From Xanthostigma xanthostigma (lineage: Eukaryota; Arthropoda; Insecta; Raphidioptera; Raphidiidae), in contig OY754466.1 of assembly GCA_963575645.1 (NCBI GenBank), positions 31,714,001-31,778,000 of the forward strand: 64,000 nucleotides of DNA, given 5' to 3'. A model generated the notes under the pieces. The model was not told the DNA's origin, ran no database searches, and saw only the letters and a list, made by a program, of their open reading frames with translations. Shown piece by piece: positions 1 through 64,000 of the stretch. Positions within the stretch are counted from its first letter, which is position 1; every line of letters begins with the position of its first letter. The translations under genes and the position numbers were made by a program.

Positions 1-165
1 CAATTAGGTGCAAATGAGTCCTTATAGACAAAATTGCTTTATTTCATGAGGGTAAGTCTATTTACACTATAACATTCAGGTTTGGATCATTCTCTCATAA
101 GAAAATGCAAACTGCATATTAACCATTATTTTAACGCATACAAGCAGTTTTTACATGCTTTATGA
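1..165 (+). repeat. Reference monomer used for phasing
   Basis: This is the first complete monomer and the phase used here: position 1 is the c of caattagg and position 165 the final a of tatga. Numbered this way, the main variable sites are 7-18 (ggggcaaatgag, ggtgcaaatgag, gcgtgcaaatgag, gtgtgtaaatgag, ggggttaatgag, gggcaaagggg), 44-54 (catgagggtaag, catgaaggttag, acaaaggtaag, ataaaggtaag, cattaagggtaag), 118-130 (attaaccattatt, atttactatcatt, attagccattatt, atataccattatt) and 135-145 (gcatacaag, gcagacaag, gctgacaag, gcttacaag, gcattcaag, gcagagaag). Combinations of these variants identify individual monomers and reveal the higher-order repeats. Phase is arbitrary, because an internal array has no natural start. 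Confidence 0.95.
101..113. other. Short dyad in each monomer (example)
   Basis: The stretch atgcaaactgcat is a perfect 5-bp inverted repeat (atgca, tgcat) around aac, present in most monomers near phase position 105. Two further dyads recur: aagca and tgctt around nine bases in the aagcagtttttacatgctt block near 142-160, and gcaa and ttgc around aa near 28-37, which grows to taagcaa and ttgctta in the taagcaaaattgctta variants, for example near 7,612 and 13,219. They could form small hairpins; whether they do is unknown. Confidence 0.6.
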
Positions 166-3100
166 CAATTAGGGGCAAATAAGTCCTTATAGGCAAAATG
201 GCTTTATTTCGTGAAGGTAAGTCTATTTACACTATAACATTCAGGTTTGGATCATTCTCTCATAAGAAAATGCAAACTGCATATTAACCATTATTTTAAC
301 GCAGACAAGCAGTTTTTACATGCTTTACGACAATTAGGTGCAAATGAGTCCTCATAGGCAAAATTGCTTTATTTCATGAGGGTTAGTCTATTTACACTAT
401 AACATTTAGGTTTGGATCATTCTCTCATAAGGAAATGCAAACTGCATATTTACTATCATTTTAACGCTTACAAGCAGTTTTTACATGCTTTATGACAATT
501 AGGGCAAAGGGGTCCTTATAGGCAAAATTGCTTTATTTTACAAAGGTTAGTCTATTTTCACTATAACATTCAGGTTTGGATCATTCTCTCATAAGAAAAT
601 GCAAACTGCCTATTAACCATTATTTTAACGCATTTAAGCAGTTTTTACATGCTTTATGACAATTAGGTGCAAATGAGTCTTTATAGGCAAAATTGCTTTA
701 TTTCATGAGGGTAAGTCTACTTACACTATAACATTTAGGTTTGGATCATTCTCTCATAAGAAAATGCAAACTGCATATTAACCAATATTTTAACGCATAC
801 AAACAGTTTTTACAAGCTTTATGACAATTAGGTGCAAATGAGTCCTTATAGGCAAAATTGCTTTATTTCATGAAGGGTAAGTCTATTTACACTATGACAT
901 TCAGGTTTGGATCTTTCTCTCATAAGAAAATGCAAACTGCATATATACCATTATTTAAACGCAGACAAGCAGTTTTTACATGCTTTACGACAATTAGGTG
1001 CAAATGAGTCTTTATAGGCAAAATTGCTTTATTTCATGAGGGTAAGTCTACTTACACTATAACATTTAGGTTTGGATCATTCTCTCATAAGAAAATGCAA
1101 ACTGCATATTAACCAATATTTTAACGCATACAAACAGTTTTTACAAGCTTTATGACAATTAGGTGCAAATGAGTCCTTATAGGCAAAATTGCTTAATTTT
1201 ATAAAGGTAAGTCTATTTACACTATAACATTTAGGTTTGGATCATTCTTTCATAAGAAAATGCAATCTGCATATTTACTATCATTATAAAGCATACAAGC
1301 AGTTTTTACATGCTTTATGACAATTAGGGGCACATGAGTCCTTATAGGCAAAATTGCTTTATTTCATGAGGGTAAGTCTATTTACACTATAACATTCAGG
1401 TTTGGATCATTCTCTCATAAGAAAATGCAAACTGCATATTAACCATTATTTTAACGCATACAAGCAGTTTTTACATGCTTTATGACAATTAGGGGTTAAT
1501 GAGTCCTTATAGGCAAAATTGCTTTATTTCATGAAGGTTAGTCTATTTACACTATAACATTTAGGTTTGGATTATTCTCTCATAAGAAAATGCAAACTGC
1601 ATATTAACCATTATTTTAACGCAGACAAGCAGTTTTTACATGCTTCACGACAATTGTGTGTAAATGAGTCCTTATAGGCAAAATTGCTTTATTTTACAAA
1701 GGTAAGTCTATTTACACTATATCATTCAGGTTTGGATCATTCTCTCATAAGAAAATGCAAACTGCATATTAACCATTATTTTAACGCATTCAAGCAGTTT
1801 TTACATGCTTTATGACAATTAGGGGCAAATGAGTCCTTATAGGCAAAATTGCTTTATTTCATTAAGGGTAAGTCTATTTACACTATAACATTCAGGTCTG
1901 GATCTTTCTCTCATAAGAAAATGCAAACTGCATATTAGCCATTATTTAAACGCAGACAAGCAGTTTTTACATGCTTTACGACAATTAGGTGCAAATGAGT
2001 CTTTATAGGCAAAATTGCTTTATTTCATGAGGGTAAGTCTATTTACACTATAACATTCAGGTTTGGATCATTCTCTCATAAAAAAATGCAAACTGCATAT
2101 TAACCATTTTTTTAACGCTGACAAGCTGTTTTTACATGCTTTATGACTATTAGGGGCAAACGAGTCCTTATAGGCAAAATTGCTTTATTTCATAAAGGTA
2201 AGTCTATTTACACTATAACATTCAGGTTTGGATCATTCTCTCGTAAGAAAATGCAAACTGCATATTAACCAATTTTTTAACGCTGACAAGCTGTTTTTAC
2301 ATGCTTTACGACAATTAGGTGTAAATGAGTCCTTATAGGCAAAATTGCTTTATTTCATGAGGGTAAGTCTATTTACACTATAACATTCAGGTTTGGATCA
2401 TTCTCTCATAAGAAAATGCAAACTGCATATTAACCATTATTTTAACGCATACAAGCAGTTTTTACATGCTTTATGACAATTAGGGGCAAATAAGTCCTTA
2501 TAGGCAAAATTGCTTAATTTCGTGAAGGTAAGTCTATTTACACTATAACATTCAGGTTTGGATCATTCTCTCATAAGAAAATGCAAACTGCATATTAACC
2601 ATTATTTTAACGCAGACAAGCAGTTTTTACATGCTTTACGACAATTAGGTGCAAATGAGTCCTCATAGGCAAAATTGCTTTATTTCATGAGGGTTAGTCT
2701 ATTTACACTATAACATTTAGGTTTGGATCATTCTCTCATAAGGAAATGCAAACTGCATATTTACTATCATTTTAACGCTTACAAGCAGTTTTTACATGCT
2801 TTATGACAATTAGGGCAAAGGGGTCCTTATAGGCAAAATTGCTTTATTTTACAAAGGTTAGTCTATTTTCACTATAACATTCAGGTTTGGATCATTCTCT
2901 CATAAGAAAATGCAAACTGCCTATTAACCATTATTTTAACGCATACAAGCAGTTTTTACATGCTTTATGACAATTAGGGGCACATGAGTCCTTATAGGCA
3001 AAATTGCTTTATTTCATGAAGGGTAAGTCTATTTACACTATAACATTCAGGTTTGGATCTTTCTCTCATAAGAAAATGCAAACTGCATATATACCATTAT

Positions 3101-5117
3101 TTAAACGCAGACAAGCAGTTTTTACATGCTTTACGACAATTAGGGGCAAATAAGTCCTTATAGGCAAAATTGCTTTATTTCGTGAAGGTAAGTCTATTTA
3201 CACTATAACATTCAGGTTTGGATCATTCTCTCATAAGAAAATGCAAACTGCATATTAACCATTATTTTAACGCAGACAAGCTGTTTTTACATGCTTTACG
3301 ACAATTAGGTGTAAATGAGTCCTTATAGGCAAAATTGCTTTATTTCATGAGGGTAAGTCTATTTACACTATAACATTCAGGTTTGGATCATTCTCTCATA
3401 AGAAAATGCAAACTGCATATTAACCATTATTTTAACGCATACAAGCAGTTTTTACATGCTTTATGACAATTAGGGGCAAATAAGTCCTTATAGGCAAAAT
3501 TGCTTTATTTCGTGAAGGTAAGTCTATTTACACTATAACATTCAGGTTTGGATCATTCTCTCATAAGAAAATGCAAACTGCATATTAACCATTATTTTAA
3601 CGCAGACAAGCAGTTTTTACATGCTTTACGACAATTAGGTGCAAATGAGTCCTCATAGGCAAAATTGCTTTATTTCATGAGGGTTAGTCTATTTACACTA
3701 TAACATTTAGGTTTGGATCATTCTCTCATAAGGAAATGCAATCTGCATATTTACTATCATTTTAACGCTTACAAGCAGTTTTTACATGCTTTATGACAAT
3801 TAGGGCAAAGGGGTCCTTATAGGCAAAATTGCTTTATTTTACAAAGGTTAGTCTATTTTCACTATATCATTCAGGTTTGGATCATTCTCTCATAAGAAAA
3901 TGCAAACTGCCTATTAACCATTATTTTAACGCATACAAGCAGTTTTTACATGCTTTATGACAATTAGGGGCACATGAGTCCTTATAGGCAAAATTGCTTT
4001 ATTTCATGAGGGTAAGTCTATTTACACTATAACATTCAGGTTTGGATCATTCTCTCATAAGAAAATGCAAACTGCATATTAACCATTATTTTAACGCATA
4101 CAAGCAGTTTTTACATGCTTTATGACAATTAGGGGTTAATGAGTCCTTATAGGCAAAATTGCTTTATTTCATGAAGGTTAGTCTATTTACACTATAACAT
4201 TTAGGTTTGGATTATTCTCTCATAAGAAAATGCAAACTGCATATTAACCATTATTTTAACGCAGACAAGCAGTTTTTACATGCTTCACGACAATTGTGTG
4301 TAAATGAGTCCTTATAGGCAAAATTGCTTTATTTTACAAAGGTAAGTCTATTTACACTATATCATTCAGGTTTGGATCATTCTCTCATAAGAAAATGCAA
4401 ACTGCATATTAACCATTATTTTAACGCATTCAAGCAGTTTTTACATGCTTTATGACAATTAGGGGCAAATGAGTCCTTATAGGCAAAATTGCTTTATTTC
4501 ATTAAGGGTAAGTCTATTTACACTATAACATTCAGGTCTGGATCTTTCTCTCATAAGAAAATGCAAACTGCATATTAGCCATTATTTAAACGCAGACAAG
4601 CAGTTTTTACATGCTTTACGACAATTAGGTGCAAATGAGTCTTTATAGGCAAAATTGCTTTATTTCATGAGGGTAAGTCTATTTACACTATAACATTCAG
4701 GTTTGGATCATTCTCTCATAAGAAAATGCAAACTGCATATTAACCATTTTTTTAACGCTGACAAGCTGTTTTTACATGCTTTATGACTATTAGGGGCAAA
4801 CGAGTCCTTATAGGCAAAATTGCTTTATTTCATAAAGGTAAGTCTATTTACACTATAACATTCAGGTTTGGATCATTCTCTCGTAAGAAAATGCAAACTG
4901 CATATTAACCATTTTTTTAACGCTGACAAGCTGTTTTTACATGCTTTACGACAAATAGGTGTAAATGAGTCCTTATAGGCAAAATTGCTTTATTTCATGA
5001 GGGTAAGTCTATTTACACTATAACATTCAGGTTTGGATCATTCTCTCATAAGAAAATGCAAACTGCATATTAACCATTATTTTAACGCATACAAGCAGTT
5101 TTTACATGCTTTATGAC

Positions 5118-5281
5118 AATTAGGGGCAAATAAGTCCTTATAGGCAAAATTGCTTTATTTCGTGAAGGTAAGTCTATTTACACTATAACATTCAGGTTTG
5201 GATCATTCTCTCATAAGAAAATGCAAACTGCATATACCATTATTTTAACGCAGACAAGCAGTTTTTACATGCTTTACGACA
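5118..5281 (+). repeat. Shortened monomer with internal 3-bp deletion
   Basis: This monomer reads gcatataccattatttt where most read gcatattaaccattatttt, a three-base loss. The same shortened type, in the same context, lies near 18,095 and 31,287, which are 13,192 bp apart. It is a lineage marker linking 1-6.8 kb to the two 13.2-kb copies. Confidence 0.75.
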
Positions 5282-5444
5282 ATTAGGTGCAAATGAGTCC
5301 TCATAGGCAAAATTGCTTTATTTCATGAGGGTTAGTCTATTTACACTATAACATTTAGGTTTGGATCATTCTCTCATAAGGAAATGCAAACTGCATATTT
5401 ACTATCATTTTAACGCTTACAAGCAGTTTTTACATGCTTTACGA

Positions 5445-8400
5445 CAATTAGGTGCAAATGAGTCTTTATAGGCAAAATTGCTTTATTTCATGAGGGTAAG
5501 TCTACTTACACTATAACATTTAGGTTTGGATCATTCTCTCATAAGAAAATGCAAACTGCATATTAACCAATATTTTAACGCATACAAACAGTTTTTACAA
5601 GCTTTATGACAATTAGGTGCAAATGAGTCCTTATAGGCAAAATTGCTTAATTTTATGAGGGTTAGTCTATTTACACTATAACATTTAGGTTTGGATCATT
5701 CTTTCATAAGAAAATGCAAACTGCATATTTACTATCATTATAAAGCATACAAGCAGTTTTTACATGCTTTATGACAATTAGGGGCACATGAGTCCTTATA
5801 GGCAAAATTGCTTTATTTCATGAAGGTTAGTCTATTTTCACTATAACATTCAGGGTTGGATCGTTCTCTCATAAAAAAATGCAAACTGCATATTATCCAT
5901 TATTTTAACGCATACAAGCAGTTTTTACATGCTTTATGACAATTAGGGGCAAATGAGTCCTTATAGGCAAAATTGCTTTATTTCATGAAGGTAAGTCTAT
6001 TTTCACTATAACATTCACGTTTGGATCGTTCTCTCATAAGAAAATGCAAACTGCATATTAACCATTATTTTAACGCATACAAGCAGTTTTTACATGCTTT
6101 ATGACAATTAGGGGCAAATGAGTCCTTATAGGCAAAATTGCTTTATTTCATAAAGGTAAGTCTATTTAGACTATAACATTCAGGTTTGGATCATTCTCTC
6201 ATAAGAAAATGCAAACTGCATATTAACCATTATTTTAACCCTGACAAGCAGTTTTTACATGCTTTACGACAATTAGGTGCAAATGAGTCCTTATAGGCAA
6301 AATTGCTTTATTTCATGAGGGTAAGTCTATTTACACTATAACATTCAGGTTTGGATCATTCTCTCATAAAAAAATGCAAACTGCATATTATCCATTATTT
6401 TAACGCATACAAGCAGTTTTTACATGCTTTATGACAATTAGGGGCAAATGAGTCCTTATAGGCAAAATTGCTTTATTTCATGAAGGTAAGTCTATTTCCA
6501 CTATAACATTCAGGTTTGGATCATTCTCTCATAAGAAAATGCAAACTGCATATTAACAATTATTTTAACGCAGACAAGCAGTTTTTACATGCTTTACGAC
6601 AATTAGGTGTAAATGAGTCCTTATAGGCAAAATTGCTTTATTTCATGAGGGTTAGTCTTTTTACACTATAACAATTACGTTTGGATCATTCTCTCATAAG
6701 AAAATGCAAACTGCATATTTACTATCATTTTAACGCTTACAAGCAGTTTTCACATGCTTTATGACAATTAGGTGCAAATAAGTCCTTATAGGCAAAATTG
6801 CTTTATTTCATGAGGGTAAGTCTACTTACACTATAACATTCAGGTTTGGATCATTCTCTCATAAGAAAATGCAAACTGCATATTAACCATTATTTTAACG
6901 CATACAAGCAGTTTTTACATGCTTTATGACAATTAGGGGCAAATGCGTCCTTATAGGCAAAATTGCTTTATTTAATGAAGGTTAGTCTATTTACACTATA
7001 ACATTCAGGTTGAGATCGTTCTCTCATAAGAAAATGCTAACTGCATATCAACCATTATTTTAACGCAGCCAAGCAGTTTTTACATGCTTCACGACAATTG
7101 CGTGCAAATGAGTCCTTATAGGCAAAATTGCTTTATTTTACAAAGGTAAGTCTATTTTCACTAAAACATTCAGGTTTGGATCATTCTCTCATAAGAAAAT
7201 GCAAACTGCATATTAACTATTATTTTAACGCATACAAGCAGTTTTACATGCTTTATGACAATTAGGGGCAAATGGGTCCTTATAGGCAAAATTGCTTTAT
7301 TTCATGAAGGTTAGTCTATTTACACTATAACATTCAGGTTTGGATCTTTCTCTCATAAGAAAATGCAAACTGCATAATAACCATTATTTAAACGCAGACA
7401 AGCAGTTTTTACATGCTTTACGACAATTAGGTGCAAATGAGTCTTTATAGGCAAAATTGCTTTATTTCATAAAGGTAAGTCTATTTACACTATAACATTT
7501 AGGTTTGGATCATTCTCTCATAAGAAAATGCAAACTGCATATTAACCATTATTTTAACGCATACAAGCAGTTTTTACAAGTTTATGACAATTAGGTGCAA
7601 ATGAGTCCTTATAAGCAAAATTGCTTAATTTCATGAGGGTTAGTCTATTTACACTATAACATTTAGGTTTGGATCATTCTTTCATAAGAAAATGCAAACT
7701 GCATATTTACTATCATTATAACGCATACAAGCAGGTTTTACATGCTTTATGACAATTAGGGGCAAATGAGTCCTTATAGGCAAAATTGCTTTATTTCATG
7801 AAGGTTAGTCTATTTACACTATAACATTCAGGTTTGGATCATTCTCTCATAAGAAAATGCAAACTGCATATTTACTATCATTATAACGCATACAAGCAGT
7901 TTTTACATGCTTTATGACAATTAGGGGCAAATGAGTCCTTATAGGCAAAATTGCTTTTTTTCATTAAGGTAAGTCTATTTAGACTATAACATTCAGGTTT
8001 GGATCATTCTCTCATAAGAAAATGCAAACTGCATATTAACCATTATTTTAACCCTGACAAGCAGTTTTTACATGCTTTACGACAATTAGGTGCAAATGAG
8101 TCCTTATAGGCAAAATTGCTTTATTTCATGAGGGTAAGTCTATTTACACTATAACATTCAGGTTTGGATCATTCTCTCATAAGAAAATGCAAACTGCATA
8201 TTAACCATTATTTTAACGCATACAAGCAGTTTTTACATGCTTTATGACAATTAGGGGCAAATAAGTCCTTATAGGCAAAATGGCTTTATTTCGTGAAGGT
8301 AAGTCTATTTACACTATAACATTCAGGTTTGGATCATTCTCTCATAAGAAAATGCAAACTGCATATTAACCATTATTTTAACGCAGACAAGCAGTTTTTA

Positions 8401-11053
8401 CATGCTTTACGACAATTAGGTGCAAATGAGTCCTCATAGGCAAAATTGCTTTATTTCATGAGGGTTAGTCTATTTACACTATAACATTTAGGTTTGGATC
8501 ATTCTCTCATAAGGAAATGCAAACTGCATATTTACTATCATTTTAACGCTTACAAGCAGTTTTTACATGCTTTATGACAATTAGGGCAAAGGGGTCCTTA
8601 TAGGCAAAATTGCTTTATTTTACAAAGGTTAGTCTATTTTCACTATAACATTCAGGTTTGGATCATTCTCTCATAAGAAAATGCAAACTGCCTATTAACC
8701 ATTATTTTAACGCATACAAGCAGTTTTTACATGCTTTATGACAATTAGGGGCACATGAGTCCTTATAGGCAAAATTGCTTTATTTCATGAAGGGTAAGTC
8801 TATTTACACTATGACATTCAGGTTTGGATCTTTCTCTCATAAGAAAATGCAAACTGCATATATACCATTATTTAAACGCAGACAAGCAGTTTTTACATGC
8901 TTTACGACAATTAGGTGCAAATGAGTCTTTATAGGCAAAATCGCTTTATTTCATGAGGGTAAGTCTACTTACACTATAACATTTAGGTTTGGATCATTCT
9001 CTCATAAGAAAATGCAAACTGCATATTAACCAATATTTTAACGCATACAAACAGTTTTTACAAGCTTTATGACAATTAGGTGCAAATGAGTCCTTATAGG
9101 CAAAATTGCTTAATTTTATAAAGGTAAGTCTATTTACACTATAACATTTAGGTTTGGATCATTCTTTCATAAGAAAATGCAATCTGCATATTTACTATCA
9201 TTATAAAGCATACAAGCAGTTTTTACATGCTTTATGACAATTAGGGGCACATGAGTCCTTATAGGCAAAATTGCTTTATTTCATGAGGGTAAGTCTATTT
9301 ACACTATAACATTCAGGTTTGGATCATTCTCTCATAAGAAAATGCAAACTGCATATTAACCATTATTTTAACGCATACAAGCAGTTTTTACATGCTTTAT
9401 GACAATTAGGGGTTAATGAGTCCTTATAGGCAAAATTGCTTTATTTCATGAAGGTTAGTCTATTTACACTATAACATTTAGGTTTGGATTATTCTCTCAT
9501 AAGAAAATGCAAACTGCATATTAACCATTATTTTAACGCAGACAAGCAGTTTTTACATGCTTCACGACAATTGTGTGTAAATGAGTCCTTATAGGCCAAA
9601 TTGCTTTATTTTACAAAGGTAAGTCCATTTACACTATATCATTCAGGTTTGGATCATTCTCTCATAAGAAAATGCAAACTGCATATTAACCATTATTTTA
9701 ACGCATTCAAGCAGTTTTTACATGCTTTATGACAATTAGGGGCAAATGAGTCCTTATAGGCAAAATTGCTTTATTTCATTAAGGGTAAGTCTATTTACAC
9801 TATAACATTCAGGTCTGGATCTTTCTCTCATAAGAAAATGCAAACTGCATATTAGCCATTATTTAAACGCAGACAAGCAGTTTTTACATGCTTTACGACA
9901 AATAGGTGCAAATGAGTCTTTATAGGCAAAATTGCTTTATTTCATGAGGGTAAGTCTATTTACACTATAACATTCAGGTTTGGATCATTCTCTCATAAAA
10001 AAATGCAAACTGCATATTAACCATTTTTTTAACGCTGACAAGCTGTTTTTACATGCTTTATGACTATTAGGGGCAAACGAGTCCTTATAGGCAAAATTGC
10101 TTTATTTCATAAAGGTAAGTCTATTTACACTATAACATTCAGGTTTGGATCATTCTCTCGTAAGAAAATGCAAACTGCATATTAACCATTTTTTTAACGC
10201 TGACAAGCTGTTTTTACATGCTTTACGACAATTAGGTGTAAATGAGTCCTTATAGGCAAAATTGCTTTATTTCATGAGGGTAAGTCTATTTACACTATAA
10301 CATTCAGGTTTGGATCATTCTCTCATAAGAAAATGCAAACTGCATATTAACCATTATTTTAACGCATACAAGCAGTTTTTACATGCTTTATGACAATTAG
10401 GGGCAAATAAGTCCTTATAGGCAAAATTGCTTTATTTCGTGAAGGTAAGTCTATTTACACTATAACATTCAGGTTTGGATCATTCTCTCATAAGAAAATG
10501 CAAACTGCATATTAACCATTATTTTAACGCAGACAAGCAGTTTTTACATGCTTTACGACAATTAGGTGCAAATGAGTCCTCATAGGCAAAATTGCTTTAT
10601 TTCATGAGGGTTAGTCTATTTACACTATAACATTTAGGTTTGGATCATTCTCTCATAAGGAAATGCAAACTGCATATTTACTATCATTTTAACGCTTACA
10701 AGCAGTTTTTACATGCTTTATGACAATTAGGGCAAAGGGGTCCTTATAGGCAAAATTGCTTTATTTTACAAAGGTTAGTCTATTTTCACTATAACATTCA
10801 GGTTTGGATCATTCTCTCATAAGAAAATGCAAACTGCCTATTAACCATTATTTTAACGCATACAAGCAGTTTTTACATGCTTTATGACAATTAGGGGCAC
10901 ATGAGTCCTTATAGGCAAAATTGCTTTATTTCATGAAGGGTAAGTCTATTTACACTATAACATTCAGGTTTGGATCTTTCTCTCATAAGAAAATGCAAAC
11001 TGCATATATACCATTATTTAAACGCAGACAAGCAGTTTTTACATGCTTTACGA
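5445..11053 (+). repeat. 5,609-bp subrepeat (34 monomers), first copy
   Basis: A second periodicity overlaps the 13.2-kb unit. The monomer with ggtgcaaatgagtcttta starts at 5,445 and 11,054, the cagggttggatcgttc monomer lies at 5,852 and 11,461, and the aaatgcgtcc monomer at 6,941 and 12,550; all pairs are 5,609 bp apart. Because this copy starts before 6,857, the 34-mer probably existed before the 13.2-kb unit was duplicated, with the 13.2-kb repeat being one 34-mer plus a related segment of about 46 monomers (7,585 bp). Confidence 0.85.
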
Positions 11054-14000
11054 CAATTAGGTGCAAATGAGTCTTTATAGGCAAAATTGCTTTATTTCAT
11101 GAGGGTAAGTCTACTTACACTATAACATTTAGGTTTGGATCATTCTCTCATAAGAAAATGCAAACTGCATATTAACCAATATTTTAACGCATACAAACAG
11201 TTTTTACAAGCTTTATGACAATTAGGTGCAAATGAGTCCTTATAGGCAAAATTGCTTAATTTTATGAGGGTTAGTCTATTTACACTATAACATTTAGGTT
11301 TGGATCATTCTTTCATAAGAAAATGCAAACTGCATATTTACTATCATTATAAAGCATACAAGCAGTTTTTACATGCTTTATGACAATTAGGGGCACATGA
11401 GTCCTTATAGGCAAAATTGCTTTATTTCATGAAGGTTAGTCTATTTTCACTATAACATTCAGGGTTGGATCGTTCTCTCATAAAAAAATGCAAACTGCAT
11501 ATTAGCCATTATTTTAACGCATACAAGCAGTTTTTACATGCTTTATGACAATTAGGGGCAAATGAGTCCTTATAGGCAAAATTGCTTTATTTCATGAAGG
11601 TAAGTCTATTTTCACTATAACATTCACGTTTGGATCGTTCTCTCATAAGAAAATGCAAACTGCATATTAACCATTATTTTAACGCATACAAGCAGTTTTT
11701 ACATGCTTTATGACAATTAGGGGCAAATGAGTCCTTATAGGCAAAATTGCTTTATTTCATAAAGGTAAGTCTATTTAGACTATAACATTCAGGTTTGGAT
11801 CATTCTCTCATAAGAAAATGCAAACTGCATATTAACCATTATTTTAACCCTGACAAGCAGTTTTTACATGCTTTACGACAATTAGGTGCAAATGAGTCCT
11901 TATAGGCAAAATTGCTTTATTTCATGAGGGTAAGTCTATTTACACTATAACATTCAGGTTTGGATCATTCTCTCATAAAAAAATGCAAACTGCATATTAT
12001 CCATTATTTTAACGCATACAAGCAGTTTTTACATGCTTTATGACAATTAGGGGCAAATGAGTCCTTATAGGCAAAATTGCTTTATTTCATGAAGGTAAGT
12101 CTATTTCCACTATAACATTCAGGTTTGGATCATTCTCTCATAAGAAAATGCAAACTGCATATTAACAATTATTTTAACGCAGACAAGCAGTTTTTACATG
12201 CTTTACGACAATTAGGTGTAAATGAGTCCTTATAGGCAAAATTGCTTTATTTCATGAGGGTTAGTCTATTTACACTATAACAATTACGTTTGGATCATTC
12301 TCTCATAAGAAAATGCAAACTGCATATTTACTATCATTTTAACGCTTACAAGCAGTTTTCACATGCTTTATGACAATTAGGTGCAAATAAGTCCTTATAG
12401 GCAAAATTGCTTTATTTCATGAGGGTAAGTCTACTTACACTATAACATTCAGGTTTGGATCATTCTCTCATAAGAAAATGCAAACTGCATATTAACCATT
12501 ATTTTAACGCATACAAGCAGTTTTTACATGCTTTATGACAATTAGGGGCAAATGCGTCCTTATAGGCAAAATTGCTTTATTTAATGAAGGTTAGTCTATT
12601 TACACTATAACATTCAGGTTGAGATCGTTCTCTCATAAGAAAATGCTAACTGCATATCAACCATTATTTTAACGCAGCCAAGCAGTTTTTACATGCTTCA
12701 CGACAATTGCGTGCAAATGAGTCCTTATAGGCAAAATTGCTTTATTTTACAAAGGTAAGTCTATTTTCACTATAACATTCAGGTTTGGATCATTCTCTCA
12801 TAAGAAAATGCAAACTGCATATTAACTATTATTTTAACGCATACAAGCAGTTTTACATGCTTTATGACAATTAGGGGCAAATGGGTCCTTATAGGCAAAA
12901 TTGCTTTATTTCATGAAGGTTAGTCTATTTACACTATAACATTCAGGTTTGGATCTTTCTCTCATAAGAAAATGCAAACTGCATAATAACCATTATTTAA
13001 ACGCAGACAAGCAGTTTTTACATGCTTTACGACAATTAGGTGCAAATGAGTCTTTATAGGCAAAATTGCTTTATTTCATAAAGGTAAGTCTATTTACACT
13101 ATAACATTTAGGTTTGGATCATTCTCTCATAAGAAAATGCAAACTGCATATTAACCATTATTTTAACGCATACAAGCAGTTTTTACAAGTTTATGACAAT
13201 TAGGTGCAAATGAGTCCTTATAAGCAAAATTGCTTAATTTCATGAGGGTTAGTCTATTTACACTATAACATTTAGGTTTGGATCATTCTTTCATAAGAAA
13301 ATGCAAACTGCATATTTACTATCATTATAACGCATACAAGCAGGTTTTACATGCTTTATGACAATTAGGGGCAAATGAGTCCTTATAGGCAAAATTGCTT
13401 TATTTCATGAAGGTTAGTCTATTTACACTATAACATTCAGGTTTGGATCATTCTCTCATAAGAAAATGCAAACTGCATATTTACTATCATTATAACGCAT
13501 ACAAGCAGTTTTTACATGCTTTATGACAATTAGGGGCAAATGAGTCCTTATAGGCAAAATTGCTTTTTTTCATTAAGGTAAGTCTATTTAGACTATAACA
13601 TTCAGGTTTGGATCATTCTCTCATAAGAAAATGCAAACTGCATATTAACCATTATTTTAACCCTGACAAGCAGTTTTTACATGCTTTACGACAATTAGGT
13701 GCAAATGAGTCCTTATAGGCAAAATTGCTTTATTTCATGAGGGTAAGTCTATTTACACTATAACATTCAGGTTTGGATCATTCTCTCATAAGAAAATGCA
13801 AACTGCATATTAACCATTATTTTAACGCATACAAGCAGTTTTTACATGCTTTATGACAATTAGGGGCAAATAAGTCCTTATAGGCAAAATGGCTTTATTT
13901 CGTGAAGGTAAGTCTATTTACACTATAACATTCAGGTTTGGATCATTCTCTCATAAGAAAATGCAAACTGCATATTAACCATTATTTTAACGCAGACAAG

Positions 14001-16444
14001 CAGTTTTTACATGCTTTACGACAATTAGGTGCAAATGAGTCCTCATAGGCAAAATTGCTTTATTTCATGAGGGTTAGTCTATTTACACTATAACATTTAG
14101 GTTTGGATCATTCTCTCATAAGGAAATGCAAACTGCATATTTACTATCATTTTAACGCTTACAAGCAGTTTTTACATGCTTTATGACAATTAGGGCAAAG
14201 GGGTCCTTATAGGCAAAATTGCTTTATTTTACAAAGGTTAGTCTATTTTCACTATAACATTCAGGTTTGGATCATTCTCTCATAAGAAAATGCAAACTGC
14301 CTATTAACCATTATTTTAACGCATACAAGCAGTTTTTACATGCTTTATGACAATTAGGGGCACATGAGTCCTTATAGGCAAAATTGCTTTATTTCATGAA
14401 GGGTAAGTCTATTTACACTATGACATTCAGGTTTGGATCTTTCTCTCATAAGAAAATGCAAACTGCATATATACCATTATTTAAACGCAGACAAGCAGTT
14501 TTTACATGCTTTACGACAATTAGGTGCAAATGAGTCTTTATAGGCAAAATTGCTTTATTTCATGAGGGTAAGTCTACTTACACTATAACATTTAGGTTTG
14601 GATCATTCTCTCATAAGAAAATGCAAACTGCATATTAACCAATATTTTAACGCATACAAACAGTTTTTACAAGCTTTATGACAATTAGGTGCAAATGAGT
14701 CCTTATAGGCAAAATTGCTTAATTTTATAAAGGTAAGTCTATTTACACTATAACATTTAGGTTTGGATCATTCTTTCATAAGAAAATGCAATCTGCATAT
14801 TTACTATCATTATAAAGCATACAAGCAGTTTTTACATGCTTTATGACAATTAGGGGCACATGAGTCCTTATAGGCAAAATTGCTTTATTTCATGAGGGTA
14901 AGTCTATTTACACTATAACATTCAGGTTTGGATCATTCTCTCATAAGAAAATGCAAACTGCATATTAACCATTATTTTAACGCATACAAGCAGTTTTTAC
15001 ATGCTTTATGACAATTAGGGGTTAATGAGTCCTTATAGGCAAAATTGCTTTATTTCATGAAGGTTAGTCTATTTACACTATAACATTTAGGTTTGATTAT
15101 TCTCTCATAAGAAAATGCAAACTGCATATTAACCATTATTTTAACGCAGACAAGCAGTTTTTACATGCTTCACGACAATTGTGTGTAAATGAGTCCTTAT
15201 AGGCCAAATTGCTTTATTTTACAAAGGTAAGTCTATTTACACTATATCATTCAGGTTTGGATCATTCTCTCATAAGAAAATGCAAACTGCATATTAACCA
15301 TTATTTTAACGCATTCAAGCAGTTTTTACATGCTTTATGACAATTAGGGGCAAATGAGTCCTTATAGGCAAAATTGCTTTATTTCATTAAGGGTAAGTCT
15401 ATTTACACTATAACATTCAGGTCTGGATCTTTCTCTCATAAGAAAATGCAAACTGCATATTAGCCATTATTTAAACGCAGACAAGCAGTTTTTACATGCT
15501 TTACGACAATTAGGTGCAAATGAGTCTTTATAGGCAAAATTGCTTTATTTCATGAGGGTAAGTAATTTACACTATAACATTCAGGTTTGGATCATTCTCT
15601 CATAAAAAAATGCAAACTGCATATTAACCATTTTTTTAACGCTGACAAGCTGTTTTTACATGCTTTATGACTATTAGGGGCAAACGAGTCCTTATAGGCA
15701 AAATTGCTTTATTTCATAAAGGTAAGTCTATTTACACTATAACATTCAGGTTTGGATCATTCTCTCGTAAGAAAATGCAAACTGCATATTAACCATTTTT
15801 TTAACGCTGACAAGCTGTTTTTACATGCTTTACGACAATTAGGTGTAAATGAGTCCTTATAGGCAAAATTGCTTTATTTCATGAGGGTAAGTCTATTTAC
15901 ACTATAACATTCAGGTTTGGATCATTCTCTCATAAGAAAATGCAAACTGCATATTAACCATTATTTTAACGCATACAAGCAGTTTTTACATGCTTTATGA
16001 CAATTAGGGGCAAATAAGTCCTTATAGGCAAAATTGCTTTATTTCGTGAAGGTAAGTCTATTTACACTATAACATTCAGGTTTGGATCATTCTCTCATAA
16101 GAAAATGCAAACTGCATATTAACCATTATTTTAACGCAGACAAGCAGTTTTTACATGCTTTACGACAATTAGGTGCAAATGAGTCCTCATAGGCAAAATT
16201 GCTTTATTTCATGAGGGTTAGTCTATTTACACTATAACATTTAGGTTTGGATCATTCTCTCATAAGGAAATGCAAACTGCATATTTACTATCATTTTAAC
16301 GCTTACAAGCAGTTTTTACATGCTTTATGACAATTAGGGCAAAGGGGTCCTTATAGGCAAAATTGCTTTATTTTACAAAGGTTAGTCTATTTTCACTATA
16401 ACATTCAGGTTTGGATCATTCTCTCATAAGAAAATGCAAACTGC
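11054..16444 (+). repeat. 5,609-bp subrepeat, second copy, incomplete
   Basis: Follows the first 34-mer copy directly and matches it until about 16,444. There one monomer reads ctgcatatta and gcagacaagaag where the first copy reads ctgcctatta and gcatacaagcag. The aaaatggcttt monomer at 8,281 recurs at 13,890 (5,609 bp). After the break the array repeats two monomers already present, then resumes a block resembling 3.8-5.8 kb. Confidence 0.8.
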
Positions 16445-16990
16445 ATATTAACCATTATTTTAACGCAGACAAGAAGTTTTTACATGCTTTACGACAATTA
16501 GGTGCAAATGAGTCCTCATAGGCAAAATTGCTTTATTTCATGAGGGTTAGTCTATTTACACTATAACATTTAGGTTTGGATCATTCTCTCATAAGGAAAT
16601 GCAAACTGCATATTTACTATCATTTTAACGCTTACAAGCAGTTTTTACATGCTTTATGACAATTAGGGCAAAGGGGTCCTTATAGGCAAAATTGCTTTAT
16701 TTTACAAAGGTTAGTCTATTTTCACTATAACATTCAGGTTTGGATCATTCTCTCATAAGAAAATGCAAACTGCCTATTAACCATTATTTTAACGCATACA
16801 AGCAGTTTTTACATGCTTTATGACAATTAGGGGCACATGAGTCCTTATAGGCAAAATTGCTTTATTTCATGAGGGTAAGTCTATTTACACTATAACATTC
16901 AGGTTTGGATCATTCTCTCATAAGAAAATGCAAACTGCATATTAACCATTATTTTAACGCATACAAGCAGTTTTTACATGCTTTATGACA
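16335..16990 (+). repeat. Local two-monomer duplication inside HOR copy 1
   Basis: The gggcaaagggg monomer starts at about 16,335 and again at about 16,660, two monomers apart, whereas elsewhere it is solitary within its neighbourhood. The intervening monomer carries the rare gcagacaagaag change. The same arrangement lies at about 29,530 and 29,855 in copy 2, so the small duplication came before the 13.2-kb duplication. Confidence 0.8.
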
Positions 16991-19900
16991 ATTAGGGGTT
17001 AATGAGTCCTTATAGGCAAAATTGCTTTATTTCATGAAGGTTAGTCTATTTACACTATAACATTTAGGTTTGGATTATTCTCTCATAAGAAAATGCAAAC
17101 TGCATATTAACCATTATTTTAACGCAGACAAGCAGTTTTTACATGCTTCACGACAATTGTGTGTAAATGAGTCCTTATAGGCAAAATTGCTTTATTTTAC
17201 AAAGGTAAGTCTATTTACACTATATCATTCAGGTTTGGATCATTCTCTCATAAGAAAATGCTAACTGCATATTAACCATTATTTTAACGCATTCAAGCAG
17301 TTTTTACATGCTTTATGACAATTAGGGGCAAATGAGTCCTTATAGGCAAAATTGCTTTATTTCATTAAGGGTAAGTCTATTTACACTATAACATTCAGGT
17401 CTGGATCTTTCTCTCATAAGAAAATGCAAACTGCATATTAGCCATTATTTAAACGCAGACAAGCAGTTTTTACATGCTTTACGACAATTAGGTGCAAATG
17501 AGTCTTTATAGGCAAAATTGCTTTATTTCATGAGGGTAAGTCTATTTACACTATAACATTCAGGTTTGGATCATTCTCTCATAAGAAAATGCAAACTGCA
17601 TATTAACCATTTTTTTAACGCTGACAAGCTGTTTTTACATGCTTTATGACTATTAGGGGCAAACGAGTCCTTATAGGCAAAATTGCTTTATTTCATAAAG
17701 GTAAGTCTATTTACACTATAACATTCAGGTTTGGATCATTCTCTCGTAAGAAAATGCAAACTGCATATTAACCATTTTTTTAACGCTGACAAGCTGTTTT
17801 TACATGCTTTACGACAATTAGGTGTAAATGAGTCCTTATAGGCAAAATTGCTTTATTTCATGAGGGTAAGTCTATTTACACTATAACATTCAGGTTTGGA
17901 TCATTCTCTCATAAGAAAATGCAAACTGCATATTAACCATTATTTTAACGCATACAAGCAGTTTTTACATGCTTTATGACAATTAGGGGCAAATAAGTCC
18001 TTATAGGCAAAATTGCTTTATTTCGTGAAGGTAAGTCTATTTACACTATAACATTCAGGTTTGGATCATTCTCTCATAAGAAAATGCAAACTGCATATAC
18101 CATTATTTTAACGCAGACAAGCAGTTTTTACATGCTTTACGACAATTAGGTGCAAATGAGTCCTCATAGGCAAAATTGCTTTATTTCATGAGGGTTAGTC
18201 TATTTACACTATAACATTTAGGTTTGGATCATTCTCTCATAAGGAAATGCAAACTGCATATTTACTATCATTTTAACGCTTACAAGCAGTTTTTACATGC
18301 TTTATGACAATTAGGGCAAAGGGGTCCTTATTGGCAAAATTGCTTTATTTTACAAAGGTTAGTCTATTTTCACTATAACATTCAGGTTTGGATCATTCTC
18401 TCATAAGAAAATGCAAACTGCCTATTAACCATTATTTTAACGCATACAAGCAGTTTTTACATGCTTTATGACAATTAGGGGCACATGAGTCCTTATAGGC
18501 AAAATTGCTTTATTTCATGAAGGGTAAGTCTATTTACACTATAACATTCAGGTTTGGATCTTTCTCTCATAAGAAAATGCAAACTGCATATATACCATTA
18601 TTTAAACGCAGACAAGCAGTTTTTACATGCTTTACGACAATTAGGTGCAAATGAGTCTTTATAGGCAAAATTGCTTTATTTCATGAGGGTAAGTCTACTT
18701 ACACTATAACATTTAGGTTTGGATCATTCTCTCATAAGAAAATGCAAACTGCATATTAACCAATATTTTAACGCATACAAACAGTTTTTACAAGCTTTAT
18801 GACAATTAGGTGCAAATGAGTCCTTATAGGCAAAATTGCTTAATTTTATGAGGGTTAGTCTATTTACACTATAACATTTAGGTTTGGATCATTCTTTCAT
18901 AAGAAAATGCAAACTGCATATTTACTATCATTATAAAGCATACAAGCAGTTTTTACATGCTTTATGACAATTATGGGCACATGAGTCCTTATAGGCAAAA
19001 TTGCTTTATTTCATGAGGGTAAGTCTATTTACACTATAACATTCAGGTTTGGATCATTCTCTCATAAGAAAATGCAAACTGCATATTAACCATTATTTTA
19101 ACGCATACAAGCAGTTTTTACATGCTTTATGACAATTAAGGGTAAATGAGTCCTTATAGGCAAAATTGCTTTATTTCATGAAGGTTAGTCTATTTACACT
19201 ATAACATTTAGGTTTGGATTATTCTCTCATAAGAAAATGCAAACTGCATATTAACCATTATTTTAACGCAGACAAGCAGTTTTTACATGCTTCACGACAA
19301 TTGTGTGTAAATGAGTCCTTATAGGCAAAATTGCTTTATTTTACAAAGGTAAGTCTATTTACACTATATCATTCAGGTTTGGATCATTCTCTCATAAGAA
19401 AATGCAAACTGCATATTAACCATTATTTTAACGCATTCAAGCAGTTTTTACATGCTTTATGACAATTAGGGGCAAATGAGTCCTTATAGGCAAAATTGCT
19501 TTATTTCATTAAGGGTAAGTCTATTTACACTATAACATTCAGGTCTGGATCTTTCTCTCATAAGAAAATGCAAACTGCATATTAGCCATTATTTAAACGC
19601 AGACAAGCAGTTTTTACATGCTTTACGACAATTAGGTGCAAATGAGTCTTTATAGGCAAAATTGCTTTATTTCATGAGGGTAAGTCTATTTACACTATAA
19701 CATTCAGGTTTGGATCATTCTCTCATAAGAAAATGCAAACTGCATATTAACCATTATTTTAACGCATACAAGCAGTTTTTACAAGTTTTATGACAATTAG
19801 GTGCAAATGAGTCCTTATAGGCAAAATTGCTTTATTTCATGAGGGTTAGTCTATTTACACTATAACATTTAGGTTTGGATCATTCTTTCATAAGAAAATG

Positions 19901-20050
19901 CAAACTGCATATTTACTATCATTTTAACGCATACAAGCAGTTTTTACATGCTTTATGACTATTAGGGGCAAACGAGTCCTTATAGGCAAAATTGCTTTAT
20001 TTCATAAAGGTAAGTCTATTTACACTATAACATTCAGGTTTGGATCATTC

Positions 20051-23000
20051 TCTCATAAGAAAATGCAAACTGCATATTAACCATTATTTTAACGCATACA
20101 AGCAGTTTTTACATGCTTTATGACAATTAGGGGCAAATGCGTCCTTATAGGCAAAATTGCTTTATTTAATGAAGGTTAGTCTATTTACACTATAACATTC
20201 AGGTTGAGATCGTTCTCTCATAAGAAAATGCTAACTGCATATCAACCATTATTTTAACGCAGCCAAGCAGTTTTTACATGCTTCACGACAATTGCGTGCA
20301 AATGAGTCCTTATAGGCAAAATTGCTTTATTTTACAAAGGTAAGTCTATTTTCACTAAAACATTCAGGTTTGGATCATTCTCTCATAAGAAAATGCAAAC
20401 TGCATATTAACTATTATTTTAACGCATACAAGCAGTTTTACATGCTTTATGACAATTAGGGGCAAATGGGTCCTTATAGGCAAAATTGCTTTATTTCATG
20501 AAGGTTAGTCTATTTACACTATAACATTCAGGTTTGGATCTTTCTCTCATAAGAAAATGCAAACTGCATAATAACCATTATTTAAACGCAGACAAGCAGT
20601 TTTTACATGCTTTACGACAATTAGGTGCAAATGAGTCTTTATAGGCAAAATTGCTTTATTTCATAAAGGTAAGTCTATTTACACTATAACATTTAGGTTT
20701 GGATCATTCTCTCATAAGAAAATGCAAACTGCATATTAACCATTATTTTAACGCATACAAGCAGTTTTTACAAGTTTATGACAATTAGGTGCAAATGAGT
20801 CCTTATAAGCAAAATTGCTTAATTTCATGAGGGTTAGTCTATTTACACTATATTATTTAGGTTTGGATCATTCTTTCATAAGAAAATGCAAACTGCATAT
20901 TTACTATCATTATAACGCATACAAGCAGGTTTTACATGCTTTATGACAATTAGGGGCAAATGAGTCCTTATAGGCAAAATTGCTTTATTTCATGAAGGTT
21001 AGTCTATTTACACTATAACATTCAGGTTTGGATCATTCTCTCATAAGAAAATGCAAACTGCATATTTACTATCATTATAACGCATACAAGCAGTTTTTAC
21101 ATGCTTTATGACAATTAGGGGCAAATGAGTCCTTATAGGCAAAATTGCTTTTTTTCATTAAGGTAAGTCTATTTAGACTATAACATTCAGGTTTGGATCA
21201 TTCTCTCATAAGAAAATGCAAACTGCATATTAACCATTATTTTAACCCTGACAAGCAGTTTTTACATGCTTTACGACAATTAGGTGCAAATGAGTCCTTA
21301 TAGGCAAAATTGCTTTATTTCATGAGGGTAAGTCTATTTACACTATAACATTCAGGTTTGGATCATTCTCTCATAAGAAAATGCAAACTGCATATTAACC
21401 ATTATTTTAACGCATACAAGCAGTTTTTACATGCTTTATGACAATTAGGGGCAAATAAGTCCTTATAGGCAAAATGGCTTTATTTCGTGAAGGTAAGTCT
21501 ATTTACACTATAACATTCAGGTTTGGATCATTCTCTCATAAGAAAATGCAAACTGCATATTAACCATTATTTTAACGCAGACAAGCAGTTTTTACATGCT
21601 TTACGACAATTAGGTGCAAATGAGTCCTCATAGGCAAAATTGCTTTATTTCATGAGGGTTAGTCTATTTACACTATAACATTTAGGTTTGGATCATTCTC
21701 TCATAAGGAAATGCAAACTGCATATTTACTATCATTTTAACGCTTACAAGCAGTTTTTACATGCTTTATGACAATTAGGGCAAAGGGGTCCTTATAGGCA
21801 AAATTGCTTTATTTTACAAAGGTTAGTCTATTTTCACTATAACATTCAGGTTTGGATCATTCTCTCATAAGAAAATGCAAACTGCCTATTAACCATTATT
21901 TTAACGCATACAAGCAGTTTTTACATGCTTTATGACAATTAGGGGCACATGAGTCCTTATAGGCAAAATTGCTTTATTTCATGAAGGGTAAGTCTATTTA
22001 CACTATGACATTCAGGTTTGGATCTTTCTCTCATAAGAAAATGCAAACTGCATATATACCATTATTTAAACGCAGACAAGCAGTTTTTACATGCTTTACG
22101 ACAATTAGGTGCAAATGAGTCTTTATAGGCAAAATTGCTTTATTTCATGAGGGTAAGTCTACTTACACTATAACATTTAGGTTTGGATCATTCTCTCATA
22201 AGAAAATGCAAACTGCATATTAACCAATATTTTAACGCATACAAACAGTTTTTACAAGCTTTATGACAATTAGGTGCAAATGAGTCCTTATAGGCAAAAT
22301 TGCTTAATTTTATAAAGGTAAGTCTATTTACACTATAACATTTAGGTTTGGATCATTCTTTCATAAGAAAATGCAATCTGCATATTTACTATCATTATAA
22401 AGCATACAAGCAGTTTTTACATGCTTTATGACAATTAGGGGCACATGAGTCCTTATAGGCAAAATTGCTTTATTTCATGAGGGTAAGTCTATTTACACTA
22501 TAACATTCAGGTTTGGATCATTCTCTCATAAGAAAATGCAAACTGCATATTAACCATTATTTTAACGCATACAAGCAGTTTTTACATGCTTTATGACAAT
22601 TAGGGGTTAATGAGTCCTTATAGGCAAAATTGCTTTATTTCATGAAGGTTAGTCTATTTACACTATAACATTTAGGTTTGGATTATTCTCTCATAAGAAA
22701 ATGCAAACTGCATATTAACCATTATTTTAACGCAGACAAGCAGTTTTTACATGCTTCACGACAATTGTGTGTAAATGAGTCCTTATAGGCCAAATTGCTT
22801 TATTTTACAAAGGTAAGTCCATTTACACTATATCATTCAGGTTTGGATCATTCTCTCATAAGAAAATGCAAACTGCATATTAACCATTATTTTAACGCAT
22901 TCAAGCAGTTTTTACATGCTTTATGACAATTAGGGGCAAATGAGTCCTTATAGGCAAAATTGCTTTATTTCATTAAGGGTAAGTCTATTTACACTATAAC

Positions 23001-26000
23001 ATTCAGGTCTGGATCTTTCTCTCATAAGAAAATGCAAACTGCATATTAGCCATTATTTAAACGCAGACAAGCAGTTTTTACATGCTTTACGACAATTAGG
23101 TGCAAATGAGTCTTTATAGGCAAAATTGCTTTATTTCATGAGGGTAAGTCTATTTACACTATAACATTCAGGTTTGGATCATTCTCTCATAAAAAAATGC
23201 AAACTGCATATTAACCATTTTTTTAACGCTGACAAGCTGTTTTTACATGCTTTATGACTATTAGGGGCAAACGAGTCCTTATAGGCAAAATTGCTTTATT
23301 TCATAAAGGTAAGTCTATTTACACTATAACATTCAGGTTTGGATCATTCTCTCGTAAGAAAATGCAAACTGCATATTAACCATTTGTTTAACGCTGACAA
23401 GCTGTTTTTACATGCTTTACGACAATTAGGTGTAAATGAGTCCTTATAGGCAAAATTGCTTTATTTCATGAGGGTAAGTCTATTTACACTATAACATTCA
23501 GGTTTGGATCATTCTCTCATAAGAAAATGCAAACTGCATATTAACCATTATTTTAACGCATACAAGCAGTTTTTACATGCTTTATGACAATTAGGGGCAA
23601 ATAAGTCCTTATAGGCAAAATTGCTTTATTTCGTGAAGGTAAGTCTATTTACACTATAACATTCAGGTTTGGATCATTCTCTCATAAGAAAATGCAAACT
23701 GCATATTAACCATTATTTTAACGCAGACAAGCAGTTTTTACATGCTTTACGACAATTAGGTGCAAATGAGTCCTCATAGGCAAAATTGCTTTATTTCATG
23801 AGGGTTAGTCTATTTACACTATAACATTTAGGTTTGGATCATTCTCTCATAAGGAAATGCAAACTGCATATTTACTATCATTTTAACGCTTACAAGCAGT
23901 TTTTACATGCTTTATGACAATTAGGGCAAAGGGGTCCTTATAGGCAAAATTGCTTTATTTTACAAAGGTTAGTCTATTTTCACTATAACATTCAGGTTTG
24001 GATCATTCTCTCATAAGAAAATGCAAACTGCCTATTAACCATTATTTTAACGCATACAAGCAGTTTTTACATGCTTTATGACAATTAGGGGCACATGAGT
24101 CCTTATAGGCAAAATTGCTTTATTTCATGAAGGGTAAGTCTATTTACACTATAACATTCAGGTTTGGATCTTTCTCTCATAAGAAAATGCAAACTGCATA
24201 TATACCATTATTTAAACGCAGACAAGCAGTTTTTACATGCTTTACGACAATTAGGTGCAAATGAGTCTTTATAGGCAAAATTGCTTTATTTCATGAGGGT
24301 AAGTCTACTTACACTATAACATTTAGGTTTGGATCATTCTCTCATAAGAAAATGCAAACTGCATATTAACCAATATTTTAACGCATACAAACAGTTTTTA
24401 CAAGCTTTATGACAATTAGGTGCAAATGAGTCCTTATAGGCAAAATTGCTTAATTTTATGAGGGTTAGTCTATTTACACTATAACATTTAGGTTTGGATC
24501 ATTCTTTCATAAGAAAATGCAAACTGCATATTTACTATCATTATAAAGCATACAAGCAGTTTTTACATGCTTTATGACAATTAGGGGCACATGAGTCCTT
24601 ATAGGCAAAATTGCTTTATTTCATGAAGGTTAGTCTATTTTCACTATAACATTCAGGGTTGGATCGTTCTCTCATAAAAAAATGCAAACTGCATATTAGC
24701 CATTATTTTAACGCATACAAGCAGTTTTTACATGCTTTATGACAATTAGGGGCAAATGAGTCCTTATAGGCAAAATTGCTTTATTTCATGAAGGTAAGTC
24801 TATTTTCACTATAACATTCACGTTTGGATCGTTCTCTCATAAGAAAATGCAAACTGCATATTAACCATTATTTTAACGCATACAAGCAGTTTTTACATGC
24901 TTTATGACAATTAGGGGCAAATCAGTCCTTATAGGCAAAATTGCTTTATTTCATAAAGGTAAGTCTATTTAGACTATAACATTCAGGTTTGGATCATTCT
25001 CTCATAAGAAAATGCAAACTGCATATTAACCATTATTTTAACCCTGACAAGCAGTTTTTACATGCTTTACGACAATTAGGTGCAAATGAGTCCTTATAGG
25101 CAAAATTGCTTTATTTCATGAGGGTAAGTCTATTTACACTATAACATTCAGGTTTGGATCATTCTCTCATAAAAAAATGCAAACTGCATATTATCCATTA
25201 TTTTAACGCATACAAGCAGTTTTTACATGCTTTATGACAATTAGGGGCAAATGAGTCCTTATAGGCAAAATTGCTTTATTTCATGAAGGTAAGTCTATTT
25301 CCACTATAACATTCAGGTTTGGATCATTCTCTCATAAGAAAATGCAAACTGCATATTAACAATTATTTTAACGCAGACAAGCAGTTTTTACATGCTTTAC
25401 GACAATTAGGTGTAAATGAGTCCTTATAGGCAAAATTGCTTTATTTCATGAGGGTTAGTCTATTTACACTATAACAATTACGTTTGGATCATTCTCTCAT
25501 AAGAAAATGCAAACTGCATATTTACTATCATTTTAACGCTTACAAGCAGTTTTCACATGCTTTATGACAATTAGGTGCAAATAAGTCCTTATAGGCAAAA
25601 TTGCTTTATTTCATGAGGGCAAGTCTACTTACACTATAACATTCAGGTTTGGATCATTCTCTCATAAGAAAATGCAAACTGCATATTAACCATTATTTTA
25701 ACGCATACAAGCAGTTTTTACATGCTTTATGACAATTAGGGGCAAATGCGTCCTTATAGGCAAAATTGCTTTATTTAATGAAGGTTAGTCTATTTACACT
25801 ATAACATTCAGGTTGAGATCGTTCTCTCATAAGAAAATGCTAACTGCATATCAACCATTATTTTAACGCAGCCAAGCAGTTTTTACATGCTTCACGACAA
25901 TTGCGTGCAAATGAGTCCTTATAGGCAAAATTGCTTTATTTTACAAAGGTAAGTCTATTTTCACTATAACATTCAGGTTTGGATCATTCTCTCATAAGAA

Positions 26001-29000
26001 AATGCAAACTGCATATTAACTATTATTTTAACGCATACAAGCAGTTTTACATGCTTTATGACAATTAGGGGCAAATGGGTCCTTATAGGCAAAATTGCTT
26101 TATTTCATGAAGGTTAGTCTATTTACACTATAACATTCAGGTTTGGATCTTTCTCTCATAAGAAAATGCAAACTGCATAATAACCATTATTTAAACGCAG
26201 ACAAGCAGTTTTTACATGCTTTACGACAATTAGGTGCAAATGAGTCTTTATAGGCAAAATTGCTTTATTTCATAAAGGTAAGTCTATTTACACTATAACA
26301 TTTAGGTTTGGATCATTCTCTCATAAGAAAATGCAAACTGCATATTAACCATTATTTTAACGCATACAAGCAGTTTTTACAAGTTTATGACAATTAGGTG
26401 CAAATGAGTCCTTATAAGCAAAATTGCTTAATTTCATGAGGGTTAGTCTATTTACACTATAACATTTAGGTTTGGATCATTCTTTCATAAGAAAATGCAA
26501 ACTGCATATTTACTATCATTATAACGCATACAAGCAGGTTTTACATGCTTTATGACAATTAGGGGCAAATGAGTCCTTATAGGCAAAATTGCTTTATTTC
26601 ATGAAGGTTAGTCTATTTACACTATAACATTCAGGTTTGGATCATTCTCTCATAAGAAAATGCAAACTGCATATTTACTATCATTATAACGCATACAAGC
26701 AGTTTTTACATGCTTTATGACAATTAGGGGCAAATGAGTCCTTATAGGCAAAATTGCTTTTTTTCATTAAGGTAAGTCTATTTAGACTATAACATTCAGG
26801 TTTGGATCATTCTCTCATAAGAAAATGCAAACTGCATATTAACCATTATTTTAACCCTGACAAGCAGTTTTTACATGCTTTACGACAATTAGGTGCAAAT
26901 GAGTCCTTATAGGCAAAATTGCTTTATTTCATGAGGGTAAGTCTATTTACACTATAACATTCAGGTTTGGATCATTCTCTCATAAGAAAATGCAAACTGC
27001 ATATTAACCATTATTTTAACGCATACAAGCAGTTTTTACATGCTTTATGACAATTAGGGGCAAATAAGTCCTTATAGGCAAAATGGCTTTATTTCGTGAA
27101 GGTAAGTCTATTTACACTATAACATTCAGGTTTGGATCATTCTCTCATAAGAAAATGCAAACTGCATATTAACCATTATTTTAACGCAGACAAGCAGTTT
27201 TTACATGCTTTACGACAATTAGGTGCAAATGAGTCCTCATAGGCAAAATTGCTTTATTTCATGAGGGTTAGTCTATTTACACTATAACATTTAGGTTTGG
27301 ATCATTCTCTCATAAGGAAATGCAAACTGCATATTTACTATCATTTTAACGCTTACAAGCAGTTTTTACATGCTTTATGACAATTAGGGCAAAGGGGTCC
27401 TTATAGGCAAAATTGCTTTATTTTACAAAGGTTAGTCTATTTTCACTATAACATTCAGGTTTGGATCATTCTCTCATAAGAAAATGCAAACTGCCTATTA
27501 ACCATTATTTTAACGCATACAAGCAGTTTTTACATGCTTTATGACAATTAGGGGCACATGAGTCCTTATAGGCAAAATTGCTTTATTTCATGAAGGGTAA
27601 GTCTATTTACACTATGACATTCAGGTTTGGATCTTTCTCTCATAAGAAAATGCAAACTGCATATATACCATTATTTAAACGCAGACAAGCAGTTTTTACA
27701 TGCTTTACGACAATTAGGTGCAAATGAGTCTTTATAGGCAAAATTGCTTTATTTCATGAGGGTAAGTCTACTTACACTATAACATTTAGGTTTGGATCAT
27801 TCTCTCATAAGAAAATGCAAACTGCATATTAACCAATATTTTAACGCATACAAACAGTTTTTACAAGCTTTATGACAATTAGGTGCAAATGAGTCCTTAT
27901 AGGCAAAATTGCTTAATTTTATAAAGGTAAGTCTATTTACACTATAACATTTAGGTTTGGATCATTCTTTCATAAGAAAATGCAATCTGCATATTTACTA
28001 TCATTATAAAGCATACAAGCAGTTTTTACATGCTTTATGACAATTAGGGGCACATGAGTCCTTATAGGCAAAATTGCTTTATTTCATGAGGGTAAGTCTA
28101 TTTACACTATAACATTCAGGTTTGGATCATTCTCTCATAAGAAAATGCAAACTGCATATTAACCATTATTTTAACGCATACAAGCAGTTTTTACATGCTT
28201 TATGACAATTAGGGGTTAATGAGTCCTTATAGGCAAAATTGCTTTATTTCATGAAGGTTAGTCTATTTACACTATAACATTTAGGTTTGATTATTCTCTC
28301 ATAAGAAAATGCAAACTGCATATTAACCATTATTTTAACGCAGACAAGCAGTTTTTACATGCTTCACGACAATTGTGTGTAAATGAGTCCTTATAGGCCA
28401 AATTGCTTTATTTTACAAAGGTAAGTCTATTTACACTATATCATTCAGGTTTGGATCATTCTCTCATAAGAAAATGCAAACTGCATATTAACCATTATTT
28501 TAACGCATTCAAGCAGTTTTTACATGCTTTATGACAATTAGGGGCAAATGAGTCTTTATAGGCAAAATTGCTTTATTTCATTAAGGGTAAGTCTATTTAC
28601 ACTATAACATTCAGGTCTGGATCTTTCTCTCATAAGAAAATGCAAACTGCATATTAGCCATTATTTAAACGCAGACAAGCAGTTTTTACATGCTTTACGA
28701 CAATTAGGTGCAAATGAGTCTTTATAGGCAAAATTGCTTTATTTCATGAGGGTAAGTAATTTACACTATAACATTCAGGTTTGGATCATTCTCTCATAAA
28801 AAAATGCAAACTGCATATTAACCATTTTTTTAACGCTGACAAGCTGTTTTTACATGTTTTATGACTATTAGGGGCAAACGAGTCCTTATAGGCAAAATTG
28901 CTTTATTTCATAAAGGTAAGTCTATTTACACTATAACATTCAGGTTTGGATCATTCTCTCGTAAGAAAATGCAAACTGCATATTAACCATTTTTTTAACG

Positions 29001-32000
29001 CTGACAAGCTGTTTTTACATGCTTTACGACAATTAGGTGTAAATGAGTCCTTATAGGCAAAATTGCTTTATTTCATGAGGGTAAGTCTATTTACACTATA
29101 ACATTCAGGTTTGGATCATTCTCTCATAAGAAAATGCAAACTGCATATTAACCATTATTTTAACGCATACAAGCAGTTTTTACATGCTTTATGACAATTA
29201 GGGGCAAATAAGTCCTTATAGGCAAAATTGCTTTATTTCGTGAAGGTAAGTCTATTTACACTATAACATTCAGGTTTGGATCATTCTCTCATAAGAAAAT
29301 GCAAACTGCATATTAACCATTATTTTAACGCAGACAAGCAGTTTTTACATGCTTTACGACAATTAGGTGCAAATGAGTCCTCATAGGCAAAATTGCTTTA
29401 TTTCATGAGGGTTAGTCTATTTACACTATAACATTTAGGTTTGGATCATTCTCTCATAAGGAAATGCAAACTGCATATTTACTATCATTTTAACGCTTAC
29501 AAGCAGTTTTTACATGCTTTATGACAATTAGGGCAAAGGGGTCCTTATAGGCAAAATTGCTTTATTTTACAAAGGTTAGTCTATTTTCACTATAACATTC
29601 AGGTTTGGATCATTCTCTCATAAGAAAATGCAAACTGCATATTAACCATTATTTTAACGCAGACAAGAAGTTTTTACATGCTTTACGACAATTAGGTGCA
29701 AATGAGTCCTCATAGGCAAAATTGCTTTATTTCATGAGGGTTAGTCTATTTACACTATAACATTTAGGTTTGGATCATTCTCTCATAAGGAAATGCAAAC
29801 TGCATATTTACTATCATTTTAACGCTTACAAGCAGTTTTTACATGCTTTATGACAATTAGGGCAAAGGGGTCCTTATAGGCAAAATTGCTTTATTTTACA
29901 AAGGTTAGTCTATTTTCACTATAACATTCAGGTTTGGATCATTCTCTCATAAGAAAATGCAAACTGCCTATTAACCATTATTTTAACGCATACAAGCAGT
30001 TTTTACATGCTTTATGACAATTAGGGGCACATGAGTCCTTATAGGCAAAATTGCTTTATTTCATGAGGGTAAGTCTATTTACACTATAACATTCAGGTTT
30101 GGATCATTCTCTCATAAGAAAATGCAAACTGCATATTAACCATTATTTTAACGCATACAAGCAGTTTTTACATGCTTTATGACAATTAGGGGTTAATGAG
30201 TCCTTATAGGCAAAATTGCTTTATTTCATGAAGGTTAGTCTATTTACACTATAACATTTAGGTTTGGATTATTCTCTCATAAGAAAATGCAAACTGCATA
30301 TTAACCATTATTTTAACGCAGACAAGCAGTTTTTACATGCTTCACGACAATTGTGTGTAAATGAGTCCTTATAGGCAAAATTGCTTTATTTTACAAAGGT
30401 AAGTCTATTTACACTATATCATTCAGGTTTGGATCATTCTCTCATAAGAAAATGCTAACTGCATATTAACCATTATTTTAACGCATTCAAGCAGTTTTTA
30501 CATGCTTTATGACAATTAGGGGCAAATGAGTCCTTATAGGCAAAATTGCTTTATTTCATTAAGGGTAAGTCTATTTACACTATAACATTCAGGTCTGGAT
30601 CTTTCTCTCATAAGAAAATGCAAACTGCATATTAGCCATTATTTAAACGCAGACAAGCAGTTTTTACATGCTTTACGACAATTAGGTGCAAATGAGTCTT
30701 TATAGGCAAAATTGCTTTATTTCATGAGGGTAAGTCTATTTACACTATAACATTCAGGTTTGGATCATTCTCTCATAAGAAAATGCAAACTGCATATTAA
30801 CCATTTTTTTAACGCTGACAAGCTGTTTTTACATGCTTTATGACTATTAGGGGCAAACGAGTCCTTATAGGCAAAATTGCTTTATTTCATAAAGGTAAGT
30901 CTATTTACACTATAACATTCAGGTTTGGATCATTCTCTCGTAAGAAAATGCAAACTGCATATTAACCATTTTTTTAACGCTGACAAGCTGTTTTTACATG
31001 CTTTACGACAATTAGGTGTAAATGAGTCCTTATAGGCAAAATTGCTTTATTTCATGAGGGTAAGTCTATTTACACTATAACATTCAGGTTTGGATCATTC
31101 TCTCATAAGAAAATGCAAACTGCATATTAACCATTATTTTAACGCATACAAGCAGTTTTTACATGCTTTATGACAATTAGGGGCAAATAAGTCCTTATAG
31201 GCAAAATTGCTTTATTTCGTGAAGGTAAGTCTATTTACACTATAACATTCAGGTTTGGATCATTCTCTCATAAGAAAATGCAAACTGCATATACCATTAT
31301 TTTAACGCAGACAAGCAGTTTTTACATGCTTTACGACAATTAGGTGCAAATGAGTCCTCATAGGCAAAATTGCTTTATTTCATGAGGGTTAGTCTATTTA
31401 CACTATAACATTTAGGTTTGGATCATTCTCTCATAAGGAAATGCAAACTGCATATTTACTATCATTTTAACGCTTACAAGCAGTTTTTACATGCTTTATG
31501 ACAATTAGGGCAAAGGGGTCCTTATAGGCAAAATTGCTTTATTTTACAAAGGTTAGTCTATTTTCACTATAACATTCAGGTTTGGATCATTCTCTCATAA
31601 GAAAATGCAAACTGCCTATTAACCATTATTTTAACGCATACAAGCAGTTTTTACATGCTTTATGACAATTAGGGGCACATGAGTCCTTATAGGCAAAATT
31701 GCTTTATTTCATGAAGGGTAAGTCTATTTACACTATAACATTCAGGTTTGGATCTTTCTCTCATAAGAAAATGCAAACTGCATATATACCATTATTTAAA
31801 CGCAGACAAGCAGTTTTTACATGCTTTACGACAATTAGGTGCAAATGAGTCTTTATAGGCAAAATTGCTTTATTTCATGAGGGTAAGTCTACTTACACTA
31901 TAACATTTAGGTTTGGATCATTCTCTCATAAGAAAATGCAAACTGCATATTAACCAATATTTTAACGCATACAAACAGTTTTTACAAGCTTTATGACAAT

Positions 32001-33244
32001 TAGGTGCAAATGAGTCCTTATAGGCAAAATTGCTTAATTTTATGAGGGTTAGTCTATTTACACTATAACATTTAGGTTTGGATCATTCTTTCATAAGAAA
32101 ATGCAAACTGCATATTTACTATCATTATAAAGCATACAAGCAGTTTTTACATGCTTTATGACAATTAGGGGCACATGAGTCCTTATAGGCAAAATTGCTT
32201 TATTTCATGAGGGTAAGTCTATTTACACTATAACATTCAGGTTTGGATCATTCTCTCATAAGAAAATGCAAACTGCATATTAACCATTATTTTAACGCAT
32301 ACAAGCAGTTTTTACATGCTTTATGACAATTAAGGGTAAATGAGTCCTTATAGGCAAAATTGCTTTATTTCATGAAGGTTAGTCTATTTACACTATAACA
32401 TTTAGGTTTGGATTATTCTCTCATAAGAAAATGCAAACTGCATATTAACCATTATTTTAACGCAGACAAGCAGTTTTTACATGCTTCACGACAATTGTGT
32501 GTAAATGAGTCCTTATAGGCAAAATTGCTTTATTTTACAAAGGTAAGTCTATTTACACTATATCATTCAGGTTTGGATCATTCTCTCATAAGAAAATGCA
32601 AACTGCATATTAACCATTATTTTAACGCATTCAAGCAGTTTTTACATGCTTTATGACAATTAGGGGCAAATGAGTCCTTATAGGCAAAATTGCTTTATTT
32701 CATTAAGGGTAAGTCTATTTACACTATAACATTCAGGTCTGGATCTTTCTCTCATAAGAAAATGCAAACTGCATATTAGCCATTATTTAAACGCAGACAA
32801 GCAGTTTTTACATGCTTTACGACAATTAGGTGCAAATGAGTCTTTATAGGCAAAATTGCTTTATTTCATGAGGGTAAGTCTATTTACACTATAACATTCA
32901 GGTTTGGATCATTCTCTCATAAGAAAATGCAAACTGCATATTAACCATTATTTTAACGCATACAAGCAGTTTTTACAAGTTTTATGACAATTAGGTGCAA
33001 ATGAGTCCTTATAGGCAAAATTGCTTTATTTCATGAGGGTTAGTCTATTTACACTATAACATTTAGGTTTGGATCATTCTTTCATAAGAAAATGCAAACT
33101 GCATATTTACTATCATTTTAACGCATACAAGCAGTTTTTACATGCTTTATGACTATTAGGGGCAAACGAGTCCTTATAGGCAAAATTGCTTTATTTCATA
33201 AAGGTAAGTCTATTTACACTATAACATTCAGGTTTGGATCATTC
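20051..33244 (+). repeat. 13,194-bp higher-order repeat, copy 2
   Basis: Direct tandem partner of the copy beginning at 6,857, with the same monomer order, the same private deletions and few substitutions. Differences noticed by eye from copy 1 are ctatattatt near 20,850, ccatttgttt at about 23,382, aatcagtcc near 24,921, gagggcaag near 25,616, gagtcttta near 28,550 and catgtttta near 28,853. The copies therefore appear well above 99 % identical, though no alignment was run. After 33,244 the next monomer has ctctcgtaag and ccatttttttaacgctgac instead of restarting the unit, so no third copy follows. Confidence 0.9.
24248..29638 (+). repeat. 5,609-bp subrepeat inside HOR copy 2
   Basis: This is the 13,194-bp-shifted equivalent of 11,054-16,444. 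The aaatgcgtcc monomer at 20,135 recurs at 25,744 and the aaaatggcttt monomer at 21,475 recurs at 27,083, giving spacings of 5,609 and 5,608 bp. The segment ends where the gcagacaagaag monomer begins the local two-monomer duplication. Confidence 0.8.
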
Positions 33245-33317
33245 TCTCGTAAGAAAATGCAAACTGCATATTAACCATTTTTTTAACGCTGACAAGCTGT
33301 TTTTACATGCTTTACGA

Positions 33318-35390
33318 CAATTAGGTGTAAATGAGTCCTTATAAGCGAAATTGCTTTATTTCACAAAGGTAAGTTTACTTACACTATAACATTCAGGTTT
33401 GGATCATTCTCTCACAAGAAAATGCAAACTGCATATTAACTATTATTTTAACGCATACAAGCAGTTTTTACATGCTTTATGACAATTAGGTGCAAATGAG
33501 TCCTTATAGGCAAAATTGCTTTATTTCATGAGGGTAAGTCTATTTACACTATAACATTCAGGTTTGGATCATTCTCTCATAAGAAAATGCAAACTGAATA
33601 TTGACTATCATTTTCACGCAGACAAGCAGTTTTTACATGGTTTACGACAATTAGGTGCAAATAAGTCCTTAAAGGCAAAATTGTTTTATTTCACAAAGGT
33701 AAGTCTACTTTCACTATAACATTCAGGTTTAGATCATTCTCTCATAAGAAAATGCAAACTGCATATTAACCATTATTTTAACGCAGAGAAGCAGTTTTTA
33801 CATGCTTCACGACAATTGCGTGCAAATGAGTCCTTATAGGCAAAATTGCTTTATTTTACAAAGGTAAGTCTATTTACACTATAACATTCAGGTTTGGATC
33901 ATTCTCTCATAAGAAAATGCAAACTTCATATTAACCATTATTTTAACGCATACAAGCAGTTTTTACAAGTTTTATGACAATTAGGGGCAAATGAGTCCTT
34001 ATAGGCAAAATTGCTTTATTTCATAAGGGTTAGTCTATTTACACTATAACATTTAGGTTTGGATCATTCTTTCATAAGAAAATGCAAACTGCATATTTAC
34101 TATCATTTTAACGCATACAAACAGTTTTTACATGCTTTATGACTATTAGGGGCAAACGAGTCCTTATAGGCAAAATTGCTTTATATCATGAAGGTAAGTC
34201 TATTTACACAATAACATTCAGGTTTGGATCATTCTCTCGTAAGAAAATGCAAACTGCATATTAACCATTTTTTTAACGCTGACAAGCAGTTTTTACATGC
34301 TTTACGACAATTAGGTGTAAATGAGTCCTTATAAGCGAAATTGCTTTATTTCACAAAGGTAAGTTTACTTACACTATAACATTCAGGTTTGGATCATTCT
34401 CTCACAGGAAAATGCAAACTGCATATTAACTATTATTTTAACGCATACAAGCAGTTTTTACATGCTTTATGACAATTAAGTGCAAATGAGTCCTTATAGG
34501 CAAAATTGCTTTTTTTCATGAGGGTAAGTCTATTTACACTATAACATTCAGGTTTGGATCATTCTCTCATAAGAAAATGCAAACTGAATATTGACTATCA
34601 TTTTCACGCAGACAAGCAGTTTTTACATGGTTTACGACAATTAGGTGCAAATAAGTCCTTAAAGGCAAAATTGTTTTATTTCACAAAGGTAAGTCTACTT
34701 TCACTATAACATTCAGGTTTAGATCATTCTCTCATAAGAAAATGCAAACTGCATATTAACCATTATTTTAACGCAGAGAAGCAGTTTTTACATGCTTCAC
34801 GACAATTGCGTGCAAATGAGTCCTTATAGGCAAAATTGCTTTATTTTACAAAGGTAAGTCTATTTACACTATAACATTCAGGTTTGGATCATTCTCTCAT
34901 AAGAAAATGCAAACTGCATATTAACCATTATTTTAACGCATACAAGCAGTTTTTACAAGTTTTATGACAATTAGGGGCAAATGAGTCCTTATAGGCAAAA
35001 TTGCTTTTTTTCATGAGTGTTAGTCTATTTACACTATAACATTTAGGTTTGGATCATTCTTTCATAAGAAAATGCAAACTGCATATTTACTATCATTTTA
35101 ACGCATACAAACAGTTTTTACATGCTTTATGACTATTAGGGGCAAACGAGTCCTTATAGGCAAAATTGCTTTATATCATGAAGGTAAGTCTATTTACACA
35201 ATAACATTCAGGTTTGGATCATTCTCTCGTAAGAAAATGCAAACTGCATATTAACCATTTTTTTAACGCTGACAAGCTGTTTTTACATGCTTTACGACAA
35301 TTAGGTGTAAATGAGTCCTTATAAGCGAAATTGCTTTATTTCACAAAGGTAAGTTTACTTACACTATAACATTCAGGTTTGGATCATTCT
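33318..35390 (+). repeat. 990-bp hexamer higher-order repeat, block I
   Basis: Six distinct monomers repeat as a 990-bp unit. The marker monomer with gtgtaaatgag and ataagcgaaattgc starts at 33,318, 34,308 and 35,298, exactly 990 bp apart. Two units are complete and the third stops after about 95 bp, where ctctcataag replaces the unit's ctctcacaag or ctctcacagg. Diagnostic members also carry ttaaaggcaaaattgtttt, gcagagaagcag, aaactgaatattgactatc and ttatatcatg. None of these distinctive members was seen before 33.3 kb, so this is a separate monomer lineage. Confidence 0.9.
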
Positions 35391-37763
35391 CTCATAAGAA
35401 AATGCAAACTGCATATTAACCATTATTTTAACGCATACAAGCAGTTTTTACATGCTTTATGACAATTAGGGGTTAATGAGTCCTTATAGGCAAAATTGGT
35501 TTATTTCATGAAGGTTAGTCTATTTACACTATAACATTTAGGTTTGGATTATTCTCTCATAAGAAAATGCAAACTGCATATTAACCATTATTTTAACGCA
35601 GACAAGCAGTTTTTACATGCTTCACGACAATTGTGTGTAAATGAGTCCTTATAGGCAAAATTGCTTTATTTTACAAAGGTAAGTCTATTTACACTATATC
35701 ATTCAGGTTTGGATCATTCTCTCATAAGAAAATGCAAACTGCATATTAACCATTATTTTAACGCATTCAAGCAGTTTTTACATACTTTATGACAATTAGG
35801 GGCAAATGAGTCCTTATAGGCAAAATTGCTTTATTTCATTAAGGGTAAGTCTATTTACACTATAACATTCAGGTCTGGATCTTTCTCTCATAAGAAAATG
35901 CAAACTGCATATTAGCCATTATTTAAACGCAGACAAGCAGTTTTTACATGCTTTACGACAATTAGGTGCAAATGAGTCTTTATAGGCAAAATTGCTTTAT
36001 TTCATGAGGGTAAGTCTATTTACACTATAACATTCAGGTTTGGATCATTCTCTCATAAGAAAATGCAAACGGCATATTAACCATTTTTTTAACGCTGACA
36101 AGCTGTTTTTACATGCTTTATGACTATTAGGGGCAAGCGAGTCCTTATAGGCAAAATTGCTTTATTTCATAAAGGTAAGTCTATTTACACTATAACATTC
36201 AGGTTTGGATCATTCTCTCGTAAGAAAATGCAAACTGCATATTAACCATTTTTTTAACGCTGACAAGCTGTTTTTACATGCTTTACGACAATTAGGTGTA
36301 AATGAGTCCTTATAGGCAAAATTGCTTTATTTCATGAGGGTAAGTCTATTTACACTATAACATTCAGGTTTGGATCATTCTCTCATAAGAAAATGCAAAC
36401 TGCATATTAACCATTATTTTAACGCATACAAGCAGTTTTTACATGCTTTATGACAATTAGGGGCAAATAAGTCCTTATAGGCAAAATTGCTTTATTTCGT
36501 GAAGGTAAGTCTATTTACACTATAACATTCAGGTTTGGATCATTCTCTCATAAGAAAATGCAAACTGCATATTAACCATTATTTTAACGCAGACAAACAG
36601 TTTTTACATGCTTTACGACAATTAGGTGCAAATGAGTCCTCATAGGCAAAATTGCTTTATTTCATGAGGGTTAGTCTATTTACACTATAACATTTAGGTT
36701 TGGATCATTCTCTCATAAGGAAATGCAAACTGCATATTTACTATCATTTTAACGCTTACAAGCAGTTTTTACATGCTTTATGACAATTAGGGCAAAGGGG
36801 TCCTTATAGGCAAAATTGCTTTATTTTACAAAGGTTAGTCTATTTTCACTATAACATTCAGGTTTGGATCATTCTCTCATAAGAAAATGCAAACTGCCTA
36901 TTAACCATTATTTTAACGCATACAAGCAGTTTTTACATGCTTTATGACAATTAGGGGCACATGAGTCCTTATAGGCAAAATTGCTTTATTTCATGAGGGT
37001 AAGTCTATTTACACTATAACATTCAGGTTTGGATCATTCTCTCATAAGAAAATGCAAACTGCATATTAACCATTATTTTAACGCATACAAGCAGTTTTTA
37101 CATGCTTTATGACAATTAAGGGTTAATGAGTCCTTATAGGCAAAATTGCTTTATTTCATGAAGGTTAGTCTATTTACACTATAACATTTAGGTTTGGATT
37201 ATTCTCTCATAAGAAAATGCAAACTGCATATTAACCATTATTTTAACGCAGACAAGCAGTTTTTACATGCTTCACGACAATTGTTTGTAAATGAGTCCTT
37301 ATAGGCAAAATTGCTTTATTTCACAAAGGTAAGTCTACTTTCACTATAACATTCAGGTTTGGATCATTCTCTCATAAGAAAATGCAAACTGCATATTAAC
37401 CATTATTTTAACGCAGACAAGCAGTTTTTACATGCTTCACGACAATTGCGTTCAAATAAGTCCTTATAGGCAAAATTGCTTTATTTTACAAAGGTAAGTC
37501 TATTTACACTATAACATTTAGGTTTGGATCATTCTCTCATAAGAAAATGCAAACTGCATATTAACCATTATTTTAACGCAGACAAGCAGTTTTTACATGC
37601 TTTACGACAATTAGGTGCAAATGAGTCCTTATAGGCGAAATTGCTTTATTTCACAAAGGTAAGTTTACTTACACTATTACATTCAGGTTTGGATCATTCT
37701 CTCACAAGAAAATGCAAACTGCATATTAACTATTATTTTAACGCATACAAGCAGTTTTTACAC
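35391..37763 (+). repeat. Forward monomers leading to first inversion
   Basis: About 14 forward monomers, many of types seen in the 13.2-kb unit (ggggttaatg, gtgtgtaaatg, ggtctggatcttt, cctcatagg, gggcaaagggg). The cggcatatt monomer near 36,070 recurs near 43,851 and 55,101, so this segment is the head of a block found again in both copies of the second large repeat. Its last 480 bp, with gcgttcaaataag and acactattacattc, also end at the second junction (48,681) and, with small changes, the third (61,416). Confidence 0.8.
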
Positions 37764-37780
37764 AAATAAAGCAATTTTGC
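37751..37780. other. Head-to-head inversion junction 1
   Basis: Forward gcagtttttaca (37,751-37,762) is followed by one extra c and then reverse-strand aaataaagc. In monomer coordinates the left arm stops at about 155 and the right arm starts at about 44 on the other strand. The flanking arms could therefore pair only around a loop of about 110 bases. The same junction recurs at about 48,671-48,695 and 61,405-61,430. Confidence 0.9.
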
Positions 37781-38620
37781 CTATAAGGACGCATTTGCCC
37801 CTAATTTTCATAAAGCATGTAAAAACTGCTTGTATGCGTTAAAATAATGGTTAATATGCAGTTTGCATTTTCTTATGAGAGAATGATCCAAACCTGAATG
37901 TTATAGTGTAAATAGACTTTCCCTCATGAATTAAAGCAATTTTGCCTATAAGGACTTATTTGCACCTAATTGTCATAAAGCATGTAAAAACTGCTTGTAA
38001 GCGTTAAAATGATAGTAAATATGCAGTTTGCATTTTCTTATGAGAGAATGATCCAAACGTAATTGTTATAGTGTAAATAGACTAACCCTCATGAAATAAA
38101 GCAATTTTGCCTATAAGGACTCATTTACACCTAATTGTCGTAAAGCATGTAAAAACTGCTTGTCTGCGTTAAAATAATTGTTAATATGCAGTTTGCATTT
38201 TCTTATGAGAGAATGATCCAAACCTGAATGTTATAGTGGAAATAGACTTACCTTCATGAAATAAAGCAATTTTGCCTATAAGGACTTATTTGCCCCTAAT
38301 TGTCATAAAGCATGTAAAAACTGCGTGTATGCGTTAAAATAATGGTTAATATGCAGTTTGCATTTTCTTATGAGAGAATGATCCAAACCTGAATGCAATA
38401 GTGTAAATAGACTTACCCTCATTAAATAAAGCAATTTTGCCTATAAGGACTCATTTTCACCTAATTGTCGTAAAGCATGTAAAAACTGCTTGTCAGGGTT
38501 AAAATAGTAGTTAATATGCAGTTTGCATTTTCTTATGAGAGAATGATCCAAACCTAAATGTTATAGTGTAAATAAACTAACCCTCATGAAATTAAGCAAT
38601 TTTGCTTATAAGGACTCATT
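37764..38620 (-). repeat. Inverted satellite segment 1 (857 bp)
   Basis: Orientation flips here. The forward array stops in gcagtttttaca, at about monomer position 155. After a single c, the reverse complement starts at aaataaagc, monomer position 44. About 5.2 monomers run on the minus strand. Forward orientation resumes at about 38,621 inside actcatttatgacaatt, where reverse-strand catttgc and forward ctttatg share ttt. The segment carries a distinctive ctaattttcataaag variant. Private differences from the second inversion are gcgtgtatgcg near 38,325 and atgcaatag near 38,392. Confidence 0.93.
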
Positions 38621-41600
38621 TATGACAATTAGGTGCAAATGAGTCCTTATAGGCAAAATTGCTTAATTTCATGAGGGTTAGTCTATTTACACTATAACAT
38701 TTAGGTTTGGATCATTCTTTCATAAGAAAATGCAAACTGCATATTTACTATCATTATAAAGCATACAAGCAGTTTTTACATGCTTTATGACAATTAGGTG
38801 CAAATGAGTCCTTATAAGCAAAATTGCTTTATTTCGTGAGGGTAAGTCTATTTTCACTATAACATTCAGGTTTGGATCGTTCTCTCATAAGAAAATGCAA
38901 ACTGCATATTAACCATTGTTTTAACCCTGACAAGCAGTTTTTACATGCTTTACGACAATTAGGTGCAAATGAGTCCTTAAAGACAAAATTGTTTTATTTC
39001 ACAAAGGTAAGTCTTCTTTCACTATAACATTCAGGTTTGGATCGTTCTCTCATAAGAAAATGCAAACTGCATATTAACCATTATTTTAACGCATACAAGC
39101 AGTTTTTACATGCTTTATGACAATTAGGGGCAAATGGGTCCTTATAGGCAAAATTGCTTTATTTCATGAAGGTTAGTCTATTTTCACTATAACATTCAGG
39201 GTTGGATCGTTCTCTCATAAAAAAATGCAAACTGCATATTATCCATTATTTTAACGCATACAAGCAGTTTTTACATGCTTTATGACAATTAGGGGCAAAT
39301 GAGTCCTTATAGGCAAAATTGCTTTATTTCATGAAGGTAAGTCTATTTTCACTTTAACATTCAGGTTTGGATCGTTCTCTCATAAGAAAATGCAAACTGC
39401 ATATTAACCATTATTTTAACGCATACAAGCAGTTTTTACATGCTTTATGACAATTAGGGGCAAATGAGTCCTTATAGGCAAAATTGCTTTATTTCATAAA
39501 GGTAAGTCTATTTAGACTATAACATTCAGGTTTGGATCATTCTCTCATAAGAAAATGCAAACTGCATATTAACCATTATTTTAACGCAGACAAGCAGTTT
39601 TTACATGCTTTACGACAATTAGGTGCAAATGAGTCCTTAAAGACAAAATTGTTTTATTTCACAAAGGTAAGTCTTCTTTCACTATAACATTCAGGTTTGG
39701 ATCGTTCTCTCATAAGAAAATGCAAACTGCATATTAACCATTATTTTTACGCATACAAGCAGTTTTTACATGCTTTATGACAATTAGGGGCAAATGAGTC
39801 CTTATAGGCAAAATTGCTTTATTTCATGAAGGTAAGTCTATTTACACTATAACATTCAGGTTTGGATCATTCTCTCATAAGAAAATGCAAACTGCATATT
39901 AACCATTATTTTAACGCAGACAAGCAGTTTTTACATGCTTTACGACAATTAGGTGCAAATGAGTCCTTATAGGCAAAATTGCTTTATTTCATGAGGGTAA
40001 GTCTATTTACACTATAACATTCAGGTTTGGATCATTCTCTCATAAAAAAATGCAAACTGCATATTATCCATTATTTTAACGCATACAAGCAGTTTTTACA
40101 TGCTTTATGACAATTAGGTTCAAATGAGTCCTTATAGGCAAAATTGCTTTATTTTATGAAGGTAAGTCTATTTCCACTATAACATTCAGGTTTGGATCAT
40201 TCTCTCATAAGAAAATGCAAACTGCATATTAACAATTATTTTAACGCAGACAAGCAGTTTTTACATGCTTTACGACAATTAGGTGTAAATGAGTCCTTAT
40301 AGGCAAAATTGCTTTATTTCATGAGGGTTAGTCTATTTACACTATAACAATTACGTTTGGATCATTCTCTCATAAGAAAATGCAAACTGCATATTTACTA
40401 TCATTTTAACGCTTACAAGCAGTTTTCACATGCTTTATGACAATTAGGTGCAAATAAGTCCTTATAGGCAAAATTGCTTTATTTCATGAGGGTAAGTCTA
40501 CTTACACTATAACATTCAGGTTTGGATCATTCTCTCATAAGAAAATGCAAACTGCATATTAACCATTATTTTAACGCATACAAGCAGTTTTTACATGCTT
40601 TATGACAATTAGGGGCAAATGCGTCCTTATAGGCAAAATTGCTTTATTTAATGAAGGTTAGTCTATTTACACTATAACATTCAGGTTTAGATCGTTCTCT
40701 CATAAGAAAATGCTAACTGCATATCAACCATTATTTTAACGCAGCCAAGCAGTTTTTACATGCTTCACGACAATTGCGTGCAAATGAGTCCTTATAGGCA
40801 AAATTGCTTTATTTTACAAAGGTAAGTCTATTTTCACTATAACATTCAGGTTTGGATCATTCTCTCATAAGAAAATGCAAACTGCATATTAACTATTATT
40901 TTAACGCATACAAGCAGTTTTACATGCTTTATGACAATTAGGGGCAAATGGGTCCTTATAGGCAAAATTGCTTTATTTCATGAAGGTTAGTCTATTTACA
41001 CTATAACATTCAGGTTTGGATCTTTCTCTCATAAGAAAATGCAAACTGCATATTAACCATTATTTAAACGCAGACAAGCAGTTTTTGAATGCTTTACGAC
41101 AATTAGGTGCAAACGAGTCTTTATAGGCAAAATTGCTTTATTTCATGAAGGTAAGTCTATTTACACTATAACATTTAGGTTTGGATCATTCTCTCATAAG
41201 AAAATGCAAACTGCATATTAACCATTATTTTAACGCATACAAGCAGTTTTTACAAGTTTATGACAATTAGGTGCAAATGAGTCCTTATAAGCAAAATTGC
41301 TTAATTTCATGAGGGTTAGTCTATTTACACTATAACATTTAGGTTTGGATCATTCTTTCATAAGAAAATGCAAACTGCATATTTACTATCATTATAACGC
41401 ATACAAGCAGGTTTTACATGCTTTATGACAATTAGGGGCAAATGAGTCCTTATAGGCAAAATTGCTTTATTTCATGAAGGTTAGTCTATTTACACTATAA
41501 CATTCAGGTTTGGATCATTCTCTCATAAGAAAATGCAAACTGCATATTTACTATCATTATAACGCATACAAGCAGTTTTTACATGCTTTATGACAATTAG

Positions 41601-44600
41601 GGGCAAATGAGTCCTTATAGGCAAAATTGCTTTTTTTCATTAAGGTAAGTCTATTTAGACTATAACATTCAGGTTTGGATCATTCTCTCATAAGAAAATG
41701 CAAACTGCATATTAACCATTATTTTAACCCTGACAAGCAGTTTTTACATGCTTTACGACAATTAGGTGCAAATGAGTCTTTATAGGCAAAATTGCTTTAT
41801 TTCATGAGGGTAAGTCTACTTACACTATAACATTTAGGTTTGGATCATTCTCTCATAAGAAAATGCAAACTGCATATTAACCAATATTTTAACGCATACA
41901 AACAGTTTTTACAAGCTTTATGACAATTAGGTGCAAATGAGTCCTTATAGGCAAAATTGCTTAATTTTATAAAGGTAATTCTATTTACACTATAACATTT
42001 AGGTTTGGATCATTCTTTCATAAGAAAATGCAAACTGCATATTTACTATCATTATAAAGCATACAAGCAGTTTTTACATGCTTTATGACAATTAGGGGCA
42101 CATGAGTCCTTATAGGCAAAATTGCTTTATTTCATGAGGGTAAGACTATTTACACTATAACATTCAGGTTTGGATCATTCTCTCATAAGAAAATGCAAAC
42201 TGCATATTAACCATTATTTTAACGCATACAAGCAGTTTTTACATGCTTTATGACAATTAGGGGTTAATGAGTCCTTATAGGCAAAATTGCTTTATTTCAT
42301 GAAGGTTAGTCTATGTACACTATAACATTTAGGTTTGGATTATTCTCTCATAAGAAAATGCAAACTGCATATTAACCATTATTTTAACGCAGACAAGCAG
42401 TTTTTACATGCTTCACGACAATTGTGTGTAAATGAGTCCTTATAGGCAAAATTGCTTTATTTTACAAAGGTAAGTCTATTTACACTATATCATTCAGGTT
42501 TGGATCATTCTCTCATAAGAAAATGCAAACTGCATATTAACCATTATTTTAACGCATTCAAGCAGTTTTTACATGCTTTATGACAATTAGGGGCAAATGA
42601 GTCCTTATAGGCAAAATTGCTTTATTTCATTAAGGGTAAGTCTATTTACACTATAACATTCAGGTCTGGATCTTTCTCTCATAAGAAAATGCAAACTGCA
42701 TATTAGCCATTATTTAAACGCAGACAAGCAGTTTTTACATGCTTTACGACAATTAGGTGCAAATGAGTCTTTATAGGCAAAATTGCTTTATTTCATGAGG
42801 GTAAGTCTATTTACACTATAACATTCAGGTTTGGATCATTCTCTCATAAGAAAATGCAAACTGCATATTAACCATTATTTTAACGCATACAAGCAGTTTT
42901 TACAAGTTTTATGACAATTAGGTGCAAATGAGTCCTTATAGGCAAAATTGCTTTATTTCATGAGGGTTAGTCTATTTACACTATAACATTTAGGTTTGGA
43001 TCATTCTTTCATAAGAAAATTCAAACTGCATATTTACTATCATTTTAACGCATACAAGCAGTTTTTACATGCTTTATGACTATTAGGGGCAAACGAGTCC
43101 TTATAGGCAAAATTGCTTTATTTCATAAAGGTAAGTCTATTTACACTATATAATTCAGGTTTGGATCATTCTCTCGTAAGAAAATGCAAACTGCATATTA
43201 ACCATTTTTTTAACGCTGACAAGCTGTTTTTACATGCTTTACGACAATTAGGTGTAAATGAGTCCTTATAAGCGAAATTGCTTTATTTCACAAAGGTAAG
43301 TTTACTTACACTATAACATTCAGGTTTGGATCATTCTCTCATAAGAAAATGCAAACTGCATATTAACCATTATTTTAACGCATACAAGCAGTTTTTACAT
43401 GCTTTATGACAATTAGGGGTTAAGGAGTCCTTATAGGCAAAATTGCTTTATTTCATGAAGGTTAGTCTATTTACACTATAACATTTAGGTTTGGATTATT
43501 CTCTCATAAGAAAATGCAAACTGCATATTAACCATTATTTTAACGCAGACAAGCAGTTTTTACATGCTTCACGACAATTGTGTGTAAATGAGTCCTTATA
43601 GGCAAAATTGCTTTATTTTACAAAGGTAAGTCTATTTACACTATAACATTCAGGTCTGGATCTTTCTCTCATAAGAAAATGCAAACTGCATATTAGCCAT
43701 TATTTAAACGCAGACAAGCAGTTTTTACATGCTTTACGACAATTAGGTGCAAATGAGTCTTTATAGGCAAAATTGCTTTATTTCATGAGGGTAAGTCTAT
43801 TTACACTATAACATTCAGGTTTGGATCATTCTCTCATAAGAAAATGCAAACGGCATATTAACCATTTTTTTAACGCTGACAAGCTGTTTTTACATGCTTT
43901 ATGACTATTAGGGGCAAGCGAGTCCTTATAGGCAAAATTGCTTTATTTCATAAAGGTAAGTCTATTTACACTATAACATTCAGGTTTGGATCATTCTCTC
44001 GTAAGAAAATGCAAACTGCATATTAACCATTTTTTTAACGCTGACAAGCTGTTTTTACATGCTTTACGACAATTAGGTGTAAATGAGTCCTTATAGGCAA
44101 AATTGCTTTATTTCATGAGGGTAAGTCTATTTACACTATAACATTCAGGTTTGGATCATTCTCTCATAAGAAAATGCAAACTGCATATTAACCATTATTT
44201 TAACGCATACAAGCAGTTTTTACATGCTTTATGACAATTAGGGGCAAATAAGTCCTTATAGGCAAAATTGCTTTATTTCGTGAAGGTAAGTCTATTTACA
44301 CTATAACATTCAGGTTTGGATCATTCTCTCATAAGAAAATGCAAACTGCATATTAACCATTATTTTAACGCAGACAAACAGTTTTTACATGCTTTACGAC
44401 AATTAGGTGCAAATGAGTCCTCATAGGCAAAATTGCTTTATTTCATGAGGGTTAGTCTATTTACACTATAACATTTAGGTTTGGATCATTCTCTCATAAG
44501 GAAATGCAAACTGCATATTTACTATCATTTTAACGCTTACAAGCAGTTTTTACATGCTTTATGACAATTAGGGCAAAGGGGTCCTTATAGGCAAAATTGC

Positions 44601-45884
44601 TTTATTTTACAAAGGTTAGTCTATTTTCACTATAACATTCAGGTTTGGATCATTCTCTCATAAGAAAATGCAAACTGCCTATTAACCATTATTTTAACGC
44701 ATACAAGCAGTTTTTACATGCTTTATGACAATTAGGGGCACATGAGTCCTTATAGGCAAAATTGCTTTATTTCATGAGGGTAAGTCTATTTACACTATAA
44801 CATTCAGGTTTGGATCATTCTCTCATAAGAAAATGCAAACTGCATATTAACCATTATTTTAACGCATACAAGCAGTTTTTACATGCTTTATGACAATTAA
44901 GGGTTAATGAGTCCTTATAGGCAAAATTGCTTTATTTCATGAAGGTTAGTCTATTTACACTATAACATTTAGGTTTGGATTATTCTCTCATAAGAAAATG
45001 CAAACTGCATATTAACCATTATTTTAACGCAGACAAGCAGTTTTTACATGCTTCACGACAATTGTGTGTAAATGAGTCCTTATAGGCAAAATTGCTTTAT
45101 TTTACAAAGGTAAGTCTATTTACACTATATCATTCAGGTTTGGATCATTCTCTCATAAGAAAATGCAAACTGCATATTAACCATTATTTTAACGCATTCA
45201 AGCAGTTTTTACATGCTTTATGACAATTAGGGGCAAATGAGTCCTTATAGGCAAAATTGCTTTATTTCATTAAGGGTAAGTCTATTTACACTATAACATT
45301 CAGGTCTGGATCTTTCTCTCATAAGAAAATGCAAACTGCATATTAGCCATTATTTAAACGCAGACAAGCAGTTTTTACATGCTTTACGACAATTAGGTGC
45401 AAATGAGTCTTTATAGGCAAAATTGCTTTATTTCATGAGGGTAAGTCTATTTACACTATAACATTCAGGTTTGGATCATTCTCTCATAAGAAAATGCAAA
45501 CTGCATATTAACCATTATTTTAACGCATACAAGCAGTTTTTACAAGTTTTATGACAATTAGGTGCAAATGAGTCCTTATAGGCAAAATTGCTTTATTTCA
45601 TGAGGGTTAGTCTATTTACACTATAACATTTAGGTTTGGATCATTCTTTCATAAGAAAATGCAAACTGCATATTTACTATCATTTTAACGCATACAAGCA
45701 GTTTTTACATGCTTTATGACTATTAGGGGCAAACGAGTCCTTATAGGCAAAATTGCTTTATTTCATAAAGGTAAGTCTATTTACACTATAACATTCAGGT
45801 TTGGATCATTCTCTCGTAAGAAAATGCAAACTGCATATTAACCATTTTTTTAACGCTGACAAGCTGTTTTTACATGCTTTACGA
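38621..45884 (+). repeat. Forward monomers between inversion 1 and hexamer block II
   Basis: About 44 forward monomers. The first 2.5 kb has variants rare elsewhere, such as ccttaaagacaaaattg with gtcttctttcac at about 38,975 and 39,635, 660 bp (four monomers) apart. From about 40.1 kb the order follows the 34-mer of the 13.2-kb unit, including caattacgtttgg, aaatgcgtcc and the gcagttttacatg monomer that lacks one t. One member here reads agcagtttttgaatgc at about 41,080, shared only with 51,998. Confidence 0.8.
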
Positions 45885-48290
45885 CAATTAGGTGTAAATG
45901 AGTCCTTATAAGCGAAATTGCTTTATTTCACAAAGGTAAGTTAACTTACACTATAACATTCAGGTTTGGATCATTCTCTCACAAGAAAATGCAAACTGCA
46001 TATTAACTATTATTTTAACGCATACAAGCAGTTTTTACATGCTTTATGACAATTAGGTGCAAATGAGTCCTTATAGGCAAAATTGCTTTATTTCATGAGG
46101 GTAAGTCTATTTACACTATAACATTCAGGTTTGGATCATTCTCTCATAAGAAAATGCAAACTGAATATTGACTATCATTTTCACGCAGACAAGCAGTTTT
46201 TACATGGTTTACGACAATTAGGTGCAAATAAGTCCTTAAAGGCAAAATTGTTTTATTTCACAAAGGTAAGTCTACTTTCACTATAACATTCAGGTTTAGA
46301 TCATTCTCTCATAAGAAAATGCAAACTGCATATTAACCATTATTTTAACGCAGAGAAGCAGTTTTTACATGCTTCACGACAATTGCGTGCAAATGAGTCC
46401 TTATAGGCAAAATTGCTTTATTTTACAAAGGTAAGTCTACTTACACTATAACATTCAGGTTTGGATCATTCTCTCATAAGAAAATGCAAACTTCATATTA
46501 ACCATTATTTTAACGCATACAAGCAGTTTTTACAAGTTTTATGACAATTAGGGGCAAATGAGTCCTTATAGGCAAAATTGCTTTATTTCATAAGGGTTAG
46601 TCTATTTACACTATAACATTTAGGTTTGGATCATTCTTTCATAAGAAAATGCAAACTGCATATTTACTATCATTTTAACGCATACAAACAGTTTTTACAT
46701 GCTTTATGACTATTAGGGGCAAACGAGTCCTTATAGGCAAAATTGCTTTATATCATGAAGGTAAGTCTATTTACACAATAACATTCAGGTTTGGATCATT
46801 CTCTCGTAAGAAAATGCAAACTGCATATTAACCATTTTTTTAACGCTGACAAGCAGTTTTTACATGCTTTACGACAATTAGGTGTAAATGAGTCCTTATA
46901 AGCGAAATTGCTTTATTTCACAAAGGTAAGTTTACTTACACTATAACATTCAGGTTTGGATCATTCTCTCACAGGAAAATGCATATTGCATATTAACTAT
47001 TATTTTAACGCATACAAGCAGTTTTTACATGCTTTATGACAATTAAGTGCAAATGAGTCCTTATAGGCAAAATTGCTTTTTTTCATGAGGGTAAGTCTAT
47101 TTACACTATAACATTCAGGTTTGGATCATTCTCTCATAAGAAAATGCAAACTGAATATTGACTATCATTTTCACGCAGACAAGCAGTTTTTTACATGGTT
47201 TACGACAATTAGGTGCAAATAAGTCCTTAAAGGCAAAATTGTTTTATTTCACAAAGGTAAGTCTACTTTCACTATAACATTCAGGTTTAGATCATTCTCT
47301 CATAAGCAAATGCAAACTGCATATTAACCATTATTTTAACGCAGAGAAGCAGTTTTTACATGCTTCACGACAATTGCGTGCAAATGAGTCCTTATAGGCA
47401 AAATTGCTTTATTTTACAAAGGTAAGTCTATTTACACTATAACATTCAGGTTTGGATCATTCTCTCATAAGAAAATGCAAACTGCATATTAACCATTATT
47501 TTAACGCATACAAGCAGTTTTTACAAGTTTTATGACAATTAGGGGCAAATGAGTCCTTATAGGCAAAATTGCTTTATTTCATGAGTGTTAGTCTATTTAC
47601 ACTATAACATTTAGGTTTGGATCATTCTTTCATAAGAAAATGCAAACTGCATATTTACTATCATTTTAACGCATACAAACAGTTTTTACATGCTTTATGA
47701 CTATTAGGGGCAAACGAGTCCTTATAGGCAAAATTGCTTTATATCATGAAGGTAAGTCTATTTACACAATAACATTCAGGTTTGGATCATTCTCTCGTAA
47801 GAAAATGCAAACTGCATATTAACCATTTTTTTAACGCTGACAAGCAGTTTTTACATGCTTTACGACAATTAGGTGTAAATGAGTCCTTATAAGCGAAATT
47901 GCTTTATTTCACAAAGGTAAGTTTACTTACACTATAACATTCAGGTTTGGATCATTCTCTCACAGGAAAATGAAAACTGCATATTAACTATTATTTTAAC
48001 GCATACAAGCAGTTTTTACATGCTTTATGACAGTTAAGTGCAAATGAGTCCTTATAGGCAAAATTGCTTTATTTCATGAGGGTAAGTCTATTTACACTAT
48101 AACATTCAGGTTTGGATCATTCTCTCATAAGAAAATGCAAACTGAATATTGACTATCATTTTCACGCAGACAAGCAGTTTTTACATGGTTTACGACAATT
48201 AGGTGCAAATAAGTCCTTAAAGGCAAAATTGTTATATTTCACAAAGGTAAGTCTACTTTCACTATAACATTCAGGTTTGGATCATTCTCT
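45885..48290 (+). repeat. 990-bp hexamer higher-order repeat, block II
   Basis: Marker monomers with gtgtaaatgag and ataagcg start at 45,885, 46,875 and 47,866. The second spacing is 991 bp because one t run near 47,188 has six instead of five bases. Just over two units are complete; the third stops near 48,290, where tttggatcat and gcagacaag replace the unit's tttagatcat and gcagagaag. The block ends about 390 bp before the second inversion junction. Confidence 0.88.
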
Positions 48291-48681
48291 CATAAGAAAA
48301 TGCAAACTGCATATTAACCATTATTTTAACGCAGACAAGCAGTTTTTACATGCTTCACGACAATTGCGTTCAAATAAGTCCTTATAGGCAAAATTGCTTT
48401 ATTTTACAAAGGTAAGTCTATTTACACTATAACATTTAGGTTTGGATCATTCTCTAATAAGAAAATGCAAACTGCATATTAACCATTATTTTAACGCAGA
48501 CAAGCAGTTTTTACATGCTTTACGACAATTAGGTGCAAATGAGTCCTTATAGGCGAAATTGCTTTATTTCACAAAGGTAAGTTTACTTACACTATTACAT
48601 TCAGGTTTGGATCATTCTCTCACAAGAAAATGCAAACTGCATATTAACTATTATTTTAACGCATACAAGCAGTTTTTACAC

Positions 48682-49539
48682 AAATAAAGCAATTTTGCCT
48701 ATAAGGACGCATTTGCCCCTAATTTTCATAAAGCATGTAAAAACTGCTTGTATGCGTTAAAATAATGGTTAATATGCAGTTTGCATTTTCTTATGAGAGA
48801 ATGATCCAAACCTGAATGTTATAGTGTAAATAGACTTTCCCTCATGAATTAAAGCAATTTTGCCTATAAGGACTTATTTGCACCTAATTGTCATAAAGCA
48901 TGTAAAAACTGCTTGTAAGCGTTAAAATGATAGTAAATATGCAGTTTGCATTTTCTTATGAGAGAATGATCCAAACGTAATTGTTATAGTGTAAATAGAC
49001 TAACCCTCATGAAATAAAGCAATTTTGCCTATAAGGACTCATTTACACCTAATTGTCGTAAAGCATGTAAAAACTGCTTGTCTGCGTTAAAATAATTGTT
49101 AATATGCAGTTTGCATTTTCTTATGAGAGAATGATCCAAACCTGAATGTTATAGTGGAAATAGACTTACCTTCATGAAATAAAGCAATTTTGCCTATAAG
49201 GACTTATTTGCCCCTAATTGTCATAAAGCATGTAAAAACTGCTTGTATGCGTTAAAATAATGGTTAATATGCAGTTTGCATTTTCTTATGAGAGAATGAT
49301 CCAAACCTGAATGTTATAGTGTAAATAGACTTACCCTCATTAAATAAAGCAATTTTGCCTATAAGGACTCATTTTCACCTAATTGTCGTAAAGCATGTAA
49401 AAACTGCTTGTCAGGGTTAAAATAGTAGTTAATATGCAGTTTGCATTTTCTTATGAGAGAATGATCCAAACCTAAATGTTATAGTGTAAATAAACTAACC
49501 CTCATGAAATTAAGCAATTTTGCTTATAAGGACTCATTT
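48682..49539 (-). repeat. Inverted satellite segment 2 (858 bp)
   Basis: Near-exact copy of the inversion at 37,764, with both breakpoints at the same monomer positions. Entry is after gcagtttttaca into aaataaagc, and exit is within gactcatttatgacaatt. The ctaattttcataaag variant and the lengths match (857 against 858 bp). Identical breakpoints are far more likely to reflect one inversion later copied in the roughly 11-kb unit than two independent events. Confidence 0.93.
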
Positions 49540-52500
49540 ATGACAATTAGGTGCAAATGAGTCCTTATAGGCAAAATTGCTTAATTTCATGAGGGTTAGT
49601 CTATTTACACTATAACATTTAGGTTTGGATCATTCTTTCATAAGAAAATGCAAACTGCATATTTACTATCATTATAAAGCATACAAGCAGTTTTTACATG
49701 CTTTATGACAATTAGGTGCAAATGAGTCCTTATAAGCAAAATTGCTTTATTTCGTGAGGGTAAGTCTATTTTCACTATAACATTCAGGTTTGGATCGTTC
49801 TCTCATAAGAAAATGCAAACTGCATATTAACCATTGTTTTAACCCTGACAAGCAGTTTTTACATGCTTTACGACAATTAGGTGCAAATGAGTCCTTAAAG
49901 ACAAAATTGTTTTATTTCACAAAGGTAAGTCTTCTTTCACTATAACATTCAGGTTTGGATCGTTCTCTCATAAGAAAATGCAAACTGCATATTAACCATT
50001 ATTTTAACGCATACAAGCAGTTTTTACATGCTTTATGACAATTAGGGGCAAATGGGTCCTTATAGGCAAAATTGCTTTATTTCATGAAGGTTAGTCTATT
50101 TTCACTATAACATTCAGGGTTGGATCGTTCTCTCATAAAAAAATGCAAACTGCATATTATCCATTATTTTAACGCATACAAGCAGTTTTTACATGCTTTA
50201 TGACAATTAGGGGCAAATGAGTCCTTATAGGCAAAATTGCTTTATTTCATGAAGGTAAGTCTATTTTCACTATAACATTCAGGTTTGGATCGTTCTCTCA
50301 TAAGAAAATGCAAACTGCATATTAACCATTATTTTAACGCATACAAGCAGTTTTTACATGCTTTATGACAATTAGGGGCAAATGAGTCCTTATAGGCAAA
50401 ATTGCTTTATTTCATAAAGGTAAGTCTATTTAGACTATAACATTCAGGTTTGGATCATTCTCTCATAAGAAAATGCAAACTGCATATTAACCATTATTTT
50501 AACGCAGACAAGCAGTTTTTACATGCTTTACGACAATTAGGTGCAAAGGAGTCCTTAAAGACAAAATTGTTTTATTTCACAAAGGTAAGTCTTCTTTCAC
50601 TATAACATTCAGGTTTGGATCGTTCTCTCATAAGAAAATGCAAACTGCATATTAACCATTATTTTAACGCATACAAGCAGTTTTTACATGCTTTATGACA
50701 ATTAGGGGCAAATGAGTCCTTATAGGCAAAATTGCTTTATTTCATGAAGGTAAGTCTATTTACACTATAACATTCAGGTTTGGATCATTCTCTCATAAGA
50801 AAATGCAAACTGCATATTAACCATTATTTTAACGCAGACAAGCAGTTTTTACATGCTTTACGACAATTAGGTGCAAATGAGTCCTTATAGGCAAAATTGC
50901 TTTATTTCATGAGGGTAAGTCTATTTACACTATAACATTCAGGTTTGGATCATTCTCTCATAAAAAAATGCAAACTGCATATTATCCATTATTTTAACGC
51001 ATACAAGCAGTTTTTACATGCTTTATGACAATTAGGGGCAAATGAGTCCTTATAGGCAAAATTGCTTTATTTTATGAAGGTAAGTCTATTTCCACTATAA
51101 CATTCAGGTTTGGATCATTCTCTCATAAGAAAATGCAAACTGCATATTAACAATTATTTTAACGCAGACAAGCAGTTTTTACATGCTTAACGACAATTAG
51201 GTGTAAATGAGTCCTTATAGGCAAAATTGCTTTATTTCATGAGGGTTAGTCTATTTACACTATAACAATTACGTTTGGATCATTCTCTCATAAGAAAATG
51301 CAAACTGCATATTTACTATCATTTTAACGCTTACAAGCAGTTTTCACATGCTTTATGACAATTAGGTGCAAATAAGTCCTTATAGGCAAAATTGCTTTAT
51401 TTCATGAGGGTAAGTCTACTTACACTATAACATTCAGGTTTGGATCATTCTCTCATAAGAAAATGCAAACTGCATATTAACCATTATTTTAACGCATACA
51501 AGCAGTTTTTACATGCTTTATGACAATTAGGGGCAAATGCGTCCTTATAGGCAAAATTGCTTTATTTAATGAAGGTTAGTCTATTTACACTATAACATTC
51601 AGGTTTAGATCGTTCTCTCATAAGAAAATGCTAACTGCATATCAACCATTATTTTAACGCAGCCAAGCAGTTTTTACATGCTTCACGACAATTGCGTGCA
51701 AATGAGTCCTTATAGGCAAAATTGCTTTATTTTACAAAGGTAAGTCTATTTTCACTATAACATTCAGGTTTGGATCATTCTCTCATAAGAAAATGCAAAC
51801 TGCATATTAACTATTATTTTAACGCATACAAGCAGTTTTACATGCTTTATGACAATTAGGGGCAAATGGGTCCTTATAGGCAAAATTGCTTTATTTCATG
51901 AAGGTTAGTCTATTTACACTATAACATTCAGGTTTGGATCTTTCTCTCATAAGAAAATGCAAACTGCATATTAACCATTATTTAAACGCAGACAAGCAGT
52001 TTTTGAATGCTTTACGACAATTAGGTGCAAACGAGTCTTTATAGGCAAAATTGCTTTATTTCATGAAGGTAAGTCTATTTACACTATAACATTTAGGTTT
52101 GGATCATTCTCTCATAAGAAAATGCAAACTGCATATTAACCATTATTTTAACGCATACAAGCAGTTTTTACAAGTTTATGACAATTAGGTGCAAATGAGT
52201 CCTTATAAGCAAAATTGCTTAATTTCATGAGGGTTAGTCTATTTACACTATAACATTTAGGTTTGGATCATTCTTTCATAAGAAAATGCAAACTGCATAT
52301 TTACTATCATTATAACGCATACAAGCAGGTTTTACATGCTTTATGACAATTAGGGGCAAATGAGTCCTTATAGGCAAAATTGCTTTATTTCATGAAGGTT
52401 AGTCTATTTACACTATAACATTCAGGTTTGGATCATTCTCTCATAAGAAAATGCAAACTGCATATTTACTATCATTATAACGCATACAAGCAGTTTTTAC

Positions 52501-55500
52501 ATGCTTTATGACAATTAGGGGCAAATGAGTCCTTATAGGCAAAATTGCTTTTTTTCATTAAGGTAAGTCTATTTAGACTATAACATTCAGGTTTGGATCA
52601 TTCTCTCATAAGAAAATGCAAACTGCATATTAACCATTATTTTAACCCTGACAAGCAGTTTTTACATGCTTTACGACAATTAGGTGCAAATGAGTCTTTA
52701 TAGGCAAAATTGCTTTATTTCATGAGGGTAAGTCTACTTACACTATAACATTTAGGTTTGGATCATTCTCTCATAAGAAAATGCAAACTGCATATTAACT
52801 AATATTTTAACGCATACAAACAGTTTTTACAAGCTTTATGACAATTAGGTGCAAATGAGTCCTTATAGGCAAAATTGCTTAATTTTATAAAGGTAATTCT
52901 ATTTACACTATAACATTTAGGTTTGGATCATTCTTTCATAAGAAAATGCAAACTGCATATTTACTATCATTATAAAGCATACAAGCAGTTTTTACATGCT
53001 TTATGACAATTAGGGGCACATGAGTCCTTATAGGCAAAATTGCTTTATTTCATGAGGGTAAGACTATTTACACTATAACATTCAGGTTTGGATCATTCTC
53101 TCATAAGAAAATGCAAACTGCATATTAACCATTATTTTAACGCATACAAGCAGTTTTTACATGCTTTATGACAATTAGGGGTTAATGAGTCCTTATAGGC
53201 AAAATTGCTTTATTTCATGAAGGTTAGTCTATGTACACTATAACATTTAGGTTTGGATTATTCTCTCATAAGAAAATGCAAACTGCATATTAACCATTAT
53301 TTTAACGCAGACAAGCAGTTTTTACATGCTTCACGACAATTGTGTGTAAATGAGTCCTTATAGGCAAAATTGCTTTATTTTACAAAGGTAAGTCTATTTA
53401 CACTATATCATTCAGGTTTGGATCATTCTCTCATAAGAAAATGCAAACTGCATATTAACCATTATTTTAACGCATTCAAGCAGTTTTTACATGCTTTATG
53501 ACAATTAGGGGCAAATGAGTCCTTATAGGCAAAATTGCTTTATTTCATTAAGGGTAAGTCTATTTACACTATAACATTCAGGTCTGGATCTTTCTCTCAT
53601 AAGAAAATGCAAACTGCATATTAGCCATTATTTAAACGCAGACAAGCAGTTTTTACATGCTTTACGACAATTAGGTGCAAATGAGTCTTTATAGGCAAAA
53701 TTGCTTTATTTCATGAGGGTAAGTCTATTTACACTATAACATTCAGGTTTGGATCATTCTCTCATAAGAAAATGCAAACTGCATATTAACCATTATTTTA
53801 ACGCATACAAGCAGTTTTTACAAGTTTTATGACAATTAGGTGCAAATGAGTCCTTATAGGCAAAATTGCTTTATTTCATTAAGGGTAAGTCTATTTACAC
53901 TATAACATTCAGGTCTGGATCTTTCTCTCATAAGAAAATGCAAACTGCATATTAGCCATTATTTAAACGCAGACAAGCAGTTTTTACATGCTTCACGACA
54001 ATTGTGTGTAAATGAGTCCTTATAGGCAAAATTGCTTTATTTTACAAAGGTAAGTCTATTTACACTATATCATTCAGGTTTGGATCATTCTCTCATAAGA
54101 AAATGCAAACTGCATATTAACCATTATTTTAACGCATACAAGCAGTTTTTACATGCTTTATGACTATTAGGGGCAAACGAGTCCTTATAGGCAAAATTGC
54201 TTTATTTCATAAAGGTAAGTCTATTTACACTATATAATTCAGGTTTGGATCATTCTCTCGTAAGAAAATGCAAACTGCATATTAACCATTTTTTTAACGC
54301 TGACAAGCTGTTTTTACATGCTTTACGACAATTAGGTGTAAATGAGTCCTTATAAGCGAAATTGCTTTATTTCACAAAGGTAAGTTTACTTACACTATAA
54401 CATTCAGGTTTGGATCATTCTCTCATAAGAAAATGCAAACTGCATATTAACCATTATTTTAACGCATACAAGCAGTTTTTACATGCTTTATGACAATTAG
54501 GGGTTAATGAGTCCTTATAGGCAAAATTGCTTTATTTCATGAAGGTTAGTCTATTTACACTATAACATTTAGGTTTGGATTATTCTCTCATAAGAAAATG
54601 CAAACTGCATATTAACCATTATTTTAACGCAGACAAGCAGTTTTTACATGCTTCACGACAATTGTGTGTAAATGAGTCCTTATAGGCAAAATTGCTTTAT
54701 TTTACAAAGGTAAGTCTATTTACACTATATCATTCAGGTTTGGATCATTCTCTCATAAGAAAATGCAAACTGCATATTAACCATTATTTTAACGCATTCA
54801 AGCAGTTTTTACATACTTTATGACAATTAGGGGCAAATGAGTCCTTATAGGCAAAATTGCTTTATTTCATTAAGGGTAAGTCTATTTACACTATAACATT
54901 CAGGTCTGGATCTTTCTCTCATAAGAAAATGCAAACTGCATATTAGCCATTATTTAAACGCAGACAAGCAGTTTTTACATGCTTTACGACAATTAGGTGC
55001 AAATCAGTCTTTATAGGCAAAATTGCTTTATTTCATGAGGGTAAGTCTATTTACACTATAACATTCAGGTTTGGATCATTCTCTCATAAGAAAATGCAAA
55101 CGGCATATTAACCATTTTTTTAACGCTGACAAGCTGTTTTTACATGCTTTATGACTATTAGGGGCAAGCGAGTCCTTATAGGCAAAATTGCTTTATTTCA
55201 TAAAGGTAAGTCTATTTACACTATAACATTCAGGTTTGGATCATTCTCTCGTAAGAAAATGCAAACTGCATATTAACCATTTTTTTAACGCTGACAAGCT
55301 GTTTTTACATGCTTTACGACAATTAGGTGTAAATGAGTCCTTATAGGCAAAATTGCTTTATTTCATGAGGGTAAGTCTATTTACACTATAACATTCAGGT
55401 TTGGATCATTCTCTCATAAGAAAATGCAAACTGCATATTAACCATTATTTTAACGCATACAAGCAGTTTTTACATGCTTTATGACAATTAGGGGCAAATA

Positions 55501-57630
55501 AGTCCTTATAGGCAAAATTGCTTTATTTCGTGAAGGTAAGTCTATTTACACTATAACATTCAGGTTTGGATCATTCTCTCATAAGAAAATGCAAACTGCA
55601 TATTAACCATTATTTTAACGCAGACAAACAGTTTTTACATGCTTTACGACAATTAGGTGCAAATGAGTCCTCATAGGCAAAATTGCTTTATTTCATGAGG
55701 GTTAGTCTATTTACACTATAACATTTAGGTTTGGATCATTCTCTCATAAGGAAATGCAAACTGCATATTTACTATCATTTTAACGCTTACAAGCAGTTTT
55801 TACATGCTTTATGACAATTAGGGCAAAGGGGTCCTTATAGGCAAAATTGCTTTATTTTACAAAGGTTAGTCTATTTTCACTATAACATTCAGGTTTGGAT
55901 CATTCTCTCATAAGAAAATGCAAACTGCCTATTAACCATTATTTTAACGCATACAAGCAGTTTTTACATGCTTTATGACAATTAGGGGCACATGAGTCCT
56001 TATAGGCAAAATTGCTTTATTTCATGAAGGGTAAGTCTATTTACACTATAACATTCAGGTTTGGATCTTTCTCTCATAAGAAAATGCAAACTGCATATAT
56101 ACCATTATTTAAACGCAGACAAGCAGTTTTTACATGCTTTACGACAATTAGGTGCAAATGAGTCTTTATAGGCAAAATTGCTTTATTTCATGAGGGTAAG
56201 TCTACTTACACTATAACATTTAGGTTTGGATCATTCTCTCATAAGAAAATGCAAACTGCATATTAACCAATATTTTAACGCATACAAACAGTTTTTACAA
56301 GCTTTATGACAATTAGGTGCAAATGAGTCCTTATAGGCAAAATTGCTTAATTTCATGAGGGTTAGTCTATTTACACTATAACATTTAGGTTTGGATCATT
56401 CTTTCATAAGAAAATGCAAACTGCATATTTACTATCATTATAAAGCATACAAGCAGTTTTTACATGCTTTATGACAATTAGGGGCACATGAGTCCTTATA
56501 GGCAAAATTGCTTTATTTCATGAGGGTAAGTCTATTTACACTATAACATTCAGGTTTGGATCATTCTCTCATAAGAAAATGCAAACTGCATATTAACCAT
56601 TATTTTAACGCATACAAGCAGTTTTTACATGCTTTATGACAATTAGGGGTTAATGAGTCCTTATAGGCAAAATTGCTTTATTTCATGAAGGTTAGTCTAT
56701 TTACACTATAACATTTAGGTTTGGATTATTCTCTCATAAGAAAATGTAAACTGCATATTAACCATTATTTTAACGCAGACAAGCAGTTTTTACATGCTTC
56801 ACGACAATTGTGTGTAAATGAGTCCTTATAGGCAAAATTGCTTTATTTTACAAAGGTAAGTCTATTTACACTATATCATTCAGGTTTGGATCATTCTCTC
56901 ATAAGAAAATGCAAACTGCATATTAACCATTATTTTAACGCATTCAAGCAGTTTTTACATGCTTTATGACAATTAGGGGCAAATGAGTCCTTATAGGCAA
57001 AATTGCTTTATTTCATTAAGGGTAAGTCTATTTACACTATAACATTCAGGTCTGGAGCTTTCTCTCATAAGAAAATGCAAACTGCATATTAGCCATTATT
57101 TAAACGCAGACAAGCAGTTTTTACATGCTTTACGACAATTAGGTGCAAATGAGTCTTTATAGGCAAAATTGCTTTATTTCATGAGGGTAAGTCTATTTAC
57201 ACTATAACATTCAGGTTTGGATCATTCTCTCATAAGAAAATGCAAACTGCATATTAACCATTATTTTAACGCATACAAGCAGTTTTTACAAGTTTTATGA
57301 CAATTAGGTGCAAATGAGTCCTTATAGGCAAAATTGCTTTATTTCATGAGGGTTAGTCTATTTACACTATAACATTTAGGTTTGGATCATTCTTTCATAA
57401 GAAAATGCAAACTGCATATTTACTATCATTTTAACGCATACAAGCAGTTTTTACATGCTTTATGACTATTAGGGGCAAACGAGTCCTTATAGGCAAAATT
57501 GCTTTATTTCATAAAGGTAAGTCTATTTACACTATAACATTCAGGTTTGGATCATTCTCTCGTAAGAAAATGCAAACTGCATATTAACCATTTTTTTAAC
57601 GCTGACAAGCTGTTTTTACATGCTTTACGA
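49540..57630 (+). repeat. Forward monomers between inversion 2 and hexamer block III
   Basis: Forward array corresponding to 38,621-45,884. Up to about 53.87 kb it is collinear with copy 1 at 10,917-10,918 bp offset, sharing rare changes such as taagactattt (42,143 and 53,060) and tctatgtacac (42,312 and 53,229). At 53,879 it departs: a cattaagggtaag and ggtctggatcttt monomer is inserted, then a join of attagccattatttaaacg to gcttcacgacaattgtgtg makes a mosaic monomer. Collinearity returns at gactattagggg, near 54,162. Confidence 0.82.
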
Positions 57631-60600
57631 CAATTAGGTGTAAATGAGTCCTTATAAGCGAAATTGCTTTATTTCACAAAGGTAAGTTTACTTACACTAT
57701 AACATTCAGGTTTGGATCATTCTCTCACAGGAAAATGCAAACTGCATATTAACTATTATTTTAACGCATACAAGCAGTTTTTACATGCTTTATGACAATT
57801 AAGTGCAAATGAGTCCTTATAGGCAAAATTGCTTTTTTTCATGAGGGTAAGTCTATTTACACTATAACATTCAGGTTTGGATCATTCTCTCATAAGAAAA
57901 TGCAAACTGAATAGTGACTATCATTTTCACGCAGACAAGCAGTTTTTACATGGTTTACGACAATTAGGTGCAAATAAGTCCTTAAAGGCAAAATTGTTTT
58001 ATTTCACAAAGGTAAGTCTACTTTCACTATAACATTCAGGTTTAGATCATTCTCTCATAAGAAAATGCAAACTGCATATTAACCATTATTTTAACGCAGA
58101 GAAGCAGTTTTTACATGCTTCACGACAATTGCGTGCAAATGAGTCCTTATAGGCAAAATTGCTTTATTTTACAAAGGTAAGTCTATTTACACTATCACAT
58201 TCAGGTTTGGATCATTCTCTCATAAGCAAATGCAAACTGCATATTAACCATTATTTTAACGCATACAAGCAGTTTTTACAAGTTTTATGACAATTAGGGG
58301 CAAATGAGTCCTTATAGGCAAAATTGCTTTATTTCATGAGGGTTAGTCTATTTACACTATAACATTTAGGTTTGGATCATTCTTTCATAAGAAAATGCAA
58401 ACTGCATATTTACTATCATTTTAACGCATACAAACAGTTTTTACATGCTTTATGACTATTAGGGGCAAACGAGTCCTTATAGGCAAAATTGCTTTATATC
58501 ATGAAGGTAAGTCTATTTACACAATAACATTCAGGTTTGGATCATTCTCTCGTAAGAAAATGCAAACTGCATATTAACCATTTTTTTAACGCTGACAAGC
58601 AGTTTTTACATGCTTTACGACAATTAGGTGTAAATGAGTCCTTATAAGCGAAATTGCTTTATTTCACAAAGGTAAGTTTACTTACACTATAACATTCAGG
58701 TTTGGATCATTCTCTCACAGGAAAATGCAAACTGCATATTAACTATTATTTTAACGCATACAAGCAGTTTTTACATGCTTTATGACAATTAAGTGCAAAT
58801 GAGTCCTTATAGGCAAAATTGCTTTTTTTCATGAGGGTAAGTCTATTTACACTATAACATTCAGGTTTGGATCATTCTCTCATAAGAAAATGCAAACTGA
58901 ATAGTGACTATCATTTTCACGCAGACAAGCAGTTTTTACATGGTTTACGACAATTAGGTGCAAATAAGTCCTTAAAGGCAAAATTGTTTTATTTCACAAA
59001 GGTAAGTCTACTTTCACTATAACATTCAGGTTTAGATCATTCTCTCATAAGAAAATGCAAACTGCATATTAACCATTATTTTAACGCAGAGAAGCAGTTT
59101 TTACATGCTTCACGACAATTGCGTGCAAATGAGTCCTTATAGGCAAAATTGCTTTATTTTACAAAGGTAAGTCTATTTACACTATAACATTCAGGTTTGG
59201 ATCATTCTCTCATAAGCAAATGCAAACTGCATATTAACCATTATTTTAACGCATACAAGCAGTTTTTACAAGTTTTATGACAATTAGGGGCAAATGAGTC
59301 CTTATAGGCAAAATTGCTTTATTTCATGAGGGTTAGTCTATTTACACTATAACATTTAGGTTTGGATCATTCTTTCATAAGAAAATGCAAACTGCATATT
59401 TACTATCATTTTAACGCATACAAACAGTTTTTACATGCTTTATGACTATTAGGGGCAAACGAGTCCTTATAGGCAAAATTGCTTTATATCATGAAGGTAA
59501 GTCTATTTACACAATAACATTCAGGTTTGGATCATTCTCTCGTAAGAAAATGCAAACTGCATATTAACCATTTTTTTAACGCTGACAAGCAGTTTTTACA
59601 TGCTTTACGACAATTAGGTGTAAATGAGTCCTTATAAGCGAAATTGCTTTATTTCACAAAGGTAAGTTTACTTACACTATAACATTCAGGTTTGGATCAT
59701 TCTCTCACAGGAAAATGCAAACTGCATATTAACTATTATTTTAACGCATACAAGCAGTTTTTACATGCTTTATGACAATTAAGTGCAAATGAGTCCTTAT
59801 AGGCAAAATTGCTTTTTTTCATGAGGGTAAGTTTATTTACACTATAACATTCAGGTTTGGATCATTCTCTCATAAGAAAATGCAAACTGAACAGTGACTA
59901 TCATTTTCACGCAGACAAGCAGTTTTTACATGGTTTACGACAATTAGGTGCAAATAAGTCCTTAAAGGCAAAATTGTTTTATTTCACAAAGGTAAGTCTA
60001 CTTTCACTATAACATTCAGGTTTAGATCATTCTCTCATAAGAAAATGCAAACTGCATATTAACCATTATTTTAACGCAGAGAAGCAGTTTTTACATGCTT
60101 CACGACAATTGCGTGCAAATGAGTCCTTATAGGCAAAATTGCTTTATTTTACAAAGGTAAGTCTATTTACACTATAACATTCAGGTTTGGATCATTCTCT
60201 CATAAGCAAATGCAAACTGCATATTAACCATTATTTTAACGCATACAAGCAGTTTTTACAAGTTTTATGACAATTAGGGGCAAATGAGTCCTTATAGGCA
60301 AAATTGCTTTATTTCATGAGGGTTAGTCTATTTACACTATAACATTTAGGTTTGGATCATTCTTTCATAAGAAAATGCAAACTGCATATTTACTATCATT
60401 TTAACGCATACAAACAGTTTTTACATGCTTTATGACTATTAGGGGCAAACGAGTCCTTATAGGCAAAATTGCTTTATATCATGAAGGTAAGTCTATTTAC
60501 ACAATAACATTCAGGTTTGGATCATTCTCTCGTAAGAAAATGCAAACTGCATATTAACCATTTTTTTAACGCTGACAAGCAGTTTTTACATGCTTTACGA

Positions 60601-61015
60601 CAATTAGGTGTAAATGAGTCCTTATAAGCGAAATTGCTTTATTTCACAAAGGTAAGTTTACTTACACTATAACATTCAGGTTTGGATCATTCTCTCACAG
60701 GAAAATGCAAACTGCATATTAACTATTATTTTAACGCATACAAGCAGTTTTTACATGCTTTATGACAGTTAAGTGCAAATGAGTCCTTATAGGCAAAATT
60801 GCTTTATTTCATGAGGGTAAGTCTATTTACACTATAACATTCAGGTTTGGATCATTCTCTCATAAGAAAATGCAAACTGAATATTGACTATCATTTTCAC
60901 GCAGACAAGCAGTTTTTACATGGTTTACGACAATTAGGTGCAAATAAGTCCTTAAAGGCAAAATTGTTTTATTTCACAAAGGTAAGTCTACTTTCACTAT
61001 AACATTCAGGTTTGG
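57631..61015 (+). repeat. 990-bp hexamer higher-order repeat, block III
   Basis: Marker monomers start at 57,631, 58,621, 59,611 and 60,601, each 990 bp apart, giving three complete units plus about 415 bp of a fourth. Units here share aaactgaatagtgac (aacagtgac in the third), while block II and the last partial unit read aatattgac. Units inside this block are thus closer to one another than to those in block II, as expected from local expansion. It stops where tttggatcat replaces tttagatcat. Confidence 0.9.
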
Positions 61016-61416
61016 ATCATTCTCTCATAAGAAAATGCAAACTGCATATTAACCATTATTTTAACGCAGACAAGCAGTTTTTACATGCTTCACGACAATT
61101 GCGTTCAAATGAGTCCTTATAGGCAAAATTGCTTTATTTTACAAAGGTAAGTCTATTTACACTATAACATTCAGGTTTGGATCATTCTCTCATAAGAAAA
61201 TGCAAACTGCATATTAACCATTATTTTAACGCAGACAAGCAGTTTTTACATGCTTTACGACAATTAGGTGCAAATGAGTCCTTATAGGCGAAATTGCTTT
61301 ATTTCACAAAGGTAAGTTTACTTACACTATTACATTCAGGTTTGGATCATTCTCTCACAAGAAAATGCAAACTGCATATTAACTATTATTTTAACGCATA
61401 CAAGCAGTTTTTACAC

Positions 61417-64000
61417 AAATAAAGCAATTTTGCCTATAAGGACGCATTTGCCCCTAATTTTCATAAAGCATGTAAAAACTGCTTGTATGCGTTAAAATAA
61501 TGGTTAATATGCAGTTTGCATTTTCTTATGAGAGAATGATCCAAACCTGAATGTTATAGTGTAAATAGACTTTCCCTCATGAATTAAAGCAATTTTGCCT
61601 ATAAGGACTTATTTGCACCTAATTGTCATAAAGCATGTAAAAACTGCTTGTAAGCGTTAAAATGATAGTAAATATGCAGTTTGCATTTTCTTATGAGAGA
61701 ATGATCCAAACGTAATTGTTATAGTGTAAATAGACTAACCCTCATGAAATAAAGCAATTTTGCCTATAAGGACTCATTTACACCTAATTGTCGTAAAGCA
61801 TGTAAAAACTGCTTGTCTGCGTTAAAATAATTGTTAATATGCAGTTTGCATTTTCTTATGAGAGAATGATCCAAACCTGAATGTTATAGTCTAAATAGAC
61901 TTACCTTTATGAAATAAAGCAATTTTGCCTATAAAGACTTATTTGCCCCTAATTGTCATAAAGCATGTAAAAACTGCTTGTATGTGTTAAAATAATGGTT
62001 AATATGCAGTTTGCATTTTCTTATGAGAGAATGATCCAAACCTGAATGTTATAGTGAAAATAGACTTACCTTTGTAAAATAAAGCAATTTTGCCTATAAG
62101 GACTCATTATCCCCTAATTGTCATAAAGCATGTAAAAACTGCTTGTATGCGTTAAAATAATGGATAATATGCAGTTTGCATTTTCTTATGAGAGAACGAT
62201 CCAAACCTGAATGTTATAGTGAAAATAGACTAACCTTCATGAAATAAAGCAATTTTGCCTATAAGGACCCATTTGCCCCTAATTGTCATAAAGCATGTAA
62301 AAACTGCTTGTATGCGTTAAAATAATGGTTAATATGCAGTTTGCATTTTCTTATGAGAGAACGATCCAAACCTGAATGTTATAGTGAAAGTAGACTTACC
62401 CTCATGAAATAAAGCAATTTTGCCTATAAGGACTCATTTGCACCTAATTGTCGTAAAGCATGTAAAAACTGCTTGTCAGGGTTAAAATAATGGTTAATAT
62501 GCAGTTTACATTTTCTTATGAGAGAATGATCCAAACCTGAATGTTATAGTGTAAATAGACTTACCTTATGAAATAAAGCAATTTTGCTTATTAAGACTCA
62601 TTTGCTTCTAATTGTCATAAAGCGTGTAAAAACTGCTTGTCAGCGTTAAAAAAATGGTTATTATGCAGTTTGCATTTTCTTATGAGAGAATGATCCAAAC
62701 CTGTTTGTTATAGTGTAAATAGACTTACATTCATGAAATATAGCAATTTTGCCTATAAGGACTCCTTTGCCCCTAATTGTCATAAAGCATGTAAAAACTG
62801 CTTGTATGCGTTAAAATAATGTATAATATGCAGTTTGCATTTTCTTATGAGAGAATGATCCAAACCTGAATGTTATAGTGTAACTAGACTTACCTTTGTA
62901 AAATAAAGCATTTTTGCTTATAAGGACTCATTTGCACGCAATTGTCGTGAAGCATGTAAAAACTGCTTCTCTGCGTTAAAATAATGGTTAATATGCAGTT
63001 TGCATTTTCTTATGAGAGAATGATCCAAACCTGAATGTTATAGTGAAAGTAGACTTACCTTTGTGAAATAAAACAATTTTGCCTTTAAGGACTCATTTGC
63101 ACCTAATTGTCGTAAAGCATGTAAAAACTGCTTGTCAGGGTTAAAATAATGGTTAATATGCATTTTGCATTTTTTTATGAGAGAATGATCCAAACCTGAA
63201 TGTTATAGTCTAAATAGACTTATCTTTATGAAATAAAGCAATTTTGCCTATAAGGACTCATTTGCCCCTAATTGTCATAAAGCATGTAAAAACTGCTTGT
63301 ATGCGTTAAAATAATGGTTAATATGCAGTTTGCATTTTCTTATGAGAGAACGATCCAAACCTGAATGTTATAGTGAAAATAGACTTACCTTCATGAAATA
63401 AAGCAATTTTGCCTATAAGGACTCATTTGCCCCTAATTGTCATAAAGCATGTAAAAACTGCTTGTATGCGTTAAAATAATGTATAATATGCAGTTTGCAT
63501 TTTCTTATGAGAGAACAATCCAAACCTGAATGTTATAGTGAAAATAGACTAACCTTCATGAAATAAAGCAATTTTGCCTATAAGGACCCATTTGCCCCTA
63601 ATTGTCATAAAGCATGTAAAAACTGCTTGTATGCGTTAAAATAATAGTTAATATGCAGTTTGAATTTTCTTGTGAGAGAATGATCCAAACCTGAATGTAA
63701 TAGTGTAAGTAAACTTACCTTTGTGAAATAAAGCAATTTCGCCTATAAGGACTCATTTGCACCTAATTGTCGTAAAGCATGTAAAAACTGCTTGTCTGCG
63801 TTAAAATAATGGTTAATATGCAGTTTGCATTTTCTTATGAGAAAATAATCCAAACCTGAATGTTATAGTGTAAATAGACTAACCTTCATGAAATAAAGCA
63901 ATTTTGCCTATAAGGACTTATTTGCCCCTAATTGTCATAAAGCATGTAAAAACTGCTTGTATGCGTTAAAATAATGGTTAATATGCAGTTTGCATTTTCT
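61417..64000 (-). repeat. Inverted satellite segment 3, open at window end
   Basis: The entry junction is the same as at 37,764 and 48,682 (gcagtttttaca, c, aaataaagc), including the ctaattttcataaag variant. It matches the other inversions until about 61,878, where tagtctaaatag replaces tagtggaaatag. From there minus-strand monomers continue for over 2.1 kb with different content. Some are reverse complements of hexamer members: 62,930-63,095 carries gcttctctgcg followed by aaaacaattttgcctttaag, in the order expected from an inverted hexamer pair. 63,660-63,750 carries cttgtgagag and caatttcgcc. The orientation does not return to plus before 64,000. Confidence 0.92.

Follow-up and report, generated by a model that had tools for sequence, protein, structure and literature searches.

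A small inverted segment copied along a satellite array of Xanthostigma xanthostigma and its probable splitting by an inversion of about 854 kb

The 64,000-bp window analysed here (C3:31714001-31778000) lies on contig C3 of the 623-Mb genome of Xanthostigma xanthostigma. We consider it probable that one small inverted segment of its satellite was copied along the array, that two of the resulting blocks were shortened, and that one copy was split by an inversion of ~854 kb. One conserved inversion-site sequence recurs on C3 and only there, in five exact opening and five exact closing copies, and four of the closing copies still pair with an opening.

Organization of the satellite array

The whole window is a satellite array with a period of 165 (TRF): positions 1-61,415 form one array and 61,417-64,000 are the reverse of the same. 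Monomers were scored for strand using an anchor with up to 4 mismatches allowed, which placed 362 monomers on the plus and 25 on the minus strand, the latter grouped in three blocks. Random monomers diverge from each other by ~9%. The 165-bp monomer is the sole one in the window and in 200 kb at 31.2-31.4 Mb (58-61 per 10 kb), the array elsewhere being represented by samples only. Across the genome, a 19-mer is found 56,089 times on one strand and 60,042 times on the other, which is close to parity, and interior arrays or switches of the satellite are present on C1, C3, C4, C6, C7, C8 and C9. All data come from one assembly, and repeat counts from genome-wide searches are lower bounds. A 500-bp sample at C3 31.54 Mb was not satellite; its motifs may be those of a BEL/Pao retrotransposon, but it gave no Pfam family at E 0.01. 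The features of the window and the related sites on C3 are as follows; the inverted blocks within the window are called J1 to J3 and two longer blocks upstream of it K1 and K2.

1..64000, both orientations: 165-bp satellite array
6863..33250, plus strand: 80-monomer unit of 13,194 bp in tandem duplicate (99.9% identity between the copies), with no inverted block
30116..35395, plus strand: P segment, with copies at 44827-47963 (partial, 99.65%) and 54427-59708 (99.5%)
37376..42847: duplicated 33-monomer segment holding J1, with a copy at 48294-53765 (99.8%)
37700..37840: opening (plus to minus) junction, inverted-repeat arms ~54 nt apart
37764..38621, minus strand: inverted block J1, 858 bp
38560..38690: foldback junction at the close (minus to plus), with a 15-nt spacer and a 3-nt shared TTT
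45488..49265: segment with the J2 opening, with a copy at 58224-62000 (99.2%) that holds the J3 opening
48682..49539, minus strand: inverted block J2, 858 bp
61417..64000, minus strand: start of the minus domain J3, which would span ~854 kb up to the flipped closing junction at C3:32,629,666
48682, 61417, C3:31316345 and C3:31702583: same opening word (word search)
49540, C3:31325779, C3:31711194 and, reversed, ~C3:32629666: same closing word (word search)

Recurrence of the opening and closing junctions

An initial annotation of the window had proposed that the minus-strand blocks beginning at 37,764, 48,682 and 61,417 share their junction, breakpoint phase and the ctaattttcataaag variant. 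This was borne out: 60 bp before and 61 bp after the junction are identical in all three openings, each of which carries the variant. The two closings within the window are also alike, and both blocks end after 858 bp, in agreement with the 857-858 bp given before. The third block has no close inside the window, the minus strand continuing past position 64,000.

Both junction sequences were searched across the whole genome, allowing up to 3 mismatches. The 33-nt opening word gave five matches, all exact, all on the plus strand and all on C3, so that the inversion supposed to have been copied at least three times is present in five exact openings. The closing word likewise gave five matches, all exact and all on C3, four on the plus and one on the minus strand. 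As the reversed control patterns of the two words gave 0 matches each genome-wide, the junction words are not a product of chance. Four opening/closing pairs enclose minus blocks of 9,434 bp (K1, opening at C3:31316345 and close at C3:31325779), 8,611 bp (K2, opening at C3:31702583 and close at C3:31711194), 858 bp and 858 bp. Of the 17 copies of the ctaattttcataaag variant in the examined 287 kb, 5 are in openings and 12 are un-inverted; all 12 un-inverted copies are located at C3 31.217-31.387 Mb, which is the larger part of the sequence examined.

Around the opening we delimited a 707-bp core (-233 to +473), with limits that we set where group differences begin; it holds 7 variable columns across the five copies. 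Junction cores are ~99-100% alike while the flanks have been exchanged away. The arms of the closing junction differ at 1 position in the first 116 bp and at 16 in 330 bp in K1, and at 6 in 116 bp and 27 in 330 bp in J1; the first of these figures compares with ~9% for random monomers. The opening arms form no clean foldback.

Inverted blocks and their flanks

The two long blocks (57 and 52 monomers) share 33 collinear monomers at ≥97.5%, compared to a mean of 13.7 and a maximum of 18 in 200 shuffles. J1 differs from the K2 block at 7 positions in the first 792 bp, after which only the last 46 bp are identical to the close side. K2 exceeds J1 by 7,753 bp, i.e. 47 monomers less 2 bases, and block length differences in general amount to whole monomers to within two bases. 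The blocks (0.86-9.4 kb) lie inside a long plus array and are not symmetrical with direct subarrays.

Five un-inverted places at 31.272-31.311 Mb match the left flank of K1 with 100% identity over 329 bp, the match ending 2 bases short of the junction. At equal sample size, the K2 block and the J3 domain are closer to the array at 31.2-31.4 Mb than to the adjoining plus array. The best un-inverted matches of the right flank are at 31,349,999 (98.2%) and 31,392,330 (97.9%), those of the block end at 31,222,614 and 31,259,406 (98.2%). Since right flank and block end differ in their best matches, the case for a snap-back origin of the closing junction is weakened. A clean in-situ inversion of one segment was considered and rejected, as the breakpoint phases mismatch: the left plus flank stops ~21 bp short of the minus-block end and the right flank repeats ~48 bp of the block start. 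Duplication at staggered breaks is not supported, because this 48-bp overlap differs at 4 positions. A messy in-situ inversion of one segment may still account for the block.

The fifth junction pair borders a probable minus domain of about 854 kb

No close lies near the fifth opening (window position 61,417, C3 31,775,417); the fifth closing junction is found ~854 kb away at ~C3 32,629,666, in reversed orientation. The minus orientation is unbroken from 61,417 to C3 31,788,000, every one of the 20 samples taken at 31.80-32.61 Mb, between the separated partners, is minus, and all nine samples beyond the flipped close (32.65-33.10 Mb) are plus. Coverage of the domain comprised these 20 samples of 500 bp, 12.6 kb of contiguous sequence at the left end and ~5.5 kb at the right end; as it was sampled rather than read through, short plus blocks inside it are possible. 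That sampling can miss small blocks is illustrated by a switch at C3:32762640, which fell between plus samples. A partial survey of tail-to-tail switches only (anchor gaps 79-202, exact 14-mer anchors) found none between the two partners; about two thirds of junctions are expected in this survey, because the anchors cover 82% of monomers (two stretches).

The opening, the flipped close and the opposite strand in the samples between them form the set of reciprocal junctions expected from recombination between inverted repeats. The third junction of the window is thus a border between orientation domains, and the earlier view that the inversion is not an orientation switch at a border does not hold for it.

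The flanks of this pair are heterogeneous. On the left, J3 is closest to J2 and departs from the shared core after +473. The right flank of the flipped close is closest to that of K1, with which it is shared for ~4.1 kb (≥98% identity in 22 of 25 bins, and three gaps measuring 366, 164 and 164 bp); it matches J1/J2 for ~1 kb and K2 from ~1.2 to 3.3 kb. The flipped close retains ~0.4 kb of K1-like block sequence, beyond which its block end matches K1 again only at 0.8-1.15 kb. With a J2-like left and a K1-like right flank, this pair is of mosaic composition, and its two halves may come from different blocks.

Local duplications and higher-order structure

The initial annotation had regarded the inversion as a fixed component of an 11-13 kb higher-order unit with regularly spaced junctions. 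We determined the share of monomer pairs at ≥98.5% for lags 1-40, 66 and 80; only lags 80 (27%), 34 (18%) and 66 (12%) were notable, the rest remaining below 8%, and a regular higher-order repeat of the whole window was rejected. One part of the idea stands: copies of the P segment precede the second and the third block (44827-47963 and 54427-59708, respectively), and the arrangement of P segment plus inverted block is present in three irregular tandem copies from 30.1 to 62 kb of the window, with opening spacings of 10,918 and 12,735 bp. In addition, the switch survey counted, within 2.1 Mb of C1, at least 43 switches that belong to a single gap class, 40 of 43 with the same length, so strand-switch amplification does occur in this genome; the recurrent switch on C1 is more abundant than that on C3, and C4 and C6 probably carry one too. 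Against a true higher-order repeat, in which the inverted block is fixed in a tandemly amplified unit, stands the upstream 13,194-bp unit, which holds no minus monomer in either tandem copy. Genome-wide only five copies of the junction were found, two of them 49 and 386 kb off, and the complete series of opening spacings on C3 (386,238; 49,181; 10,918; 12,735) is irregular. Block lengths span a tenfold range and the third junction lacks a local close. The genome-wide junction map thereby largely refutes this explanation, which we regard as unlikely, and the expectation of regular spacing fails with it.

Proposed history and alternative explanations

We infer template switching, the order of events and a crossover as steps of the following history. 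A segment of the 165-bp array would have been flipped, probably through replication template switching, with a closing side resembling a snap-back on itself; the product would have been an inverted block bounded by a single opening and a single closing junction. Block and flanking array may then have been copied to five places along C3 by segmental duplication and unequal exchange, and exchange with un-inverted array may have replaced the flanks except for the few hundred bp nearest the junctions. A deletion in monomer register could have reduced a block of ~8.6 kb to 858 bp before the duplication that gave J1 and J2. In the third window copy, a crossover of the inverted block with homologous opposite-strand satellite ~854 kb away would have inverted the whole intervening stretch, so that the opening stayed at 61,417 and the closing junction ended up in flipped orientation at C3 32.63 Mb.

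The same junctions might have arisen by independent inversions at a hot-spot word, for instance a hairpin-prone site, rather than by copying. In single-stranded form the opening side does fold (-29 kcal/mol, z -6.6), and the closing side of J1 makes a strong hairpin (-51.1 kcal/mol, z -16.8). However, the five opening cores differ at only 7 of 707 columns compared to ~9% between random monomers, they have a rare variant in common, and four of five closes pair with an opening, which makes recurrent inversion very improbable. Inverted satellite is also a known trap in assembly, and foldback (palindromic) reads or graph misjoins might have created the junctions and the 854-kb inversion, the more so as the evidence comes from a single assembly and the domain border holds inverted homologous blocks. 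Chimeric reads would presumably break at varied places, yet the breakpoint is exact in five copies. These sit in differing flank contexts and carry private variants, which weakens the concern about chimeric foldbacks; the length differences of whole monomers and the orientations of openings, closes and samples, which add up, speak against an artefact as well. We therefore consider this explanation quite unlikely.

A further alternative reverses the order of events, the large inversion coming first and the small blocks descending from it through re-inversion and copying. Crossover can undo an inversion as well as make one, junction orientation alone gives no direction, and the J3 minus domain resembles the array at 31.2-31.4 Mb. 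With four of five closes unflipped, however, a single flip is the simpler history, and an older large inversion appears improbable. A small founding inversion that was copied and later split at one copy is the reading we prefer.

Comparison with known systems

The closest known system are the satellite inversion sites of Tribolium, where TmSat1 and TmSat2 show conserved inversion sites and macro-dyad symmetries (PMC13081366). That system shares with C3 array-scale strand switches, a conserved multi-copy junction sequence, kilobase inverted subarrays and multi-megabase arrays (PMC13081366). Tribolium has thousands of inversion-site copies (INV_1a, 2044 at 98.9%; INV_1b, 3486 at 98.2%) and two intermingled satellites (PMC13081366). 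On C3, on the other hand, the stretches read hold a single 165-bp satellite, and no second, intermingled one is present in the window or in 200 kb at 31.2-31.4 Mb. Each junction word has five copies, all on one chromosome, and one junction pair is split across 854 kb. The authors on Tribolium madens state that satellite macro-dyad symmetries had been documented only in Tribolium (PMC13081366); their occurrence outside this genus would widen the phenomenon.

Large inversions of alpha-satellite arrays have been described for orangutan chromosome 20 (3.2 Mb) and macaque chromosomes 5 and 10 (PMC11062924) and for human centromere 1 (PMC9549924). These arrays resemble C3 in their long reverse-orientation stretches, and the accounts, to the extent available, describe no copied small inversion with the same breakpoints (PMC11062924, PMC9549924). 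On C3, the borders of the large domain carry the two halves of a small copied block. Inverted duplications by template switching are known from ODIRA (PMC10766183), and on C3 the closing side is proposed to be an inverted junction that such template switching could make. C3 differs from ODIRA in that the site is a satellite array, nothing ties the junction to an origin or extrachromosomal DNA, and only the closing side has the look of a foldback. In a literature search that included few subscription papers, no title or abstract opening described a small, copied satellite inversion with its two halves at the borders of a larger one.

Implications for satellite evolution

The origin of large inversion breakpoints in satellites is usually hard to trace, as the sequences all look alike. 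Here the ends of a large domain carry the separated halves of a small block of which intact copies survive in the same array, so that one can follow, and test, how a small flip would lead to an inversion of nearly a megabase. With conserved cores and exchanged flanks, the junctions also serve as markers for exchange. We tentatively suggest, as possible rather than likely, that satellites in this genome evolve in general through copied strand-switch cassettes, private to each chromosome (C1, C3, probably C4 and C6), and that these seed large flips. If true, each small inverted block would be an opposite-strand partner enabling later crossovers that flip hundreds of kilobases, and the strand domains of megabase arrays would stem from a few founder foldbacks and not from independent large breaks.

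Inverted blocks in the satellite array

The 64-kb window consists entirely of one satellite with a period of 165 bp. Using a 22-nt anchor with up to 4 mismatches we counted 387 monomers, 362 on the plus and 25 on the minus strand. The minus monomers are grouped in three blocks, which begin at 37,764 (J1), 48,682 (J2) and 61,417 (J3). The initial annotation had described three blocks with the same junction, and this was confirmed: all three starts share the same sequence from 60 bp ahead of the junction to 61 bp past it. The closings (minus-to-plus junctions) of J1 and J2 resemble each other, and J3 has no closing inside the window. Words spanning the opening (plus-to-minus) and closing junctions were searched in the 623-Mb genome (28 contigs), where the window occupies C3:31,714,001-31,778,000. 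Each word gave five matches, all exact, those of the opening word all on the plus strand and those of the closing word on the plus strand in four cases and on the minus strand in one.

Junction-word matches in the genome
C3 31,316,330, plus strand, opening word
C3 31,325,764, plus strand, closing word
C3 31,702,568, plus strand, opening word
C3 31,711,179, plus strand, closing word
C3 31,751,749, plus strand, opening word
C3 31,752,607, plus strand, closing word
C3 31,762,667, plus strand, opening word
C3 31,763,525, plus strand, closing word
C3 31,775,402, plus strand, opening word
C3 32,629,649, minus strand, closing word

The first four pairs enclose minus blocks, namely two long blocks upstream of the window (K1, 9,434 bp; K2, 8,611 bp) as well as J1 and J2 (858 bp each). 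The block lengths differ by whole monomer numbers to within two bases.

Duplications around the blocks

Monomer pairs in the window show a mean identity of 91%. Two pairs of stretches containing block junctions are far more alike:

37,376-42,847 and 48,294-53,765, 33 monomers around J1 and J2, 99.8%
45,488-49,265 and 58,224-62,000, 23 monomers enclosing the openings of J2 and J3, 99.2%

Measured from the opening, J1 and J2 are alike for ~5.1 kb rightward and only ~330 bp leftward, J2 and J3 for ~3.1 kb leftward. Copies of a repeated stretch of array, the P segment, lie ahead of each window block; together with the near-identical stretches they show that an arrangement of P segment plus block is present in three irregular copies. 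The inversion had been proposed as a fixed component of an 11–13 kb higher-order repeat: it is indeed copied, the fixed unit did not hold. A tandem duplication of 80 monomers (13,194 bp) at 6,863-33,250, 99.9% alike and without an inverted block, is very young; it contains older internal duplications with offsets of 5,609 and 7,585.

Relationship and origin of the copies

Within a 707-bp opening core (-233 to +473, limits placed where group differences start) the five copies differ in 7 columns, six private to K2 and one to J2. Beyond the core most pairs drop to ~90% identity, the exceptions being J1-J2 rightward and J2-J3 leftward. Between K1 and K2 identity climbs again within the block, where 33 monomers (of 57 and 52) are collinear at at least 97.5% (200 shuffled controls: mean 13.7, maximum 18). 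J1 tracks K2 with 7 mismatches over the first 792 bp and thereafter matches it without mismatch only in the final 46 bp before the close; K2 exceeds J1 by 7,753 bp. Over 329 bp the K1 left flank is identical to the sequence at five un-inverted places (31.272-31.311 Mb), so exchange with the un-inverted array has reached near the junction.

All 12 un-inverted copies of the opening-side variant in the 287 kb examined are located at 31.217-31.387 Mb, 31.2-31.4 Mb being the larger of the stretches examined (1,150 vs 389 plus monomers). With samples equalised at 389 monomers, the mean best match of the K2 block and of the minus domain starting at J3 is 0.980-0.986 to the plus array at 31.2-31.4 Mb, compared to 0.968 to the adjoining plus array. 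The block thus probably arose in array resembling the surroundings of K1, from where it was copied rightward.

Possible formation of the first flip

The closing junction has a foldback structure: its spacer is 15 nt long and 3 nt (TTT) are shared. In K1 the closing arms differ at 1 position over the initial 116 bp and at 16 over 330 bp; in J1, the end of whose block was replaced, they differ at 6 and 27, respectively. For the reversed block end the best un-inverted matches are at 31,222,614 and 31,259,406 (98.2%). The right flank matches these places too, 15 nt earlier (96.7%), and is better matched by un-inverted 31,349,999 (98.2%) and 31,392,330 (97.9%). As the putative step producing the first flip, a snap-back template switch fits only loosely. 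The opening arms lack near-identity of the closing-arm kind, as would be predicted if the opening were the return switch.

Strand switches elsewhere in the genome

Counts of a 19-nt anchor were 56,089 in forward and 60,042 in reverse orientation. Since the anchor is present in 79% of the monomers of the examined stretches, the genome total can be estimated at ~147,000 monomers or 24 Mb, provided this share holds. Our survey covered tail-to-tail switches with anchor gaps of 79-202. Gaps of 110-140 were found at 12 sites, five being the C3 junctions studied here and seven others each having its own text. Gaps of 172-202 were found at 49 sites (43 on C1, 6 on C4). On C1 (C1:39539571-41650238) 40 of the 43 have the same match length (224), with text displayed for 23; on C4 five of six share the same length, without text displayed. 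The C1 switch is a far more copied junction than that of C3. It also occurs in triples: two later triples are spaced ~21.8-21.9 kb and then 3.7 kb, an earlier triple 3.7 kb and then 21.6 kb, the pattern that a flip of one triple would give. Gaps of 79-109 were found at two sites on C1, gaps of 141-171 once on C3 and in 18 matches on C6. The latter pair 165 bp apart into nine tail-to-tail junctions (C6:26249543-26283808, 27447846-27455574), for which we infer an anchor gap of ~5 bp, i.e. near-palindromes. From these counts, recurrent strand switches are clear for C1 and C3 and likely for C4 and C6.

Further C3 switches are located at 31,105,408, 32,762,640 and 33,158,774. Minus samples were also obtained at 31.580-31.608 Mb (31580001-31608250) and 33.20-33.30 Mb (33200001-33300250), which neither the opening nor the closing word delimits; the switch at C3:33158774 fits the second of these.

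The third block and a probable 854-kb minus domain

According to samples, the satellite extends over 31.0-33.3 Mb of C3, interrupted by at least one non-satellite insert. From J3 to 31,788,000 (12.6 kb) the array is minus, as in 20 of 20 samples at 31.80-32.61 Mb; at 32.65-33.10 Mb 9 of 9 were plus, all sample positions being picked once the reversed (flipped) close at ~32.63 Mb was already known. Outside this J3 interval, 17 samples of a first set of 20 were plus, 2 were minus and 1 lacked monomers; in a second set of 16, 11 were plus and 5 minus. Non-satellite sequence was met in 1 of these 36 (C3:31540001-31540500); it has one minus-strand frame open across 166 codons, which matched no Pfam family and by motif may resemble a BEL/Pao retrotransposon. 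The J3 interval is known from samples, which small blocks can escape, as is seen from the switch at 32,762,640, which sits among plus samples; the survey found no tail-to-tail switch with anchor gaps of 79-202 between J3 and the flipped close.

The J3 opening and the flipped junction are ~854 kb apart. To the right of the flipped close the flank follows the K1 right flank for ~4.1 kb (22 of 25 bins at least 98%; gaps of 366, 164 and 164 bp), the J1/J2 flank for ~1 kb and the K2 flank from ~1.2 to ~3.3 kb. About 366 bp extra at C3:31326211-31326742, soon after the K1 close, are absent from the flipped copy. The fifth pair is a mosaic with a J2-like left and a K1-like right flank. Recombination of the J3 block with plus satellite far rightward would leave J3 without a near close, a reversed close at the far end and minus orientation throughout. 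The direction of this proposed large inversion rests on parsimony. A later genome-wide opening-word search found no flipped opening. All junction and domain evidence comes from the sequence of one assembly. We consider the third junction the most interesting part of the finding: it appears to mark one border of an inverted domain of 854 kb, with the half that this block lacks at the opposite border.
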